From Bradyrhizobium xenonodulans (GTDB lineage: Bacteria > Pseudomonadota > Alphaproteobacteria > Rhizobiales > Xanthobacteraceae): a stretch of DNA of 64,000 nucleotides. Below the pieces are notes generated by a model. It was not told the DNA's origin. It searched no databases and saw only the letters and a list, made by a program, of their open reading frames with translations. The stretch lies in assembly GCF_027594865.1 (NCBI RefSeq), contig NZ_CP089391.1:2820501-2884500 (forward strand), written 5' to 3'. How positions within the stretch are numbered: the stretch's first letter is position 1; each line of letters starts with the position of its first letter. Below are positions 1 to 64,000 of this stretch, in pieces. The position numbers and the translations under genes are program-made.

Positions 1-339
1 CGCCGCGGCGTCGACTTCAGTTGAGGCCTCGACGCTCACGGTGCTGGTCTCGATCAAGACAGCGCCGGGCGCCATCGCACCGATGATGCCGGTGGGACCG
101 AGCAACGCGCCGCGCAGGGCGGCGTCATCGGGCAGGGACGTGACGATCGCCGCCTTGCCGCTGACGGCGTCGGTTGGCGAAGCGGCAATCGTGATGCCTT
201 GCGCGCGCGCCTCGGCAAGCCGCGCGGCGCTCTGATCAAATGCGGTCACGGCGTAGTCGGCCTTGGCGACGAGCACAGACATCGGCAGACCCATCTTGCC
301 GATCCCGATGAAAGCGACAGTCTTTGAAGCGTCAGTCAT
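1..339 (-). CDS. 3-hydroxyisobutyrate dehydrogenase-family NAD(P)-binding protein (partial)
   Basis: Only the first 113 codons lie in the window; the gene runs off the left edge. The start at 339 is followed by an N-terminal Rossmann motif, GIGKMG at about residues 11-16, then LPM, the signature of the 3-hydroxyisobutyrate / 6-phosphogluconate dehydrogenase superfamily. These enzymes oxidise beta-hydroxyacids with NAD(P)+ in the cytoplasm. It lies 21 bases after the amidohydrolase gene on the same strand, so it is probably the fourth gene of the operon starting near 3129. The substrate cannot be told because the substrate-binding and C-terminal helical domains are missing from view. Confidence 0.8.
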   Translation of the reverse strand, partial: MTDASKTVAFIGIGKMGLPMSVLVAKADYAVTAFDQSAARLAEARAQGITIAASPTDAVSGKAAIVTSLPDDAALRGALLGPTGIIGAMAPGAVLIETSTVSVEASTEVDAAA

Positions 340-360
340 TGTTGTTGTCCATTGACGCCT

Positions 361-1725
361 TCAGGCGGCGCGTCCCTGTCGTTCGATGTCCTGCACCAGC
401 CGCCGGCCGGATTGCGTCAGCAGCTCCTTCTTCGTCTCCAGCCCCTCGACCAGCAGGCGGCCGTTCTGCTTCTTCCAGGCGCCGCCGATCATCACGGCCT
501 CGATGTTGGCGAGGCTCGTCTGCATCATCACGGTGGCGACGGGATCGTGCACCGGGAAGAGGTTGAGATCGGAGGCGCTGATGATGACGAGGTCGGCGAG
601 CTTACCTGGCGTCAGCGATCCGATCTGGTGCTCGCGGCCGAGCATGCGGGCGCCTTCCGTCGTGATCCAGCGCAGCGCCTCGCGGACGGGAATCGTGGTC
701 GTCGCCGGAATGGTGCCGCTGGTCTTGCGCGACTCCGCATTGTCGAGCGCCCGCTGCATCGACAGTGCGACGCGCGCGGCGGAGAAGAGGTCGCCGGAGA
801 GTATGGATTCGAGATCGATGCCGATCGTCGGCCGCACGCCGCGCTTGAGCAGGCGCCCGGTGATCGGAAAGCCGTGGCCCTGGATCATCTCGTTCTCGGG
901 CGTCACCGAGAAGGACACGCCGAGCTCGACCATCCGGTCGAGGAGATCGTCGGGCAGATCGTTGCCATGGACGATGTTGATGCCGGCGCCGACCAGGCCC
1001 GCCGCGATCAGCTTGTCCCAGCCGCCGGGCGTCTTGGCCGGACCGCCGCCCTGATGCATCGAGGCGATCAGCTTGAGCTCGTGCGCCATGCGAAAATCAT
1101 GCGCGGCGACATCGAGCGTCGAATAATGCGGGCCGAGGATCGCAAGCCCCAGCGTTACGAGGCCGTCGCGGTCGGCGAGGGGGCCGGCCAGCAGCCGCTC
1201 GACCTCGCGGCGCGGATGCGGGATCTCCGAGAAATGCGGCTCGCCGGGCTTCGGCTCCGGTTTCGGCGAGCCATGGAAGAAGGCGGCGCGGATGCCGCTC
1301 TCGATCAGGCCGCGCACGGCGGCGTCGGTATGGTCGGGTGTCGGATTGTTGTGGCACCAGTCGACCAGCGTGGTGGTGCCGCAATTGATCTGGTTCAGCG
1401 CGCCGACCAGCGTCGCGATATGGATGTCCTCGGGCCGGAACACGGTCGCGAGCCCGGAGTGCATGCGGCGGAAATATTCCAGCAGCGTCCAGTTCGCGGC
1501 AAAGCCGCGCAAGCCCGTCTGCCAGGTGTGCATGTGTGCGTTGATCAGGCCCGGGATGATGATGCGCCCCGTGCCGTCGACGATCTCCGTGTCGGCCGCG
1601 ACGTCGATCGATGGCCGCACGCTGGCGATGCGGTTGCCCTCGACCAGCAAATCGCCGGTCGCGAGATCGCCGATCGCCTCATCCATGCTGATGATCGTCG
1701 CGGATTTGATCAGCGTGCGCCGCAT
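361..1725 (-). CDS. amidohydrolase-family deaminase/hydrolase (ATZ/TRZ-like)
   Basis: A 454-residue cytoplasmic metal-dependent hydrolase. After a short beta domain comes the metal-binding HxH in NAHMHTW (about residues 62-68), then CGTTTLVDW, a histidine in HQGGG and another in HGNDL, the order expected in the subgroup of atrazine chlorohydrolase, guanine deaminase and S-adenosylhomocysteine deaminase. Full length for the family. It sits 4 bases after the maleylacetate reductase gene in the same operon, so it probably deaminates or opens a ring or side chain in the same pathway. The metal-ligand aspartate late in the barrel is probably in the GIDLES segment. The exact substrate cannot be read from sequence. 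Confidence 0.85.
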   Translation of the reverse strand: MRRTLIKSATIISMDEAIGDLATGDLLVEGNRIASVRPSIDVAADTEIVDGTGRIIIPGLINAHMHTWQTGLRGFAANWTLLEYFRRMHSGLATVFRPEDIHIATLVGALNQINCGTTTLVDWCHNNPTPDHTDAAVRGLIESGIRAAFFHGSPKPEPKPGEPHFSEIPHPRREVERLLAGPLADRDGLVTLGLAILGPHYSTLDVAAHDFRMAHELKLIASMHQGGGPAKTPGGWDKLIAAGLVGAGINIVHGNDLPDDLLDRMVELGVSFSVTPENEMIQGHGFPITGRLLKRGVRPTIGIDLESILSGDLFSAARVALSMQRALDNAESRKTSGTIPATTTIPVREALRWITTEGARMLGREHQIGSLTPGKLADLVIISASDLNLFPVHDPVATVMMQTSLANIEAVMIGGAWKKQNGRLLVEGLETKKELLTQSGRRLVQDIERQGRAA

Positions 1726-1729
1726 TGCT

Positions 1730-2809
1730 TCAAGCCGCCGCTTTGATGGTAACAGGCGGCTCGCCGGCGAAGGCGCGCGCGATCAGGTCACGGATGGCAT
1801 TGCGCTCCAGCGGACGCGGATTCCAGTAGGCGTTGGTGACGGCAAGATCGGCCGCCTTGTCGATGCCGCTTTCGGGCATGCCGACATCGCGCAATGCCAG
1901 CTTCGCACCCAGCTGCTTCGCGAGGTCGTAGAGCCCTCGCGAGGCATCAGCCGCGCCGATCGCACGCGCGATGCGCGCCATCGCGTCCGGCACTGCAGGC
2001 GCGTTGTAGGCGAGCGCATGCGGCAGCACGATGGTATGGGTTTCGGCATGCGGAAGGTCGAAAGTGCCGCCGAGCGTGTGGCAGAGCTTGTGATGCAGCG
2101 CCATGCCGACGGTGCCGAGGCAGACGCCGCACAGCCAGGCGCCATAGAGCGCTTCGGTGCGGGCCTCGCGATCGTCGCTTTTCGCGGCGATGGCGGGCAG
2201 GGCGCGTGCCAGTGCGCGGATGCCTTCCTCCGCCATCAGCGACGTCACGGGATTGGTGTCGCGTGCGTAGAGCGCCTCGACCGCGTGGGCAATCGCGTTG
2301 ATGCCGGAGGTCGCAGCAAGGCTCGCCGGCAGCGTCAAGGTGAGGTCGACATCGTAGATCACGGTCTCGGGTAATATCGCCGCGTCGCGCACCGTGGTCT
2401 TGAGGCCATTCTCGGTCTGGCCGACGATCGGCGTCATCTCCGAGCCGGCATAGGTAGTGGGAATGCAGAGCTGGTTGATTCCGGTGCGGAGTGCGAGCGC
2501 CTTGCCAAGGCCGGTGGTCGAGCCGCCGCCGAGCGAGACGACGCAGTCGGCTTCGCACGCCTTCATGGCGGCGAGCGCGCGGTCCGTCACGTCGACCGGC
2601 GTGTGCATGGTTGCGCCAGAAAAGAGGCCGGCATAGAGCGGGCCGAGCGCCGTCCCCAGGCTCTTGCCCTGCGCCTCCTGCTGCGGCGTGGTCAGCACCA
2701 ATGCGCGCTTGCCGCCGAGCCGCTCCACCTCGGCCTTGGCATGAGCCAGCGTTCCGCTGCCGAATACGACGCGGCAGGGCAGGTTTTCAAAGGTGAACGA
2801 ACCGATCAT
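1730..2809 (-). CDS. maleylacetate reductase / iron-containing alcohol dehydrogenase
   Basis: A 359-residue enzyme of the group III iron-dependent alcohol dehydrogenase family, closest in length and motifs to maleylacetate reductases, which reduce maleylacetate to 3-oxoadipate at the end of hydroxyquinol, resorcinol and chlorocatechol pathways. The GGGSTTG nucleotide-binding motif is near residue 90, and the histidine-rich metal segment HHKLCHTLGG near residue 240 is typical. The chosen start at 2809 (MIGSFTFEN) overlaps the preceding Dabb gene by 4 bases, implying translational coupling; longer upstream reading is antisense-like arginine-rich sequence. Neighbours suggest 3-oxoadipate is formed from an amino- or hydroxy-aromatic compound. 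Specificity is inferred. Confidence 0.85.
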   Translation of the reverse strand: MIGSFTFENLPCRVVFGSGTLAHAKAEVERLGGKRALVLTTPQQEAQGKSLGTALGPLYAGLFSGATMHTPVDVTDRALAAMKACEADCVVSLGGGSTTGLGKALALRTGINQLCIPTTYAGSEMTPIVGQTENGLKTTVRDAAILPETVIYDVDLTLTLPASLAATSGINAIAHAVEALYARDTNPVTSLMAEEGIRALARALPAIAAKSDDREARTEALYGAWLCGVCLGTVGMALHHKLCHTLGGTFDLPHAETHTIVLPHALAYNAPAVPDAMARIARAIGAADASRGLYDLAKQLGAKLALRDVGMPESGIDKAADLAVTNAYWNPRPLERNAIRDLIARAFAGEPPVTIKAAA

Positions 2810-3129
2810 GCGCCGGTCTCTTTCACGGGATAATCGACCTGGAAGCGCCCGATCCGCAAGTCGCCCAGCGCCTCGCGGACGCGCAAATGTTCGGGGTGGT
2901 TGGCATAGGCGCTGAGCGCCGCCTGGTCGGTGAATTCGGAGAACAGGACGACGTCGCAGGCGTAGTCGACAGCGCTGACGTCGACGCCGACCTCGATATG
3001 GGTGAGGCCGTCGATGCGGCCCTTGAGGCCCTCGAACAGGGTCTTGACCTTCAGCCGGGCGGCGGAGCGCTCCTCGGGGGTCTCCCCGCGCAGCCGCCAC
3101 ATCACGATGTGCCTGATCGGGCCCGACAT
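2806..3129 (-). CDS. Dabb (stress-responsive alpha/beta barrel) domain protein
   Basis: A 107-residue dimeric alpha+beta barrel protein. It opens with IRHIVMWRL, the typical first strand of the Dabb family, and has the FSEFTDQAAL / HPEHL stretch seen in family members. Dabb proteins include small cyclases and decarboxylase-like enzymes of aromatic and polyketide metabolism, and many of unknown role. It is the first gene of the leftward operon and overlaps the maleylacetate reductase start by 4 bases. A catabolic accessory or enzymatic role is likely from position, but not provable. Confidence 0.85.
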   Translation of the reverse strand: MSGPIRHIVMWRLRGETPEERSAARLKVKTLFEGLKGRIDGLTHIEVGVDVSAVDYACDVVLFSEFTDQAALSAYANHPEHLRVREALGDLRIGRFQVDYPVKETGA

Positions 3130-3237
3130 TTCCTGATTTCCTCGCCTGCTATCTTGCTTGTGTTGGGGGCATTTTGCCTTGCGGGATACGGAAATAAAGG
3201 CCAATAATCGTAAGTCTCTTTTTCTAAAAGTGGAAAA

Positions 3238-4161
3238 ATGGATCGCTTGCTGCAACTGGAGGTGTTCTCCAAGACGGCCGAGCTCGGCAGCCTGTCCAAA
3301 GCCGCCGAAGCCTTGCGCATGTCGAACGCGGCGGCGAGCCGCCATCTCAGCGCGCTCGAGGAGCGGCTTGCGGTCCGGCTGATCGAGCGCAACACCCGCC
3401 GCTTGTGGCTGACGGAGGCGGGGCAGGAACTCCTTGAACGTGCCAGCAGGGTCCTGAACGAACTGGCGGAGGCCGAGGACGTCGTCAGCGATCGCGCGCT
3501 GTCGCCGCAGGGCACGCTGCGGGTCACGAGCTCGCTCTCCTTTGCGGTGATCTATCTGGCGCCGATGCTGCCGGCCTTCCGCGCGCGCTATCCCAAGCTC
3601 AACATGCAGATCACCACCGCCAACCGGTATCCCGATTTCATCGAGGCGGGGATCGACGTGGCGATCCGAACGCGCGAGCAGGAGCCGGATTCGAACATCA
3701 TCGTTCGCCGCATCGGCCAGATGCGGCGCGTGCTTGCGGCCGCGCCCTCCTATCTCGCAAACGCTGGCGCGCCGGAACAGCCTGCCGATCTCGCCCGCCA
3801 CAACATGCTGGTCTACAATCTTGCGAACGATCCCTATTCGCTGCGCCTGCGCAAAGGCCATGGCGCACAGACCGTCCGGATCACGCCGACGCTCGACAGC
3901 AATGACGGCCAGGTCATCCGTGGCGCGGCACTGGCGGGCCTCGGCATCCTCATCCAGCCGCTCTATATCGTCCAGAGCGATATCGCGGCGGGCCGTCTGG
4001 TCCCGGTCCTGATGGAGTGGGAGCTGCCGCTGCTCACCATGAACGTCGCCTACCAGAACCGCGCCGGACTGCCCGCCAAGATCAGGGTGTTTTCCGACTT
4101 CCTGGTCAGCTACATCCGCGAGCATTCGGAGCCGGGGATCTGGATCGACGCGGCTAAATGA
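3238..4161 (+). CDS. LysR-family transcriptional regulator
   Basis: A 307-residue LysR-type regulator. The N-terminal winged helix-turn-helix covers about residues 1-60, including SLSKAAEALRMSNAAASRHLSALEE-like sequence. The effector-binding periplasmic-protein-like fold follows, starting at the strand GTLRVTSS around residue 92. It is transcribed away from the catabolic operon ending at position 1; the 108-base gap between their starts (3130-3237) must hold both promoters and the operator. Divergent LysR regulators usually activate the neighbouring operon in response to a pathway intermediate. Thirteen bases after its stop the xylulokinase gene begins, but that gene belongs functionally to the sugar importer. 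Confidence 0.93.
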   Translation: MDRLLQLEVFSKTAELGSLSKAAEALRMSNAAASRHLSALEERLAVRLIERNTRRLWLTEAGQELLERASRVLNELAEAEDVVSDRALSPQGTLRVTSSLSFAVIYLAPMLPAFRARYPKLNMQITTANRYPDFIEAGIDVAIRTREQEPDSNIIVRRIGQMRRVLAAAPSYLANAGAPEQPADLARHNMLVYNLANDPYSLRLRKGHGAQTVRITPTLDSNDGQVIRGAALAGLGILIQPLYIVQSDIAAGRLVPVLMEWELPLLTMNVAYQNRAGLPAKIRVFSDFLVSYIREHSEPGIWIDAAK

Positions 4162-4174
4162 GCGGGAAGCCTCC

Positions 4175-5620
4175 ATGTATCTCGGCATCGATCTCGGCAC
4201 CTCGGCGGTCAAGACCGTTCTCGTCGACGCTTCCCAGCGCGTGATTGCAAGCGAGAGCCGGCCGCTCGCGACCGCCTCGCCGCAATCAGGCTATTCCGAG
4301 CAGGACCCCGCGCAGTGGATCGATGCGACCTTTGCTACGCTGGATGCCTTGAAGACGACGCATCCCGGCGCGTTGGCGGCAGTCGAAGGCATTGGACTGT
4401 CCGGCCAGATGCATGGCGCCACGCTGCTCGATGCGAGCTTGAGGCCGCTGCGGCCCTGCATCCTCTGGAACGACGGGCGCTCCGCCGCGGAGTGCCGCAT
4501 GCTGGAGCAGCGCTGGCCCGCCTTGCGTGCGATCACGGGCAACAAGGCGATGCCGGGATTCACCGCGCCAAAACTGCTCTGGATCGCGGCGCACGAGCCT
4601 GAAATTTTTGCGGCGACCAAACTCGTCCTGCTTCCAAAAGCCTATTTGCGCCTGGTGCTATCGGGCGAGGCCGTCGAGGACGTCTCGGATGCATCGGGAT
4701 CGCTGTGGCTCGACGCCGCGCGCCGCGACTGGTCGGACGCAGCCCTCGCCGCGACCGGCCTGTCGCGCGATCACATGCCGCGTCTGGTCGAGGGATGCGC
4801 GCCGGCAACGACACTGCGCGGCGAGCTCGCGCAGCGCTGGGGGATGACCAGGCGACCGGTGATCGCGGGCGGTGCCGGCGACAATCCGGCGGGCGCCGTC
4901 GGCATCGGCGCGATCCGGCCGGGAACCGCGTTTGTGTCGCTGGGAACCTCGGGTGCCTTGCTGGCGCCGACCGACAGCATTGCCGCCAACCCCGATCGCG
5001 TCGTGCACACGTTCTGCCACGCCGTTCCCGGCATGTGGATCCAGGCCGGTGCGATCCTCTCGGCCGCCTCCTGCCTGGCCTGGGCCGCGCGCCTGTTCGG
5101 CATCACCGAAGCCGAATTGCTGTCGCCGCTTGGATCGCGCCCGCAGGCACCGTCGCCCGTGAGCTTCTTGCCCTACCTCGCGGGCGAGCGGACGCCGCAC
5201 GACGATCCCTTCGTGCGCGGCATGCTCGACGGTTTGAGCCATGGCACCGATCGCGGGACCATTGTGCAGGCGGTGCTCGAGGGCGTTGCCTTCGCGCTTG
5301 CCGATTGCCGCGACGCGCTCGCGGATGCCGGCATCGCGATTGCCGAGGCCGATGTCATCGGCGGTGGTTCACGCTCCGGGTTCTGGCTCGCGGTGCTGGC
5401 AAACGTGCTGAATGTTCCGATCCATCGCTTTGCCGGGGGCGAGACCGGCGCGGCGTTCGGTGCGGCGAGATTGGGGCGGCTTGCTGTCACCGGTGAGGCG
5501 GTCGCCGCCGTGTGCACGCGGCCGCAGCGCATCGAGACGTTCGAACCTGACGCAGGGCTGACCGATGCTTATGCCGAACGGCTTCCAGCGTGGCGCGAAC
5601 TGTATCGGCCGCGCCACTAG
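4175..5620 (+). CDS. xylB: xylulokinase
   Basis: A 481-residue FGGY-family carbohydrate kinase that phosphorylates D-xylulose to xylulose 5-phosphate. The first phosphate-binding loop is GIDLGTSAVK at residues 4-13. The XylB-type GQMHG motif is near residue 77, and the second ATP-binding segment (SLGTSGALL) near residue 257. GGGSRSGFW near residue 395 is the C-terminal FGGY signature region. Length is that of XylB. It precedes a ribose/xylose-type ABC importer on the same strand with a 130-base gap. That gap may hold a second promoter, as its start has a clear GGGAGG just before 5751. Other pentulose substrates are possible. Confidence 0.9.
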   Translation: MYLGIDLGTSAVKTVLVDASQRVIASESRPLATASPQSGYSEQDPAQWIDATFATLDALKTTHPGALAAVEGIGLSGQMHGATLLDASLRPLRPCILWNDGRSAAECRMLEQRWPALRAITGNKAMPGFTAPKLLWIAAHEPEIFAATKLVLLPKAYLRLVLSGEAVEDVSDASGSLWLDAARRDWSDAALAATGLSRDHMPRLVEGCAPATTLRGELAQRWGMTRRPVIAGGAGDNPAGAVGIGAIRPGTAFVSLGTSGALLAPTDSIAANPDRVVHTFCHAVPGMWIQAGAILSAASCLAWAARLFGITEAELLSPLGSRPQAPSPVSFLPYLAGERTPHDDPFVRGMLDGLSHGTDRGTIVQAVLEGVAFALADCRDALADAGIAIAEADVIGGGSRSGFWLAVLANVLNVPIHRFAGGETGAAFGAARLGRLAVTGEAVAAVCTRPQRIETFEPDAGLTDAYAERLPAWRELYRPRH

Positions 5621-5750
5621 CATCGCCCCTGTGTTGCATTCCCGCGTGTTCGGTATTGCTCTGTGCGTCGGCGTTTTGTTTAATGCGTGAACCGCGCTGA
5701 CAAGAACATCGAGACGCGGGTAGGAAACGCATTGTGCGTCGGGAGGCACG

Positions 5751-7274
5751 ATGAACGATCCGATCCTCGAGATGCGTGGGGTCTCAAAATCCTTCTTTGG
5801 CATCAAGGCGCTGCGTGCCGTCGATCTCACCGTCTATGCCGGCGAAATTCATGCCCTGATGGGTGAGAACGGCGCCGGCAAGTCGACGCTGATGAAGATC
5901 CTGTCCGGCGCCTACAGGCCCGATCCCGGCGGCGAAATCCGCATCGAAGGACACCCGGTACGGATCGAAGGTCCGCTCGGCGGGCGCACGGCGGGCATCG
6001 CCATCATCTACCAGGAGCTGTCGCTGGCTCCCAATCTCAGTGTCGCCGAGAATATCTATCTCGGCCGGGAAATGTCGCGTGCAGGTTTGCTGGCGCGCGG
6101 CGAAATGCGCGAGGGCGTCGGCCCGATCCTGAAACGGCTGGGCGCGGACTTCCTGCCATCGACGCTGGTGGCGCATCTCTCCATGGGCCAGCGGCAACTG
6201 GTCGAGATCGCGCGTGCGCTGCACGCGAGATCAAAGATCCTGATCATGGATGAGCCGACCACCGCGTTGTCGGCCGGCGAGAGCGCGCGGCTGTTCGCGC
6301 TGATCCGCCAGCTTCGCGCCGAGGGGCTTGCCATCATCTACATCTCGCATCGCATGGACGAGGTCTATGCGCTCGGCGACCGCGTCACCGTGCTGCGCGA
6401 CGGCCGGCTGGTCGGCTCGCTCGACAAAGAGGACATCCGCGCCGACACCATCGTTCGGCTGATGGTCGGGCGTGACGTCTCCTCGTTCTACAAGAAGGAT
6501 CATGATCCGGAGGCAGGGCGGGGGCATCCCGTGCTCGCCGCGATCGACATGGCCGATGGCCAGCGCGTCGAGGGTTGCTCGCTGACCGTGCATGCGGGCG
6601 AGGTGGTCGGCCTCGCCGGCCTGATCGGCGCCGGTCGCACCGAGCTCGCGCATCTCATCATCGGCGCGTCGCCCAGAACCTCCGGTCGGCTCGAGCTGGA
6701 GGGACGTCCGGTCGAGATCCGCACGCCCGGCGAGGCGCTCGAGGCCGGGATCGCCTATCTGACCGAGGACCGCAAGGCGCTCGGCCTGTTCCTGGACATG
6801 TCTTGCCAGGACAACATCAACCTCGCGGTGCTCGGCCGCGATGCGAAGCTCGGCTGGTTCCTGGATCGCGACAAGGCGCGCGAGCGCGCTGACAGAGCCT
6901 TCGCAGGCCTCAGCATCCGCGCCGCCACCGTCGGCGTTCCCGCCGGTGGCCTGTCCGGCGGCAACCAGCAGAAGGTGCTGCTATCGCGGCTTCTCGCCAT
7001 TGCGCCGAAGGTCCTGATCCTCGACGAGCCGACGCGCGGCGTGGACGTCGGCGCCAAGTCCGAGATCTATTCGATCATCGACAATCTGGCCAAGGCCGGC
7101 ACTGCGATCCTCGTCATCTCGTCCGATCTGCCCGAGATCATCGGCATCTGCGACCGCGTCGTCGTCATGCGGGCAGGGCATATCGCCGGCGAAATCGAGC
7201 GTGGCGCGACCTCGCCCTTGAACCAGGAAGACATCATGGCACTCGCCACGGGGATGGAGCAACTCGATGCATGA
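5751..7274 (+). CDS. sugar ABC transporter ATP-binding protein (RbsA/XylG type, two NBDs)
   Basis: A 507-residue duplicated ATPase of the carbohydrate uptake CUT2 family. The first domain has Walker [10 protein letters not shown] (about residues 38-46), signature LSMGQRQ and Walker B LIMDEPT. The second domain has the degenerate Walker [10 protein letters not shown], the usual CUT2 asymmetry, followed by LSGGNQQ and LILDEPT. It energises import of a monosaccharide through the permease that follows, with which it overlaps by 8 bases. A strong ribosome-binding site (GGGAGG) lies 7 bases before the start. Xylose, ribose or a pentitol are likely substrates given the neighbouring xylulokinase. Confidence 0.95.
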
Positions 7275-8304
7275 CAGCCCTCCGAAGGCGGACACGGCCG
7301 GCGCCGCGGGCCTCGCGGCCGCGCAAGAGACGAAGCGCCAGCGCATCAGGCTGCTGATCAGCGCGCTCGGCATGCTGCCGGTGTTGTTGATCCTGTGCGG
7401 CGGCTTCCATTTTCTGTCCGAGGGCCGCTTCTTCACCGGACAAAATCTCGGTATCGTGTTGCAGCAGGCCGCCGTGAACACCGTGCTCGCCGCAGGCATG
7501 ACCTTCGTCATCCTCACCGGCGGCATCGACCTCTCGGTCGGCTCGATCCTGGCGGCCTCCGCGATGGCCGGGTTGACGCTCTCCAAGCTGCCCGAGCTCG
7601 GGATGTTGTGGCTGCCGGCCGCGCTGCTCACCGGCCTTGGCTTCGGCATCGTCAACGGCGCGCTGATTGCGCTCCTCCGCCTGCCGCCTTTCATCGTCAC
7701 GCTCGGCTCTCTCACCGCCGTCCGCGGCCTGGCGCGACTGCTCGGGGCCGACACCACCGTGTTCAATCCTTCCATTCCCTATGCCTTCATCGGCAACGGC
7801 TCGCTGACGCTTATTCCCGGCGTCGCGTCGATTCCCTGGCTCTCGGTGATCGCCTTGCTCGTCATCCTCGTCTCGTGGCTGGTGCTGCGCCGGACCGTGC
7901 TCGGCGTGCACATCTATGCGGTCGGCGGCAATGAAAGCGCGGCGCGGCTTGCCGGCATCAAGGTCTGGGCCGTGCTGATCTTCGTCTACGGTGTTTCAGG
8001 GCTGTTCGCCGGCCTCGGCGGCGCCATGCAGGCAGCGCGGCTCTATGCGGCCAACGGCCTCCAGCTCGGCCAGTCCTACGAGCTCGATGCGATCACCGCC
8101 GTGATCCTCGGCGGCACCTCGTTCGTCGGCGGCATCGGCTCGATCTGGGGCACGCTGGTCGGCGCGCTGATCATTGCCGTCCTGTCGAACGGCCTCATTC
8201 TCGTCGGTGTCTCCGATATCTGGCAATATGTGATCAAGGGTCTGGTGATCATCGGCGCTGTGGCGCTCGACCGTTACCGGCTGCAAGGCTCCGCCAGAAC
8301 CTGA
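7267..8304 (+). CDS. sugar ABC transporter permease (RbsC/XylH type)
   Basis: A 345-residue inner-membrane permease with about 8-10 hydrophobic segments. The family motif GIDLSVGS is near residue 80, the cytoplasmic ATPase-docking stretch [14 protein letters not shown] near residue 217, and a conserved GGTSFVGG near residue 280. It overlaps the ATPase gene by 8 bases, so the two are co-translated. It forms the channel of the CUT2 importer with the ATPase at 5751 and the binding protein at about 8383. Confidence 0.94.
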
Positions 8305-8338
8305 GAGGCTCGGCGCACATGGCTTCCGTTGCGGCAAC

Positions 8339-8370
8339 TGGTCTGCCGTGCCGGGGATGAAGACAGACCA
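8339..8370 (+). promoter_or_regulatory. inverted repeat between permease and binding-protein genes
   Basis: TGGTCTG at 8339-8345 and CAGACCA at 8364-8370 form a perfect 7-base inverted repeat between permease stop and binding-protein start. Such hairpins between genes of sugar ABC operons often set relative expression by stabilising the upstream or downstream message. No T-run follows, so it is not a clean terminator. Confidence 0.35.
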
Positions 8371-8382
8371 GGGAGGAAGTCC

Positions 8383-9329
8383 ATGTTGAAGACGATCACG
8401 CTCGCGGCGCCGCGACGGCGCTTGCCCTAAGCAGCACGCCGTCCTTCGCCAAGGAGCTCAAATCGATCGGCGTCTCGCTCGGTTCGATGGGCAACCCGTT
8501 CTTCGTCGCGTTGGCGAAAGGCGCCGAGTTCGAGGCGAAGAAGACCAATCCCAATGTGAAGATCACGGCGGTCGGCTTCGAATACGACCTCGGCAAGCAG
8601 GTCACCCAGATCGACAATTTCATCGCCGCCGGCGTCGACCTGATCCTGTTGAACCCCGGCGACCCCAAGGCGATCGGGCCGGCGATCAAGAAGGCGCAGG
8701 CGGCCGGTGTCGTCGTCGTCGCGGTCGACACAGCGGCCGAAGGCGCCGATGCCACCGTGACCACGAACAACGTGCAGGCCGGCGAGATCTCCTGCCAATA
8801 CATCGTCGACAAGTTGGGAGGAAAGGGGGACGTCGTCATCGAGAACGGGCCGCAGGTCTCCGCCGTGATCGACCGCGTCGTCGGCTGCAAGAACGTGTTC
8901 TCGAAGAATCCCGGCATCAAGGTGTTGTCCAGCGACCAGGACGGCAAGGGCTCGCGCGAGGGCGGCCTCACCGTTGCGCAGGGCTATCTGACCCGCTTTC
9001 CCAAGATCGATGCGATCTTCGCCATCAACGATCCGCAGGCGATCGGCACCGACCTTGCGGCGCGCCAGCAAAACCGCAGCGGCATTGTCATCACCGCGGT
9101 GGACGGTGCGCCCGACATCGAGGCTGCGCTGAAGGATCCGCAGTCGCCGCAGATCCAGGCTTCCGCTTCGCAGGACCCGTTCTTCATGGCGCGGCGGGCC
9201 GTGCAGGTGGGTGTCGGCATTCTCAATGGTCAGAAACCGGCCTCGACCGTCGAGCTCCTGCCGTCGAAGCTCGTCACCAGGGACAATATCGCCGAGTACA
9301 AGGGCTGGACCTCGGATCGTTCTCAGTAG
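8383..9329 (+). pseudogene. sugar-binding periplasmic protein with a frameshift in the signal peptide
   Basis: The mature part is an intact ribose/xylose-binding-like protein: strand KSIGVSLGSMGNPFF, a substrate loop, and the hinge segments of the LacI/RbsB fold, ending at 9329. The ATG at 8383, preceded by GGGAGGAAG, reads MLKTITLAAPRRR and stops at 8430. Adding one G in the GCGGCG run near 8406-8409 would read MLKTITLAAAATALALSS and join the mature frame, giving a normal signal peptide ending ...PSFA. As written, only an internal ATG at 8487 starts the frame; a protein from there would lack the signal peptide and first strand and could not be exported. Either a real inactivating deletion or a sequencing error in a GC run. 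Confidence 0.8.
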
Positions 9330-9382
9330 AACGCCGCCCTCGGCCGGGAGCGCTCGACATACGAGATGACGGGCGGCGTTTT
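9330..9382 (+). terminator. Rho-independent terminator of the sugar-transport operon
   Basis: AACGCCGCCC (9330-9339) and GGGCGGCGTT (9371-9380) are perfectly complementary 10-base arms around a 31-base loop. The right arm runs into TTTT. It begins immediately at the stop of the binding-protein gene. Confidence 0.8.
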
Positions 9383-9457
9383 GACCTACGCCGCCCCGCC
9401 CAGCCTCTTGTGCTAGCTTTGCACGATCTCGATTGATCGAATCGGAAAACAGATCTC

Positions 9458-9925
9458 GTGAAAGCCAGGACATCCGGCACCGCGTGGCGGCATGCCAATA
9501 TCGGTCGCCTGCTCAACAACGCGGTGCGGCGCTTCGAAGGCCGTGTGCTCGAGCTGATGAGCGGGAAGGGGCATGACGAGACGCGGATCGCGCATGTCGG
9601 CCTCACCCGTAATCTCGACGTGGAGGGGACGAGGCTCACGGAGCTTGCCCGCCGCGCCTCCATGAGCAAGCAAGCGATGGGCGAGCTGGTCGATCAATGC
9701 GCCGAGCTCGGTCTCGTCGACCGCATCGCCGATCCGACCGACCGGCGCGCGCGCATCGTCATGTTCACGCCGGCCGGGCGCAAATGGCTGGATGCGTTCC
9801 GCGATGCTGTCGACGTCGCCGAGCAGGAGATGCGTGCCGAGCTCGGCAAGGCCACGATGGATGCGATCGTGAAGGGGCTGGCGGTCTACGGCGAGAGGTT
9901 CGACACGCTCGACGATCCGGATTAG
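9458..9925 (+). CDS. MarR-family transcriptional regulator
   Basis: A 155-residue winged helix-turn-helix protein, starting at GTG 9458. The recognition region reads LTELARRASMSKQAMGELVDQ at about residues 60-80, followed by the wing with the DPTDRRAR signature characteristic of MarR proteins. MarR regulators are small dimers that repress nearby genes and release DNA on binding an aromatic or phenolic ligand. The FAD hydroxylase 46 bases downstream on the same strand is the obvious target. Confidence 0.9.
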   Translation: MKARTSGTAWRHANIGRLLNNAVRRFEGRVLELMSGKGHDETRIAHVGLTRNLDVEGTRLTELARRASMSKQAMGELVDQCAELGLVDRIADPTDRRARIVMFTPAGRKWLDAFRDAVDVAEQEMRAELGKATMDAIVKGLAVYGERFDTLDDPD

Positions 9926-9971
9926 TCAGGTTACTTGACGGTATAGTCAGGCGACCTTACCATGCAGGATA

Positions 9972-11681
9972 ATGCTGGTAGGGAGAACTGTCTTGGAAAC
10001 ACGTTTGACGGCCTCGGTGCTCATCGTGGGCGGGGGGCCATGCGGGCTGATGCTGGCCAACGAGCTCGGTCGCCGTGGCGTGTCCGCGATCCTGGTCGAT
10101 GAAAAGCCGGGCACCGCCTTCAATCCGCAGGCCAATGCGACGCAGGCGCGCTCGATGGAGCACTATCGACGGCTGGGTTTTGCCGACGAGATCAGACGCG
10201 AAGGTCTGCCTGCCGATTATCCGACCGATGTTGCTTACTTCACGCGCTATACCGGTTATGAGCTGGCGCGGTTTGCATTGCCGTCATCGTCGCGCGCGGG
10301 GGAACTGATCCGGGGCATGTCGGGCTCCTGGAGCGCAGCGGAGTTGCCGCATCGGGTCTCGCAAAAATATGTCGAGGCGGTGCTGCGCCGGCACGCCGAG
10401 CGACTTCCCGGAATTCAGCTCTCCTATGGTCATCGTCTCGTCGGCTACGTCGAAAGCGACGACGGCATCATCGGCGAGATCGAATGTCTCGATGACAATA
10501 GCCGATTTCAGGTTGAGGCCGACTTCCTGGTCGGGGCGGACGGGCCGCGCTCGATGGTCCGGCAATCGCTCGGGATCGTCTATGGCGGCGAGACCGGGAC
10601 GCAGCGCGATTTCATGGGCGGCCGCATGCTGGCCGTCTATCTCCGTGCGCCTGAGTTCTACGCGAGCATCCCGCATGCCAGGGCGTGGATGTACAATTGC
10701 TTCAACGGCGACCGCCGCGCGTTCATGGCCTCCGTGAACGGGCGTGACGAATTCGCGTTTCACACGCAGCTCCGGCCGGGCGAGGACGAAAATGCGATCA
10801 CGGTCAACGAGGCCAAGGCCGCGTTCCAGCGTGCCTGTAACGCGCCGATCGCATGCGAGGTGTTGTCGTTCCTGACATGGACCGCCGGTCACGCGCTGGT
10901 TGCGGACGGGATGCAGCGGGGCAGGGTATTCCTCGGCGGCGACGCGGCGCATCTGTTCACGCCGACCGGCGGGCTCGGCTACAACACTGCGATCGAGGAT
11001 GCGGTCAATCTCGGCTGGAAGCTCGCAAGCGTCGTCAAGGGTGCGAGCCCGGCGACGCTGCTCGACAGCTACGAGGTCGAGCGGCGTCCGGTGGCGCTGC
11101 GCAACACCGATTACGCGCGGCGCTTTGCCGACTCCCTCGGTCTGTTCGCGCCCGCGCCGGAGATCGAGGACGCTACCGACGAGGGCGGCGAGGCGCGGCG
11201 GATCGCCGGCATTTATCTCGAGCAGCACGCCCGCGCCGAATTCAACATCCCCGGCGTCACTTTCGGCGGACGCTACGACGGCTCGCCCATCATCGTCTCC
11301 GACGGCAGCCAGCCGCCGCCCGACGCTGCGAATGTCTACATTCCGAGCGCTTGTCCCGGCGGCCGCGCACCGCATGCGTGGCTGGACGACAGCGTGTCCT
11401 TGTACGATTTGTTCGGATTCGAATGGACGCTGCTCCAGTTCGGCGAGGTCGCCGCAGCTCACGCCGCGGTCGCTGATGCCGTCCGCACGCTCGGGGTCGA
11501 CGTGAAGCTTGTCACGCTGCCGGAATTGTTGCGCGGTCTCTATGAGGCGGACCTCGCGCTGATACGTCCCGACCAGATCGTGGCCTGGCGCGGCAGTGCA
11601 TCGCAGGCCGGAACGATCGGACACGTCCTGGCCCGTGCGCTCGGACACGATGCGGGCGACGGCGCGCGGCTGGCAGGCTGA
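9972..11681 (+). CDS. FAD-dependent aromatic-ring monooxygenase (PHBH/phenol hydroxylase family)
   Basis: A 569-residue flavoprotein hydroxylase that inserts one oxygen atom into an aromatic ring using NAD(P)H. The N-terminal dinucleotide motif is GGGPCG at about residues 20-25. The ribose-binding GADGPRSMVR lies near residue 190 and the second FAD motif GDAAHLFTPTGG near residue 324, in the order of class A monooxygenases such as MhpA and dichlorophenol hydroxylase. A C-terminal thioredoxin-like region follows, typical of the long subgroup. The start could instead be TTG at 9993, which has GGGAG about 9 bases upstream; that would drop seven non-conserved residues. The substrate is not identifiable. 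The MarR gene upstream and a decayed thiamine-diphosphate enzyme downstream suggest a partly lost pathway. Confidence 0.9.
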   Translation: MLVGRTVLETRLTASVLIVGGGPCGLMLANELGRRGVSAILVDEKPGTAFNPQANATQARSMEHYRRLGFADEIRREGLPADYPTDVAYFTRYTGYELARFALPSSSRAGELIRGMSGSWSAAELPHRVSQKYVEAVLRRHAERLPGIQLSYGHRLVGYVESDDGIIGEIECLDDNSRFQVEADFLVGADGPRSMVRQSLGIVYGGETGTQRDFMGGRMLAVYLRAPEFYASIPHARAWMYNCFNGDRRAFMASVNGRDEFAFHTQLRPGEDENAITVNEAKAAFQRACNAPIACEVLSFLTWTAGHALVADGMQRGRVFLGGDAAHLFTPTGGLGYNTAIEDAVNLGWKLASVVKGASPATLLDSYEVERRPVALRNTDYARRFADSLGLFAPAPEIEDATDEGGEARRIAGIYLEQHARAEFNIPGVTFGGRYDGSPIIVSDGSQPPPDAANVYIPSACPGGRAPHAWLDDSVSLYDLFGFEWTLLQFGEVAAAHAAVADAVRTLGVDVKLVTLPELLRGLYEADLALIRPDQIVAWRGSASQAGTIGHVLARALGHDAGDGARLAG

Positions 11682-11794
11682 TCGATTCCCATCGCCGCAT
11701 CCAAACCTGCGGCCGCGCGGTAATAACAACAGAACGATAATGACACCGGAGGAGGAAACCGCGACGACAAGAGCATTCGAGGACTGCGACGATC

Positions 11795-12013
11795 ATGCCG
11801 CCACCGTCGTCGGCGCATCGCCCACCCGGAATCGAGTTGCCCGGGCTCGACTTCGTGGCGCTCGCCAAGGGGATGGGCTGCGCGGGGCGGCGCGTAAGCG
11901 CGGTCGATGATCTCGATCCCATGCTGAGCGAAGCCTTGGCTTCGTGCGGCCCCGCGCTGGTCGATATCGCCGTCGACGACGCTACGACGGATCTGTTCAG
12001 CCACCCGCGCTAG
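11795..12013 (+). pseudogene. 3' remnant of a thiamine-diphosphate-dependent decarboxylase
   Basis: The 72-codon frame contains about 50 residues (GIELPGLDFVALAKG through ...LVDIAVDD) that match the conserved C-terminal end of benzoylformate decarboxylase/acetolactate-synthase-like enzymes: the PGLDFVALAKGMG helix and the GPALVDIAVD closing strand. The other roughly 450 residues, including the thiamine-binding GDG...NN motif, are absent. A GGAGGAGGAAACC at 11749-11761 may be the ribosome-binding site of the former gene, with the coding sequence between deleted. It lies directly after the FAD hydroxylase, so it was probably its operon partner. Family match is by recognition only. Confidence 0.6.
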
Positions 12014-13539
12014 CTGGCGGTAGAGGGGCTGGTCCGCGCCGGCGAAACGGTCGATGGAAACTTGCTTGCGAATGCGCGGGTCTTGGGTTGAACGCGCGAT
12101 CCGTCGATCACCTCGAGGCGGCCGCAGCGGTTCAGGGTGTGCAGCTTCCTGCCGGGCCATAGCGGTCCGGGTTTCAGGGAGTGGCGGACGACCTGCTTGA
12201 ACGTCGTCGGCGACAGTTCGACGACTTCCGCTAGCGCAAGCGCTGCGCCGTATCCGCCGGTGCAGTTCTGGACCGGTCGCCACAATTTGCCATTCATGGT
12301 GACGCAATTCCCCGCCGGTCGCGTGCTCGCGCGATCGATCAGGAGCGGGTTGCTGGCATGGGGCAGCCAGGGTCCGAGCAGATGCTCGGCATGATAGATC
12401 GCGAGCGAATCCGAATAGCCGCCGGTTCCGTCGCGCCAGGCCCCGAACAGATAGTTCAGCCCGTTGTGCTGCGTGATCGTCGCATCGGCAAGTTCGAGGC
12501 CTGACAGCAGCGTCGCGTGCCGTTCCCATTTGTCCGGAAACCGGACGCATTTGTAGAGCGCGACGTCGCCGTTGAGCGAGCTCTCGGGGATCATCCAGAG
12601 CTCGCCCTTGTCCTCGATCAGGAACGGATAGGACAGGTGCCAGGGCTCTTCCAGCACCGGCACGACGTCTCCGACCGGGCCGGCCTCGCCGAACTCGATC
12701 GCCGAGATGATGCCTTTTCCAACGCGGTGGTCGAGATCTTCGAAGAAGACGAACGTTCGTCCCTGCCACGTGATGGGGAAGGGATCGGCATAGAAATGGC
12801 TTCCGGGATCGCCGAGAATGTTCCAGCCCGGCCCGGACAGGTCGCCGGTCTGCCAGACGCCTGCGCCGTCATTGAAGCGCCAGCCGACATGCCAATGCGG
12901 CGCGTAGCAGCACAGGCGATAGATCTCCTTGGCGATCGACACGGCGAGGCCGCGTACAACGTAGGCCGCTGGTCCAGGACCGTTGCCGCTTTGCATCGGG
13001 CGGGCGAGCTGCGGCACGATGCGCGGCCGTCCCGACAGGATCGCCGCCAACATGGTCAGGGTTCGCGCCATGACCGTTTCGAGCCCGCCGCTCAGACCGG
13101 CCGCAATCTCGCTGGAAGGATGGCCGCGATCGACCACGGCGCCGTCAACCTCGTTGACGATCTCGATGACGGGAAGGTCGCCGCCGAGAATGGCGGCGAG
13201 CGCGGCGTTCTCGCCCGCGGCTCCATTGAACAGCGGGCGGAGATAGAGCTGTGCCGAAGAGTTCGGATCGCGCGGAGCGCTGGTGAAATCGACGATCACG
13301 TCGGCGGTCCCGGTGTGCGCCTGTTCCGGGATGACCTTCAGCCTGTCGGCGCCGCCGGGCTTGCCCTTGTGCAGCACCAGGCGCTCCAGGGAGAACAGGG
13401 CGTCGAGACCTGCGGGCCGCGGCTCCGCCGTTGCCGTCCACGCGATTTGCACCGGGACGTTCAGGCCGTCGATCGACAGCGTCTCGCGGTGCATCCACCG
13501 CCGCGCATAGTCAATTTCGCAGCGAAACTCGATGATCAC
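12010..13539 (-). CDS. GINT1-like (glucosamine inositolphosphorylceramide transferase family) protein
   Basis: A 509-residue protein. About residues 1-190 resemble a divergent formyltransferase-like domain; about 225-480 form a five-bladed beta-propeller-like region with repeated patterns such as ADPFPITWQGRTFVFFED, LSYPFLIEDKGELWMIPE and YLFGAWRDGTGG. This architecture is that of bacterial relatives of the plant GINT1 N-terminal region, found in polysaccharide clusters; activity is not established. The last ~30 residues (after RLEVIDGS) are serine/threonine/proline-rich and look like read-through past an older stop; they reach the 3' end of the opposing decarboxylase remnant. It follows the glycosyltransferase gene by 29 bases, so both are likely one operon for surface glycans. 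Confidence 0.75.
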   Translation of the reverse strand: MIIEFRCEIDYARRWMHRETLSIDGLNVPVQIAWTATAEPRPAGLDALFSLERLVLHKGKPGGADRLKVIPEQAHTGTADVIVDFTSAPRDPNSSAQLYLRPLFNGAAGENAALAAILGGDLPVIEIVNEVDGAVVDRGHPSSEIAAGLSGGLETVMARTLTMLAAILSGRPRIVPQLARPMQSGNGPGPAAYVVRGLAVSIAKEIYRLCCYAPHWHVGWRFNDGAGVWQTGDLSGPGWNILGDPGSHFYADPFPITWQGRTFVFFEDLDHRVGKGIISAIEFGEAGPVGDVVPVLEEPWHLSYPFLIEDKGELWMIPESSLNGDVALYKCVRFPDKWERHATLLSGLELADATITQHNGLNYLFGAWRDGTGGYSDSLAIYHAEHLLGPWLPHASNPLLIDRASTRPAGNCVTMNGKLWRPVQNCTGGYGAALALAEVVELSPTTFKQVVRHSLKPGPLWPGRKLHTLNRCGRLEVIDGSRVQPKTRAFASKFPSTVSPARTSPSTAS

Positions 13540-13568
13540 GTCGAGCCAACCTATTCCGGCGCATAGAG

Positions 13569-14744
13569 TCAGACGACTTCGCTGAGGATCTTGACGTATT
13601 CCTCAACCATCGCATCGACCGAATAGCGCAACCTCAGGCCTCGGGCATTTTGTTGTAATTCGTCGCTCAGTGCTTGGTCGGTCAAAAGTCGGGAGACGGC
13701 AGCCGACAGCTTTGCCTGGTCTGAAGCATCGACGAAGAGGGCGGTGGGCCTTCCTTCAAAGGAGAGCACCTCGCGCAGCACGGGAAGATCCGTGACGACG
13801 GAGGGCACGCCGGCGTTGGCGGCTTCGACCGCGGCAAGGCCGAAGGTTTCGGCTTGCGTCGGAAACACGAAGATGTCGAGGCAGGCGAGAAAATCCGCGA
13901 TCTGCCGCGGGGCGATTTCGCCGAGCAGATGCAATCTGTCCGCTACGTTCAACTCGTCCGCGAGCTGCCGCAGCCGCGTTTCGTCGGCGCCCTGGCCGGC
14001 GAGGGCGAGGTGCCAGGAGGGTTCATCCGGCAACAGGCGGATCGCCGCATCAAGCCGCTTGTGCGGGTGCAGCCGCGCTGCACAGCCGAGCAGGATGCGA
14101 TCGGTCGGCAGATTGAATTTCCCTCGTGCGGCGTCCTTGGGCAGGATGAGTGCCTTGTCCTCGAAACCGTGCGGAACGTGCACCATGCGCGATCGGTAGG
14201 CTTGCGGATAGCGCGAGTACTCGCGCTCCATGTCCTTCGAGTTCAGCGTGATGCGGTCGTAGAAGCCGAGGCTGCCCATGACGATGTCGGCCGTGCGGAC
14301 CGGCCGGCTCATCGCCAGTGCGGACGAGACCTGATTGGCGATAACGGGTGCGCGGCTGACGAGGCGGGTCACGCCTGCGCCGATCACGTTGCCGAAATGC
14401 TGGAAGGTCAGGACGGCGTCGGGCCGTGTGCTCCTGATATGACCGCCGAGCGTCCACAGCATCTGCAGCAACGCCAATGGATTACCCGGCCGGCGCGAGG
14501 CGCCATAGAACGTCTCGGGCGGCTCGTCGAACGAATCCGATTTGCGGAAGAAGAACAGGTTGGTGACGCGATGGCCACGCGCGGTGAGGCCGGCGCCGAG
14601 CAGTCTGGAGATCTCCTGAGCACCCGCGTTCTCGGCCTGGGTCTGCACGAGAAGCACGCGCAGCTTTCGTCCGCTACCGTCTGGACGCAGGAATGCTGTC
14701 GCGGTCGTCTCGGCCAATTCCCTGTTCGGCTGGTAGTGGAGCAC
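13569..14744 (-). CDS. family 4 glycosyltransferase
   Basis: A 391-residue GT-B-fold cytoplasmic glycosyltransferase. The N-terminal domain starts at LRVLLVQTQAENAGAQE (about residues 28-44), with the alanine/glycine-rich acceptor loop. The C-terminal nucleotide-sugar domain has GCAARLHPHKRLD near residue 225 and the E-x7-E motif (ETFGLAAVE) near residue 310, as in GT4 retaining enzymes that transfer hexoses to lipid-linked or surface glycans. It is transcribed leftwards with the GINT1-like gene. The flippase gene upstream ends about 140 bases before it. Sugar donor and acceptor are unknown. Confidence 0.9.
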   Translation of the reverse strand: MLHYQPNRELAETTATAFLRPDGSGRKLRVLLVQTQAENAGAQEISRLLGAGLTARGHRVTNLFFFRKSDSFDEPPETFYGASRRPGNPLALLQMLWTLGGHIRSTRPDAVLTFQHFGNVIGAGVTRLVSRAPVIANQVSSALAMSRPVRTADIVMGSLGFYDRITLNSKDMEREYSRYPQAYRSRMVHVPHGFEDKALILPKDAARGKFNLPTDRILLGCAARLHPHKRLDAAIRLLPDEPSWHLALAGQGADETRLRQLADELNVADRLHLLGEIAPRQIADFLACLDIFVFPTQAETFGLAAVEAANAGVPSVVTDLPVLREVLSFEGRPTALFVDASDQAKLSAAVSRLLTDQALSDELQQNARGLRLRYSVDAMVEEYVKILSEVV

Positions 14745-14887
14745 GGATCCCGACCCGCTAAAGAAACGAAATCTTCACCTTCTTGACGCCGTACCTATCA
14801 TGCAGGCATCGGGCAGACATCGACTAGCAACAAACGGAGTTAATGCGCGGCAGTTGCGGATTAACCAAGCGAAAGGGCGATCGATAC

Positions 14888-16234
14888 TTATTCGGCCGGG
14901 TCGGCGCCGCGGACTGCATAGATGCGGCGTTTCCACGCCGAGACGCGCAACAGCACGAGAACGGAAGGATCGACCCCGGTTCGCCGCCGGCACAGGATGT
15001 TGAGCGCGATGGTCGTGAGCGCCAGCGATACGGTGGCCGAAACCGCCGCGCCAAGCACGCCAAGCCAGGGGATCAGGACGAGGAACCCGACCAGCCGCAG
15101 CGCGACGTTCGCGGCAACGACGGGAACATAGATGCGTTCATGGCCGGTCAACTGGAGGATCGCCGCAGATGGACCGCCGGCAGCCTGGATTGCGGTTCCG
15201 ATCGCGAGCACGATCAGGACCGAGTGCTGCGCGGTGAAATGCGGCCCGAACAGGTTGAGGAGAGCGGGGCCGCCAATCCAGATCAAGGCGAGCCCGGCGA
15301 CCACGCAAAACGCGGTCACTTCGGCCATGAGCTGCAATGTCCGCTCGAACTCCTGATGGTTCTTGCTGAAGTACAGCGAAGGAAGCCGGCGCGCGCCGAA
15401 CGTGTACAGCGCGGCGGACAGCATGGCGAAGATGTTGGCGAGGCGCGAGGCCGCGAAGTAGATGCCGGCGGTCGCCGGATCCAGCATCCAGTAGACCAGA
15501 ATGACGTCGAAATACTGGTTGGCGACCTCGAGGATGGACGCGAGCCAGAAATGCAGCGCGCTCGATCGCCAGCGCGATGCTTCGGAATTTGCTGCCGTCG
15601 TGCGCAAATCCGGCAGCGCTCGCGCAATCGCGATGATCTGCGCGACCAGGCCCACCGACATGGCAATCGTCATCACCGCAATCAACTCGGCGGGATCGAG
15701 CTGCCGATGCCCGAACAGCATGGCGAGCAGAAACAGGACGACCATGACCCGCCAGAAGAACTCGCGGTTGCCTTCGCCCATGAGAATGCTGACCAGCGAG
15801 CGTGCGATCTGGCTGCCGAGCATCAGCCCGGCGCTCACGGCGGTGTAGGCCGAGACCGCGAGGATCAGCAGCCAGAGATCGCCCCTGACATGCGCGATCA
15901 AGGCGACCGCAGCGATCGCGATCAGCATCGCGACGGCGGCAATCCTGAGGCTCGAGAGCAGGACGCCTTTGGTGAGGTCAGGCCTTTCGCCGACCTCATA
16001 TTCGTTCAGGAAGCGCACCAGCAGCGATTCCTGGCCGACCAGTCCAACCACCGCTGCGATCTGCGCAACCGAAAGCCAGGTCGCAAAGATGCCGAATCCA
16101 TCGGGCGACATCGTTCGTGCCGCCAGCGAGAACAACGCAAACGCGAGCGCGCCGCTGCCAACCTTGAGAAGGATGGTCCCGACGACACCGCGCGTGACGT
16201 CACGCCGCAGAAACTGGACAATGGAATCGATCAT
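14888..16234 (-). CDS. polysaccharide flippase (MATE/Wzx-like)
   Basis: A 448-residue integral membrane protein with about 12-14 predicted transmembrane helices, opening with a short basic segment (FLRRDVTRG) before GTILLKVGSGALAFALFS. The pattern and length match the oligosaccharide flippases that move lipid-linked repeat units across the inner membrane. It lies between a GT4 gene and, across a divergent gap, other polysaccharide genes. The specific glycan cannot be inferred. Confidence 0.88.
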   Translation of the reverse strand: MIDSIVQFLRRDVTRGVVGTILLKVGSGALAFALFSLAARTMSPDGFGIFATWLSVAQIAAVVGLVGQESLLVRFLNEYEVGERPDLTKGVLLSSLRIAAVAMLIAIAAVALIAHVRGDLWLLILAVSAYTAVSAGLMLGSQIARSLVSILMGEGNREFFWRVMVVLFLLAMLFGHRQLDPAELIAVMTIAMSVGLVAQIIAIARALPDLRTTAANSEASRWRSSALHFWLASILEVANQYFDVILVYWMLDPATAGIYFAASRLANIFAMLSAALYTFGARRLPSLYFSKNHQEFERTLQLMAEVTAFCVVAGLALIWIGGPALLNLFGPHFTAQHSVLIVLAIGTAIQAAGGPSAAILQLTGHERIYVPVVAANVALRLVGFLVLIPWLGVLGAAVSATVSLALTTIALNILCRRRTGVDPSVLVLLRVSAWKRRIYAVRGADPAE

Positions 16235-16677
16235 CGAAGATGCGGGGCGTCCCCAGGGGATACGCGTTGCAAGTGTGGCGGCAGCCTAGCATGGTCGAAC
16301 AGGGTGAGTGTTAATGCGCGCTCTCCCGATCCTGCCGCCCGGGCTCGACGAAGGTCGTACGCCGCTGCGTCACTGTGGAACAGCGGTGCTCCTGATGTCC
16401 CGGATTGGGCAAACATCGGCTCGCTCGAAAGCCGATGCGATGCTGCGCCGGTGCCCTGCAGGAACGGATTCGGACCACCGGTTCGACGAACGAGCGGGAT
16501 TCGAGGCTGTTCCGAGCAAGGCGCGTGCCGCGACGGATCTGTCCCACGCCCCATTAACCTCAACTTTCGGAAATGATCGCGTTCGGCCCGTTGATGCGAC
16601 ATCAGGCCAGGGAATTGCTCTTGGAACAGTACTTGGAACTGTACTTGGAACCACCGTTAACCGTGGAGCCCTAAACC
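16235..16677. other. 443-base divergent intergenic region
   Basis: No convincing gene is seen between the flippase start and the FAD oxidoreductase start. Open frames here are short and arginine-rich. The region must hold the leftward promoter of the flippase/glycosyltransferase genes and the rightward promoter of the oxidoreductase. The notable content is the short tandem repeat listed separately at 16621-16650. Confidence 0.6.
16621..16650. repeat. 12-base tandem repeat upstream of the FAD oxidoreductase
   Basis: TTGGAACAGTAC, TTGGAACTGTAC and a partial TTGGAAC follow one another from 16621, about 30-55 bases before the start codon at 16678. The two-and-a-half units include a small inverted repeat, ACAGT-N7-ACTGT. 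The spacing and position fit a regulator binding site or a slippage-prone tract. A GGAAC...CGTT pair (16635-16639 and 16655-16658) has a 15-base spacer, one short of the usual EcfG-type promoter. Confidence 0.5.
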
Positions 16678-17877
16678 ATGACGACGGATAGAGCCGGGGC
16701 CGAAGTGATCGCTACAGACATCGCGATCGTCGGCGGCGGCCTTGCGGGATCGCTCGCCGCTGCCGTGCTTGCGCGGGCAGGGCATCGCGTCGCTTTCGTC
16801 GACAAGCGCGCGGTGCATCCGGAAGAATTCCGGGTTGAGAAGATCGGCGGCCAGCAGCTCGAGATGCTCCGCAAGCTGGGCTTCCTCCATGCGCTCGAAG
16901 CCGTTGCCTGCCGATATGACCGGGTGCTCAATATCAGGGAAGGCAAGGTGGTCGACGTCAGCGTCGGCCAGGCTTACGGATTTTCCTATGCCGACCTCGT
17001 GGCCATGGCGCGCAGCCAGCTCCCCGATCCGTCCAATCTGATTGTCGACGAAGTCACCGCAATCAGCTCCAGCGACGATATCCAGCATATCGAGCTCGCA
17101 TCCGGACGGCGCCTGGACGCACGTCTCGTCGTTCTCGCCACCGGGATGGCGGGTGTCCTCAGCTACAAGCTCGGCATCAAGCGGCGCGTGCTGGCCGAGC
17201 GCCATTCGGTGTCGTTCGGCTTCACGATCGCCCGCAAGGACGGTGCGCCGTTCGATTTCGAGGCATTGACCTGTTACGGCGAGCGCACGGCAGACGGTAT
17301 CGACTATCTCAGCCTGTTTCCCGTGCGGGCCGGCATGAGGGCCAATCTCTTCATGTTCCGCGACCCGACCGATCCGATCATGCGCGAGCTGCGTCGTGAG
17401 CCGGAAGCGACGGTGTTGCGCCTGCTGCCGGGACTGCGGCCCTACCTCGGCGATTTCCACGTCACCGACAAGGTGCAGAATTGGGTGATGGACCTGACCG
17501 TGGTGGAGGGACACCTTCAGCCGGGCGTTGTCCTGATCGGCGATGCGTTCCAGACCAACTGTCCGGCCGCCGGCACCGGCGTCGCCCGCTTGCTGGTGGA
17601 CGTCGATCGCCTGTGCACCGAATATGCGCCGCGCTGGCTCGCAACTCCCGGCATGGGCACGGAGAAGATTGCGCAGTTCTATTCCGATCCCGACAAGCTC
17701 GCGGCAGACCAGCGCTCCCTGAAAATGGCGCATTTCCGTCAGGCCCTGACATCCCGGAACGATATCGGATGGGATGTGCGGCGCCGGTTGCACTTCCTGC
17801 GGCGCAGCCTCGCGCATCGCGTCGATCAGATGCACCCGGGCTGGCTCGGACGCGTCCGCGGCGCTCTGCGCGCGTGA
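16678..17877 (+). CDS. FAD-dependent oxidoreductase of a surface-polysaccharide locus
   Basis: A 399-residue protein with an N-terminal FAD Rossmann motif (IVGGGLAGSLAAAVLARAG, about residues 18-36), an acidic strand end (FVDKRA) and a second FAD motif, GDAFQTNCPAAGTG, near residue 287. This is the geranylgeranyl-reductase/halogenase-like class of flavoproteins. The substrate-binding half is unremarkable. It is transcribed alone, between a flippase and a CelD-like acetyltransferase on the other strand. It could modify a sugar or lipid carrier. No lysine or tryptophan-pocket motif of flavin halogenases is evident, so halogenation is not claimed. Confidence 0.8.
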   Translation: MTTDRAGAEVIATDIAIVGGGLAGSLAAAVLARAGHRVAFVDKRAVHPEEFRVEKIGGQQLEMLRKLGFLHALEAVACRYDRVLNIREGKVVDVSVGQAYGFSYADLVAMARSQLPDPSNLIVDEVTAISSSDDIQHIELASGRRLDARLVVLATGMAGVLSYKLGIKRRVLAERHSVSFGFTIARKDGAPFDFEALTCYGERTADGIDYLSLFPVRAGMRANLFMFRDPTDPIMRELRREPEATVLRLLPGLRPYLGDFHVTDKVQNWVMDLTVVEGHLQPGVVLIGDAFQTNCPAAGTGVARLLVDVDRLCTEYAPRWLATPGMGTEKIAQFYSDPDKLAADQRSLKMAHFRQALTSRNDIGWDVRRRLHFLRRSLAHRVDQMHPGWLGRVRGALRA

Positions 17878-17905
17878 ACTCCGCGCTCCTTGGCCCGCGC
17901 GCCGG

Positions 17906-19042
17906 TCAGCGCGTGGGCGTCGGGGCGCGCGCCGGCAGGAGCCTGAAATCCGACAGCCGCTTGGCCGCCAGCTTGAGCCAGGGCGCCTGCCTCAGTGCGA
18001 ACAGGCTGATCGCGCCCGCCGTGCTGCCGGCCTGTGTCACCATCCACATCGGTGAAGGCTGCCCGCCGAACAGCTTCTTGTACGGCTCGTCGCCGATGGT
18101 GAAGTCGAGCATCTGATCGCCGCGCTCGATGCAATCCCTGGCGACCTGCTCGAACATCAGCGAGCCCAGGGACTGGCTCTTGTATCCGGCAATGTCGAAG
18201 GCGCTCAAGATGACGAGGAAGCTGCCGCGATGGCTGAGGCCCAGCACGGCTGCGATCACGGCGCCATCCATCTTCATGGCATAGAGCCGGACGAACGAGC
18301 CGAGACCGCGGACCGCCACGTCGGAATAGAAGCCGTAATATTCGGGGCGCTGGAGCAGATCGCCATCGCCCTGGGCCTGAAACCGCGGGCCGCGATATTG
18401 CTTCATCGCCTCCATCGCCTCGGAGACGGAGGCGCTGTCGTCGCAGCAGAAAAAGCTCAATGCTCCCTTCTTCTGGAGCTGGCGATATTTCTTGGCGAGC
18501 TCCTTCTGATAGGAGCGATCCAGTGCGCTGGAACGCCATTGCTCGAACGGGGCGACGAGAACGGTCGCGTAGGCGTTCGTCTCCATCAAGACCCGGCGTG
18601 GCGCGCCGAGGAGGCTTTCGATCGGAAGCCGTCCGTCGGGCAGCTTGGTCATGCGCAGCAGGTCGAACGGGCGCACGAGGCGCCTGATCTCGGCGCATGC
18701 ACCTTCGTCTTCCAGCAGGCTGGCAAACATTTCGGGACTGCAGACCGGCGCCAGATAGTCGGAGACACGCAGGTCGGCGAATTCGATGGTGCGGATCGGA
18801 CCGCGCCGGATTCGAAGCAGTGGCAGCACCATCGCCAGTGCGCCGTTCGCGCGGCGGCGGACCACGACGACGAGAGGCCTCGCCCCCGCATGGGCGGCGA
18901 GCCTGGCGTAGAGACTGTCCAGCCAGAGCGGATGCTGAAACGCCGTCGCGGCGGAGCCGTCGAACAGCGCCGCGTAGTCCGGGGACAGGAAGTCGAACGC
19001 CTCCTCGATAGCGATATCGAATGTATTGCTGGGCTTATTCAT
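17906..19042 (-). CDS. CelD/BcsL-like GNAT acetyltransferase
   Basis: A 378-residue protein with the Acetyltransf_6 arrangement: an N-terminal half starting FQHPLWLDSLYARL and a C-terminal GNAT core with RFQAQGDG, then LGLSHRGSFLVILSAFD and a final helix pair near FTIGDEPYKKLFGG. Proteins of this type acylate cell-surface glycans and are found in cellulose and exopolysaccharide clusters. The ATG at 19042 is preferred to a farther upstream start at 19180 because the upstream extension lacks family-like sequence. It faces the FAD oxidoreductase convergently with 28 bases between stops. Confidence 0.82.
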   Translation of the reverse strand: MNKPSNTFDIAIEEAFDFLSPDYAALFDGSAATAFQHPLWLDSLYARLAAHAGARPLVVVVRRRANGALAMVLPLLRIRRGPIRTIEFADLRVSDYLAPVCSPEMFASLLEDEGACAEIRRLVRPFDLLRMTKLPDGRLPIESLLGAPRRVLMETNAYATVLVAPFEQWRSSALDRSYQKELAKKYRQLQKKGALSFFCCDDSASVSEAMEAMKQYRGPRFQAQGDGDLLQRPEYYGFYSDVAVRGLGSFVRLYAMKMDGAVIAAVLGLSHRGSFLVILSAFDIAGYKSQSLGSLMFEQVARDCIERGDQMLDFTIGDEPYKKLFGGQPSPMWMVTQAGSTAGAISLFALRQAPWLKLAAKRLSDFRLLPARAPTPTR

Positions 19043-19271
19043 GCCTGACCAGGAAACCGGATGATCCGGAAAAGTCGATCGCGCCGGATCTCGCGCTTTT
19101 ATAGCAGGGTCGTGACGGCCGAGACACCGGCGGTGTGCGATTTGCATTAACGCATCCAGCACGGGCCGGATCGTCATCAATCCCCCGAAGTTTCGAGATT
19201 TCGTAGTGCGAAGGCCGGGAGATCAACCCGCAGTAGCAGATAATTAACCATGCTTAAGGGAAAATCGCCTC

Positions 19272-20558
19272 ATGGCGATCCTGCAGACCGAGAGAGACTC
19301 CGAGGCACTCACGAGCGCGATCTGGAAGGCGCGCAGTGCTGGCGTCGAGAGGATCGCCAGGCGCGTCATCATCGTATCGATCACCGTCAATGTCGTCGCG
19401 TCGATGGGGACATTCAATACGGCGATACTGCCGGCGGGACTGACTTATCTGCAACAGGCGGTTGCCCTGCTGATGTGGAGCATCCTGATCTACGCAAGCG
19501 CATTCGTGCGCCCGCGTCTGCAACTGGCGTTCAACCCCGATCTGATCGCGCTCCTCGCATTCTACACGCTGGCGATCGTCTCGGTGCTGTGGACCACCCT
19601 GAATGCCGCAGCCGTCATGAAGAGCGCCGCTCTTGCAATGACGACCTTTGGCGCGTTCTGTCTGATCACGCGGATCGATATCGACGACGTCGTGAAGGCG
19701 ACATCCTCCGGGCTCTTCATACTGGTCGCCGCATCGGCGCTTTGCGCAGTCGCCGTGCCCGATATCGGGATTGATCATAGCTGGATGCACAATGGTCAAT
19801 GGCAGGGCGTCTATGAATCGAAGCAGACGCTGGGCTTTGTCGGGGCGTATCTGATGTTTTTCTCCTGCTACCGGAAGATGACGGGGCAGGGGTGGCTGGC
19901 GTTCCTCGTCGCGTTCCTGCTGGCGTCGACCTGCGTCCTCGCGTCGGAATCTCGCGGCGCCGGTGCAGTCGCCCTGGCGGCTTGTGCGCTGCTCGTGACG
20001 TCGATGTGGTCGGTCGGCTGCATGAGGCTCTATGCGATCCTGCCGTTCGTCATGTGCATTCTGGCCGGCCTCCTGATCGCTTATTTCTACGGGACGGGAT
20101 ACGACGCCATCCACATTGGCGATGCGACCGTCAATTTTACCGAGCGGACCTTCATCTGGCACTACGCCATAAGCCATTTCGACGATGCGCCGCTGCTCGG
20201 CTTCGGAATCAACGGCTTCTGGACGATCCCGTCGATCTACGATTATTTCGAGCAGAACCACGGTTGGGTGCTCGACAACTATCATAGCGGCTATCTCGCG
20301 ATTCTGATGGAAACAGGATTTCTGGGCTACGTGCTTTTCGCCGCGAGTGTTCTTCTGTTCTCGAACAAGGTTCTCTATTTGATATCCGCACGGTCGATCC
20401 ACCGGGCGCACTGTGCCCTCATCATCGGATTTGTCGCCCTCAGCTTTCAGACCAATTTCACCGAGACGACGTTCCTTCGCTCGACCATGTTCACGTCGGT
20501 GCTCCTGGTGGCGTTCCTCCTTGCAACGTGCAGGCCGGTACCGGAGACCGATTTCTAA
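19272..20558 (+). CDS. O-antigen ligase / exopolysaccharide polymerase (ExoQ/Wzy_C-like)
   Basis: A 428-residue membrane protein with about 10-12 hydrophobic segments. It carries the large loop typical of the Wzy_C family, with ESRGAGAVALAACALL near residue 220 and a conserved histidine in FIWHYAISHF near residue 295, then GFGINGFW. Such proteins polymerise or ligate lipid-linked oligosaccharides at the periplasmic face. Twenty-one bases downstream starts the secreted GH5 glycanase, so the two likely form an operon producing and trimming one exopolysaccharide. Confidence 0.88.
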   Translation: MAILQTERDSEALTSAIWKARSAGVERIARRVIIVSITVNVVASMGTFNTAILPAGLTYLQQAVALLMWSILIYASAFVRPRLQLAFNPDLIALLAFYTLAIVSVLWTTLNAAAVMKSAALAMTTFGAFCLITRIDIDDVVKATSSGLFILVAASALCAVAVPDIGIDHSWMHNGQWQGVYESKQTLGFVGAYLMFFSCYRKMTGQGWLAFLVAFLLASTCVLASESRGAGAVALAACALLVTSMWSVGCMRLYAILPFVMCILAGLLIAYFYGTGYDAIHIGDATVNFTERTFIWHYAISHFDDAPLLGFGINGFWTIPSIYDYFEQNHGWVLDNYHSGYLAILMETGFLGYVLFAASVLLFSNKVLYLISARSIHRAHCALIIGFVALSFQTNFTETTFLRSTMFTSVLLVAFLLATCRPVPETDF

Positions 20559-20579
20559 CCCTTACGGAATGGAAGCAAG

Positions 20580-21605
20580 ATGACCGCCCCCCGCGCTCGC
20601 TGGTCGAGAAGCTTCAATCTTGCCGCAGCGGCTTTCGTCTTCGCATCGCTCTTCTCGGACGCTCATGGCGCCGGGCAGGTCGCGCTTCGTGATGCGGCAA
20701 GGCTGGGGCGCGGGATCAACATTCTCGGTTACGACGGTATCTGGGAGGGCGGTCAGAACGCGCCGTTCCGCCTGGACAATTTGACGGCGATCAGAAAGGC
20801 CGGATTCTCGCACGTCAGGATCAATTTCTTCGGCTTCAAGTTCATGGATCGCGGGAATGTGCTGGATGAGATCGTGCTGAGAAGACTCGATGCCGTCATC
20901 GAGGAAATTCTCGCCAGGAACCTCGTTCCCGTTGTCGACGAACACGACACGCATGTCTGTCAGCGCGATGTATCCGAATGCGGCGAGAAGCTCAGGGCAT
21001 TCTGGCGACAGATCGCGGAGCGCTATGCCGGAAGATATCCCAGGCTCGTCTTCGAGGTCTTGAACGAGCCGGGAGGACAGATGACGTCCGCCAGTTGGAA
21101 TTCGCTCCTCAACGAATGTATCGGCATCATCCGCCGCACCAATTCCGAGCGGCGGGTCATTGCCGCCGTTCTCAACACAGACGAGATTCCCATCGACGAT
21201 CTGGCTCTTCCCGCTGACGACAGGAATCTCATCGTCACCTTTCATTATTACGCGCCGATACGCTTCACGCATCAGGGTGCGCCATGGTCCGAGGCGTTCG
21301 CGCGCATCGGGCCGCTGGATTGGGGCGGGCCGGACGACGAAGCCAAGGCGGCCGCTGATTTCGAGAAGGTCAGCCGGTGGTCGGAGAGAGAGAAACGCCC
21401 GGTTTATCTCGGCGAGTTCGGGGTCTACGAACGGGCTCCATCCGCGAGTCGCCAGAGATACCTGTCGTTCGTGGCGCGAAGCGCCGACAGACGCGGCTGG
21501 GCATGGGCGTATTGGCAGTTCGACCATGATTTCGCGGCCTTTGACAGCGCCCGTCAGGCCTGGAAGCCCGACATCCTGCGCGCCCTGATCCCGCCGGCGC
21601 GTTGA
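20580..21605 (+). CDS. secreted glycoside hydrolase family 5 glycanase
   Basis: A 341-residue protein with an N-terminal signal peptide (about residues 1-30, ending ...SDAHGA). The GH5 (beta/alpha)8 barrel follows. The catalytic acid is the glutamate of VLNEPGG near residue 163 and the nucleophile is that of GEFGVYE near residue 279; an HYYAP segment lies between, as expected. It hydrolyses beta-1,4-type glucan or a related polymer outside the cytoplasm. Together with the upstream polymerase it resembles exopolysaccharide-processing glycanases such as ExsH/ExoK in role, though those belong to other families. Confidence 0.9.
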   Translation: MTAPRARWSRSFNLAAAAFVFASLFSDAHGAGQVALRDAARLGRGINILGYDGIWEGGQNAPFRLDNLTAIRKAGFSHVRINFFGFKFMDRGNVLDEIVLRRLDAVIEEILARNLVPVVDEHDTHVCQRDVSECGEKLRAFWRQIAERYAGRYPRLVFEVLNEPGGQMTSASWNSLLNECIGIIRRTNSERRVIAAVLNTDEIPIDDLALPADDRNLIVTFHYYAPIRFTHQGAPWSEAFARIGPLDWGGPDDEAKAAADFEKVSRWSEREKRPVYLGEFGVYERAPSASRQRYLSFVARSADRRGWAWAYWQFDHDFAAFDSARQAWKPDILRALIPPAR

Positions 21606-21658
21606 AGCCGCAGTTTACGGCCCATACCGGCCAGATCACGATCGCCTTGCGGTGACGG

Positions 21659-23023
21659 CTATCCGCCGTCTCTGGCCCGGCAGAACAGATCGATGCCGCC
21701 GACCTGTCCGCCCTTGAGCGCGATCTCGATGTTCCCATGCGCGCGATCCGACGATGCGCGGTTGAGCGGCGCGCCTTCCGTGAGCGGAGCGATCGCCGTC
21801 AGCGCGTAGATGCCCATCGCCTGCAGCGCATGGCCGGATGTGTCGCCACCGGCGACCACGGCGCGCGGGAGCCGCGCGGTTTCCAGAATGGCGTCCAGCG
21901 CCTGGCCGAGCCCGGCGCCGATGCGCTCGTTCACGGCGCTCGCGGATGCGCCGCTCGCCCCGATCGCGGCGTTGAGCGCATCTATGGCGGGATCGTCGGG
22001 GCCGCTCGCGGTAATCAGCAGCGCATCGCGCCCCGAGGAGAGCGCGGCGAGCGCACGCCCAACGGCGCGGCCGATTTCCTTGCTCCATTCTGCCGCATCG
22101 ACGGCGCGCGTCGCATCGAGCCGCTCGATATCGAAGCCGTTGCTTGCGGCATGAGCGATCTGCGCGGCGGTGACGGGCGAGCAGGAGCCGGAGACGCAGG
22201 CGATGCGCTTGACGGCGGCAAGGCGCAGATCGGGCTTGCTGTCGGAAATCAGGCCCGCCGAACGCCAATAGGCGACCAGGGCCTGCTCGACGCCTTGCGA
22301 GCCCGCAACAAACAGCCGTTTGCCGCGATGTTCCCAGATCAGGCGGCCGGCTTCGATCAGTGAGGCCTGGTCGAGCACGTCGAGCGAGACGATCTCGGCG
22401 CCGGCGGCCTTTGCGCGCGCCAGTGCCTGATCCGCGCCGCCATTGGCCATGGTGACGAAGTCGATCAGTCCGATCGATCGCGCCGTCTGCTTTGCGAGAT
22501 GCCGGCGGAGATCGGGCTCGTCCATCGGCGTCACCGGATGACGCGACATGGTCGGATGCCGGTCGAGGCGATAGCCGACACCATTTGCGGCCGCGAACAA
22601 ATGGCCGAACATCTGGTAGCGGCCCATCGCCGGCGTTCCCACCAGCAAAGGATGCCAACTGCCGCCGAGCCGCGGCACGGCGAGATCGATTGCCCGCCCG
22701 ATCGAGCCGACATGCGGCGCGGAATCGAAGGTCGAGCACACCTTGTAGTGCGCGATCGGCGCGCCGATGCCGGCGAGCACGTCGAAGGCCGGCGGAAGAT
22801 TCTGCTCCATCCAGACCGGGTCCTTGGCCCGCGCCGTGCCGGCAATGCCGATGCCGCGAAACTGGCGCGAGGCGGCGAGACGTTCCGGCGTCGGAGGCTC
22901 GAGGAACAGGATCGTCGGCAGGCCCGCGAAGGTGAGGGCCTCCATCGCGGCGGACGAGCCGGTGTAATCGTCGCCATAGAAGGCAACGAGCGGGCCGTCG
23001 GGCAGGGCGGACGCGCCGCTCAT
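21659..23023 (-). CDS. DUF1537-type four-carbon acid sugar kinase (OiaK/DtnK-like)
   Basis: A 454-residue kinase. The N-terminal domain opens with LVAFYGDDYTGSSAAMEAL (about residues 11-29), the sugar-binding DD-TG signature of the DUF1537 family. The nucleotide-binding domain has the C-terminal AVVAGGDTSGHALQAMG motif near residue 385. Known members phosphorylate threonate, erythronate, tetronates or 3-oxo-isoapionate. The start at 23023 overlaps the RuBisCO-like gene by 4 bases, so the two are coupled. That pairing is the one described for 3-oxo-isoapionate kinase plus 3-oxo-isoapionate-4-phosphate decarboxylase in apiose pathways. The substrate remains an inference. Confidence 0.85.
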   Translation of the reverse strand: MSGASALPDGPLVAFYGDDYTGSSAAMEALTFAGLPTILFLEPPTPERLAASRQFRGIGIAGTARAKDPVWMEQNLPPAFDVLAGIGAPIAHYKVCSTFDSAPHVGSIGRAIDLAVPRLGGSWHPLLVGTPAMGRYQMFGHLFAAANGVGYRLDRHPTMSRHPVTPMDEPDLRRHLAKQTARSIGLIDFVTMANGGADQALARAKAAGAEIVSLDVLDQASLIEAGRLIWEHRGKRLFVAGSQGVEQALVAYWRSAGLISDSKPDLRLAAVKRIACVSGSCSPVTAAQIAHAASNGFDIERLDATRAVDAAEWSKEIGRAVGRALAALSSGRDALLITASGPDDPAIDALNAAIGASGASASAVNERIGAGLGQALDAILETARLPRAVVAGGDTSGHALQAMGIYALTAIAPLTEGAPLNRASSDRAHGNIEIALKGGQVGGIDLFCRARDGG

Positions 23024-24243
23024 GGCTTGCCCGCGATCGCCGCGTCGCCTGCGATCGCGGCGTCCCACGCCGCGCGCAAATCGGAAACGCCGGCCGCCGG
23101 TCCATCGGGATGGGCGAGAATGCCGCCACCGGCTGCGAAGATCAGATCGGTCGAGCCGAGCGCGCGCCAGGTCGGTAGCGCCTGCGCCGGCGTCTGGCCC
23201 GACGAAAACACGGGCATCGCGATGCAAGGCTTGTGCGCGAACATCGGCGTCAGCGCGGCCTTGGCGGATGTGACCACGCTGTCGTCGGTCTCGCTGAATT
23301 TGTTGCCGATGCCGTTGACGTGCATGTGGTCGGCGCCGGCCAGCCGCCAGAGCTTGTGCCACGCCGTATAATCCCAGCCGAGCGCGGGATGACGGTTGAG
23401 CGCGCCCCAGCCGTTGCGATGCGCATGAACGGGAAGCTGCGTGTGGCGGCCGAGCTCGACCATGCCGGCGAGCCCGACCGAGTTGATGCTCGCCATCACG
23501 CAGGTGCCGCCCTCGCCGAGCACGAGATCGTGGCGGCGGCGCATCTGGTCGATCTCGCCGGTGACGTTGAAGGCGATCATGACCTTCTTGCCGGCTCGGT
23601 TCGCATGGTCGTTGACGACGCGCATCACGGCGCGCACGCGTTGGTCGAACGGGCAATAGGCGCCGTCCGATTGCAGCTCGTCGTCCTTGATGAAATCGAT
23701 GCCGGCCTCGCACAATTCGGCGACCAGAGCGGCCGTCTCGGCCGGGCTGAGCCCGATGCTCGGCTTGATGATGGTGCCGATCAGCGGACGGCCGTTGACG
23801 CCGGTCAGCTCGCGCGTGCCGGCGACACCGAACTTCGGTCCGGGATAGGCAGATGCAAAAGCGAGCGGCAGGCGCAGGTCGAGCAGCCGCAGGCCGGTCA
23901 GCTGGCGCAATTCCCAGAGATTGCCCGCGATCGCCGTGACGAGGTTGGGCAGCGATGCGCCGATATTGTCGAGCGGCCACGACAGTGTGACGCGCGCGCG
24001 ATGCCAGGGGCCGTCGGGGTTGATGGGACGGGCGACCGGAAGCGACGGCGCGGAGGCCGCATCAAGCAGCTCGAGGCTCTCGACCCGCGCCGCCGCACGC
24101 GCCTTCAGCTCCGGCGTCTCGCCGGGCACCGCGACGAACGTGCCGCTCGACTGCTCGCCCGCCATCGTTTCCGCGGCAAGCCGCGGATCGACCGGCGTCT
24201 CGATCAGATAGTCGGCTTCGATGCGAACAGGATTTGCCGTCAC
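23020..24243 (-). CDS. RuBisCO-like protein (sugar-acid phosphate decarboxylase/transcarboxylase type)
   Basis: A 407-residue form IV RuBisCO large-subunit relative. Catalytic-site landmarks are largely kept: lysine in GTIIKPSIGLS (K160), the carbamylated-lysine motif KDDE (186-189), the histidine of VHAHRNG (273/275), a loop-6-like lysine in GIGNKFSE (315), and GGGILAHPDG near the C-terminus. Shorter than true RuBisCO (about 470) and with no small-subunit gene nearby, so carbon fixation is unlikely. With a DUF1537 kinase immediately downstream, the best analogy is OiaX/OiaT, which decarboxylate or transcarboxylate 3-oxo-isoapionate 4-phosphate. Substrates could differ because apionate oxidoisomerase genes are not present here. 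Confidence 0.85.
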   Translation of the reverse strand: MTANPVRIEADYLIETPVDPRLAAETMAGEQSSGTFVAVPGETPELKARAAARVESLELLDAASAPSLPVARPINPDGPWHRARVTLSWPLDNIGASLPNLVTAIAGNLWELRQLTGLRLLDLRLPLAFASAYPGPKFGVAGTRELTGVNGRPLIGTIIKPSIGLSPAETAALVAELCEAGIDFIKDDELQSDGAYCPFDQRVRAVMRVVNDHANRAGKKVMIAFNVTGEIDQMRRRHDLVLGEGGTCVMASINSVGLAGMVELGRHTQLPVHAHRNGWGALNRHPALGWDYTAWHKLWRLAGADHMHVNGIGNKFSETDDSVVTSAKAALTPMFAHKPCIAMPVFSSGQTPAQALPTWRALGSTDLIFAAGGGILAHPDGPAAGVSDLRAAWDAAIAGDAAIAGKP

Positions 24244-24247
24244 GGGA

Positions 24248-24787
24248 TTAAAGTTTGGTGAGATCGGGGAACGGCCGAACCGGGTCGCGCCCGTCCCAAT
24301 CCTTCGCGGCGGCGCGGATCAGGTCGAACATCTTGCCCTTGGGACCTGCAACTTCAGACAATTCGATCACCGTTCCCGGATGATATTCCGTATCGAAATA
24401 GACGAAACGTCCGCGCGCGCCGACTTCGCCGCTCATGACCGGCTCGAACCCCTCGGCTTCGAGGCGGGCGAGATCCGCATCATAGTTTTCGGTCCAGTAG
24501 GCGACGTGCTGAAGACCCCTATGCCCGGCCTTCAGGAAGTCGGCATACATCGAGGGTGCATCGTTGCGGATCTGGATCAGCTCCATCTGCAACGGTCCGG
24601 AATTGGCCAGCGCCACCGAATTGTGCGGCTCATAGGCCTTGCCGCGATAGTGGTAGTTCACGATCGGCACCCGCGGATTATAGAACCACGGCCCGATACC
24701 GAGCTCCCGGCTCCAATAGTCCATCGCCTTTTCGATGTCGTCAACGACGTAGCCGGCTTGCCGGATCTCGCCAAAAAAACGGCTCAT
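24248..24787 (-). CDS. VOC (glyoxalase/dioxygenase superfamily) protein
   Basis: A 179-residue metalloprotein of two paired beta-alpha-beta-beta-beta modules. The first module begins IRQAGYVVDDIEKAMDYW, with a glutamate in QMELIQI. The second has the histidine of GLQHVAYW and the glutamate of VIELSEV, giving the usual H/E metal site. VOC enzymes catalyse isomerisation, epimerisation or C-C cleavage. Its place, 4 bases before the RuBisCO-like gene and 19 bases after the TRAP permease, makes it a likely step (for example isomerisation of the imported acid) of the same pathway. Role is inferred from context only. Confidence 0.8.
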   Translation of the reverse strand: MSRFFGEIRQAGYVVDDIEKAMDYWSRELGIGPWFYNPRVPIVNYHYRGKAYEPHNSVALANSGPLQMELIQIRNDAPSMYADFLKAGHRGLQHVAYWTENYDADLARLEAEGFEPVMSGEVGARGRFVYFDTEYHPGTVIELSEVAGPKGKMFDLIRAAAKDWDGRDPVRPFPDLTKL

Positions 24788-24806
24788 TGCATCATTCCCA
24801 CTGTCT

Positions 24807-26717
24807 TCAGAATTTGAGGAAGCCGATCGACAACCACGGCACGGCGGCGACGACGGCGAGACCGATGAAGAGCGCGGCGACATAGCTCCAGATGTGCTTG
24901 AGGCCTTCGTCCGGCGATATCTTGCTGATGGCGCAGGCGCCGTAATAGCCGACGCCGAAGGGCGGTGCGAACAGGCCGATGCCCATCGCAAGGATCACGA
25001 CCATCGCATAGTGCACTTCATGCACGCCGGCCTGCTTGGCGATCGGAAACAGCAGGGGCCCGAACAGCACGATGGCCGGGATTCCTTCGAGCACGCTGCC
25101 GAGCACGACGAAGGCCAGGATCGAGATCGCGAGGAAGCCGTAGGCGCCGCCGGGGATCGCCGCCATCGTCTTCGCCAGTTGCTGCGAGAAGCCGGATTGC
25201 GTCAGGCCCCAGGCCATCGCGGTGGCGCAGCCGATGATGAAGATGATCGCGCCCGTCAGGGACGCGGTCTCGACCAGCATGGATTTCAGCCGTCGCCAGG
25301 GAAACTGGCGGTAGACCAGAAGGCCCATCAGCACGGCGTAGGCGATGCCGATGGTCGAGACCTCGGTGGCGGTGGCGACACCTTCGACCACGGCGGTGCG
25401 GATCACGAAGGGCAGCAGGATGGCGGGCAGGGCGACGATGGCGAGTTTTGCGATCTCGCGCTTCGAGGCGCGCCGCACATGGCTGAGATCCTCATGCCGG
25501 TAGCGCCGCCACACCACCACGCAGAGCGCGGTGCCGACGACCAGGGCGGGCAGCAGCCCGCCCGTGAACAGCGCCGCGATCGAGACGCCGGTCACCGAGC
25601 CGATGGTGATCAGCACGATGCTCGGCGGAATGGTCTCGGTCTGCGCGCCGGTGGCCGAGAGCAGTGCGACGAGATCGCCGGGCTTGGCGCCGCGCCGCCG
25701 CATCTCCGGCAGCAGCACCGGCGCGATTGCGGCCATGTCGGCGATCTTCGAGCCGGAGATGCCGGAGACCAGATACATGGCGCCGATCAGAACGTAGGAC
25801 AGGCCGCCCCTGACATGCCCGAGCAGGCTCGCCAGGAACTGGATCATGGCTCGCGCCATGCCGGTCATCTCGATCAGCGCGCCCAGGAAAATGAACAGCG
25901 GCACCGCGAGCAGGATCAGGTGCGACATGCCCTCGTCGAGACGGCCGACCATCACCATCATCGGCGTGCTGGTCGTCAGCGCCAGATAGCCGAAGGTCGC
26001 GAGCGCAAAGGAGAAGGCGATCGGCACGCCGGTGAACACGTTGGCCGCGACCACGCCGACGAAGAAGATGATTAGGTTGGTGCGTCCGAGCGGAGCGAGG
26101 AGTGGTCCGGCAAGCCAGAACGCGGCGATCAGGACGGCTGTCGTGGCAAAGGCCGCGACGATCAGCGCGGGCCGGTGATGCGTTGCGAGCCGGATCGCGG
26201 CGACGACGGCCATCAGGGTCATCCCGACGGGAATCGCGGCTGCGCGCCAAGCGTTGCTGATCTCCAGCGCCGGGGTGACGATGATCTGCTCCTCGCTCGC
26301 ATAGTCGAAGGCGGGATGCAGGATCAACGCCAGCAAGGCCAGCGGCGCCACCGCCGCGATCGTGTCGAGAAAGGCGCGCGCGCCCGGGCCGACATGGCTG
26401 ACGAGCCCCGTCATGCGCATGTGCTCGCCCCGGCGCAGCGCGATCACCGCGCCCAGCATCGAGAGCCAGAGAAACAGGATCGAGGCCAGCTCGTCCGACC
26501 AGATCAGCGGATTGTGGAAGACGTATCGCATGACGACGCCGGCGAGCATGATGCCGATCTCGACCAGAACGAGGCCGGCAGCAATGGTCTCGACCACCGC
26601 ACCGAACCAGCGGTCGGCGCTGCGGAAAGCGCCCGCGAAATTGCGCGCGCCTGCATTGGAAGCAGTCGGAGCGGCGACCTCCATGTAGTCCGTCATCTGA
26701 TGCTCTGCGATCGTCAT
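24807..26717 (-). CDS. fused TRAP transporter permease (DctQ-DctM)
   Basis: A 636-residue inner-membrane protein combining both TRAP permease subunits. Residues about 35-190 contain the four-helix DctQ portion (FHNPLIWSDELASILFLWL is its hallmark helix). From about 215 to the end is the DctM portion with 12 or so helices, including FTGVPIAFSFALATF and GSKIADMAAIAPVL. It uses an ion gradient to import a carboxylate delivered by the binding protein encoded immediately upstream. The start at 26717 (MTIAEHQ) is 5 bases after the binding-protein stop. Fused QM forms are known. Confidence 0.92.
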   Translation of the reverse strand: MTIAEHQMTDYMEVAAPTASNAGARNFAGAFRSADRWFGAVVETIAAGLVLVEIGIMLAGVVMRYVFHNPLIWSDELASILFLWLSMLGAVIALRRGEHMRMTGLVSHVGPGARAFLDTIAAVAPLALLALILHPAFDYASEEQIIVTPALEISNAWRAAAIPVGMTLMAVVAAIRLATHHRPALIVAAFATTAVLIAAFWLAGPLLAPLGRTNLIIFFVGVVAANVFTGVPIAFSFALATFGYLALTTSTPMMVMVGRLDEGMSHLILLAVPLFIFLGALIEMTGMARAMIQFLASLLGHVRGGLSYVLIGAMYLVSGISGSKIADMAAIAPVLLPEMRRRGAKPGDLVALLSATGAQTETIPPSIVLITIGSVTGVSIAALFTGGLLPALVVGTALCVVVWRRYRHEDLSHVRRASKREIAKLAIVALPAILLPFVIRTAVVEGVATATEVSTIGIAYAVLMGLLVYRQFPWRRLKSMLVETASLTGAIIFIIGCATAMAWGLTQSGFSQQLAKTMAAIPGGAYGFLAISILAFVVLGSVLEGIPAIVLFGPLLFPIAKQAGVHEVHYAMVVILAMGIGLFAPPFGVGYYGACAISKISPDEGLKHIWSYVAALFIGLAVVAAVPWLSIGFLKF

Positions 26718-26722
26718 CGTGC

Positions 26723-27739
26723 TCAGGCCAGCTTGCCGACGGCGCCTTCGAGCAGCGCCCAGGTCTCGTCGCCGAAGCGGCCCTTCCACTCGCCGTAGAA
26801 GCCGGAATCGCGCAGCTTGGCGCGGAACGAGTCGGGCGCAGGCTTGGTGAAGGTCATCCCCTTGCTCTGGAGATCGGCCTGCACGGTCGCATTGAACGCC
26901 TTGATGTCCTCGCGCTGCTTCAAGCCGGCGTCGTTGATGGCGTTGCTGACGATGGTCCTGAGGTCGGCGGGAAGGGCGTTGAAGGCGCGGGCGTTGGCGA
27001 TGAACCAGAACCCGTCCCAGATGTGATTGCTGATGGCGCAATATTTCTGCACCTCGTAGAGCTTCGCCACCTGGATGATCGGCAGCGGATTTTCCTGCGC
27101 GTCGACGATGCGGGTCTGAAGCGACGAATAGACCTCGCTGAATTGCAGGCTGGTCGGCGAGGACGAGAGCGCCTTGAACATGGAGATGCTGAGCGGAGAC
27201 ACGGGCACGCGGATCTTGAGCCCGTCCATATCCTTGGCGCTCTCGATCGCCTTGGCGCCGCTGGTGATCTGGCGGAAGCCGTTGTCCCACATCTTCTCGA
27301 AGGTATGGAGGCCGACCTTGGCCATGGCGGCCCGGACATGAGCGCCAAGCGCGCCGTCCATCGCTTTCCAGACCTGATCGTAATCGGCAAAGGCAAAGCC
27401 GACCGCGTTGATCGCGGCGACCGGCACCAGGGTCGCGACCACGAGCGCGGAGGGCGTGAAGAAGTTCAGTGCGCCGCTGCGCACCTGGGCGAGCATGTCG
27501 GTGTCGCCGCCGAGCTGGTTGTTCGGGAAGATGACGATCTCGACCCGCCCGTTGCTTTCCTTGGCGATACGGTCTGCCGCTTCCTGGGCGCGGATGTTGA
27601 GGGGATGCGTCAGCGGCAGATTGTTGCCGTATTTCAGCGAAAATTCGGCCGCCCGGGCCGGGCGCGAGAGGCCGCCGATCAGACCCGCCGCGGGAAGGGC
27701 GGACAGGGCTTGCAAGGCGCGCCGGCGGGTCAGGGGCAT
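26723..27739 (-). CDS. TRAP transporter substrate-binding protein (DctP family)
   Basis: A 338-residue periplasmic protein. The leader (residues 1-30) has a twin-arginine-like TRRRALQ followed by a hydrophobic stretch and PARAAEF. Mature sequence shows the DctP landmarks RVEIVIFPNNQLGG near residue 64 and GLKIRVPVS near residue 185, the latter carrying the arginine that binds the substrate carboxylate. The start at 27739 has GGAGGAG about 6 bases upstream. First gene of the operon and divergent from the LacI regulator, so it is likely induced by the imported acid or a breakdown product. Confidence 0.93.
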   Translation of the reverse strand: MPLTRRRALQALSALPAAGLIGGLSRPARAAEFSLKYGNNLPLTHPLNIRAQEAADRIAKESNGRVEIVIFPNNQLGGDTDMLAQVRSGALNFFTPSALVVATLVPVAAINAVGFAFADYDQVWKAMDGALGAHVRAAMAKVGLHTFEKMWDNGFRQITSGAKAIESAKDMDGLKIRVPVSPLSISMFKALSSSPTSLQFSEVYSSLQTRIVDAQENPLPIIQVAKLYEVQKYCAISNHIWDGFWFIANARAFNALPADLRTIVSNAINDAGLKQREDIKAFNATVQADLQSKGMTFTKPAPDSFRAKLRDSGFYGEWKGRFGDETWALLEGAVGKLA

Positions 27740-27875
27740 GGGCTTCTCCTCCAATGACGATTTGATGTTATTTGATGTTTCTGAGACAATGTTGATGCGA
27801 AAATTGCGAGTTCGAGCTACGGTGTCAAACGGAAATGATGATGGTTTTTGATGTATCCGACGTCTGGGTCCTGAG
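27740..27875. promoter_or_regulatory. divergent control region of the TRAP/RuBisCO-like operon and lacI-type gene
   Basis: This AT-richer gap separates the two divergent starts. The octamer TTTGATGT occurs three times, at 27761-27768, 27771-27778 (10 bases apart, i.e. one helical turn) and 27847-27854. The pair lies close to the binding-protein start, the third near the regulator start. Repeats on both sides of the promoters fit regulator binding sites, possibly for the LacI protein, though a classic LacI palindrome is not evident. Confidence 0.45.
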
Positions 27876-28931
27876 ATGGACAAACCGGCAGCCCCCTCGC
27901 TGAGCCGCATCGCCGATGTGGCGCGCCGGGCCGGCGTATCCACGGCGACTGTCGACCGCGTGCTCAACCGCAGGCCCGGTGTGCGGGCGATGACGCAGCA
28001 GCGCGTGCTCACGGCTGCGTCCGAGCTCGACTACATGCCGGCCGAGGATCTCATGGCGGCGATGCGGCCGAAGCCGATGCGGCTGCTGTTTCTGCTGCCG
28101 GAGGGTACCAACCGCTTCCTGTCCTCGCTCGGACAGCTCATCGCGCATTCCGACGGCCGGCTCGCGCCTTTCAACGTCCGTTGCCAGGTCGACACCATCA
28201 AGAGCTTCAATCCCGAGCTGCTGGCACGCCGCCTCTGGCAGTCCCGCGACAAGGCCGACGGCATCGCCTTCATGGCGCTCGAGCATCCGGTGGTGAGGGA
28301 AGCCGTCGACAGGCTGGCGGAGCACGGTGTACCGACGGTGACGTTGATCTCGGACATCCTGAACGCGCGCCGCGCAGCCTATATCGGACTGGACAATCGC
28401 TCCATCGGGCGCACGGCCGGCTATCTGATCGCGCGCTTTCTCGGCGAGCGTGCGGCCAAGGTCGCGATGATCGCGGGCAGCCGCAGCTACCGCGCGCATG
28501 AGGAGCGCGAGATGGGCTTCCTCCATGTCTTCGAAGAGCTATTCCCTTCCATCAAGGTCGTGGGCCTGCGCGAAGGCCACGACGACGCCGACCGCAACTA
28601 TCGCCAGACGCGCATGCTGCTTGGCCAGCATCCGGATCTTGCCGGAATCTACAACATCGGCGGCGCTGCCGACGGCGTCGCCCGGGCCCTGAAGGAAATG
28701 AACCGGGAGCGCGACGTGGTCTTCATCGGTCATGGCCTGACGTCGGACACGCGCGGCTTCCTGCTCGACGGAACGATGGATGCCGTCATCACCCAAAATC
28801 AGCTCAACACGATGATGAGCTGTGTCGGCATCTTCGACAATCTGCGCGCCGGCCGCAGCGCCATGCACGGCATCGAGGCCCCGCGCAGCGAGATCATCTT
28901 TCGCGAGAACATTCCGGCGCTGGGGAGCTAG
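27876..28931 (+). CDS. LacI-family transcriptional regulator
   Basis: A 351-residue regulator. The N-terminal helix-turn-helix reads SRIADVARRAGVSTATVDRV (about residues 10-29), followed by the hinge helix region. A periplasmic-binding-protein fold follows (about 70-345), with RLLFLLPEG, ADGIAFMALEHP, and VAMIAGSRSYRAHEEREMGF as the sugar-binding-like segments. The last is the family's usual effector-domain motif. It is divergent from the TRAP operon, which it probably represses until a sugar acid binds. Confidence 0.93.
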   Translation: MDKPAAPSLSRIADVARRAGVSTATVDRVLNRRPGVRAMTQQRVLTAASELDYMPAEDLMAAMRPKPMRLLFLLPEGTNRFLSSLGQLIAHSDGRLAPFNVRCQVDTIKSFNPELLARRLWQSRDKADGIAFMALEHPVVREAVDRLAEHGVPTVTLISDILNARRAAYIGLDNRSIGRTAGYLIARFLGERAAKVAMIAGSRSYRAHEEREMGFLHVFEELFPSIKVVGLREGHDDADRNYRQTRMLLGQHPDLAGIYNIGGAADGVARALKEMNRERDVVFIGHGLTSDTRGFLLDGTMDAVITQNQLNTMMSCVGIFDNLRAGRSAMHGIEAPRSEIIFRENIPALGS

Positions 28932-29672
28932 GAGAGCGCGCAACCCACTGTCGGGCTTTGACCCGTCGGGCAAAACAGCTGCGGTTGTGTGTCAATCCCA
29001 ATCAGCGAAAATATTCCACTTTACCGAAATTCGGGTTTGGCGTATGTGTCGGCCATCCCGGCTCATCCTTGAGGGGCGATCATGAGGTCGTCATTTTCGC
29101 GAGCCGGGCTTGCGGTGGACGCGGCAGCGTCGGCACGAGAGGGTACGGGCAGGGCGGGTAGTCCCTGTGAGCCCGAAACCGCGTGCGGACGAACGGCGCT
29201 GTCAGGCTTCGTCTCGTCTGTAAGTTTTCGGCTCCGTCGACAGGGCCGGGAAAACTGCGGCGAAATGGCGGGCCGTGCGTACGGCAAAACCGTGTGGTCC
29301 TGGCCGTCGTTGCTACGGTTAAGCCTGTCGCGGAGATGTGCGCGAGCCCAACCGGGCGGACGGCATCGTCAATTCGCGGGGCGAGGGAGGCCAGAAGGAA
29401 AGTTCGGCTCCCGGGAGAGCACGGCATAAGCCGTCCGACCATCGCGCAGGGAAGGCCGAGTGATTGGCACCACCTGTATGCTGCTGTGCGGTTCTCTTGC
29501 GCACCATCTTCGCGCAGCGGACCGCGGGTGCGAGGTCAGCACCCGGCCTTCCCTGCGCCCTCTTGGATTCGAGGGCGGAGTGACGAAGCAAAGCTCGGGC
29601 GAAATATGCCGCGAGGATGCGAAAGTGTGTCTGCTGACGATCTCAATGGAAATATCGCCGGAAGCGTCAGCC
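28932..29672. other. 741-base intergenic region with repeat-like structured element
   Basis: No credible gene lies between the LacI-type gene and the DUF3750 gene, whose stops face each other. Open frames on both strands are short, arginine/serine-rich and overlapping. Roughly 29080-29600 resembles, from memory, a dispersed Bradyrhizobium intergenic element often mis-annotated as short hypothetical proteins; this was not verified. A perfect 15-base inverted repeat and a short hairpin (GCCCTC...GAGGGC near 29556-29576) are visible near its right side. Confidence 0.5.
29444..29558. repeat. perfect 15-base inverted repeat
   Basis: GCGCAGGGAAGGCCG at 29444-29458 and CGGCCTTCCCTGCGC at 29544-29558 are exact reverse complements separated by 85 bases. 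Neither arm lies in a credible gene. They could be the ends of a miniature mobile element or the closing stem of a structured RNA; no flanking target duplication was identified. Confidence 0.6.
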
Positions 29673-30416
29673 CTACAGGCCGGCCGGGACTCCAAAGCGG
29701 CCGAGGCCGGGGAGCTTGAGCGCCGGCCGCCGGATGTCGATGCCGAGGACCGCGCCGAGAAAGTTGATCTCGACGCCTTCGACCCAGCCGATCGTCATGC
29801 CGAGGTAACCCGAGAGCGAGGCGTAAAGGCCGGTGCCGGAAGGCGTGATGCCGGTCCAGCGTCCGTTGTAGGGATAGTCCTTGCCGACCGCCGTCGGTGG
29901 CAACACAGCCCGAAGCTCGGGAACGGCGTCCAGCGCCGCCTGCACGAAGGTGTTGGAGTTCGGTCCCGGCCAGGCGCTGTAATCGCCATAGGCGCGGAAC
30001 TTGTAGGTTTCGATGACGTGGCGGATCTTCGGGATCAGCTCTTCGGCCTGCGCGCCGTCGACCGCCACGACGGTCTCCGGCAGGGCGCCGAACCAGCGGC
30101 CGTCAGGCGCAAATCCGTTGCTGCGGATCGGGTCGCCCCACGCGGTGTAGTCGTATCGGCTGTAGCTGCTGGCGCCCTTTTCCTTGACGACGATCCAGGT
30201 GTGGACGGCGAAAATACTGCGCCACCGGACCGTGCGCGCGGCAAAGACCCGGATCAGCGCCTCCGGATTGGCCGACGCCGGTGGCAGCAGGCCTGCACTG
30301 GAGCGGTCCGCCGTCTGCCAATTGCTGCGGCCGTCGCCGAACAAATAATAGCGTCCGGCCGACAGTCCGATCGGCACGACAATCAGCAGCAGGAAGAGAG
30401 TCAAGAGTTTCCTCAA
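29673..30416 (-). CDS. DUF3750 family protein
   Basis: A 247-residue protein if started at TTG 30416, where LRKLLTLFLLLIVVPIGLSA makes a signal peptide or membrane anchor; the frame stays open to an ATG at 30497, which would add 27 residues. The body has the DUF3750 pattern: AVHTWIVVKEKG, then the conserved WFG-LP segment and WPGPNSNTF near residue 160. The W-PGPNSNT motif recalls a papain-like or NlpC-type active-site neighbourhood, but no function is established for the family. Exported or periplasmic location is likely. It is divergent from the small gene at 30527. Confidence 0.8.
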   Translation of the reverse strand: MRKLLTLFLLLIVVPIGLSAGRYYLFGDGRSNWQTADRSSAGLLPPASANPEALIRVFAARTVRWRSIFAVHTWIVVKEKGASSYSRYDYTAWGDPIRSNGFAPDGRWFGALPETVVAVDGAQAEELIPKIRHVIETYKFRAYGDYSAWPGPNSNTFVQAALDAVPELRAVLPPTAVGKDYPYNGRWTGITPSGTGLYASLSGYLGMTIGWVEGVEINFLGAVLGIDIRRPALKLPGLGRFGVPAGL

Positions 30417-30526
30417 GGGCGGACAGCAGTTGGGCGGGACAACACGATGAATATAGTCCGCCCGGCGGGCCGCGCCAGCGCGCTCCCACTCTTGCATTTG
30501 GGCAGTGCGTCCCCATGTTCCCGGTT

Positions 30527-30787
30527 ATGATGAAGCTGTCACTCATCGAAGACCAGGCCATCCAGGCGCGAATCGCATTCATCGCGGGCGCCGAGACGTT
30601 CGATCGTCTCTTCGCCGGCATCCGATTCGACGAAGTCGACGGCAATCTGCTGTTTGCCATTGCCAGGGACGAAGACTGCGCGGCCGAGATCGAGGACGAG
30701 TTCTCGCATCACCTTGCGCTGGTTGCGACGCAAGTCCTCGGGCAGAGCGTCGATGTGGTCGTGGTGCTGCCGAAGGTCCTGCAATAG
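30527..30787 (+). CDS. small hypothetical protein (86 aa)
   Basis: An 86-residue frame starting MMKLSLIEDQAIQ (an ATG at 30515 would add four residues). The amino-acid make-up is balanced, with an alternating hydrophobic/acidic pattern, a hydrophobic helix (ARIAFIAGAETFDRLFAGI) and a closing strand (SVDVVVVLPKVLQ), unlike the arginine-rich antisense frames around it. I do not recognise the family. It lies between the DUF3750 gene (divergent) and the Mfd-like helicase (same strand). No signal peptide. Confidence 0.5.
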   Translation: MMKLSLIEDQAIQARIAFIAGAETFDRLFAGIRFDEVDGNLLFAIARDEDCAAEIEDEFSHHLALVATQVLGQSVDVVVVLPKVLQ

Positions 30788-30887
30788 GCCTTATTTTTGC
30801 CGTCCAAGGCGGTCGTCCGGGCCTGCATCCGTGCTTTTCAACGCAATCTCGAAATTGTAATGACGTCCTTGGGCGCTCAGGCCCGAA

Positions 30888-33800
30888 TTGCGTTGTCGAC
30901 GGAGCTCTACAGCCGAGCTCGTCGACGCACGCCTCCATTTGCGAAACAAAGTTGGATACAAATTGGCGCCCACCAGGAAAGCCCGAGCCGCGACCGGCGC
31001 GAAAAAGACCAAGAGCAAGAGCTCGAAGAGCAAGGACGCCAAAAGCAAGAGCTTCAACAGCAAGAGTTCATCGCGTTCTGCGGTCTCGTCCTCATCGCCG
31101 CTCGGCATGCTGGCGCTGCATCTGCTCGAGCAATGGGAGAAGTCCGGCCGCGATGGCCTGGTCTTCCTCTGCGACGACGAGAACAGGGCGGAGCGTCTGG
31201 GCGGCGTGATTCACGCGCTCGATCCGTCGGTCGACGTGCTGGTGTTCCCGCGACTGAACAATCTGCCATTCGACGGCCTGGAGCCGTCGCGCGAGATCGC
31301 GGGCAGGCGCAGCTCGGTGTTGCGGCGCCTTGCCAAGGCAAAGAAGCCTGTCTTCCTCGTGTCGACCGCCGAGGCCATCATGGACCGGCTGCCGCTGCCG
31401 GCGAGCTGGTCAAAGACCAGTCTCAGCCTGAAAGTGGGGGCGGCCTATTCGGAAGCCGAGCTGGAGAGCCGTCTGGAAGCGCTCGGCTATGATCTCGACG
31501 AAGAGGCGGAATATCCGGGAGGCGTCCTGTTCCACGGCAAGACGTTCGAGGTGTTTCCCGCCGGCGCGCTTGGCCCGTTCAGGATCGAGCATTCCAATGG
31601 TGTGCTCCGCAAGATCGTCGCCGTCGATCCGATCGAGCATGAGGTCGTCTACGAGACCAAGGAGTTGCTGATCGATCCGATGTCCGAGCAGATTGCGCTC
31701 GGCGGCAAGCGCGGGCAGCGCGCGACGCTGCCGGACTATTGCGATCGCGCGCGGTGGATCGTGGATGCCGGCGTGCCGGCCCATGCCGACAGCTGGCTGG
31801 GGACGATCGAGGAGGCGGCGGGCCGAAGGGATCCCGAGCGCGAGTACCTCGGGCGGGATGACTGGAAGCGGCTCAAGAAGCGCATGAGCGTGCTGCCGCA
31901 GAAATCGGCTTTCACCCCGACGCCGGATTTCTCGAAGGCCTCCTCGCCGAGAAAGATCCTCCGCGCATTCATTGACGATATGCAACGCGCAGGGTCGCGG
32001 CTGCTGTTCGTCGCGGCCGTCGAGGACGACCTTCGGGCGATGGAGCGGATGAGCGGCATCAAGGCGGAGCGCTGTGCCGATTGGAGCGAGGCGACCAATG
32101 GTCGGGATCGCGAGACGGCGTTCCTGGCCGACTTCGATGCCGGCTTCGTCGGAGCCGGCCGCAAGCCGCTGGTCGTCGTGACGGCGTCCGACGTGCTCGG
32201 CAGCAGAGCCCATCATCCGCAGCCGATGGCAAGAGTCTGGACGGCCGCTTTCGATCATCCCGACGTACCGGAGCGCGGCACGGCGGTGGTTCATTTGCAG
32301 CGCGGGCTGGCCCTGCTCGACGGCTTGCAGACCTTCGACATGGGGAAGGGCTCGCGGCGCGAGATGGTTAGGCTTGCGTTCGCGCAAGACAACGCCGTCC
32401 TCGTTCCTCCGGCCGATCTTGCCTTGATCTGGCCGTATGCGGCCGAGCCCGGCAAGCTGGCGCGCGACAAGGCCGACGGAAGCACCTGGTGGGCGCGGCG
32501 GACCGAAGCCGAAGCGGAAATTCAGGTCGCGGCGAAGGCGCTTGCCAAGCACATCAGTCAGCGCCATCGCCGCCGTGCACCCAAGCTCGTCGCGCCGGGG
32601 CCGGTCTATGAGCGGTTCGTCGCGCGGTTTCCCTATTTCACGACGCCCGACCAGGCCAAGGCCATCCAGGACGTCCTCGACGATCTCGCGGCAGGTCACC
32701 CCATGGACAGAGTCGTCTGTGGTGACGTCGGATTTGGAAAGACCGAGGTGGCGCTGCGTGCAGCGGCCGCCGTGGCGTTGTCCGGGAAGCAGGTGGCGAT
32801 CGCGGTGCCGACAACCGTGCTGGCCCGGCAGCATGTCGAAACGTTTCGCAAACGCTTTAGCCCTCTCGGTATCGAAGTCGGAAGCCTGTCGCGGGCGACG
32901 TCGGGGCCGGAGACGCGAGAGACCAAAGAGGGGTTGCGAAGCGGCCGATTGAAAGTCGTCGTCGGCACGCAGGCGCTCTCTGCAAAGGACGTGAAGTTCG
33001 CCGACCTCGGCCTCGTCATCATCGACGAGGAACAGCATTTCGGGGCGGCTGAGAAGACAAAGCTGTCAGGACTGGCCAAGAATGCGCATACGCTCTGGAT
33101 GAGCGCGACGCCGATCCCGCGCACGCTTGCGGCGGGCCTTGCAGGCTTCCGGGATCTCAGTGTGATCGCAACGCCGCCGGTTCATCGGCTTCCGATCGTG
33201 ACCAAGATCGCGCCGCTGTCGGATGCGGCCATCGCCGGCGCATTGCTGCGCGAGCGGCGGCGGCACGGTCAGAGCTTTCTGATCTGCCCGCGCATCCAGG
33301 ATCTGGAGCCGATGCTGGCGCGCGTGCAGGCGCTGGCTCCGGACCTGCGCATCGTCTGCCTTCATGGCAAGATGCCCGTCGACGAGCTCGACGACCGCAT
33401 GATGAGCTTCGTCGACGGCGAAGCGGACGTCCTGCTGGCAACCAACATCGTCGAAAGCGGTCTCGATATTCCGCGCGCGAACACGATCGTGGTGTGCTGG
33501 CCCGAAAAGTTCGGCCTCGCACAGCTGCATCAGCTCAGGGGACGGGTGGGACGCGGCGGAACGCGCGCCTTTGCCTATCTGCTGACGGAATCGACGTCGG
33601 AGCAGTCCGAGAAGCGCCTGGCCGTGCTCGAGGAGTTCAGTAAGCCGGGGGCCGGCTTTGCCATCAGCGAGCGCGACCTGGACCTCAGGGGCGCCGGCGA
33701 TCTGTTCTCGGAGCAGCAGTCCGGGCACGTGCAGGTGTTCGGACCGGTGCTCTACAGCCATCTCCTGAAGCTCGCCGCGGAAAGAATCAACGACTCAGGC

Positions 33801-34211
33801 GCCTTTCTGTGGGTGCCTGATCTCAATCTGCCTGTCGGCGACATGTTGCCTGAAGGCTATGTGCAATCGGAAGCGATGCGGCTCGAGATCTATGGCCGCG
33901 CCGCCAGGTGCCGGAGCGATGACGATCTGGAAGATCTGGAGGAGGAGATTTCGCGTCGGTTCGGCCGGCTCCCGCCGGAGGCGCGCGATTTCTTTGCAGC
34001 CGCCAGACTCAGGATCGATTGCAAGCGGCGCGGCATCGTCAGGCTCGATGTCGGGCCCGAGGCCGTCGCCGCGACATTCCTCCCCGGACGTTTGCGGAAA
34101 TCCAGAGCGCGCTCGCTCCAGCGTGATGGCGACCGCGTCGTCTACGCCGGCAATGGGCGCGAAGATCCCTTCGACCGGGTGGAGGAACTGTTCGAACTTC
34201 TCGACGAGTGA
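30888..34211 (+). CDS. Mfd-like (transcription-repair coupling factor family) DEAD/DEAH helicase
   Basis: An SF2 translocase of 1107 residues (or 1082 if TTG 30963 is the start). Order: lysine/serine-rich basic tail (about 27-72); UvrB-like module (about 75-420); a segment in the place of the CarD-like RNA-polymerase-interaction domain (about 460-510); helicase lobes with Walker A GDVGFGKTE near 611 and DEEQ (IIDEEQHFG) near 712; and the TRCF C-terminal domain near 985-1065. The helicase lobes are clearly Mfd-type. The polymerase-interaction segment (PERGTAVVHLQRGLALLDG) keeps the fold pattern but not the usual sequence. It is probably a second Mfd-like protein rather than the housekeeping copy, with altered coupling. 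Confidence 0.85.
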   Translation: MRCRRSSTAELVDARLHLRNKVGYKLAPTRKARAATGAKKTKSKSSKSKDAKSKSFNSKSSSRSAVSSSSPLGMLALHLLEQWEKSGRDGLVFLCDDENRAERLGGVIHALDPSVDVLVFPRLNNLPFDGLEPSREIAGRRSSVLRRLAKAKKPVFLVSTAEAIMDRLPLPASWSKTSLSLKVGAAYSEAELESRLEALGYDLDEEAEYPGGVLFHGKTFEVFPAGALGPFRIEHSNGVLRKIVAVDPIEHEVVYETKELLIDPMSEQIALGGKRGQRATLPDYCDRARWIVDAGVPAHADSWLGTIEEAAGRRDPEREYLGRDDWKRLKKRMSVLPQKSAFTPTPDFSKASSPRKILRAFIDDMQRAGSRLLFVAAVEDDLRAMERMSGIKAERCADWSEATNGRDRETAFLADFDAGFVGAGRKPLVVVTASDVLGSRAHHPQPMARVWTAAFDHPDVPERGTAVVHLQRGLALLDGLQTFDMGKGSRREMVRLAFAQDNAVLVPPADLALIWPYAAEPGKLARDKADGSTWWARRTEAEAEIQVAAKALAKHISQRHRRRAPKLVAPGPVYERFVARFPYFTTPDQAKAIQDVLDDLAAGHPMDRVVCGDVGFGKTEVALRAAAAVALSGKQVAIAVPTTVLARQHVETFRKRFSPLGIEVGSLSRATSGPETRETKEGLRSGRLKVVVGTQALSAKDVKFADLGLVIIDEEQHFGAAEKTKLSGLAKNAHTLWMSATPIPRTLAAGLAGFRDLSVIATPPVHRLPIVTKIAPLSDAAIAGALLRERRRHGQSFLICPRIQDLEPMLARVQALAPDLRIVCLHGKMPVDELDDRMMSFVDGEADVLLATNIVESGLDIPRANTIVVCWPEKFGLAQLHQLRGRVGRGGTRAFAYLLTESTSEQSEKRLAVLEEFSKPGAGFAISERDLDLRGAGDLFSEQQSGHVQVFGPVLYSHLLKLAAERINDSGAFLWVPDLNLPVGDMLPEGYVQSEAMRLEIYGRAARCRSDDDLEDLEEEISRRFGRLPPEARDFFAAARLRIDCKRRGIVRLDVGPEAVAATFLPGRLRKSRARSLQRDGDRVVYAGNGREDPFDRVEELFELLDE

Positions 34212-34215
34212 GCGC

Positions 34216-34842
34216 TCAGAACCGCTTCGCCATGTCAGCGAGACGGCGATGGGCGGTGTCGCGGGCAGCGCGGATCGGCTCGGTTGGACCCACCGTCGGT
34301 CCGATCGGCACGAAGCGGACATCGCGGACGCCGATGAAGCGGAGCGCCTCGCGCAAATAGGGCGTCGCCATGTCGATGCGGCCCCGGTTCATGCCGGTGG
34401 CAAAGTCGCCGCCCGAGGCGAGGATGACGATGGTCGGCCGGTCCTTCAGCAGGGGAAGATAACCCTGCGCCGGATCGAAGCGGAATGTCAGTCCGGGCTG
34501 GATGACGATGTCGAACCATTGTTTCAGCTTGTAGGGGATGCCGAAATTCCACATCGGCGTCGAGATCAGCACGCGATCGGCCAGTGAGAAGCGCAGCGCG
34601 ATCCGCTCGGCTTCGGCAAAGCTGTCCCGCTCCGCGTCATTGAAGGCCTGCGCCTTCATGCGCGCATATTTGGCTTCGACGATGGGGCCGGCAAACTCCG
34701 GCATCCGTTCGCGCCAGAGATCGGCGACATCGATGTCCCAGTCGGGCCGTGCCTGGCGAAAGCCGTCAAGGAAGACGCGCGCGCCGGCACTCGATTCGGA
34801 GTCGGGGCGCGGCGAGCAGGAGAGATGCAAAAGCTTCGCCAC
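34216..34842 (-). CDS. FMN-dependent NAD(P)H oxidoreductase (azoreductase/flavodoxin-fold)
   Basis: A 208-residue flavodoxin-like protein. LLHLSCSPRPDSESS (residues 4-18) is the FMN phosphate loop, and PMWNFGIPYKLKQWFD near residue 99 is the signature of azoreductase/NQO-type enzymes that bind the flavin ring and transfer hydride to quinones or azo compounds. Last gene of the long leftward operon, 3 bases after the SMP-30/isochorismatase fusion. It could supply reduced flavin or reduce a quinone formed by the molybdenum hydroxylase pathway. Confidence 0.88.
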   Translation of the reverse strand: MAKLLHLSCSPRPDSESSAGARVFLDGFRQARPDWDIDVADLWRERMPEFAGPIVEAKYARMKAQAFNDAERDSFAEAERIALRFSLADRVLISTPMWNFGIPYKLKQWFDIVIQPGLTFRFDPAQGYLPLLKDRPTIVILASGGDFATGMNRGRIDMATPYLREALRFIGVRDVRFVPIGPTVGPTEPIRAARDTAHRRLADMAKRF

Positions 34843-34845
34843 CGC

Positions 34846-36423
34846 TCATCCCAGCGCTCTGATGACGGCGTCGGCACGGGTCACGATCGCGACGTTCTGC
34901 ATGGCAAAATTGATCGAGGCGGAGTGCCAGTCGGCGTTCATGGTCGAGCAGCAGTCCTCCGGTACGATCATGAAATAGCCCTTGTCGGCGCCGGTGCGCG
35001 CGGTGTGCTCGACCGACATGTTGGTCCAGGCGCCGGTGTTGATGATCATGTCGCGACCGGTGGCTTTCAGGATCGTCTCCAGCCGCGTGCCTTCCCAGGC
35101 GCTCATGCGCATCTTCTCGACGACGAAATCGCCGGGTCGCGGCTCGAGGCCCGAGACCGGCGCGGCGCCCCAGCTGCCGCGCACCATCGCCTTGCTGTCG
35201 ACGAGACCTTCGAACAGCGGCGCATTCAGCGTCACGCCGGGGGCGCCGGGCTCGACCACGAACCAGACATGGACGATGGCAACACCGCGCGCCCGCGCGG
35301 TCTCCGCGAGGCGGCGGACATTCTCGACGACGTGCTGCTGCTTGGCGTGCCCAGGCGCGCCTGACTCGGCGAAGGCGCCACCATCCATGATGACGTCGTT
35401 CTGAAGATCCTGGATGATCATGGCGCAGCGATTTGGATCGAGCCGCATTTCGCCGTCGGCAAGGATCGGCGCTGCGGCCGCGGGACCCGCGCTTGGGGCT
35501 CCGCCGCTGCTGCGCCTGCCGCTCATATAGGGCTCATGGCGCGGCCCGGCCTTGGTCGGGATGGCGTAGACCGAATGGGTCGAGGTCAGATAGAGCGTGC
35601 GGAAGTCCGGCCCGCCCCAGGCGAGGTTGGCGACCATCTCGGGGACGCGGAGCTTGCCCAGCAGCTCGCCGCGCGGCGAGTAGACCCAGACGCCGCCGGG
35701 CGCAGTGACCCAGACGTCGCCGTGCTGGTCGCACTTCATGCCGTCGGGCAGGCCGGCCTCGAGCTCGGAGCGGATGCCGCTTGCGAATACCCGGGCATTC
35801 GACAGCGTACCGTCGGCGTTGACGTCAAACACGCGGATCAGCGCCTGTACGGTGTCGTTGACATAGAGCAGCGTTTCATCGGGCGAGAAGCACAGCCCGT
35901 TCGGCTGGTCGAACAGGTTGCGGTCCACGACGAGCTTCGGCTCGCCGCCGGGCACGACACGATAGACACCCTGGTAGCCGAGCTGGCGCGGCCGCTCGAC
36001 GCCATAGACCGGCATGCGGCCATACCAGGGATCCGAGAAATAGATCGCGCCGGACGAGTGCACGCAGACGTCGTTGGGGCTGTTGAGCTCCTGTCCCCCG
36101 AAGTGCGAGGCCAGCACCTCGCGCCGCCCGTCGGGCCGTTCGCGGATCAGCGATGACGTTGCGTGCTCGCAGACGATCAGGTTGAGCTCGGCGTCATAGG
36201 TCATGCCGTTGCATTTGTTCGACGGGCGCTTGACCTCGGCAACGCCGCGCCGCGCATCCCAACGCCGGCGCACGTCGCCCGGCATGTCCGAGAAGAGCAG
36301 GTAATGATCGACGGGATGCCAGATCGGCCCTTCCGTGAAGTCAAAACCCGTGCCGACCTGCGCGACCGGCGCGTAGGGGTCGATCAGCGTCTCGAATTCG
36401 GAGCGCAAGGTGACGTGAGTCAT
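34846..36423 (-). CDS. SMP-30/gluconolactonase - isochorismatase-like fusion protein
   Basis: A 525-residue two-domain hydrolase. Residues about 1-300 form an SMP-30/regucalcin six-bladed propeller with the metal ligands in FTEGPIWHP (E), SPNDVCV (N) and LPDGMKCD (D). After a glycine/alanine/proline linker (about 305-325), residues about 330-525 are isochorismatase-like, with the catalytic aspartate in AMIIQDLQND and lysine in VVEKMRMSAW. The usual catalytic cysteine position (TN-x-C-VE) reads TNMSVEH, a serine encoded by TCG at 35014-35016. So the second domain is not a standard cysteine amidase; some family members act without cysteine. Start at 36423 (MTHVTLRSE) chosen because upstream sequence is unrelated. 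Likely lactone opening plus a second hydrolysis. Confidence 0.88.
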   Translation of the reverse strand: MTHVTLRSEFETLIDPYAPVAQVGTGFDFTEGPIWHPVDHYLLFSDMPGDVRRRWDARRGVAEVKRPSNKCNGMTYDAELNLIVCEHATSSLIRERPDGRREVLASHFGGQELNSPNDVCVHSSGAIYFSDPWYGRMPVYGVERPRQLGYQGVYRVVPGGEPKLVVDRNLFDQPNGLCFSPDETLLYVNDTVQALIRVFDVNADGTLSNARVFASGIRSELEAGLPDGMKCDQHGDVWVTAPGGVWVYSPRGELLGKLRVPEMVANLAWGGPDFRTLYLTSTHSVYAIPTKAGPRHEPYMSGRRSSGGAPSAGPAAAAPILADGEMRLDPNRCAMIIQDLQNDVIMDGGAFAESGAPGHAKQQHVVENVRRLAETARARGVAIVHVWFVVEPGAPGVTLNAPLFEGLVDSKAMVRGSWGAAPVSGLEPRPGDFVVEKMRMSAWEGTRLETILKATGRDMIINTGAWTNMSVEHTARTGADKGYFMIVPEDCCSTMNADWHSASINFAMQNVAIVTRADAVIRALG

Positions 36424-36445
36424 CGGTCGATATCCTGAGGTCAGG

Positions 36446-37294
36446 TCAAGCCGGGAACCAGTTGCGCGCAGGCAGGGATTGCACGATCGGTCCGGGGACC
36501 TGATCGTGCAGCCGCCCCACGACATTGCCGCCTTCGATCTTGGCGGGGCGATCGTGCACCGGCAGCAGATAGCGCGAGTTGCTGAGCAGCTTCTTGATCG
36601 AGGCCTTTTCCGCGCGCTTGCTGGTGCCGTGATTGCCCGTCGTGCGCGGCTCCCAATCGTGGATCTCGTTGAAGGGCGTCACGATCTGGTCGTTGAAGTC
36701 GTAGATGACGTCGCCGCAGATCGTGGCGATGCCGTCGGCGGTTTCGACGATGACGTTCATCGAGCCCTCGGTGTGGGCGTTGGCGGCGTCACAATAGACG
36801 CCGGGCATCAGCTCGATCGGGCCGGTGATCTCGAGGTCGAGGAAGCGCAGCGCGCTCTTGGTGTGCAGGCGGTCGATCAGATGCTTGATGTCGGGCGCCG
36901 GATATTGCGGATGCATCAGGCCGGAGACGGAATATTCGAGCTCCTTGCGGTTGAGGACCACGGTCGTGTTCATCGGAAACAGATCGTCCTTGCCGGCATG
37001 GTCGATGTGCAGATGGGTGTGACAGACGAAGCGGACGTCGCCCATGCGCACGCCGTGGCGCGCGAGCTGGTTCTCGATCATGTTCTCGTGGTACTGAAGG
37101 CCGCGCATACCCAGCGTCTCCATGATCTGGTTGGAGCGATAGCCGGTGTCGACCACGACCGGATATTTGCCGCCGAGGATCAAAAAGCCGAGCGTGAGGA
37201 CGCGGCGGGTGCGGCCGCAGTCGCGACCGAGCACCAGAAAGCTCGATTCCAGCTCGATATCGCCGTAGTCCAGGATCTTGATCTCCAGCGCCAT
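36446..37294 (-). CDS. metallo-beta-lactamase-fold hydrolase (N-acyl-homoserine-lactonase-like)
   Basis: A 282-residue dinuclear zinc hydrolase. The metal motif HTHLHIDH spans residues 92-99, with a later histidine (NAHTEGSMN), aspartate (ICGDVIYD) and histidine (VPVHDRPA-like) completing the site. Length and pattern are those of the AHL-lactonase subgroup, which opens lactone or related rings. No secretion signal. It lies 22 bases upstream of the SMP-30/isochorismatase gene in the same operon. In this setting a role in opening a heterocyclic or lactone intermediate is more likely than quorum quenching, but that is an inference. Confidence 0.88.
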   Translation of the reverse strand: MALEIKILDYGDIELESSFLVLGRDCGRTRRVLTLGFLILGGKYPVVVDTGYRSNQIMETLGMRGLQYHENMIENQLARHGVRMGDVRFVCHTHLHIDHAGKDDLFPMNTTVVLNRKELEYSVSGLMHPQYPAPDIKHLIDRLHTKSALRFLDLEITGPIELMPGVYCDAANAHTEGSMNVIVETADGIATICGDVIYDFNDQIVTPFNEIHDWEPRTTGNHGTSKRAEKASIKKLLSNSRYLLPVHDRPAKIEGGNVVGRLHDQVPGPIVQSLPARNWFPA

Positions 37295-37322
37295 TCGTTG
37301 GCCTCCCTATGTTTCTTGTCTG

Positions 37323-38207
37323 TCAAAGCCGGTAGACGCGCGTGGCGGTGCCTCTGAAGATCGCGTCCTGCTGCTCGGTGCTCAGCGGCGCAGCGGCCGC
37401 GCGAAACGCGGCGACGAGCTCGCGGTAGCTGGTCCACAATTTCTCGATCGGAAAGTTGGAGCCGAACAGGCAACGCTCGGCGCCGAAGATCGTGACGGTG
37501 TCGGCCACGATGGCCGCGATGTGCGCGAGGTCGTTGCGATGGATGAAGGTGCCGAGCCCGGAGAGTTTCGAGACCACGTTCGGGCAGGCCGCAAGCCGCG
37601 CCATCCCGGCGCGCCAGGCCGCGCGCCCCGCGGGTGAGAGATCTTCCAGCATGCCGGCATGCTGGAGGATGAAGGTCACCTCGGGGCAGGACTCCGCAAG
37701 CCGCGCCGCATCCGGCATCTGCGGCGTAAAAACCTGGAGATCGAAGCTCCAGCCGTAATCGGCGAGGTACGCGATGTTGCGGCGAACCGCGGGATCGACG
37801 CAAAGATCTGGCTTGGCCGCGAAGCGATAGAGTGGGTTCTCGTGCCAGTGCAGCTGCATCCGCGCGCCGCGTACCAGGGAATAGTGCTTGAGGCGGTCGA
37901 GCTGCGGGCGCACGTCTTCGACGGCAAAATTGGCATAAGCGACGATCGCGTGGGGCCAGCCGTGGTCTTCGGCGGTCTCTTGCACCCACGCCGTCTCATC
38001 CTCGAAACGATCATTGGCCCAGTTGGTCTGGACGTAGACTGACCGGGTCACGCCGGTGCCCTTGAGATCGTCGAGATACTCCTGGATCGGATAATCGCGC
38101 CGGATCGGCTCGTAGGGTCCGAAGATGCGGGGCTGCATGGGGCCGGTCAGCCAGGGCAGGTCGGCCTGCCGCCAGATGTGATGATGCCCGTCGACAATCT
38201 CGGTCAC
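37323..38207 (-). CDS. amidohydrolase 2 family (PDC lactonase-like) protein
   Basis: A 294-residue TIM-barrel hydrolase starting at GTG 38207 (VTEIVDGHHHIW), within the 4-base overlap with the VWA gene. The DGHHHIW opening is the metal-binding HxH of the amidohydrolase_2 family. Later ligands are the histidine of FILQHAGM near residue 177 and the aspartate/asparagine region at LFGSNFP near residue 245. Members include 2-pyrone-4,6-dicarboxylate lactonase and L-fucono- or rhamnono-lactonases. It likely hydrolyses a ring intermediate. Substrate unknown. Confidence 0.87.
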   Translation of the reverse strand: MTEIVDGHHHIWRQADLPWLTGPMQPRIFGPYEPIRRDYPIQEYLDDLKGTGVTRSVYVQTNWANDRFEDETAWVQETAEDHGWPHAIVAYANFAVEDVRPQLDRLKHYSLVRGARMQLHWHENPLYRFAAKPDLCVDPAVRRNIAYLADYGWSFDLQVFTPQMPDAARLAESCPEVTFILQHAGMLEDLSPAGRAAWRAGMARLAACPNVVSKLSGLGTFIHRNDLAHIAAIVADTVTIFGAERCLFGSNFPIEKLWTSYRELVAAFRAAAAPLSTEQQDAIFRGTATRVYRL

Positions 38208-39325
38208 GCAACTCTCCTTCGTCCCAGTGCCAGTACATGCGCAACGATCGACGCGCTCGAGCCGCCGTCGACGAGGTCGTCGACATGGCGCGCGATCGCA
38301 ATGAGTCCTTCGGTCTGCGGGCGGAAACCCGGTCCGGTCGCGAGCGGCGTCAGCCAGCTCACGCGCCAGGCCCGCCGCGACAGCTTTGCCACGGCGTCGC
38401 GCAGCGCATCGATTTCGCCGCGCTCCAATCCGTCCGAGATCACGACCACGGCTGCGCCGCGCGCATAGCCGCCGAAGCGGGGCACCGCGAGGAAGGCCTG
38501 CAGCGCATCGCCGATGCGGGTGCCGCCGTCCCAATCGCTGACGAGGTGCGCGGCCGCGTTCAGCGCCTGCTCGCGGCGCTTCAGCCGCAGCGCGCGGGTG
38601 ACACGGGTCAGCCTTGTGCCGAAGGTGAAGACCTCGACATTGGGCGCGGCCTGCACCAGCGCATGGGCGAGCTTCATGTTCTCTTCGGTCCGGCTCTTCA
38701 TCGAGCCGGAGACGTCGATCAGCAGCAGGAATTTTCGCGGGCGCTGGCGCCGCTTCATGTGACCGAGCCGCAGGATCTCACCGTCGCTGCGGACGGAGTC
38801 GCGTAAGGTGCGGCGGAGATCGGCGAAGGGCCCGCGGCGGGCCCGCATGCGGCGATGGCCGCGCCGTCGTGGCAGGCGCCGCGGCGCCTCGCGCGCCAGG
38901 CGGCGCAGTGCGTCGGTCGTCGACAGCTGAGCAAAACGGCGCTCGACGAGTGCTTCGGTGCGGGTTGCGGTCAGGCCGGATTCGTTGGCGTCATCGGACA
39001 GCAGTGGCTCCTCGTCGCCGCGGCCCTCTTCCTGGAGCCGGACGGTCTCGTCGTCTTCGCCATCGTCGACGCGCTCGATCGCCTCGCTGCCGCGGAAGTG
39101 CAGATCGAACAGCCGGTCGAAAGTGGCGCGGCGCTCGGGTGGCGGGGCGAGGGTGGCCAGCGCTGCCTGCCTGATATCCCCGAGGTCGCGCGGGCCCAGC
39201 AGCTCGATCGCGGTGAGGAACGCGGTGGTCTGCTCCGGCGCGACGGCAAAGCTGTTGGCGCGCAGCAGTGCGACAAAGGACACGAAGACGCGGGCGGCAC
39301 GCGGAAGCTGGGGTTCGGTGCTCAT
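38204..39325 (-). CDS. von Willebrand factor A domain protein (CoxE-like)
   Basis: A 373-residue cytoplasmic protein. The N-terminal half is charged with an acidic stretch (DDGEDDETV) and an arginine-rich stretch. The C-terminal VWA domain has a MIDAS metal site in LLIDVSGSMKS near residue 205, followed by the threonine/aspartate positions (DWDGGTRIG). CoxE proteins act with the AAA+ protein CoxD to mature the molybdenum cofactor site of CO-dehydrogenase-type enzymes. Gene order here (molybdopterin subunits, MoxR/CoxD-like, VWA) is the same, so a maturation role for the adjacent hydroxylase is likely. Overlaps its neighbours by 4 bases on each side. Confidence 0.9.
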   Translation of the reverse strand: MSTEPQLPRAARVFVSFVALLRANSFAVAPEQTTAFLTAIELLGPRDLGDIRQAALATLAPPPERRATFDRLFDLHFRGSEAIERVDDGEDDETVRLQEEGRGDEEPLLSDDANESGLTATRTEALVERRFAQLSTTDALRRLAREAPRRLPRRRGHRRMRARRGPFADLRRTLRDSVRSDGEILRLGHMKRRQRPRKFLLLIDVSGSMKSRTEENMKLAHALVQAAPNVEVFTFGTRLTRVTRALRLKRREQALNAAAHLVSDWDGGTRIGDALQAFLAVPRFGGYARGAAVVVISDGLERGEIDALRDAVAKLSRRAWRVSWLTPLATGPGFRPQTEGLIAIARHVDDLVDGGSSASIVAHVLALGRRRVA

Positions 39326-40203
39326 GCGGTTGCCTCCGCGAGCATGGCGTCGAGCCGGGGCGAGATGAAGTGCAGGTCCTCCTCGTCCTTGAGCGCCACG
39401 CCGATCGAGCGCTTGAAGGCGTCGGGCCAGCGCGCGCCGCCCTTGTGCAGCAATGTTGCCGCTTCGGCCCAATCGACGGCCTCGGCGATGCCCGGCGCCT
39501 TGCTGAGCGGCTCGCGCCGGAGCTTTCCGACGGCCGCAACGACGGCGCGCGCGGTTGCTTCGGCAACGCTGGAGGCCCGCAACATCACGATCCGTGCCTC
39601 GCGTTCTTCCGTGGGGTAGTCGATCCAGTGATAGACGCAGCGGCGGCGCAGCGCCTCATGCAGGTCGCGCGTCCGGTTCGAGGTCAGCACGACGACAGGC
39701 CGTTCGGTGGCGCGCACCGTGCCGCGCTCGGGGATTGAGATCTGGAAGTCGGAGAGGAATTCGAGCAGGAAGGCCTCGAACTCCTGGTCGGCGCGGTCGA
39801 TTTCGTCGATCAGCAGCACGGTGGAATCAGGCGCACGTAGTGCCGCCAGCATCGGCCGTTCGATCAGAAACGTCTCGCCATAGATGTCGATGCTCTCGTC
39901 GCCGGCCTGGCGGATCGCGAGCATCTGGCGCGGATAGTTCCACTCGTAGAGCGCCGCAGAGGCGTCGATGCCCTCATAGCATTGCAGCCGAATAAGCCGG
40001 CGGCCGAGCACGGCGGCGATGGCCTTGGCGGCTTCGGTCTTGCCGACGCCCGGCGCCCCCTCGAGCAGCAGCGGCTTGCCCAGCGCAAGGCCGAGATAGG
40101 CAGCCGTCGCAAGCCCCTCGTCGGCGAGGTAATAGGCCGCGCGCAGCGCTTTCTCCAGCGCCTCCGGACTGTCGATGCCGACGATGTTGCTGCGGACCGC
40201 CAT
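39322..40203 (-). CDS. MoxR-family AAA+ ATPase (CoxD-like)
   Basis: A 293-residue ATPase. Walker A is GAPGVGKTE near residue 51, Walker B LLIDEIDRAD near residue 130, and sensor-1 VVLTSNRTRDLHEAL near residue 170; the arginine finger region RRRCVYHWID follows. MoxR proteins are chaperone-like remodelers that work with VWA-domain partners to insert metals or cofactors. It is placed between the molybdopterin subunits and its VWA partner, with 4-base overlap to the latter. Confidence 0.92.
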   Translation of the reverse strand: MAVRSNIVGIDSPEALEKALRAAYYLADEGLATAAYLGLALGKPLLLEGAPGVGKTEAAKAIAAVLGRRLIRLQCYEGIDASAALYEWNYPRQMLAIRQAGDESIDIYGETFLIERPMLAALRAPDSTVLLIDEIDRADQEFEAFLLEFLSDFQISIPERGTVRATERPVVVLTSNRTRDLHEALRRRCVYHWIDYPTEEREARIVMLRASSVAEATARAVVAAVGKLRREPLSKAPGIAEAVDWAEAATLLHKGGARWPDAFKRSIGVALKDEEDLHFISPRLDAMLAEATA

Positions 40204-40215
40204 GGACGAAGACCT

Positions 40216-41238
40216 CTAGCGCCGCGCCTGCGGCCGCGCGCCGCCCTGGGCCTTGATCGCGCGCAGCACCTTCTCAGGTGTAATCGGCAGATCGTCGATG
40301 CGCACGCCGACGGCGTTGAAGATCGCGTTCGCCACGGCCGGCAGCACCGGGTTCGCACACATCTCGCCGGGACCTTTTGCGCCGAACGGACCATCGGGCG
40401 CAGGGCGCTCCAGCACCGCAATGTCATGCGGGCAGATGTCGCCGGGGCCCGGCATCAGATATTCGACGAAGTCGCGCGGGCCGTGCACGGGCTCGGGATA
40501 GTACGGCTCCGGCGTCTCGTAGAGCGCGTGGCTGACGCCCATCCAGGCGCCGCCGACGAGCTGCTGCTCGACCAGGCGCGGATTGAGCGCGCGGCCGAGC
40601 TCGTAGGCCGAGTCCATCCGCACCATCGCGACCTCGCCGGTCTCGTCATCGACATCGACCTCGGCGACGAGACAGGCATGGGCATAGCATGTGGCCGGCG
40701 ACATCTCGCCGGTTTCAGGATCGACATTCGAGAGCGGCACCAGGAAGATGCCGCGGCCGGAGATGGTCTTGCCCTGCTTGAATTGCGCCGCGATCGCGAC
40801 GTCCTTGGTCGAGATCGAGCGGTGCGGCGCGCCCTTGACGTGGATGTTGCCGCGGCCGTCGGTCTCGAGATCGGCGGCGTTGACCTCGAGCTCCTCGGCG
40901 GCCGCTTCCATCATCACGCCGCGGGCCTCGCGAGCCGCTGCCATCACGGCATTGCCGACCCGGTGGGTGCCGCGCGAGGCGAACGAGCCCATGCAATGCG
41001 GACCGGTGTCGGAATCCGCGGTGTCCACATAGACGTCCTCGACGGGTACGCCCAAGGTCTCGGCACAGATCTGGCGCGTCACCGACTTCATGCCCTGGCC
41101 CAGGTCGATCGACGACAGCGCGACGGTGAACTTGCCGCTCGGGTTGGAATGCACCAGCGCCTGGCTGGGGTCGCCGCCGAGATTCATGCCGATGGGATAG
41201 TTGATCGACGCGATGCCGCGTCCGCGATGCCGGGTCAT
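40216..41238 (-). CDS. molybdenum hydroxylase, C-terminal molybdopterin-binding subunit (NdhM-like half)
   Basis: A 340-residue polypeptide equal to the C-terminal part of a xanthine-dehydrogenase-type large subunit. It begins RGRGIASINYPIGMN, and contains the Mo-cofactor contacts SSIDLGQGMKSVTRQI and GSFASRGTH. The catalytic glutamate is in GAKGPGEMC near residue 302. It starts at the ATG directly after the stop of the preceding gene (TAGATG), with AGGAGG 9 bases upstream, so it is translated as a separate protein. In Eubacterium barkeri nicotinate dehydrogenase the molybdopterin subunit is likewise two proteins (NdhL and NdhM). It would hydroxylate an N-heterocycle or related carbon with water as oxygen source. 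Confidence 0.88.
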   Translation of the reverse strand: MTRHRGRGIASINYPIGMNLGGDPSQALVHSNPSGKFTVALSSIDLGQGMKSVTRQICAETLGVPVEDVYVDTADSDTGPHCMGSFASRGTHRVGNAVMAAAREARGVMMEAAAEELEVNAADLETDGRGNIHVKGAPHRSISTKDVAIAAQFKQGKTISGRGIFLVPLSNVDPETGEMSPATCYAHACLVAEVDVDDETGEVAMVRMDSAYELGRALNPRLVEQQLVGGAWMGVSHALYETPEPYYPEPVHGPRDFVEYLMPGPGDICPHDIAVLERPAPDGPFGAKGPGEMCANPVLPAVANAIFNAVGVRIDDLPITPEKVLRAIKAQGGARPQARR

Positions 41239-42834
41239 CTAGCGCCTCCTGGTGCCGAAGACGGAGGAGAAGCGGGTCGCGCCATGCGAAGGCGCGGCCG
41301 GCCGCGGCGAGGGCGGCGGCGGAGCCGGCGGTGGCGGCTCGCGCGGCGGTTCGCGGGTGACGTTCGGCGGCAACCGGTCGTAGCTGGTGCGCTGCTGGAT
41401 TGGAGCGGCCGGCCTCGCGCGCGAAGAATCCGTTGGCGTCGGCGGGATCACGGCGCGGCTGCCGCCGCCGTCCTTGCGCGAGGAGGCCCGCTTGAACTCC
41501 TCGCGAAGCGGCCATTTGGCTTTCTCGGCCGCGACCTGAACGCATTCGACCAGCGCCGTGTTCTTGGCCTCGCGCCGGTGCGCCTTCATGTCTCCGTCGC
41601 GGTAGGCATTCAGGATCCGGAACTCCATCGGGTCCATGTTGATGAGATGCGCCAGCTTGTCCATCTGGCACTCGATGGCAAAATCCATCGCAGTGACGCC
41701 GAAGCCGCGCATCGCGGTCGCCGGCGTGCGGTTGGTGAAGACGCAATAGACGTCGCCATAGACGTTCGGGATGGTGTAGGGCCCCGGCAGATGCGCGGCG
41801 CATTTTACGGCGGCGTAGCTGGACAGCCGCGTATAGGCGCCGCTGTCGAAATAGGCGCGGATTTTTCGCGCGACGATGCGGCCGTCACGCATCACGCCGT
41901 CCTTGATGTAGATGCGCTCGGCGCCGCGCGGCGGGCCGTATTGCATCTCCTCCTCGCGGCCGAACACGTAGCGGACGGGGCGCCCGGTCAGCATTGCGCC
42001 GAGGATCGCGAGCGGCTCGGTCAAGGTATCGACCTTGCCGCCAAAGCCGCCGCCGACGGTGCCGCCGATGAAGTGGAAGGTGTTGGACGGCACGTCCAGG
42101 ATCTTGGCGCAGGTGTCGACCGAGAAGAACAGCGCCTGTGTCGAGGTGTAGACGACATAGCGGCCGTTGGTGTCGGGTGCCGCGATCGCGCCGTTGGTCT
42201 CCGTCGGCGCGTGCTCGATCGGCGACATTTGGTAGCGCTGTTCGAGGACGTGGTTGGCGGTCGCGAGGGCCGCATCGGCGTCGCCGAAGCGCAGCCTCTG
42301 GTGGTCGTAGGTCTCGTGATAGGTGAACGTGTTCTTCGGGTAGGTCTCGTTGACCACGGGCGCACCGGGCTTCAGCGCGTCCTCGACGTCGAACACTGCC
42401 GGCAGTGGCTCGTAGTCGACCTTGACCTTGGCGACTGCCTCAAAGGCCTCGCGCTCGCTGTCGGCGACGATGGCGACGATCGGCTCGCCCTTGTAGCGGA
42501 CCTTGTCGACCGCCAGCGAAGGCTCGTCGTCCTTGCCGAAATTGATCAGGCTGAGAAGCGTGTTGAGATTGACCGGCACGTCAGCGCCGCGAATGATCCG
42601 GCGCACGCCGGCCGAGCGCTCGGCCTCGGCCGTGTCGATGCGGCGAATCCTTGCATGGGCCTGCGTCGAGCGCACGACCTTCAAATGCAGCATGCCTTGA
42701 AGCTTATGATCGTTGAAATAGCTCGAGGTGCCGGTGACGTGGCCGAGCATGTCCTGGCGCTGGGTGCCCTTGCCGATCTCCTTCAAATTGTCGTCGCGCT
42801 CGTCGGCGAAGATGTCCTTGCGCAGTTCCAGCAT
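41239..42834 (-). CDS. molybdenum hydroxylase, N-terminal molybdopterin-binding subunit (NdhL-like half)
   Basis: A 531-residue polypeptide equal to the N-terminal part of the large subunit. The small hammerhead domain (about 20-130) includes GHVTGTSSYFNDH; the first Mo-cofactor domain has GGTVGGGFGGK near residue 258 and AMRGFGVTAMDFAIE near residue 378. After KWPLREEF (about 448) the sequence turns into a proline/serine/arginine-rich tail of about 80 residues, ending in a stop where intact relatives simply continue into RGRGIAS. So the split falls inside a linker. Works with the C-terminal half, the 2Fe-2S and the FAD subunits encoded next to it. Confidence 0.88.
   Translation of the reverse strand: MLELRKDIFADERDDNLKEIGKGTQRQDMLGHVTGTSSYFNDHKLQGMLHLKVVRSTQAHARIRRIDTAEAERSAGVRRIIRGADVPVNLNTLLSLINFGKDDEPSLAVDKVRYKGEPIVAIVADSEREAFEAVAKVKVDYEPLPAVFDVEDALKPGAPVVNETYPKNTFTYHETYDHQRLRFGDADAALATANHVLEQRYQMSPIEHAPTETNGAIAAPDTNGRYVVYTSTQALFFSVDTCAKILDVPSNTFHFIGGTVGGGFGGKVDTLTEPLAILGAMLTGRPVRYVFGREEEMQYGPPRGAERIYIKDGVMRDGRIVARKIRAYFDSGAYTRLSSYAAVKCAAHLPGPYTIPNVYGDVYCVFTNRTPATAMRGFGVTAMDFAIECQMDKLAHLINMDPMEFRILNAYRDGDMKAHRREAKNTALVECVQVAAEKAKWPLREEFKRASSRKDGGGSRAVIPPTPTDSSRARPAAPIQQRTSYDRLPPNVTREPPREPPPPAPPPPSPRPAAPSHGATRFSSVFGTRRR
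41241..41254 (-). promoter_or_regulatory. ribosome-binding site between the split molybdopterin genes
   Basis: On the minus strand the sequence reads AGGAGGCGC just before the stop-start junction TAGATG. The Shine-Dalgarno core AGGAGG lies inside the last codons of the upstream gene at the right distance for the ATG at 41238. This supports separate translation of the second half rather than a sequencing-error frameshift or read-through. Confidence 0.75.
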
Positions 42835-42846
42835 GGTCGCGTTCCC

Positions 42847-43323
42847 TTACGCGCTGACCCGGCCGCCGGCGGCGGCGAGGATGGCGTTGATGATCGGCTC
42901 ATAGCCGGTGCAGCGGCAGATGTTGCCGGAGATGGCCTCGATGACCTCCTCGCGGCTGGGCGAGGGATTGCGGTCGAGCAGGGCTTTGGCGGCCATCAGC
43001 ATGCCCGGCGTGCAATAGCCGCACTGGGCGGCAAAATTATCGGCGAACGCCCGCTGAAGCGGATGCAGGTTCGGGCCCCGCTTCATGCCGTCCAGCGTCT
43101 CGATCGAACGGCCGGCGACGGTTTCCGCCAGCGTCAGGCAGGAGAGCTGAAGCTCGCCGTCAACAAGCACGCTGCAGGTGCCGCAGCCGCCCTGGCCGCA
43201 GCCGAATTTGGGCGTCATGTCGCCGATCAGCTCGCGCAGCGCGACTAGGAGATTGGTGCCGCCGTCGACGAAGATCGCGACGTCGCGGCCGTTGTGACGA
43301 AATTGCAGGGGTATCTTGGACAT
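42847..43323 (-). CDS. molybdenum hydroxylase, [2Fe-2S] subunit (CoxS/NdhS-like)
   Basis: A 158-residue electron-transfer subunit with two clusters. The plant-ferredoxin-type cluster is bound by CGQGGCGTC (about residues 41-49) and a later cysteine in QLSCLTL; the second, helical domain cluster by QCGYCTPG and CRCTGY near residues 101 and 137. It passes electrons from the Mo centre to FAD. Six bases after the FAD-subunit gene and 12 bases before the molybdopterin gene. Confidence 0.95.
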   Translation of the reverse strand: MSKIPLQFRHNGRDVAIFVDGGTNLLVALRELIGDMTPKFGCGQGGCGTCSVLVDGELQLSCLTLAETVAGRSIETLDGMKRGPNLHPLQRAFADNFAAQCGYCTPGMLMAAKALLDRNPSPSREEVIEAISGNICRCTGYEPIINAILAAAGGRVSA

Positions 43324-43329
43324 GGGGCT

Positions 43330-44148
43330 CTATTCCTGTCCCGACAGCAGACGGCGCAGATGGACGCCGACGACCTCACGGCGATACCAGGCGCTGCCGA
43401 GCGCGTTGTCGGAGGGCGATGTTCCCTCAGTGGCGGCGGATGCGGCGGCGGCAATGGTTGCGGCGTCCAGCGAGCGTCCTTCCAGCGCCCGCTCGGCGGC
43501 GCGGGCGCGAATCTGCGTTGGTGCCATCGAGCCCAGCGCGATGCGCGCGCCAGCGATCCGGCCGCCGCTGATCGGCAGATGCGCTGCCAGCGTGATGACC
43601 GAGCCGCCCTTCGGCTTGATCCGCGCGATCTTGCGATAGCGAAACGCCTCGCTGCTCGCCGGTCGGGTGCAGGAGACCGACAGCACCAGGGTTCCGGCCT
43701 GCCGCTCGCGCGCCTGCAAGAATTCCTCGATCGGGATGTCGCGCGCGCCAAAGCCGCCGGCGACCGCGACGGTGGCATCGAGCGCCAGCAGCGCCACGGT
43801 AAAATCGCCGTAGGGGCTTGGCGCAAAGAGATTGCCGCCGATCGTCCCCATGTTGCGCACGGCGGGGCCGCCGATCGAGCGGGCAGGGGCGTGCAGGAAG
43901 CCGAGGTCGCGTTCGGCAAGGATGCGTGCGAAGGTGACGCCGGCGCCCAGCGTGATGCGCGGGCCGGAGGCATCGATCCGGGCCAGCGCGTGATCCTGCG
44001 CGCGGACCACGGTCGAGATCGAGACATCGCCTTCGTTCAGCGCCCGCATCACCAGCGTGCCGCCGCCGAGATAGCGTGCGCTGCGGTCCGAGGACAGCGC
44101 CCCCGCTGCCTCGCTGGCGCTGGCAAAAGTCTTCACTGTCACGGCCAT
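43330..44148 (-). CDS. molybdenum hydroxylase, FAD-binding subunit (CoxM/NdhF-like)
   Basis: A 272-residue FAD-binding domain protein of the CO-dehydrogenase flavoprotein family. FAD-contact motifs are YLGGGTLVMRA near residue 26 and TIGGNLF near residue 104. A C-terminal domain follows (ARIALGSMAPTQIRA-like). It passes electrons from the 2Fe-2S clusters to the final acceptor. It is the first of the hydroxylase structural genes and follows the SRPBCC genes by 3 bases. Confidence 0.93.
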   Translation of the reverse strand: MAVTVKTFASASEAAGALSSDRSARYLGGGTLVMRALNEGDVSISTVVRAQDHALARIDASGPRITLGAGVTFARILAERDLGFLHAPARSIGGPAVRNMGTIGGNLFAPSPYGDFTVALLALDATVAVAGGFGARDIPIEEFLQARERQAGTLVLSVSCTRPASSEAFRYRKIARIKPKGGSVITLAAHLPISGGRIAGARIALGSMAPTQIRARAAERALEGRSLDAATIAAAASAATEGTSPSDNALGSAWYRREVVGVHLRRLLSGQE

Positions 44149-44151
44149 GGC

Positions 44152-44601
44152 TTACGCGGCCTCCTTCAGATGGCGGCGGATTGCTTCGAACCCGGCCTGG
44201 TAAATGTCTTCCGCGACCATGTGGGTGATGCGGTCCCTGTCTTCGGGCTTGGTCGTGAAGCGCGACTCCCAGTGCCAGAACGTGCGGTCGCCATCGGTCA
44301 CCGGGAGCAGACGGACATGGGCGACGTAGTTGAACATCGGGATCGGGGTATCGAGCAGGCAGTAGCTGAAGCTCTGCTCGAGATCGGACAGCGCCAGCAA
44401 TTGCTCGCGCAGCTCGGCGCCGTCCTTCAGCTTGAACCGCCTGATGCAGCCGATCTTGTCGGAGGAATGTGCGCGCTCGATCGAGGACGTCGCAACCGCC
44501 GGATGCCAGCGGTCATGCCCGTTGAAATCGCGCAGCATTGACCACGCCGCATCGGTCGGCGCGTCCAAAATCGTGCTTTTGACGATGTGCGGCACCGACA
44601 T
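44152..44601 (-). CDS. SRPBCC (START/Bet v1-like) family protein 2
   Basis: A 149-residue ligand-binding fold protein: IVKSTILDAPTDAAWSML at the start and the YVAHVRLLPVTDGDRTFWHWES strand pair in the middle. Its start overlaps the stop of the first SRPBCC gene at TGATG. The two neighbours share a similar pattern (DFN-x-x-x-WHPA, then SDKIGC, then LSD), so they arose by duplication. Proteins of this fold bind hydrophobic or aromatic ligands; CoxG of CO-dehydrogenase clusters has the same fold. Role here probably ligand binding or enzyme maturation. Confidence 0.85.
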   Translation of the reverse strand: MSVPHIVKSTILDAPTDAAWSMLRDFNGHDRWHPAVATSSIERAHSSDKIGCIRRFKLKDGAELREQLLALSDLEQSFSYCLLDTPIPMFNYVAHVRLLPVTDGDRTFWHWESRFTTKPEDRDRITHMVAEDIYQAGFEAIRRHLKEAA

Positions 44602-45038
44602 CAGCCTCCGAACACACGCTTCAGCGCGTCGAACCCGCCCTGGAACACGCCGCCGCCGATATTGCCGACGAGTTCGGTCTCTCGTTCCGGCGCGCAGTCG
44701 AACTCGGCGGTCCATTCCACAAACGTCTGGTCGCCGTCGGTCACGGGCGTGAGTCGCAAGGTCGCGACGTAATTCTCGACGCCCATGGGGGATTCCAGGA
44801 TCGAGTAGGTGCAGAACATGTCGTAGTCCGAAAGACCGAGCAGCTTCTCGCGGATGCGGTCGCCGTTGCGCAGGCGAAAGTCGCGCACGCACCCGATCTT
44901 GTCCGAGGGCTCGCCGCCCTCGATGCGGCTTTCGGCGATGGCGGGATGCCAGTTCGGCAGGCCGTTGAAGTCGCGCACCCGCGCCCAGACGCGGTCGTTG
45001 CGCGCATTGACGACGGTGGAGACGTAGACGCGGGGCAT
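44601..45038 (-). CDS. SRPBCC (START/Bet v1-like) family protein 1
   Basis: A 145-residue protein of the same fold as its neighbour, with VYVSTVVNARNDRVWARV, DFNGLPNWHPAIAESRIEGG, and DKIGCVRDF. The shared residues in the two tandem copies mark a duplication that has since diverged. It starts 10 bases after the SPFH protein stop. Function in the pathway is not known; polyketide-cyclase-like activity is a formal possibility, since ring closure occurs in this fold. Confidence 0.85.
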   Translation of the reverse strand: MPRVYVSTVVNARNDRVWARVRDFNGLPNWHPAIAESRIEGGEPSDKIGCVRDFRLRNGDRIREKLLGLSDYDMFCTYSILESPMGVENYVATLRLTPVTDGDQTFVEWTAEFDCAPERETELVGNIGGGVFQGGFDALKRVFGG

Positions 45039-45048
45039 AGGTCAGACC

Positions 45049-47949
45049 TCAGCTCTTCTTCCGCGGACCGCGCTCGGCCGGCGGTTCGCCGCCGCCCTCG
45101 GTCGCGGGCGGGGATGCCGCCGGCTTGTCGCCGCCGCCCTTGCGTGCGGACTCCTTGATGCCCTGCATGTCGCGGGCCTCGCGGATCAGGCCCGGCATCT
45201 TTGACAGGCTGCCGCCTTCGACGCCGATGTCGGACAGGATGGAGTCGATCAGGGGCGCCTGGACGCGGTAGCGCAGTGCCGAGTCGATCACCTCGTCGGT
45301 GGCACTGCGGCCGCCATTCCCGCCATGTCCGTTGCCGTTGAGGCCGTCGACCTGAAGGATGCGGATGCCCTCGATCTTCTCCATCGGCTTGACGCTCTCG
45401 CGCACGATGCCCTCGATGCGGTCGAGCAGCTTTCGGCGGAACAGCGAGTAGCGCGCCTGGTCGGTGAGCACGTTCTCGGCCTCGTTGAGCATTCGCTGCG
45501 CCTCGGCCTCGACGGTGGCGCGGACGCGCTCGGCATCGGCGGCAATCCGGGTTTCCTCGGCCTGTTTCTCGGCGATCAGCACTTCGACGGTCTTGCGGCG
45601 TTTTGCAATTTCGCTCTCGCGCGCGGTGATGACGCGTTCGGTGGCTTCGGTGGCGCGCATCCGCGCTTCCTCCGCCATCGCCTTGGCGGCCGATTCCTCC
45701 AGCGACTTCTGATGGATCGCAATCGCCTTTTCCATCAGGACCGTCTCGACCTCCTTCTCGCGGTTGACCTCCAGCTTGCGCAGCTCGCGCTCGCGGCCGA
45801 CACGGGCTTCGTCGAGGCCACGATCGGAGGCAATGCGCGCGCGCTCGACCTCCTCGCGGGAGGCGATCTCGGCCTCCTGGAGCGACTGGACGCGGGCGAC
45901 CTCGAGCTGCTCGATCGCGCGGCGGCGCTCCAGACGGGCGGCTTCCAGCGCCTGCTCGCGCGAGACATCGGTGGTCTCGACCTCCTTGCGGGCGACGATC
46001 TCGGCCTGCCGGACCTGGCGGTCGGCGTCGATCCGCTCGGATTTCTTGGCTGACAGCGCGATGACGCGGTCCTCGTCGGCGATCTCGACTGCTTTCTTCT
46101 GCTCGATATTGAGCACCTCGCGCTTCTTGGACGAGTTGATCCGCTCGGCCTCGAGCGCGAGATCGACGGTGATGCGCTGGCGCTCGATGGCGTCGCGCCG
46201 CTTCAGCTCGGCGGCTTCAAGCACACCTGTGCGTTCGATTTCGAGCGAGCGCGTGTCGCGCTCGGCCTGGATGCGTTCGGCCGCGACCGCCTTCTCCTGG
46301 GCGATGCGCGCGGCTTCGATCGCTTCGCGGGAGGCGATGTCGGCTTCCTCGACGGCGCGATTGCGCGCGATCTCCAGCGAACGGACGCGCTCTTCCTGCG
46401 CGATGCGGGAGGCCTCGGTGGTCTCGCGGGCGGCGATGCCGGCGACCTCCAGCGTCTGGTTGCGCTCGATCTCGAGCTGCCGCGTGTTCCGTTCGGCGGC
46501 GATGCGCTCGGCAGCGAGCGTCCGCTCGCGGGCGATGCGGGCGGCTTCCACCGCGCGCTGCGCCTCGATCTCGGCCTCCTGAATGGTGCGGACCTGCTGG
46601 ATCTCCAGCGCGCGGGTGCGTTCGTCGGAGGAGATGCGCTCGACATTGACGATCAACGTCTGGGCGATGCGGGCCTTTTCGGTGGCTTCGCGTGCGGCGA
46701 TCTCGGCCTCGTCGACGGCGCGGGTGCGCTCGATCTCGCGGCGCCGGGTCTCTTCCTCGTTGGCGATGCGGGCGTCGGTGACGACGCGGTCCTGCTGGAT
46801 GCGGGCCTTCTCGATGGCCTCGCGCGCCGCGATCTCGGCTTCCTCGACGGTGCGCATGCGCTCGATCTCGCGCTGGCGGACCTCGCGCTCGCTGGCAATG
46901 CGCGTCGTGTCGATCGAGCGCTGGTTGGCGATGCGGGTCTTCTCGATCTCCTCGCGCGCCAGCAGCTCCTTCTCCTCGATGGTGCGGGTGCGCTCGATCT
47001 CCTTCTGGCGGGTCTCGCGCTCGGAGGCGATGCGGGCCTCCGCGATCGCCTGTTCATTGGCGATCCGTGAGCGCTCGATGGCCTCGCGGGCCGAGATCTG
47101 GGCCTGCTCGGCCTCGGTCTCGCGCAGCGCGCGTTCGCGGGCGACTTCCGTGCGCTGGAGCGCGCGGCGCATCTCGATGTCGCGCTCCTGCTCCAGCCGG
47201 GCGGTCTCGCTTTCGCGCTCGATCTCGAGCGCCTGCCGCTCGGCTTCCAGGTTGCGGGTGCGGATCTTGATCATCGAGTCCTGCTCGATGTCGTTGCGCA
47301 GCTTGCGCCTCGCCTCGATGTCCTCCATCAGCTTGGTCAGGCCTTCGGCATCGAAGCGGTTCGAGGGATTGAAGAATTCAAGGTCGGTCTGGTCGAGATC
47401 GGTGATGGCGACGGATTCCAGCTCCAGGCCGTTCTGGGCGAGGGCTTCCGCCGCATTGGTCTTGACGCGCGCGACGTATTCGCCGCGACGTTCATGCATC
47501 TCTTCAAGGGTCATTTCGGACGCGACCGAGCGGATCGCGGAAATGAATTTGCCGGCCAGCAGCGCATGGAGCTGCTCCGGCTCCATGGTGCGGCGACCGA
47601 GCGTTGCGGCTGCGATCGAGACGGCTTCCCGGGTGGCCTGGACCCGGACATAGAAGTCGGCCTCGATATCGACGCGCATGCGGTCGCGGGTGATCACCGC
47701 GTCCTGCCGCGAACGCACGATTCCCATCGGCTGCACGTTCATGTTGACCGGCGTGTAATCGTGAATGAACGGCAGCACGAAGGCGCCGCCGTTGATCACC
47801 ACGCGTTCGCCGAGGAGGCCGGTCCGGACGAACGACACCTCCTTGGAGGAGCGGTGGTAGAGCCAGTTGACGATGTAGACGCCAACCACGATCACGATGA
47901 TGGCGACGATCAGCCAGAGGATGAGCTCGCCGACCAGGATCCCTGACAT
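45049..47949 (-). CDS. large SPFH/flotillin-like membrane protein with 44-residue coiled-coil repeats
   Basis: A 966-residue protein. A hydrophobic N-terminal segment (about residues 3-30) anchors it; the SPFH/band-7 domain covers about 35-225 (ending near LESVAITDLDQTDLEFF). From about 240 to 840 it is an unbroken charged helix. In the middle are at least seven 44-residue units of the form R-E-x-I-E-x-x-R-I-A-x followed by three more 11-residue blocks, i.e. four hendecads each, with one unit shortened to 33. The C-terminal ~90 residues are glycine/lysine/proline-rich. The start 47949 has GAGGGAGG upstream; a TTG 15 bases earlier is less likely. Flotillins assemble into large membrane cages. 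Here it may scaffold the enzymes or transporter encoded around it. Confidence 0.88.
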   Translation of the reverse strand: MSGILVGELILWLIVAIIVIVVGVYIVNWLYHRSSKEVSFVRTGLLGERVVINGGAFVLPFIHDYTPVNMNVQPMGIVRSRQDAVITRDRMRVDIEADFYVRVQATREAVSIAAATLGRRTMEPEQLHALLAGKFISAIRSVASEMTLEEMHERRGEYVARVKTNAAEALAQNGLELESVAITDLDQTDLEFFNPSNRFDAEGLTKLMEDIEARRKLRNDIEQDSMIKIRTRNLEAERQALEIERESETARLEQERDIEMRRALQRTEVARERALRETEAEQAQISAREAIERSRIANEQAIAEARIASERETRQKEIERTRTIEEKELLAREEIEKTRIANQRSIDTTRIASEREVRQREIERMRTVEEAEIAAREAIEKARIQQDRVVTDARIANEEETRRREIERTRAVDEAEIAAREATEKARIAQTLIVNVERISSDERTRALEIQQVRTIQEAEIEAQRAVEAARIARERTLAAERIAAERNTRQLEIERNQTLEVAGIAARETTEASRIAQEERVRSLEIARNRAVEEADIASREAIEAARIAQEKAVAAERIQAERDTRSLEIERTGVLEAAELKRRDAIERQRITVDLALEAERINSSKKREVLNIEQKKAVEIADEDRVIALSAKKSERIDADRQVRQAEIVARKEVETTDVSREQALEAARLERRRAIEQLEVARVQSLQEAEIASREEVERARIASDRGLDEARVGRERELRKLEVNREKEVETVLMEKAIAIHQKSLEESAAKAMAEEARMRATEATERVITARESEIAKRRKTVEVLIAEKQAEETRIAADAERVRATVEAEAQRMLNEAENVLTDQARYSLFRRKLLDRIEGIVRESVKPMEKIEGIRILQVDGLNGNGHGGNGGRSATDEVIDSALRYRVQAPLIDSILSDIGVEGGSLSKMPGLIREARDMQGIKESARKGGGDKPAASPPATEGGGEPPAERGPRKKS

Positions 47950-47975
47950 GTTTCCCTCCCTCAATCTGACAGGCG

Positions 47976-48809
47976 TTATCGCGCGCCGATCGCCTTGAAT
48001 TTGCGTACCTGGTCCGTCAACGCTTGCTCCACCGGAAGCCGCTCCATCGAGGAGGCGCCGTAGAAGCCGTGGCAGTAACGGGTGTTCTTCATGATGAAAT
48101 CGGCATCCGCGGGATCGGCGATCGGGCCGCCATGGGCGAGCACCAGAATGTCGGGATTGACGCTGAGCGCGGCGGAGGCCCAGGTGTCGATGCGCGCCGG
48201 GCAGTCCGTCAGTTTGAGCGCGGTCTGCGCACCGATCGTGCCGCCGGTGGTGAGTCCGAGATGGCAGACGATGATGTCGGCGCCGGCGATCGCCATCGCG
48301 GCGGCTTCCTTCTCGCTGAAGATGTAGGGCGTCGTCAGCATGTCCTTCTCGCGCGCCTTGGCGATCATGTCGATCTCCAGCGCGTAGGACATTCCGGTCT
48401 CCTCGAGATTGGCGCGGAAGACGCCGTCGATCAGCCCGACGGTCGGAAAGTTCTGCACACCGGCGAAGCCGAGCGCCTTGAGCTGGTCGAGGAACACATC
48501 CATGTCGCGGAACGGATCGGTGCCGTTGACACCGGCCAGCACCGGCGTCTTGCTGACCACGGGCAGCACCTCACCGGCCATCTCCAGCACGATGGCGTTG
48601 GCGTCGCCATAAGGCATCAGCCCGGCGAGTGAGCCGCGCCCGGCCATGCGATAGCGGCCGGAATTGTAGATCACGATGAGATCGACGCCGCCGGCTTCCT
48701 CGCACTTGGCCGACAGGCCGGTGCCGGCGCCGCCGCCGACGATCGGCTCGCCGCGCTTCGCCATCTCGCGAAACCGCTTCAGAAGTGTAGCGCGTTCAAA
48801 CCGGGCCAT
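47976..48809 (-). CDS. phosphoenolpyruvate hydrolase family protein (TIM-barrel, Tm-1 C-terminal-domain-like)
   Basis: A 277-residue TIM-barrel protein with [27 protein letters not shown] near the N-terminus, then [12 protein letters not shown] and [12 protein letters not shown]. This matches the PEP-hydrolase/TIM-barrel signal transduction family. The plant Tm-1 resistance protein carries this domain fused to a UPF0261 domain; here the two are adjacent genes, 3 bases apart. A role in a C3/C4 phospho-intermediate or in sensing is possible; the bacterial function is unknown. Confidence 0.85.
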
Positions 48810-48812
48810 CGG

Positions 48813-51029
48813 TCACCTCGCTAGTCTCCGGCGCGCCCCGGCGCGGCCGAACAGCGTTCGGAACGCGGTCACGATGGTCGAGGCGAACTCGGGATCGTTG
48901 ATGTTCTGCTTGACGCGGATGAGCTGGCGGTTGCCGGTCTGCCGCACCGTGCGCTCCAGCGCGCGGAGCAGGGCGGTGTCGGCCTCCGGGTCCCAAAATG
49001 GCTGGCCGCGGGCATCGAGCGCGGAAACGCCGCCCTCGGGCAGGAAGAAGCGCACCGGCCCGTCCATCTGGTTGAGCCGCTCGCCGATCCAGCGGCCCAT
49101 CCGCTCGTTCTCCTCCGCCGTGGTACGCATCAGCGTCACCTGCGGATTGTGGACGTGGAACTTGCGCCCGCGATAGCGCTCAGGGATCGTGTCGGGCGCG
49201 CCAAAATTGACCATGTCGAGCGCGCCGACCGAGCCGATATAGGGCACGCGGGTGCGGATGACCGCGCCAAAGCGGTCGTCCGTCGCCGGAAACACGCCGC
49301 CCATCAAGAGGTCGCAGATCTCGGTGGTGGTGAGATCGATCACGCCGGCAAGCTGGCCGGAATCGACCAGCTTTTCCATCGAGCGGCCGCCGACGCCGGT
49401 GGCATGGAACACGAGACATTCGAAGTCATCGCGCAGATCGGCTGCGATCTTCTGCACCGCCGGCGTCGTCACGCCGAACATGGTGATGCCGAGCGACGGC
49501 AGGGCGGCGCTGGACGAGCGTTCCCTGGCTTCGCGTTGGTCGAGCCGCGCCTTGACCATGCCTGCCATGGCGTTGGCGCCGTTCGACAGCACCGCGCGCG
49601 AGATCGAGTTCAGGCCCTGCACGTCGGTGACCGAATACATCATGGTGATGTCGGCCGGGCCGACATAGGGCGCGACGTCGCCGGAGGCGACCGACGAGAT
49701 GATCAGCTTTGGCACGCCGACGGGGAGGGTGCGCATGGCAGGGGCGACCAGCGACGCCGCGCCCGAGCCGCCCGCCGAGATCACCCCGGCGATATTGCCC
49801 TGGCGCCGCATCCAATTGGAGAATGCATCCGCCATCGCCGTCACCGCGACCCCGCGATCGGAGCCGAACACGGCCGAGCCGCCGCGGCCGTGGTTCAGGG
49901 CGATCTCCTGTGCGGAGACATCGCATGTTGCGTGCTTGCCACCGGTGGAGACATCGACCAGACGCGTGCGGAGGCCGCTCTCGGCGATGATGTCGCGGAT
50001 GAAGCGGAGCTCGGTGCCCTTGGTATCGAGTGTGCCGACGACCAGCACCACCGGCGCGCCGGACGTTTGCGCTGTCACCGGCTCACGCTTGCGCCGCGCG
50101 GTCTCGTCCAGGCGCGCAACTTGCGTCGACAGCGTGCGCGCTGCCGCTTCGATACGTCCGATCGGGACCGGCTGAGACCAGCGTGTCGGCGGCGAGGGGT
50201 TCGAAATGTAGATGCGGATCGGGCCGCTCGCGCGTGCGGGCTGTGGCGCCGGTTTCGCGTCGCCGCCGGCTGCGGGCGCATCGATGTCGGGCTCGAGCTC
50301 GGCATGAAGTCCGACTCCGAGCAGGCGCTGCTGAAGCTCGCGGTCGGCGGCGAGGCGCACGGAGTCGATGATGCGATTGATGCGGCCGTTGACCATGATC
50401 GCGACATTGCGTGAAATGGCGGTCGCGACGCCAATGTTCTGCTCGATCACAAGCACGGCCATGTCGCCGTCCTCGCCGAGCTGCAACAACATTTCTTCGA
50501 CCTGCGCGACGATGACAGGCGCGAGCCCCTCGGTCGGCTCGTCCATGATCAGCAGGTGCGGATTGGTCAGCAGCGCGCGCGAGATCGCGAGCATCTGTTG
50601 CTCACCGCCGGAGAGCTGGCCGCCGCCATGGTCCTTGCGTTCGGCGAGGCGCGGAAAGGTGTCGTAGATGCGCTCGACGGTCCAGGCACCGGACCGCATC
50701 CCGCCGGCAAGTCGCAGATGCTCGTCGACGCTGAGCGAGCGCCAGAGCCGGCGGCCCTGCGGCACATAGCCGACGCCGAGGCGCGCGATGTGAGCGGGCG
50801 GCCGCCGCGTGATGTCCTCGCCGCGGACCCGGATCGAGCCGCCGCTGACCGGGACGAGGCCCATGATCGCCTTGCACAGCGTGGTCTTGCCCATGCCATT
50901 GCGGCCGACCACGGAGAACACACCGGCATCGAGCGAGAGGTCGACGCCCTGGAGCGCGTGCGAATGGCCGTAATAGACGTCGAGGCCCCGGACCTCGAGC
51001 GCTGCTGCGGTACGGCGGGCCTCATTCAT
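48813..51029 (-). CDS. LivF-type ABC ATPase fused to a Tm-1-like (UPF0261) domain
   Basis: A 738-residue fusion. Residues about 8-245 are a LivF-type ATPase with Walker A GRNGMGKTT (42-50), signature LSGGEQQ near 140 and Walker B LLIMDEPT near 160. A proline/alanine-rich linker (about 250-320) follows. From about 322 comes a complete Tm-1-like domain beginning VLVVGTLDTKGTELRF, with the GGS(G)A and STGGKH nucleotide/phosphate-loop segments. That domain is a homologue of the N-terminal half of tomato Tm-1. No other ATPase of this type is seen in the cluster, so this protein must also serve as the LivF of the importer. Overlaps LivG by 8 bases. Confidence 0.88.
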   Translation of the reverse strand: MNEARRTAAALEVRGLDVYYGHSHALQGVDLSLDAGVFSVVGRNGMGKTTLCKAIMGLVPVSGGSIRVRGEDITRRPPAHIARLGVGYVPQGRRLWRSLSVDEHLRLAGGMRSGAWTVERIYDTFPRLAERKDHGGGQLSGGEQQMLAISRALLTNPHLLIMDEPTEGLAPVIVAQVEEMLLQLGEDGDMAVLVIEQNIGVATAISRNVAIMVNGRINRIIDSVRLAADRELQQRLLGVGLHAELEPDIDAPAAGGDAKPAPQPARASGPIRIYISNPSPPTRWSQPVPIGRIEAAARTLSTQVARLDETARRKREPVTAQTSGAPVVLVVGTLDTKGTELRFIRDIIAESGLRTRLVDVSTGGKHATCDVSAQEIALNHGRGGSAVFGSDRGVAVTAMADAFSNWMRRQGNIAGVISAGGSGAASLVAPAMRTLPVGVPKLIISSVASGDVAPYVGPADITMMYSVTDVQGLNSISRAVLSNGANAMAGMVKARLDQREARERSSSAALPSLGITMFGVTTPAVQKIAADLRDDFECLVFHATGVGGRSMEKLVDSGQLAGVIDLTTTEICDLLMGGVFPATDDRFGAVIRTRVPYIGSVGALDMVNFGAPDTIPERYRGRKFHVHNPQVTLMRTTAEENERMGRWIGERLNQMDGPVRFFLPEGGVSALDARGQPFWDPEADTALLRALERTVRQTGNRQLIRVKQNINDPEFASTIVTAFRTLFGRAGARRRLAR

Positions 51030-51804
51030 GGCCGCCTCCGAGATATAGCTCCTGCACTTCGGGGTCGGACTGGATCTCTTCCGGCAGGCCTTCCTTGAAG
51101 ATGCGGCCGTTGTGCATCATCGTCACGCTCTCGACGACACGTAGCGCGACATCCATGTCGTGCTCGATGATGATGTAGCCGATATGGGCCGGCAGCGAGG
51201 TCAGGATCTCGACCAGCTCGGCCCGCTCGGTCGGCGAGAGACCGGCGGCGGGCTCGTCGAACAGCACGAAGCGCGGCGCACCCGCGAGTGCCAGCGCGAT
51301 CTCGAGCTGGCGCTGCTGGCCGTGCGCGAGCTCGGCGACGCGCTGGTCCTTCACGGCGCTCAGATGCACGGCCTGCACCAGACTGTCGGCGGCGTGCATC
51401 AGCGCGTCGTTCTGCCCGGAACGCAGGAACGAGAAACGTCCGCGCGAGACACCGCGGCAGGCGAGGTAGACATTGTCCTGCACGGTAAGGCCGGGAAACA
51501 ATGCGGAGATCTGATAGGTCCGCCGCAGGCCACGCCGGATGCGCTCATAGGGCGGGAAATGCGTGACGTCCTCGCCGAAGAAGCGGATCGTGCCGGAGGA
51601 GGGCGGAAAGTCGCCGGTGATGCAGTTGAACAGCGTGGTCTTGCCGGCGCCGTTGGAGCCGAGCACGGCGCGCCGCTCGCCGGGACGCACGGTGATGGTG
51701 ACGTCGGTCAGCGCCGCCAGCGCGCCGAACAGCCGCGTCACGCCGCGCAGTTCCAGCGCGGCGCCGGCACCGACGGCGGAAAGACGCCGCGCGACGCTAT
51801 CCAT
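51022..51804 (-). CDS. livG: branched-chain amino acid-type ABC transporter ATPase (LivG)
   Basis: A 260-residue ATPase with Walker A GSNGAGKTT near residue 49, signature ELAHGQQRQLEIA near 160 and Walker B FVLFDEPAAGLSP near 182. Pairs with the LivF-type domain encoded by the fused gene downstream. Overlaps LivM and LivF-fusion genes by 8 bases each. Confidence 0.93.
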   Translation of the reverse strand: MDSVARRLSAVGAGAALELRGVTRLFGALAALTDVTITVRPGERRAVLGSNGAGKTTLFNCITGDFPPSSGTIRFFGEDVTHFPPYERIRRGLRRTYQISALFPGLTVQDNVYLACRGVSRGRFSFLRSGQNDALMHAADSLVQAVHLSAVKDQRVAELAHGQQRQLEIALALAGAPRFVLFDEPAAGLSPTERAELVEILTSLPAHIGYIIIEHDMDVALRVVESVTMMHNGRIFKEGLPEEIQSDPEVQELYLGGGHE

Positions 51805-52885
51805 GGCCGGACCCTCCGCCCGGACGGTCGGCTTGCCGACGTTGGCTCTGGCGCCAGCGCTGCCACAGGCCGATCACGCCGTCCGACGACCAGAACACGA
51901 TGGCGAGAAAGCCAAGCCCGATGAGGAGACGAAAGCGGTTGCCGTCGAGCCCGATCTTGACCAGGAAGTCGAGCGCGAAGGTCCGCAGCAGGACGAACAC
52001 CAGCGCGCCGATATAGGGGCCGACCGGACGGGTGATGCCCCCGACGACGGCGATGATGAGGACGTCGATGCACGCGCCGACGCTGACTGTGCCCGGCGAA
52101 ATCTGGCGATAGTTCCAGACCTGGAGTACGCCGGCGAGGCCCGCGATGAAGGACGCGACCGCATAGGCGGCAACACGGTGCGCGTTGACGTTGAAACCGA
52201 GTGCGGCCATGCGGCGCGGGTTGTCGCGCACGCCCTGCAGCGCCAGGCCGAACGGCGCGCGCGAGATGTAGTCGACCGCGAAGTAGCAGAGCGCGGCGAC
52301 TGCGAGCACGATGTAGTAGAAGGGGATGTCGGCGCGCCAGTTGACGCCCCAGAAATGCGGCGTCGCGACGTTGTTGATGCCGGTGTGGCCGTTGAAGATC
52401 GCCCAGTTCTGGTTGGTGAAGTAGTAGAACGCCGCGCCGATCGCGAGGGTGATCATGATGGTGTAGATACCCTCGGTGCGCACCGCGAGCGCGCCGCCGA
52501 GCGTGCCGAAGATGGTCGCAAGCGTCAGCGCCATCGGGACCGCCAGCCACCACGGCCAGCCCAGGCTGATATTGGCGTTGCCGCTGACACCGAACACCGC
52601 GACCATGTAAGCGCAAAAGCCGGCGATGGTGAGCTGCATCAGGCTGACCATGCCGCCATAGCCGGCCAGGAACATCAAGCTGAGCGCGATGGTGCCGAGG
52701 ATCAGGGTCGTCGCAAAGATCTCGATCAGGAAGAAGCCGTTGGCGATCAGTGGCATGATCAGCAGGATGGCCGCCACGATCCAGGCTGCGGGATTGTTGA
52801 CGTCCGGCCAGCCGCGCACGGCCGGGCGCTGCACCGCGGAAGTGGGCTTGTGAACCTGGATGCGGGCATCGTGGGTGACGGACAT
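51797..52885 (-). CDS. livM: branched-chain amino acid-type ABC permease (LivM)
   Basis: A 362-residue inner-membrane permease with about 9-10 hydrophobic segments. The family marks GYGGMVSLMQLTIAGFCAYM near residue 75 and ALQGVRDNPRRMAALGFNV near residue 220 are visible. A 40-residue N-terminal extension precedes the first helix. It is one base from the LivH gene and 8 bases into the LivG gene. Confidence 0.93.
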   Translation of the reverse strand: MSVTHDARIQVHKPTSAVQRPAVRGWPDVNNPAAWIVAAILLIMPLIANGFFLIEIFATTLILGTIALSLMFLAGYGGMVSLMQLTIAGFCAYMVAVFGVSGNANISLGWPWWLAVPMALTLATIFGTLGGALAVRTEGIYTIMITLAIGAAFYYFTNQNWAIFNGHTGINNVATPHFWGVNWRADIPFYYIVLAVAALCYFAVDYISRAPFGLALQGVRDNPRRMAALGFNVNAHRVAAYAVASFIAGLAGVLQVWNYRQISPGTVSVGACIDVLIIAVVGGITRPVGPYIGALVFVLLRTFALDFLVKIGLDGNRFRLLIGLGFLAIVFWSSDGVIGLWQRWRQSQRRQADRPGGGSGHG

Positions 52886-52886
52886 G

Positions 52887-53897
52887 TCAGCGCCTCGCCA
52901 GCAGGCCTTGCGGCCGAAGCGCCAGCACCAGCACCATGATCAGGAAGGTCACGACGATGGCGTAGGTCGGGATGTAGACCGAGCCGAGCTGCTCGGCGAG
53001 GCCGATGATCAGCGCGCCGAGCGCAGCGCCCGGGATCGAGCCCATGCCGCCGACGATCACGACCACGAGGGAGGCGAGCAGGAAGCGGATGTCCTCGCCG
53101 GGGGAGAGGGACTGGAAGGTTCCGCCGACGACGCCTGCGATGCCGGCAAGGCCCGCGCCGAGCGCGAAGACGAGCACGAAGACGATCTGGATGCGTACGC
53201 CGGTTGCGGCGAGGATGTCGCGGTCGTCGACGCCGGCGCGGATGATCATGCCGATCCGGGTGCGGTTGAGTGCGAGCCACATCGCGATGCCGATGATGAC
53301 GGACGCCAGGAAGATCACGAGCCGCACCAGCGGATAGCGCAGATACACCGGCTCCCCTGAGGATTTCACGGCGGTGATCAGCGGCAGCTCGATCGGGCCG
53401 ATCAGCCAGCTCGGCGTCTGGATCTGGTAGAAGTCGCCGCCGCAGGCCCACAGCATCAGATCGGCGAACACGATCGAGAGCCCGATCGTCACCATGGTCT
53501 GGCGCAAATCCTGGCCTTCCATGCGGCGGAAGACGAGGAGCTGGAGCAGGACGCCGACCAGCGCGGTCAAGATGAAAGCGACGATGAACGAGAGGATCCA
53601 GGACCCGGTCGAGGCGCTGATGGCATAGCCGACATAGCCGCCGAACAGATAGAGCGAGCCGTGCGCGAGATTGACGTTGCGCATCAGGCCGAAGATCAGC
53701 GTGAAGCCGCTGGCGACGAGGAAATAGAGGCCGCCGAGCGTGATGCCGTTGAAGAGCGCGTTGAGGAATACCCGCTTGCGGCCGATGGCCTCTTCGAGAC
53801 CGGGTGGCCACACCGCGAAGATCAGCCATAGCGCCACCGCGATCGCGATGATGACGATCAGAGCCCAGGCGGGATGGCGCTCGACAAAGCGGGTCAT
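52887..53897 (-). CDS. livH: branched-chain amino acid-type ABC permease (LivH)
   Basis: A 336-residue permease. LFNGITLGGLYFLVASGFTLIFG near residue 46 and the GMGSIPGAALGALIIGLAEQLG stretch near residue 280 are typical of LivH. With LivM it forms the channel of the importer. First gene of the near-continuous run down to 34216. Start at 53897 (MTRFVERHPAW) precedes the first transmembrane helix. Confidence 0.93.
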   Translation of the reverse strand: MTRFVERHPAWALIVIIAIAVALWLIFAVWPPGLEEAIGRKRVFLNALFNGITLGGLYFLVASGFTLIFGLMRNVNLAHGSLYLFGGYVGYAISASTGSWILSFIVAFILTALVGVLLQLLVFRRMEGQDLRQTMVTIGLSIVFADLMLWACGGDFYQIQTPSWLIGPIELPLITAVKSSGEPVYLRYPLVRLVIFLASVIIGIAMWLALNRTRIGMIIRAGVDDRDILAATGVRIQIVFVLVFALGAGLAGIAGVVGGTFQSLSPGEDIRFLLASLVVVIVGGMGSIPGAALGALIIGLAEQLGSVYIPTYAIVVTFLIMVLVLALRPQGLLARR

Positions 53898-54088
53898 GGC
53901 TTCACCTCGTCCCGCTTGCGGGGCGAGGTCGCACGCAGACCGTTGCCGGCCGCAAGCCCTGTCATGCAAGCCCTGCCATGAACGTACGCTCCCTATCGCG
54001 CGCGATCCTCTTGGCGGGACCGCGTTCCGCGCATCCTAATCGGGCTGACGGGGGCGCATTTGATCGTGAGTATCTTTTCGCACGCCGG

Positions 54089-54916
54089 TCAGGCGCGCAA
54101 AACCTTGGCCGCGCGGCGATAATCGGTCGGCGCCATGCCGACATTGGCGGCGAAGAAGCGGGTGAAACCGCTCTGCGAGGAGAAGCCGAGATCGAAGCCG
54201 ATATCGGCGATGGGCGCCTCGCTCGCCACCAGGGCCTCCAGCGCCTGCTCCATCATCAGCGTGTTGAGATAGAGGTGCGGCGTGACGCCGGTCTGGGTAC
54301 GGAACAGCCGGTAGAAATGCGGCCGCGACAGTCCGGATTCGCGCGCGATGGTGTCGAGCTCGATCTCGGCGCCGGGGCTCTCCGACATCATCTTGATGCA
54401 CTTGCGTACGCGAAAATCGGTGACCGAGCCGTTGGCGCGCGGATCGCGCGCAGTCGCCGCCTGCTGCCAGCTTTCGTCGTAGCAGATGTCGATCAGCCGT
54501 CTCAGCTCGCCATCGAGGCTGTTGAGCGAGGGTGCGCCGCACACCAGGGCGGCCGCGTGCCTGATCTGCCTGTCCAGCGCGGCCGACCGCGTGAGCTGGG
54601 TTCGGCCGAAGCGCAGGCGGTCGGCGCCGGGCGCATCGGGCGCGAACCACTCCGCATTGACATAGAGCACGAAGAAGACGGCGCCGCCGTCGAGATCGGA
54701 CGGCAGGAAATTGTGCGGCTCCCATGGATTGACCGCGACCACGGAGCCTTCAGTGAGCTCGTAATGACCATCGCTGACATCGATGCATGCGGAGCGTCCC
54801 CCGACATGGAAGATCAGATGACCTTCGCGATGTGCGTGGATGTTGAAGGGGCGGTTCAACTGATAGACCGTCGCCCGGCCAAAGCGGCCGTGGAAGACGG
54901 CGAGCGCCCGGCTCAT
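54089..54916 (-). CDS. AraC-family transcriptional regulator
   Basis: A 275-residue regulator with an N-terminal cupin-like effector domain (HAHREGHLIFHVGG, then the GSVVAVNPWEPHNF strand pair, about residues 28-80). A C-terminal double helix-turn-helix follows, with LDTIARESGLSRPHFYRLFR near residue 195 and the second one ending IADIGFDLGFSSQSGFTRFF near 250. It sits between the binding-protein gene and the permease genes on the same strand, so it very likely controls this locus in response to an imported compound. Confidence 0.92.
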   Translation of the reverse strand: MSRALAVFHGRFGRATVYQLNRPFNIHAHREGHLIFHVGGRSACIDVSDGHYELTEGSVVAVNPWEPHNFLPSDLDGGAVFFVLYVNAEWFAPDAPGADRLRFGRTQLTRSAALDRQIRHAAALVCGAPSLNSLDGELRRLIDICYDESWQQAATARDPRANGSVTDFRVRKCIKMMSESPGAEIELDTIARESGLSRPHFYRLFRTQTGVTPHLYLNTLMMEQALEALVASEAPIADIGFDLGFSSQSGFTRFFAANVGMAPTDYRRAAKVLRA

Positions 54917-54963
54917 GCCTTCCCTCCCAGAAGCTCTTGTCATTTTTTGGTAACGTCGAACAA

Positions 54964-55018
54964 CCGGGGAGAGAATGCAAGGGCGCTCGTGTCGCGCTCT
55001 TTGCAAATCTCTCCCCGG
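54964..55018 (-). terminator. strong inverted repeat after the binding-protein gene
   Basis: CCGGGGAGAGAATGCAA at 54964-54980 and TTGCAAATCTCTCCCCGG at 55001-55018 pair almost perfectly, with a 20-base loop. The structure lies 30-85 bases after the binding-protein stop and before the AraC gene. There is no clean T-run on the minus strand, so it may be a partial terminator or message stabiliser that keeps binding-protein expression above that of the permeases. Confidence 0.6.
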
Positions 55019-55047
55019 TCAGTCACGGCGTCGCTGACGCGACTACG

Positions 55048-56298
55048 TCAGTACTTCTTACATTCCGGTACTGTACGGCTTGGCAAACCGATCTTGGCGA
55101 ACACCGCGGGGTCGTAGCCCAGCGTCTGGTTGACGTTCGGGATCACCTTCACGACCTTGGAGAACAGTGCACCCTTGCCGTCGTCGACGACCTCGGTGAC
55201 GAAGTTGGTGCCGATCGCCTGGCGGTTGGAGTCGAGCTTGATCTTGCCGTTGGGAGCGTCGAGCTCGATCTTGGCGAGGGCTTCCTTGTACTTGGTCTGG
55301 TTGTTGGAGAGGTCGCCGTTGACCTGACGCAGCGCCAGGATCAGCGCCATGGTCGCGCCGTAATAGTTGGTGGCGAGCAGCGACGGGCTCGGGAAGCGCT
55401 TGTTCGGCGGGAAGGCGTCCTGATAGTCCTTCACGAACTTCTGCCAGCCCGGATCCTCCCAGGTGTCGGCCTGGCCGCTCGCGGCCAGCGTGCCGACCAG
55501 TGCGTTCTTGGCGTTGCCTTTGGACGACAGGATGGTCTGGTCGATCATGATCGAGCCGCCCATCAGATGCGCTTTGCCGCCGGCCTGCTGGTACTGGTTG
55601 AGGAAGTTGACGGCGTCGGCGCCGCCGAGGCCGAGATAGATCGCATCGACATCGTCGGGCAGGGCGGCGATGACCGAGGCGAAGTCCTTGGTGCCGAGCG
55701 GCACCCATTGGCGGTTTGTGACCTGTCCGCCCGCGCCGCAGAATTCGAGCACGAGGCCGAACACCTGAGTGTAGATGAAGGAATAGTCCTCGCCGACGGT
55801 CGCGATCTTGCGATACTTCTTTTCCTCATACGCGTATTTGCCGAGGCCCACCTGCCACTGCGCGCCGTCCATGTTGTAGCGGAAGAAGTTCGGAGCCGGA
55901 TCGACATAGGTCGTTTCCTGGGCACCCGAAGCGGCATTGACGAAGGTCAGCTCCGGATGGGTCTTGGCAAAGTTCTTGACCGCGATGCCTTCGTCGCCCG
56001 ACAGCGGCGACAGCAGGATCTGCACCTTGTCCTGCTCGATCAGCTTTCGTACGGCGCGGACGGCGGAGTCCGGCGTCGCGTCGGTCGAGGCGATGACGAA
56101 TTCGAGCTCCTTGTCGCCGACCTTCTTGCCGAGCACGTTGAGTGCGGTCTGGAAGCCGCGGATGCCGTCCTCGCCGAGCACGGTGTAGGTGCCTTCGAGC
56201 GTCGCCGTGACGCCGACCTTGATCTTCTCCTGTGCGAAGGCGGTGCCCGACAACAACAGGCTGCTCAACGCGATCAGTCCTAGACTGCCTTTCAACAT
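55048..56298 (-). CDS. ABC transporter substrate-binding protein (LivK/amide type)
   Basis: A 416-residue periplasmic binding protein with a clear signal peptide (residues 1-23, ending GTAFA-QE). Mature sequence opens IKVGVTATLEGTYTVLGED and has DKVQILLSPLSGDEG, and VAAIYLGL-like hinge strands, typical of type I periplasmic binding proteins for amino acids, amides or aromatic acids. The start at 56298 has GGGAGGAG at 6-9 bases. It supplies the ligand to the LivHMGF-type importer downstream. Confidence 0.93.
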   Translation of the reverse strand: MLKGSLGLIALSSLLLSGTAFAQEKIKVGVTATLEGTYTVLGEDGIRGFQTALNVLGKKVGDKELEFVIASTDATPDSAVRAVRKLIEQDKVQILLSPLSGDEGIAVKNFAKTHPELTFVNAASGAQETTYVDPAPNFFRYNMDGAQWQVGLGKYAYEEKKYRKIATVGEDYSFIYTQVFGLVLEFCGAGGQVTNRQWVPLGTKDFASVIAALPDDVDAIYLGLGGADAVNFLNQYQQAGGKAHLMGGSIMIDQTILSSKGNAKNALVGTLAASGQADTWEDPGWQKFVKDYQDAFPPNKRFPSPSLLATNYYGATMALILALRQVNGDLSNNQTKYKEALAKIELDAPNGKIKLDSNRQAIGTNFVTEVVDDGKGALFSKVVKVIPNVNQTLGYDPAVFAKIGLPSRTVPECKKY

Positions 56299-56580
56299 TG
56301 CTCTCCTCCCTGGGGCGTTCTTGTCGCTGTTTTTCACCGCACTCTCGCCCCTCCGCCGCCCGGTGCGGCGTTTTGGCAAGGTCAACGGTTCTTCGACGGT
56401 TTCTTGGGATGGAGGCTAGCCGAACTCGGATGCAGCGCACGCGCCGGAGCCACGCGCGGCTTAACGGGCAGTCTCATTTTGAATGGTGCGTCGCAAATCG
56501 TTCCGCGGTGCAATAGACGTCGGCGCGCGGGAAATCTCGCGCGCCGCTATCGTTGTTGTCCAGGAAGACGCGACCTCAAT

Positions 56581-57198
56581 TCAGGAAGCGAGAACAAGGC
56601 TCGCCATCATCAGGCCGATCGCCGCGATCCAGCCTCCGAGTGCACGAACGGCGATGGCTCGCCAGGATGCCGGGCCGTCCGAACGTGCTTGCTTGAAGAG
56701 GACGGTCAGCGCCATCGTCAGCGTGATGACGCCGTAGCCCGCGCAAGCCAATCCTGCTGCAAACAGCACCCGGTCGGTTTCAGGCAAGAGGTCGGCGCCG
56801 TTCGCAGCGCCCCGTATCACGGCCACGGCGAAGGCAATGGCGCACAGCAGGAGTGTGGGAACTTGCGCGGCTGCCGCAAGCAGCATGCCGATTGCCAGCA
56901 TCATTGCCGCGTCAGCGAACTGTGTGGAAGCCGCGCCGAAGACGTGTCCAAGCGGCAATCCAACCAGCAGTCCAAGCGGAAACACCGGGATAAGCCAGCG
57001 CCCTTTGGAAGCTCCAAGCGTACCAGCCAGCATGCCGGTCGCAGTCCAGAGAAGGACATCCGCAAGATCGGTGAAGGGATGCGACGCACCCATGTAGAAA
57101 TCGCCGAGGCGGGCCGCGACGATATGCGCTTCGGCCGCGTTCGCGCCGGCCAGCAGCATCGCGGCGGCCATCAAGGCTCGTGCGGACTTCAGCTTCAT
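56581..57198 (-). CDS. HupE/UreJ-like membrane protein (a)
   Basis: A 205-residue protein with a signal-like N-terminus (LKSARALMAAAMLLAGANA, about residues 3-21) and about five transmembrane segments. The histidine-bearing loop HPFTDLADVLLW near residue 40 is the HupE-type metal-binding motif in degenerate form (usual form HP-x-x-G-x-DH). The family carries Ni/Co permeases. It overlaps the next family member by 4 bases. Confidence 0.78.
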   Translation of the reverse strand: MKLKSARALMAAAMLLAGANAAEAHIVAARLGDFYMGASHPFTDLADVLLWTATGMLAGTLGASKGRWLIPVFPLGLLVGLPLGHVFGAASTQFADAAMMLAIGMLLAAAAQVPTLLLCAIAFAVAVIRGAANGADLLPETDRVLFAAGLACAGYGVITLTMALTVLFKQARSDGPASWRAIAVRALGGWIAAIGLMMASLVLAS

Positions 57199-57800
57199 GC
57201 GAGGGCTCCGACGCCCTGTGCGAGGAAATAGCAGCCAATTCCCGCGATGCCGGCCCCAAGTCCCTGAATGACGCGCTCGCCGGCGGGCCAGCGCGTCAAT
57301 GTGCCGATCATGATGCCGCACAGATGCAAGAGGCCGGTGGCGGTGACAAAGCCGACGCCATAGGCCAGCGCATTCGCCGCGCGTGGAAGCTCGGCCCCGT
57401 GTGCGTGCCCGTGAAAGATCGCGAAGACCGCAACGACGAGCGCGGCGGCGGCAAAGGGCAGTCGCAGTCGGGCAGCGACTGCCACCCCCAGGATCACGGC
57501 CGAAACGGCGATCATCACCTCCGGCATCGGGAGCGGGACATGCAGCACACCCAGCACCCCGCCGATCGCCATGACGAGCGGGAACGTGATCGGCAGGACC
57601 CAGATTGCGGGAGCGCCGAGCTGCGCGCCCCAGATTCCGACAGCCACCATTGCGATCAGATGGTCGATGCCCGTGATCGGATGCAGCAGGCCGCTGACGA
57701 GGCCGCCGGCCACGCCAGCTTGCTCGTGCGCGAGAGCCGGCTGCGTCAGTGCGAACGAAACGATCGCAGTCGTGAGGGCTCGGGAGATGCGTAGGGACAT
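57195..57800 (-). CDS. HupE/UreJ family nickel/cobalt permease-like protein (b)
   Basis: A 201-residue inner-membrane protein. After a signal-like leader (ending PALAHEQ) comes the signature HPITGIDHLIAMVAVGIWGAQ near residue 40, the HP-x-x-G-x-DH metal motif. A second histidine set, FAIFHGHAHGAELP, lies near residue 128. Length and motifs match HupE and UreJ, which import nickel or cobalt for hydrogenase or urease. No hydrogenase or urease gene is in view. Confidence 0.9.
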   Translation of the reverse strand: MSLRISRALTTAIVSFALTQPALAHEQAGVAGGLVSGLLHPITGIDHLIAMVAVGIWGAQLGAPAIWVLPITFPLVMAIGGVLGVLHVPLPMPEVMIAVSAVILGVAVAARLRLPFAAAALVVAVFAIFHGHAHGAELPRAANALAYGVGFVTATGLLHLCGIMIGTLTRWPAGERVIQGLGAGIAGIGCYFLAQGVGALA

Positions 57801-57816
57801 TGTGTGCGACTCTCGC

Positions 57817-58809
57817 TCAGATCACGGCGAATACGCGCGCCAGACGGCCGAAGAACCAGAACATCGACACCGACCCGATGAGGTAGGCCGGGAGGGCCTC
57901 GCTCCAGCGCGGCACAACGGCATCGAGCCGTCGGTGCGCCCAGATCAATGCGAGCACGAGCAGCACGAAGGCGAGCTGCCCGATCTCCACGCCGACGTTG
58001 AAGAACAGCAACGCTGCGGGAAGGAGTCGGCGTTCGAGCCCAAGTCCCGCCAGCGCACTCGCGAAGCCGATGCCATGCACCAGGCCGAAGGCAAACGCCA
58101 CGATCCAGGGATAGCGGGCGGTGATCCCGATCTCGCCGCGCTGCTGCTTGACGATCTCCACCCCGACGAACGCGATGCTCAAGGCGATGCAGGCGTTGAG
58201 CGGGCGTTCCGGCACGCCGATCAGGCCGAATGCCGCCGTGGCAAGCGAGGCGCTGTGGCCGATCGTGAAGGCGGTGATCGTTTTCACCAGACGCCAGCCG
58301 CCGCCGACGATCCAGATCAGGCCGAGCACGAACAACAGGTGATCGGCTCCGAGCAGAATGTGATCGATGCCGTAATTCACGTAAGTCTTGGCCAGCTCGA
58401 TCCACGCGTCGAGCGTCGGGGCGCCCGTGCCGAGGATGGAGACGACGGGATTGGCCGTCGAGATCGTGTAGCTGCGCGGCTCGCCCTCGATCGGAATGAC
58501 CTTGATCAGGACGACCGACATGTTGGAGCCGAGATTGGAAATGGTGATCGAGCCAACCAGCCCCTTCTCGCCGCAGTTCATCTCGGGCAGGCGGAGAAAG
58601 CAGTGGGGCGGCACCCGCAGATCGACCCGCGATGCGCCGATCGACGGCTCGATGCTCCAGCGGCCGACGAATGCGCCGGGCCGAACCTCGCGGAATTCGA
58701 GCACGCCCATCGCGGCCTCGTGCGCGCTGAGCGCCGAGGGCCGCATGAGCACGGCCATCGCGAGGGTCAAGGCCAGCAGCGCGAAGCGCAGAGATTGAAT
58801 CGCCGTCAC
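57817..58809 (-). CDS. HupE/UreJ_2 family membrane protein (c)
   Basis: A 330-residue protein of the second HupE/UreJ subgroup. The N-terminal part (about 28-140) is a soluble beta-rich domain after a signal peptide. The C-terminal part has six or so helices with GIDHILLGADHLLFVLGLIW near residue 148, FTIGHSASL near residue 183, and a VHGIGFASAL near residue 247. The histidines line a predicted metal path. It overlaps the parvulin gene start region by 4 bases. Confidence 0.88.
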   Translation of the reverse strand: MTAIQSLRFALLALTLAMAVLMRPSALSAHEAAMGVLEFREVRPGAFVGRWSIEPSIGASRVDLRVPPHCFLRLPEMNCGEKGLVGSITISNLGSNMSVVLIKVIPIEGEPRSYTISTANPVVSILGTGAPTLDAWIELAKTYVNYGIDHILLGADHLLFVLGLIWIVGGGWRLVKTITAFTIGHSASLATAAFGLIGVPERPLNACIALSIAFVGVEIVKQQRGEIGITARYPWIVAFAFGLVHGIGFASALAGLGLERRLLPAALLFFNVGVEIGQLAFVLLVLALIWAHRRLDAVVPRWSEALPAYLIGSVSMFWFFGRLARVFAVI

Positions 58810-59711
58810 GGCTCGTACCGCACCTGATAGGACGCCTTGAGCCGCTTGACGGCCTCCCAGGCCAACTTGCGGGTCTCCTCCGTATGCCAGATCCTGGCGG
58901 CCTCATCCCGAACCTTGTCGAGGTTGGCAAGATTCCCCGGACGCCGGGAGTCCAGCCGGGCGATGTGCCAGCCGTCCTTGGATTGCAGCAGCCTCCATTC
59001 CCCTTCCGGCATCGCCAGCAGCTGATCGCGGAAACCTTCGCCGAAGGCGGCGGCAAGACTGTCGACCGGCCGGGCGAGGATGGCGCGCGTGAGATGTTGC
59101 AGTTCCTCGGATTCGCGCTGCTGGACGATGTCGTCGAGCTGGCGCTGTGCCGTCGCCTGTTCCGTAGGTGGGGTGATGTAGAAGGAGACGCGCTCCGGCT
59201 CGTCGAAGCGGGCGTGATTTTCGGCAAACCATGCCTGCAGCTGCTCGTCCGTGGGACGCGGGACGCGGATCTGGTCGAAGATCAGCAATTGCATCTTGTA
59301 GGCAATCCGGTCGCGGATCGTCTCGTCGCCGCGGTCCACGGCAAGCGTCTTGCCTTCGCGGTAGAGGATCTCGCTCGCGACCCAACTGTCGATCATCTTC
59401 TGGAGCTGGTCGCCGGAAGGGGTGCGCTCCTTGTCCTCGTCGAAATTGTCGATGAACGACTGGCGCATCGCCTTGGTGACGGTGATGACCTTTTCGTCCT
59501 TGGCGGGCGGATGCAGCACGGCGTCGATGCCGAAGATGAGCGCTCCCAGCAAGGCAAAGTGCAGCAGGGGATCGCGTGAGAGCCGCACGAGCACAGAGAC
59601 GAAGGAACGCGACGGCCTCGTCTCGCCGCGGGCGACGTCATTCGGATCCGGACCTTCGGTACGCGATATCGGAAAGGACTGTACTTCAATTGGTGTGGCT
59701 TGCATTGACAT
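58806..59711 (-). CDS. membrane-anchored peptidyl-prolyl isomerase (parvulin)
   Basis: A 301-residue protein with one transmembrane helix (LLHFALLGALIFGIDAVL, about residues 49-66). A SurA-like N-terminal helical region and the PpiC-type rotamase domain follow (about 150-270), ending WRLLQSKDGWHIARLDSR. It folds or guards membrane or exported proteins at the periplasmic face. First gene of the HupE operon, so it may serve folding of the three membrane proteins. Overlaps the HupE (c) gene by 4 bases. Confidence 0.88.
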   Translation of the reverse strand: MSMQATPIEVQSFPISRTEGPDPNDVARGETRPSRSFVSVLVRLSRDPLLHFALLGALIFGIDAVLHPPAKDEKVITVTKAMRQSFIDNFDEDKERTPSGDQLQKMIDSWVASEILYREGKTLAVDRGDETIRDRIAYKMQLLIFDQIRVPRPTDEQLQAWFAENHARFDEPERVSFYITPPTEQATAQRQLDDIVQQRESEELQHLTRAILARPVDSLAAAFGEGFRDQLLAMPEGEWRLLQSKDGWHIARLDSRRPGNLANLDKVRDEAARIWHTEETRKLAWEAVKRLKASYQVRYEP

Positions 59712-60019
59712 CTAAGTGTCACAAATCCCCGCGGCACGCATGGCTACGCGCTTTATGCGATAGCGCCGTTCGTCTGTCATCTGCAAACACTCGCGCCATG
59801 AAAAAATCGCGGGAGGAAAAATCGCGGGAGGACAGTGCGGCGCCGGCTGATCGGATCGCGCGCCGATCATCACACAAAACCTTCATGAAGTTGTATCGGA
59901 ACTCTGGTCTCTATCGTGGCCGTAGAGATTCCGTTCGGCGCGATGGGGATTGGGCGATCGATGCCCGCCGCGGCGGTTCATGAGTTTGCGAAGATAAGAT
60001 CCAGAAACAGGGGCGATAG
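59712..60019. other. 308-base divergent intergenic region
   Basis: No gene was supported between the divergent parvulin and PHP-like genes. It contains a perfect 15-base tandem duplication (AAAATCGCGGGAGGA) at 59803-59817 and 59818-59832. A 61-codon frame from 59799 reads through it, but is arginine/serine-rich and has no family resemblance. Confidence 0.5.
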
Positions 60020-62032
60020 ATGTTTTCGACCACCAAGACCATCCTGTTGACCGCAGCTTCGGCATCGTTGGCGTTGACTCAGAGCGCGACGGCCGAGGAG
60101 TTCGGTCGCGGCGAGCGCCGGGGCAATCCCTATGTCGCCGGTGACATGCACAATCACAACACCTGCACGGACGGTTCTGTGGCCGCCGGTTACACCATCG
60201 ACCGCGCGGTCGGGCGCGGCACCGCGTCCGCGGGCGGCAACAATTTCGACCTCGACTGGTTCACGCTCGGCAACCACGGCGGTTCCGGCAATCGCGACTG
60301 CCGTTTCAGCGACACCAGCGCCAATATTCCGGGACAGACCACGACGACCTGGAGCCAGACGCTCGGCCAGACCATCGACGGGATCACCATCAGCAGCCTG
60401 AAGGGCACCCCGAACGGCTCCGGCACCGGCGCGCAGATGTGGCGCTGGCAGTCGATCCGCGAGGTCGAGTATCCGACCATCGTCGATCGTTCGGCGAAGT
60501 ATGACAAGGTGCTGATCGAGGGTCTCGAGTGGATCGCGCCCGGCCATGAACACGTCGACGTTGCCGTCATCACCGGGCAGCACCCGATGCACCCGAGGAA
60601 GGGGCCCGGTAACGCTGACAAGATGGCGGAATTCGAATACCGCTTCGACCGCGCCGATACTGACGCGATCGGCCCCGTCATCGACACCGGCGGCAATCAG
60701 CTCTGGCCGGGCAAGGACAACGTCAACAACACGGGCACGGCGGGCCACCAGAAGGCGCTTACGGGCGTCAAGTGGCTGCAGGCGAACTATCCGCTGCAAT
60801 CCTACATCATCCCGACGCACACCGAACGCCAGGGGCCGTTCAACGCGACCGCCAACAAGGGCTACAACATCGAGCACTTCCGCGACTTCAACAACGCGGG
60901 CCCGACGGTTGCGTTCGGCATCGAGGCGCCCGGCCACTTCGCCGAAGGCGGAGCCAATGGCGGCTCCGGCTCGTACACCGCCAACGCGGTCGGCGGCGGC
61001 ACCTACGGCATGAGCGGCATCTACACCGCGAAAGTCGGCGGCCTGTGGGACGGACTGCTGGGCGAAGGCCGCAACTTCTTCATGTATGTGAGCTCCGACT
61101 GGCACAGCCGAGGTGCGGGCGGTGCGCGCGACTCCTTCACGACCGCCGATTTCATTCCCGGCGAATACACCAAGCTGTACGTTCCGAATGCGGGTCGCTT
61201 CTCGTCGCAGCACGTCGTCGACGGCATGCGTTCGGGCAATTCCTACTCGGTCAACGCCGACCTGATCGGTCCGGATATGGTGTTCCGCGCCAAGACGCGC
61301 GGCGACGAGTGGAAGACCATGGGCGAGACCCTGGTCGTGAGGCCCGGCGAAAAGATCACGGTCGAGATGGAGTTGACGGTCCCGAGGGAAAACAACAGCC
61401 CCTATAGCTTCAACAACCCGCTGTTGTTGCCGGTGGGAATCAAGCAGCCGCTGAACAAGCCGACGCTCGACCACGTCGATCTGATCACGGGCCAGATCAC
61501 CGGCGTCGTTGCGCCTGATGCGGCCAATTACGCGGTGGCGAATGCCGCGGGCACGGCCGGTGCGGCGATCGTGTACAATCCGTCGGCGACCATTGCCCGG
61601 CAGATCTCCGCGGAGCAGATGCACCGCGAGCATCGGGGCGACCGCGACGGCGTGCGGCTGCGGTTCACGACGACGTTTACCGCGGGTACCAAGCCGTTTT
61701 ACATCCGTGCGCGCGGAACCAACATTCCGAATGGCACTCCGAACGTCTCCGATACCGCTGGAAATCCGCTGCTCGACGCGAACAACGCGCAGGTCAGCTG
61801 CACCGATCCGGCGTGCCCGGCGCATCTGGAGACCGTGAATGGCGCCAAGAAGGTGACCCACGACGTTCAGGCCTATTCGAACGTCTGGTTCTACGCCAAC
61901 CCGATCTTCATCCGGCCGCAAGGTTCTCCGAAGCTTCTGGTCGAGACCAATGCCGAGCTGGCGCGCAAGCTCGGACAGCAGGCCGACAACGACCACCACG
62001 ATCACGACGATCATCATCACGGCCACCACTGA
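60020..62032 (+). CDS. secreted PHP-like metallo-hydrolase with His-rich tail
   Basis: A 670-residue protein with a signal peptide (residues 1-25, ending SATA-EE). GDMHNHNTCTDGS near residue 41 is the HxH motif of PHP/polymerase-histidinol-phosphatase-like metal sites. Further candidate ligands are IEGLEWIAPGHEHVD near 168, PTHTERQG near 264 and SSDWHSRG near 362. The last 16 residues are histidine/aspartate-rich (HHDHDDHHHGHH), a metal-binding tail. Divergent from the HupE/parvulin operon; together they look like a periplasmic metal-handling or phosphoester-degrading unit. Its substrate is unknown. Confidence 0.8.
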   Translation: MFSTTKTILLTAASASLALTQSATAEEFGRGERRGNPYVAGDMHNHNTCTDGSVAAGYTIDRAVGRGTASAGGNNFDLDWFTLGNHGGSGNRDCRFSDTSANIPGQTTTTWSQTLGQTIDGITISSLKGTPNGSGTGAQMWRWQSIREVEYPTIVDRSAKYDKVLIEGLEWIAPGHEHVDVAVITGQHPMHPRKGPGNADKMAEFEYRFDRADTDAIGPVIDTGGNQLWPGKDNVNNTGTAGHQKALTGVKWLQANYPLQSYIIPTHTERQGPFNATANKGYNIEHFRDFNNAGPTVAFGIEAPGHFAEGGANGGSGSYTANAVGGGTYGMSGIYTAKVGGLWDGLLGEGRNFFMYVSSDWHSRGAGGARDSFTTADFIPGEYTKLYVPNAGRFSSQHVVDGMRSGNSYSVNADLIGPDMVFRAKTRGDEWKTMGETLVVRPGEKITVEMELTVPRENNSPYSFNNPLLLPVGIKQPLNKPTLDHVDLITGQITGVVAPDAANYAVANAAGTAGAAIVYNPSATIARQISAEQMHREHRGDRDGVRLRFTTTFTAGTKPFYIRARGTNIPNGTPNVSDTAGNPLLDANNAQVSCTDPACPAHLETVNGAKKVTHDVQAYSNVWFYANPIFIRPQGSPKLLVETNAELARKLGQQADNDHHDHDDHHHGHH

Positions 62033-62049
62033 CGTGATGTGATTCCATC

Positions 62050-62081
62050 CGGCGGGGCGCAACGATCGGTGCGTCCCGCCG
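62050..62081 (+). terminator. hairpin after the PHP-like gene
   Basis: CGGCGGGGCGCA (62050-62061) pairs with TGCGTCCCGCCG (62070-62081) over 12 bases with one G-U pair, around an 8-base loop. It lies 18 bases after the stop. The following sequence has only a short T-rich patch, so termination efficiency is uncertain. Confidence 0.55.
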
Positions 62082-62123
62082 CACTTGTTTCGAAGCGGGC
62101 TGGCTCTGCCCGGCGCGACCGAC

Positions 62124-62465
62124 ATGCATCTGTTTCGTATCACCTTCTGCGCACTGGGCCTCCTCGCTGGCCTCGGCTGCGCCGTGGCCACACCCGGTGC
62201 TGCCGTGCCCGCCTCGGACGAGCCGACCCGGGAAGATTGCAACGCCGCGGTTGCGGAGGCTCGCGCCTTGGCGTCCGCTTTGCCGGCTGATCATCTCTCG
62301 CGCTACTTCGCCGAGCGGCACTTGCATCAGGCCCTGGTGGAAGCCGGTAACGGCGAGTTCGACGAATGCCTCGACATGGCGGCGCGTGCCTCCGACGAGG
62401 TGCGCGAGCGGCGCCACGAGCTGCGGCCGGGCGAACGGCTGAAAGTGCTCGGGGTCGACGAGTAG
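62124..62465 (+). CDS. small exported hypothetical protein
   Basis: A 113-residue protein with a signal-like N-terminus (FRITFCALGLLAGLGCAVATPG, about residues 4-25). The mature part is alpha-helical and charged, with the pattern EDCNAAVAEARALASALP and a cysteine in DECLDMAARA. An in-frame ATG at 62085 would add 13 residues but breaks the signal peptide. Family not recognised. It follows the PHP-like gene in the same direction after a hairpin. Confidence 0.6.
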   Translation: MHLFRITFCALGLLAGLGCAVATPGAAVPASDEPTREDCNAAVAEARALASALPADHLSRYFAERHLHQALVEAGNGEFDECLDMAARASDEVRERRHELRPGERLKVLGVDE

Positions 62466-62577
62466 CAGGATCGCAGAATTTGGCAGATCCTGCACGCTGT
62501 CATCGCAGCGTCATCTTTGCCCGCGCATTGTCGGCTCCGCTCCAGGAATGGGTTCAAGAACAGGTAGATGTCGCGAC

Positions 62578-63201
62578 ATGGATCAGATCGAGCCGCTTTT
62601 CCCGATTCCTCTCCTGCGCTCGCCTGGGCTGCTCCCGCCATCGCTGAACGAAGCGGCCGTGGCCGCGATCCGCAGCACCCGGATCGAAGGTAATCTGCGC
62701 TCGGGCCAGCTCTTCCACACCGAGGTCGCCGACCCCCGCGACAACGAGCTGTTTCGGCAGATCGCCGAGCTTGCCGTCCCGAAGCTGGTCGATTTCGGCG
62801 TCCTGCTGTTCGGCGAAGAGCTGCGCTGGACCGTCAAGGAGATGTGGACCAACATGCTCGAGACCGGCGGAAACCAGACGCTGCATTCCCACGCCAACAG
62901 CTTCGTCTCCGGCATCTTGTATCTGACGCCCTCGCATCCGGCCTGCAAGACGGTCTTCGTGCGGCCGCCCGGCGGTTCCGACTTCTCCTTCCGGCACCAC
63001 ACAAGAAGCGCCGCCATCGGACCCTTTAATGCGGGCAAGTACGTCCTGCCGGAGGCCGAGCCAGGTGATCTCGTGCTTTTTCCAAGCTATCTCTACCACG
63101 AGGTGCCGAGAAACCAGGGCGGTCAGAGAATTACCATCGCCTTCAACGCCATTCCCGATCATCTCGACTGCTGGGGCTATCGCGTCAACTTCGCGCCTTG
63201 A
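62578..63201 (+). CDS. TIGR02466-type putative 2-oxoglutarate-Fe(II) oxygenase
   Basis: A 207-residue protein. EMWTNMLETGGNQTLHSHANS near residue 95 gives a conserved H-x-H, and LYHEVPRNQGGQRITIAFN near residue 170 gives the second histidine and the arginine that binds the oxoglutarate carboxylate, as in the 2OG-FeII_Oxy_5 family. These enzymes hydroxylate unactivated carbons using oxygen and 2-oxoglutarate. The substrate is unknown. A start at 62548 would add ten poorly conserved residues, so 62578 is preferred. Confidence 0.82.
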   Translation: MDQIEPLFPIPLLRSPGLLPPSLNEAAVAAIRSTRIEGNLRSGQLFHTEVADPRDNELFRQIAELAVPKLVDFGVLLFGEELRWTVKEMWTNMLETGGNQTLHSHANSFVSGILYLTPSHPACKTVFVRPPGGSDFSFRHHTRSAAIGPFNAGKYVLPEAEPGDLVLFPSYLYHEVPRNQGGQRITIAFNAIPDHLDCWGYRVNFAP

Positions 63202-63211
63202 GAGAGGCCGA

Positions 63212-64000
63212 TCACTCGTTTCTCAGGCCGAATTCACGAAGCAGCAAATCCCTTGCCTCGCCACGCGACGGCGCCGCCTGATTGATCTTGCGGAGCAGGC
63301 GCGCGGCCGCCGCGCGGTCCGAACCGATCAGGGATCGCGCCATCCCCATCAGCGGCCCGTAAGCCGGATCGAATTCCGCGCTCAGGCGAAGTGCGTCGAT
63401 GAGGCCCGGTGACGCCGCTTCGATCAGGGCAGTTCCGCGCGGATCGCCCGGCAGAGAGGCTCCAGCTTCGAGAAAGCGGTTGCGCGCGGCCCAATAGGCG
63501 TCGAGGCGCGCGCCCAGCGCGTCGTGCTCGGCTCCGCGCGCGAGGAGTTCGTTCGAATCCGGTTGAATATCTTTCGTGACGGCAAGCAGCAGCGACCAGG
63601 GTGCTGCCGTGAGTGCACGGACATTTCGCCGCGCATCGAAGGTCACGAACGGATAATCATCCGTGTTGCGCGGACCTTCGCCGGCGAATGCGGAGAGAGC
63701 GTGCGGGCCCCCGAGATATTGGCCGAGGAGATCGATCGGCGCCTCGAACCCGAGCGGGCGTACAACGGACCCGATGGCGGGATCGCGAAGCCGCGCAGCG
63801 AGCGCCTCGGTATCCAAATGGCCGCCATCGCGCGTTCCGATGAGCGCCAGCATCGGTGTACGGATGCTGTAGTGATTGAGCCAGGCCGAGCCGTCGGGAT
63901 AGACGTCGAGAAAGCCGCGGACGATGGCGCGCAGGGACGGCAGATCGAGCTGGTACAGCGGCAGCCATTGGCAGAAGATGCCGCCGGGCGCCAGCCTGCG
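63212..64000 (-). CDS. spermidine synthase-like protein, C-terminal part (partial)
   Basis: The frame is open to the right edge of the window, and the stop is at 63212. From the edge it reads LAPGGIFCQWLPLYQL, the conserved strand after the catalytic site in spermidine-synthase-like domains of fused membrane aminopropyltransferase proteins. Then come IRTPMLALIGTRDGG and a region with a DDYPFVTF-like segment near 63650, followed by an alpha-helical TPR-like end. The N-terminal membrane part, if present, lies outside the window. Function as a polyamine synthase is inferred from this family match. Confidence 0.8.
   Translation of the reverse strand, partial: RRLAPGGIFCQWLPLYQLDLPSLRAIVRGFLDVYPDGSAWLNHYSIRTPMLALIGTRDGGHLDTEALAARLRDPAIGSVVRPLGFEAPIDLLGQYLGGPHALSAFAGEGPRNTDDYPFVTFDARRNVRALTAAPWSLLLAVTKDIQPDSNELLARGAEHDALGARLDAYWAARNRFLEAGASLPGDPRGTALIEAASPGLIDALRLSAEFDPAYGPLMGMARSLIGSDRAAAARLLRKINQAAPSRGEARDLLLREFGLRNE

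Follow-up and report, generated by a model that had tools for sequence, protein, structure and literature searches.

The window, which is the whole stretch of DNA analysed (64,000 nucleotides of Bradyrhizobium xenonodulans), carries on its minus strand, from 56337 down to 34216, a series of 20 genes, all open and with no internal stops, whose named families exceed their Pfam cutoffs (Table 1). The sequence-only reading had proposed a run of twenty genes in one direction with close spacing between 53897 and 34216, and both points are borne out: from the LivH gene onward, the intergenic gaps range from -8 to +28 bases. With gaps of 191 and 131 bases, the AraC and binding-protein genes stand apart, which leaves 18 genes closely spaced. 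A consensus scan of 34000-53900 found no minus-strand promoter-like site, and terminator-like sites on both strands of this interval occur at chance level (9, with 8.8 expected). No structured RNA family of Rfam reaches the gathering level within 33000-58000, and plots of conservation in the regions preceding LivH and AraC display short conserved patches only. A candidate gene on the opposite strand (53978-55117) was rejected, since codon-position GC and the HTH domain support the minus-strand AraC frame. The binding-protein gene is taken to begin at a GTG; an alternative upstream TTG would extend it to 56385.

Table 1. Genes and motifs of the locus, in order of transcription.
Feature	Coordinates	Strand	Basis
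Liv-type periplasmic binding protein	55048..56337	-	Peripla_BP_6 165 bits; nearest solved chain 4zpj, E 1.7e-33
AraC-family regulator	54089..54916	-	HTH_18 + AraC_binding; ATG start
LivH-type permease	52887..53897	-	BPD_transp_2 124 bits
LivM-type permease	51797..52885	-	BPD_transp_2 108 bits
LivG-type ATPase	51022..51804	-	ABC_tran + BCA_ABC_TP_C
LivF-type ATPase fused to UPF0261 (Tm-1 N-terminal part)	48813..51029	-	Pfam
NPxxPTRWSxxVP motif in LivF-UPF0261 linker	50163..50201	-	linker alignment
Tm-1 C-terminal-type TIM barrel (PEP_hydrolase family)	47976..48809	-	PF09370 432 bits
Giant SPFH/flotillin, 966 aa	45049..47949	-	Band_7 + Flot domains
SRPBCC protein 1	44601..45038	-	Polyketide_cyc2 103 bits
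SRPBCC protein 2 (SRPBCC2)	44152..44601	-	Polyketide_cyc2 55 bits
Mo hydroxylase FAD subunit	43330..44148	-	FAD_binding_5 + CO_deh_flav_C
Mo hydroxylase [2Fe-2S] subunit	42847..43323	-	Fer2_2 110 bits
MoN, first half of large Mo subunit	41239..42834	-	MoCoBD_1 + Ald_Xan_dh_C
MoN proline-rich C-terminal tail, 82 residues	41242..41487	-	sequence comparison
RFSSVFGTRRR, conserved basic end of MoN tail	41242-41274	-	sequence
MoC, second half of Mo subunit	40216..41238	-	MoCoBD_2 198 bits
MoxR/MadB-type AAA ATPase	39322..40203	-	NF047784 271 bits, cutoff 475
VWA CoxE-type maturation protein	38204..39325	-	VWA_CoxE 166 bits
Amidohydrolase_2 protein, L-fuconolactonase-like	37323..38207	-	Amidohydro_2 173 bits
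Metallo-beta-lactamase-fold (MBL), lactonase-like hydrolase	36446..37294	-	Lactamase_B
SMP-30/gluconolactonase fused to isochorismatase domain	34846..36423	-	SGL 194, Isochorismatase 162 bits
Flavodoxin-fold oxidoreductase (gene 20)	34216..34842	-	Flavodoxin_2 140 bits

The complete Liv-type importer that had been claimed is indeed present: a binding protein, two permeases and two ATPases, all five recognised by Pfam, make up an ABC importer of the branched-chain (HAAT) type. The LivF ATPase continues into the N-terminal part of Tm-1 (ABC_tran, residues 26-166; UPF0261, 327-495; UPF0261_C, 511-726), and the nearest structure to the fusion is tomato Tm-1 (3wry, E 3.7e-98). The connecting linker is variable apart from one motif, which reads NPxxxTRW in 32 of 34 aligned rows and NPxxx(T/N)RW in all 34. 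The other Tm-1 part, the TIM barrel, is nearest to Mll9387 (2p10, E 5.5e-119). Thus both halves of the predicted Tm-1 pair occur at the locus, but the UPF0261 half is not a separate protein. In plants the two parts are fused to each other (PMC5028733); the present locus resembles plant Tm-1 and the bacterial UPF0261-TIM-barrel genes in having both parts, and differs from the plant protein in that the N-terminal part is joined to an ABC ATPase by a motif-bearing linker.

The giant protein encoded downstream of the barrel is assigned to the SPFH/flotillin family by its Band_7 and Flot domains and a predicted N-terminal membrane helix (residues 2-33). Its rod displays a long repeat of 44 residues (identity 0.338 at lag 44), with helices predicted at 201-389, 410-632 and 640-852; the structure model has a pTM of 0.23, and its SPFH part is of low confidence. 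A 44-mer flotillin cage is known, and the wall helix of human FLOT1/2 measures 186 residues (PMC11260169). The bacterial protein shares with that cage the SPFH domain, the Flot C-terminal domain and a long helical rod, but about 650 of its residues are predicted to be helical, with short breaks, and its gene resides in a catabolic operon.

The Mo hydroxylase belongs by composition to the xanthine-oxidase family, possessing FAD, two [2Fe-2S] and Mo domains as well as the GxKGxGE motif, which in that family holds the catalytic Glu and which appears in MoC as G(A/G)KGxGE (51/51 rows). The cluster cysteines of the FeS subunit are likewise kept (CxxxxCxxC and CRC in 26/26 rows, CG(Y/F)C in 25/26), as is the DxSGSM motif of the VWA protein (34/34). 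The nearest structures to MoN and MoC are the chains 3hrd_A (E 2.9e-58) and 3hrd_B (E 8.7e-47, residue 3 of MoC aligning with residue 2 of 3hrd_B) of nicotinate dehydrogenase, which we take to be NdhFSLM of Eubacterium barkeri; the predicted structure of MoN is uninformative (pLDDT 33.7). In all 127 loci the Mo subunit is split at the MoCoBD_1/MoCoBD_2 border, the point at which the nicotinate dehydrogenase subunit is divided, and a frameshift as the source of the split was rejected on this count. What sets the locus apart from that system is the MoxR/VWA pair, together with the long docking-like tail, the flotillin and the lactonase-like hydrolases. Mo, FAD and FeS subunits accompanied by a MoxR-type ATPase, VWA_CoxE and SRPBCC neighbours also recall the cox cluster (CoxMSL, CoxD/E) of aerobic CO dehydrogenase, to which CoxG belongs. 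CoxL carries a Cys loop, whereas MoN has an RGFG stretch at that place, and scores against CO dehydrogenase models lie below their cutoffs; for the CoxL model TIGR02416 the two halves give 118.7 and 179.8 bits (cutoff 991), although a split subunit scores low against a whole-length model.

Four different hydrolases had been anticipated; the families were found, but the SMP-30 and isochorismatase domains form one fused protein. Three hydrolases of the locus suggest, by sequence resemblance, lactonases, with lactonase-model scores that all lie far under the equivalog cutoffs. The best model for the amidohydrolase, which is also the hydrolase of the reduced core, is L-fuconolactonase, both here (109 bits against NF052480, cutoff 400) and in three core loci. 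The nearest solved chains to the MBL protein are lactonases, and its HTHLHIDH motif is invariant (30/30 rows), with scores far below cutoffs for AiiA (51 bits), 4-pyridoxolactonase (48) and AttM (39, cutoff 390). The SMP-30 residues are conserved in 31/31 rows. In the isochorismatase domain the Asp and Lys motifs are equally constant (31/31), but Ser occupies the Cys position in 30 of 31 rows, the other being gapped, and Cys in none. Cysteine amidohydrolases of the RutB/BiuH type use an Asp-Lys-Cys triad, and this assignment was therefore rejected.

The gene set is kept together both within and outside the genus. Of 146 sampled genomes of Bradyrhizobium, 112 have the Mo subunit; the Tm-1 barrel gene lies 7.6-8.0 kb from it in 106 of these, and the two reside on different contigs in the remaining six. 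Outside the genus the full loci number 31, some from other orders, and all are collinear and on a single strand, five of them missing one or two internal genes. Of 80 named loci, 79 are ordered and single-stranded with no gene absent within the stretch covered; the exception, L074, is without the amidohydrolase. Gene order is kept across loci far above chance, and the distance matrices of 11 operon genes, compared among operon genes only, correlate at 0.50-0.95. In genome G244 the locus exists as two blocks about 170 kb apart, with flotillin beside the Mo genes and the Liv/Tm-1 block elsewhere; both blocks are retained, so the coupling does not stem from adjacency alone. The gene-neighbourhood comparison that the sequence-only reading had proposed thus upholds one conserved import-and-degradation locus, whose blocks stay together. 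As a unit of 20 genes it fares less well: the locus is real, but gene 20 is found in none of the 31 full loci outside the genus, so the conserved unit comprises at most 19 genes. No description of the gene set was found in searches covering one library of open-access papers, consistent with the claim that no described pathway has the full set.

The MoN tail follows the flotillin. Among the 120 of 127 loci with at least 5 kb of upstream sequence, the tail is at least 70 residues long in all 105 that have flotillin (31 outside the genus, the other 74 within it or its named relatives) and shorter than 30 in all 15 without it. Every long tail, 110 in all, ends in RRR. Tail and flotillin module apparently share a single origin (one branch, 100/99), so this perfect association represents one evolutionary event. 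SRPBCC2 has the same co-occurrence pattern as flotillin (31/31 versus 0/17), and LivF-UPF0261 nearly so.

The reading that we prefer, plausible if still somewhat short of probable, is that of a co-inherited catabolic operon in which the Mo enzyme makes a lactone-type product, lactonases open it, and the enzyme is held on a flotillin scaffold. The importer, probably under AraC control, would bring in a small cyclic compound, which the split Mo hydroxylase, of nicotinate-dehydrogenase type and matured by the MoxR/VWA pair, would oxidise to a lactone or lactone tautomer. The amidohydrolase would open this product, and the lactonase-like MBL and SMP-30 enzymes would serve as additional ring-openers. 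In 14 of 16 relatives outside Bradyrhizobium, and not in Bradyrhizobium, a 4-hydroxybutyrate-dehydrogenase-like Fe-ADH gene lies between the binding-protein and AraC genes, in some relatives accompanied by an aldehyde dehydrogenase; of the seven such proteins that were scored, one (523.7) exceeds the 4-hydroxybutyrate dehydrogenase cutoff of 500 and six stay below it. In most relatives examined, the resulting hydroxy acid could be oxidised by this enzyme, sometimes together with the aldehyde dehydrogenase. These two proteins and the MBL protein recall blcABC, the gamma-butyrolactone catabolism of Agrobacterium, although the low AttM score sets the MBL protein apart and the Mo hydroxylase and importer are additional here. 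The sequences themselves show the genes with their order and co-inheritance, the fusions, the split and the motifs of tail and linker; the lactone chemistry, the docking, the substrate class and any role for the Tm-1 pair or the Ser-type isochorismatase domain are inferred.

The bias toward N-heterocycles in the sequence-only reading found no support. Under such catabolism the Mo enzyme would hydroxylate the ring beside N and the hydrolases would open a lactam or imide, which fits the nicotinate dehydrogenase resemblance and the amide hydrolases included in the amidohydrolase and isochorismatase folds. We consider it unlikely: the isochorismatase nucleophile is replaced, the hydrolases are lactonase-like, the amidohydrolase matching a lactonase model, relatives add a 4-hydroxy-acid-type dehydrogenase, and among the neighbouring transporter proteins checked by Pfam, three reduced cores (L117, L121, L143) have binding proteins of sugar-type families (Peripla_BP_4 or SBP_bac_1) and one (L125) an SSF transporter. 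Those sugar-type proteins would accord with oxidation of a sugar or deoxysugar, in which the Mo enzyme turns an aldose or lactol into an aldonolactone that lactonases open ahead of a keto-acid route, as would the best model of the FAD subunit (glyceraldehyde dehydrogenase, 123.7 bits, cutoff 350) and a FAH protein at a Yoonia locus (412 bits for 2,4-didehydro-3-deoxy-L-rhamnonate hydrolase, cutoff 500). This route seems quite doubtful given the Liv-type importer of the full operon, the occurrence of a FAH gene in 1 of 191 loci (L146) and the failure to recognise a sugar-acid dehydratase among the part of the neighbouring genes that was classified. Degradation of lactone signals (quorum quenching) or detoxification, hinted at by the weakly AiiA/AttM-like character of the MBL protein, is very improbable, as its scores are far under cutoffs and such a role would hardly need an importer of five parts or a Mo hydroxylase.

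To our knowledge, the clients of bacterial flotillins are mostly unclear. Under the preferred catabolic reading, the giant flotillin would act as a scaffold at the membrane, recruiting the Mo enzyme through the RFSSxxGxRRR-type end of the MoN tail and perhaps also the importer ATPase through the LivF-UPF0261 linker motif. Encapsulin cargo-loading peptides are short conserved C-terminal peptides on a flexible linker. The short conserved end of MoN on its tail is similar to these peptides, the subject of PMC7355545, but no encapsulin shell gene is among the 20, and the proposed shell would be an SPFH protein. Stomatin, an SPFH protein, cages two membrane proteins (PMC12407830). Conceivably, although we regard it as improbable, the flotillin forms a tall membrane cage or fence in which the MoN tail and linker motifs gather importer and Mo hydroxylase, such that substrate would be imported straight into a reaction chamber. 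It is a real possibility, though not one that we favor, that the flotillin instead has a general part in membrane order or quality control, the MoN tail binding some other partner (SRPBCC2 or LivF-UPF0261, for instance). Bacterial SPFH genes are found in varied operons (PMC13086221), and SRPBCC2 and the Liv/Tm-1 block track the tail as strictly as flotillin or almost so; the divided locus of G244, where flotillin stays by the Mo genes, speaks against this alternative.

If the docking proposal is true, bacterial flotillins would gain a defined enzyme client and a testable 11-residue signal, and if the cage reading is true, the locus would represent an undescribed catabolic compartment built on flotillin, which has a cargo signal of its own and is widespread in Alphaproteobacteria. 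Whatever the role of the scaffold, the operon stands as a catabolic unit under conservation, and through it the Tm-1 family, which is known for resistance to viruses in plants, acquires a metabolic context.

The locus is a real and conserved operon of 20 open genes, none of which contains an internal stop in the window, and from LivH onward its intergenic gaps run from -8 to +28 bases, in agreement with the sequence-only reading, which had described 20 genes of one direction, closely spaced from 53897 to 34216. A scan of the run found no promoter-like sites on the minus strand within it, and terminator-like sites there show no excess over chance. No description of the operon was found in the open-access literature searched. 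Its gene order and the coordinates of related features are collected in the table.

Coordinates and strands of the operon and of related features (window positions unless a numbered homologous locus, L, or a genome and contig, G and C, is named; G000:C1, with the window at 2820501-2884500, is the only contig of the window's own 8.28-Mb genome, which its neighbours place in Bradyrhizobium)
Feature	Location	Strand
Operon, 20 genes	56337 to 34216	minus
Operon, first genes in order: binding protein, AraC regulator, LivH, LivM, LivG, LivF-UPF0261 fusion, Tm-1-type TIM barrel		minus
Operon, continued: SPFH/flotillin (966 residues), two SRPBCC proteins, FAD, 2Fe-2S, two Mo subunits		minus
Operon, last genes: MoxR, VWA_CoxE, amidohydrolase_2, MBL hydrolase, SMP-30-isochorismatase fusion, flavodoxin-fold oxidoreductase		minus
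Gene downstream of the operon	ends at 34211	plus
Binding-protein and TRAP-type-permease-like gene pair with divergent LacI-like gene (by eye, from translations)	24807-28931	
Second, shorter flotillin-like gene, own genome	G000:C1:3991306	
Second-half Mo-subunit gene with internal TGA, probably a broken copy, genome of the same genus	G046:C1:7033753-7034631	
Operon in a record titled Frankia sp. RB7	L002:1-20831	
Split Mo hydroxylase with cyclase and SRPBCC gene, haloarchaeal plasmid	L142:11328-16434	
Free-standing UPF0261, TIM-barrel and SRPBCC unit, Azospirillum	L147:10752-13323	
Second, free-standing Tm-1 pair adjoining ABC-transporter ATPase genes, genome G384	L191:6278-8771	

Among 80 named loci anchored on the TIM-barrel protein, nearly all titled Bradyrhizobium, 79 retain the gene order and single strand with no gene absent within the stretch covered, the exception being L074, a locus without the amidohydrolase. 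The gene for the second half of the large Mo subunit (MoC) occurs in 112 of the 146 genomes of the genus, with one copy carrying an internal stop and another cut by a contig end. Every one of these 112 genomes also has the TIM-barrel gene (at least 74% identity), which lies on the same contig as MoC in 106, with starts 7550-8004 bases apart, and on a different contig in 6; four further genomes of the genus have the TIM-barrel gene without MoC. The operon in the record titled Frankia is 92-99% identical to the window, which makes an error in the record's title or in the contig itself probable. Within a comparison confined to 11 operon genes, pairwise correlations of the distance matrices range from 0.50 (LivM/amidohydrolase) to 0.95 (MoC with MoN, the first half of the Mo subunit), and flotillin and MoN correlate at 0.90.

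With the window's own genome counted each time, MoC is found in 49/297 genomes of the order (21/122 genera), 7/337 of the class sample and 14/349 of the phylum sample. The 31 full loci outside the genus, selected for flotillin and MoN within at least 14 kb of sequence, are all collinear on a single strand, which, together with the collinearity in Bradyrhizobium, speaks against the refuting outcome that the sequence-only reading had named, gene blocks not kept together in other genomes. Both SRPBCC genes, FAD, FeS, MoC, MoxR and VWA are each present in all 31, LivF-UPF0261 and the amidohydrolase in 30 each, SMP-30/isochorismatase in 28, the TIM barrel in 27, MBL in 25 and the flavodoxin gene in none. 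Some apparent absences are ends of the stretch (e.g., L098 and L126), and in five loci (L086, L099, L106, L127 and L145) one or two genes are absent from the interior. Two full loci reside on named plasmids, one of Yoonia and one, which has no MBL gene, of Shinella zoogloeoides. Genome G244 keeps both the AraC-Liv-Tm-1 block and the flotillin-Mo block, although ~170 kb separates them.

The large Mo subunit is split in all 127 loci, and its two halves have as their closest solved chains 3hrd_A and 3hrd_B, the separate Mo subunits of nicotinate dehydrogenase; together these findings mark the split as an old, known layout. A frameshift was rejected as its origin because every locus shares the split and nicotinate dehydrogenase is divided likewise. 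The motif G(A/G)KGxGE, which contains the catalytic glutamate, is kept in 51/51 aligned rows, as are the Cys motifs of the FeS subunit in 25 or 26 of 26. In family f18 (L105-L108 and L102), an EamA-type transporter gene sits beside or between the two Mo-subunit genes, and L106-L108 also have a PRAI-fold gene close to the Tm-1 place.

Reduced cores, including those of an actinobacterium (L143) and a haloarchaeon (L142), hold FAD, FeS, MoN and MoC in 17/17 loci. Each of MoxR, VWA and the amidohydrolase occurs in 12 of them, and SRPBCC1 in 6; Liv, Tm-1, flotillin, SRPBCC2, MBL and SMP-30 genes occur in none of the 17. Of the hydrolases, the amidohydrolase therefore has the closest association with the Mo enzyme, as it is found in 12 of these cores and MBL and SMP-30 in none. 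The transporters beside the cores differ, with SSF in L125 and another ABC type in L142.

For the amidohydrolase of the window and of three core loci, the nearest model is L-fucono-1,5-lactonase (82.9-120.6 bits, cutoff 400), and the MBL protein resembles lactonases with low scores. The functional residues E, N, N and D of SMP-30 are kept in 31/31 rows. The isochorismatase domain retains Asp and Lys, with Ser replacing Cys in 30/31 rows (the remaining row is gapped), and because of this replacement it is not a usual cysteine amidohydrolase. Outside the genus, 14 of the 16 loci with binding protein and AraC in the same stretch have an iron-type alcohol dehydrogenase between the two (absent from L170 and L186). 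The best NCBIfam model for 7/7 of those scored is 4-hydroxybutyrate dehydrogenase, its cutoff being exceeded by one, from Shinella (523.7 vs 500). An aldehyde dehydrogenase follows in three loci (L146, L179 and L181), the best model in L146 being alpha-ketoglutaric semialdehyde dehydrogenase (488 vs cutoff 770). Given the lactonase-like hydrolases, the Ser-type isochorismatase and the 4-hydroxybutyrate-dehydrogenase-like genes, a route in which a lactone would be opened and the resulting hydroxy acid then oxidised appears to fit better than lactam chemistry. The substrate may also be sugar-like, as the binding proteins adjoining three reduced cores belong to sugar-type families and the Yoonia locus, the only one with an FAH protein, encodes one that scores close to the model of the rhamnonate-route hydrolase (412 vs cutoff 500).

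The linker between LivF and UPF0261 varies in length and letters save for an NPxxPTRWSxxVP stretch; NPxxxTRW is found in 32/34 rows, or 34/34 with T or N allowed, and lies outside the Tm-1 match, which starts at residue 319. From the free-standing unit in Azospirillum, it seems possible that SRPBCC acts together with the Tm-1 pair.

The flotillin rod has a period of 44 residues (4 x 11), with identity 0.338 at lag 44. The 34 orthologs compared have 831-1115 residues between a fixed VRTG mark and the end. The predicted model has a mean pLDDT of 62.7 and a pTM of 0.23, its SPFH part being unreliable, and contains helices at 201-389, 410-632 and 640-852, mostly at pLDDT 70-85 with dips below 60 near 390, 630 and 650. 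Human flotillin forms a cage of 44 subunits that is 22 nm high, with a 186-residue wall helix (PMC11260169). Compared with that helix, the predicted rod helices make it imaginable that a putative cage here would be several times taller. A stomatin dome is reported to enclose two membrane proteins (PMC12407830).

Beyond its Mo core, MoN carries a tail of 82 residues (24% Pro) ending in RFSSVFGTRRR. Across the 120 of 127 loci with at least 5 kb of upstream sequence, the tail has at least 70 residues in 105/105 flotillin-bearing loci, of which 74 belong to the genus set and 31 do not, and fewer than 30 in 15/15 loci without flotillin. The seven loci with too little upstream sequence for this count comprise L088, with flotillin and a long tail; L089, L093, L102 and L116, with long tails and the flotillin place outside the sequence covered; and L130 and L131, with short tails. 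All 110 long tails terminate in RRR and 109 have RF within the last 11 residues; the ends read RFx(S/T)xxGxRRR in 100 and RFISGxRRR in 6, deviating further in 4 (L001, L002, L088 and L096). Among 1478 ORFs of L086-L188, the motif is confined to MoN. Because the final 11 residues are kept while the linker ahead of them varies, they may serve as a binding peptide.

In a MoC tree of 51 rows, including 15 of the 17 reduced loci, one branch (100/99) sets apart the full-set rows, among them L095 and L101, whose MoN lay outside the sequence covered. Since the full-set rows fall on one side of this branch, the tail and the flotillin module were probably gained once, and their association counts as a single event. 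MoxR, VWA and SRPBCC1 are unlikely partners of the tail, as they are also present without it; the putative partners that fit best are flotillin and SRPBCC2, with LivF-UPF0261 nearly as good. Most of the novelty of the operon lies in this link between flotillin and the Mo hydroxylase, which is based on sequence association only.
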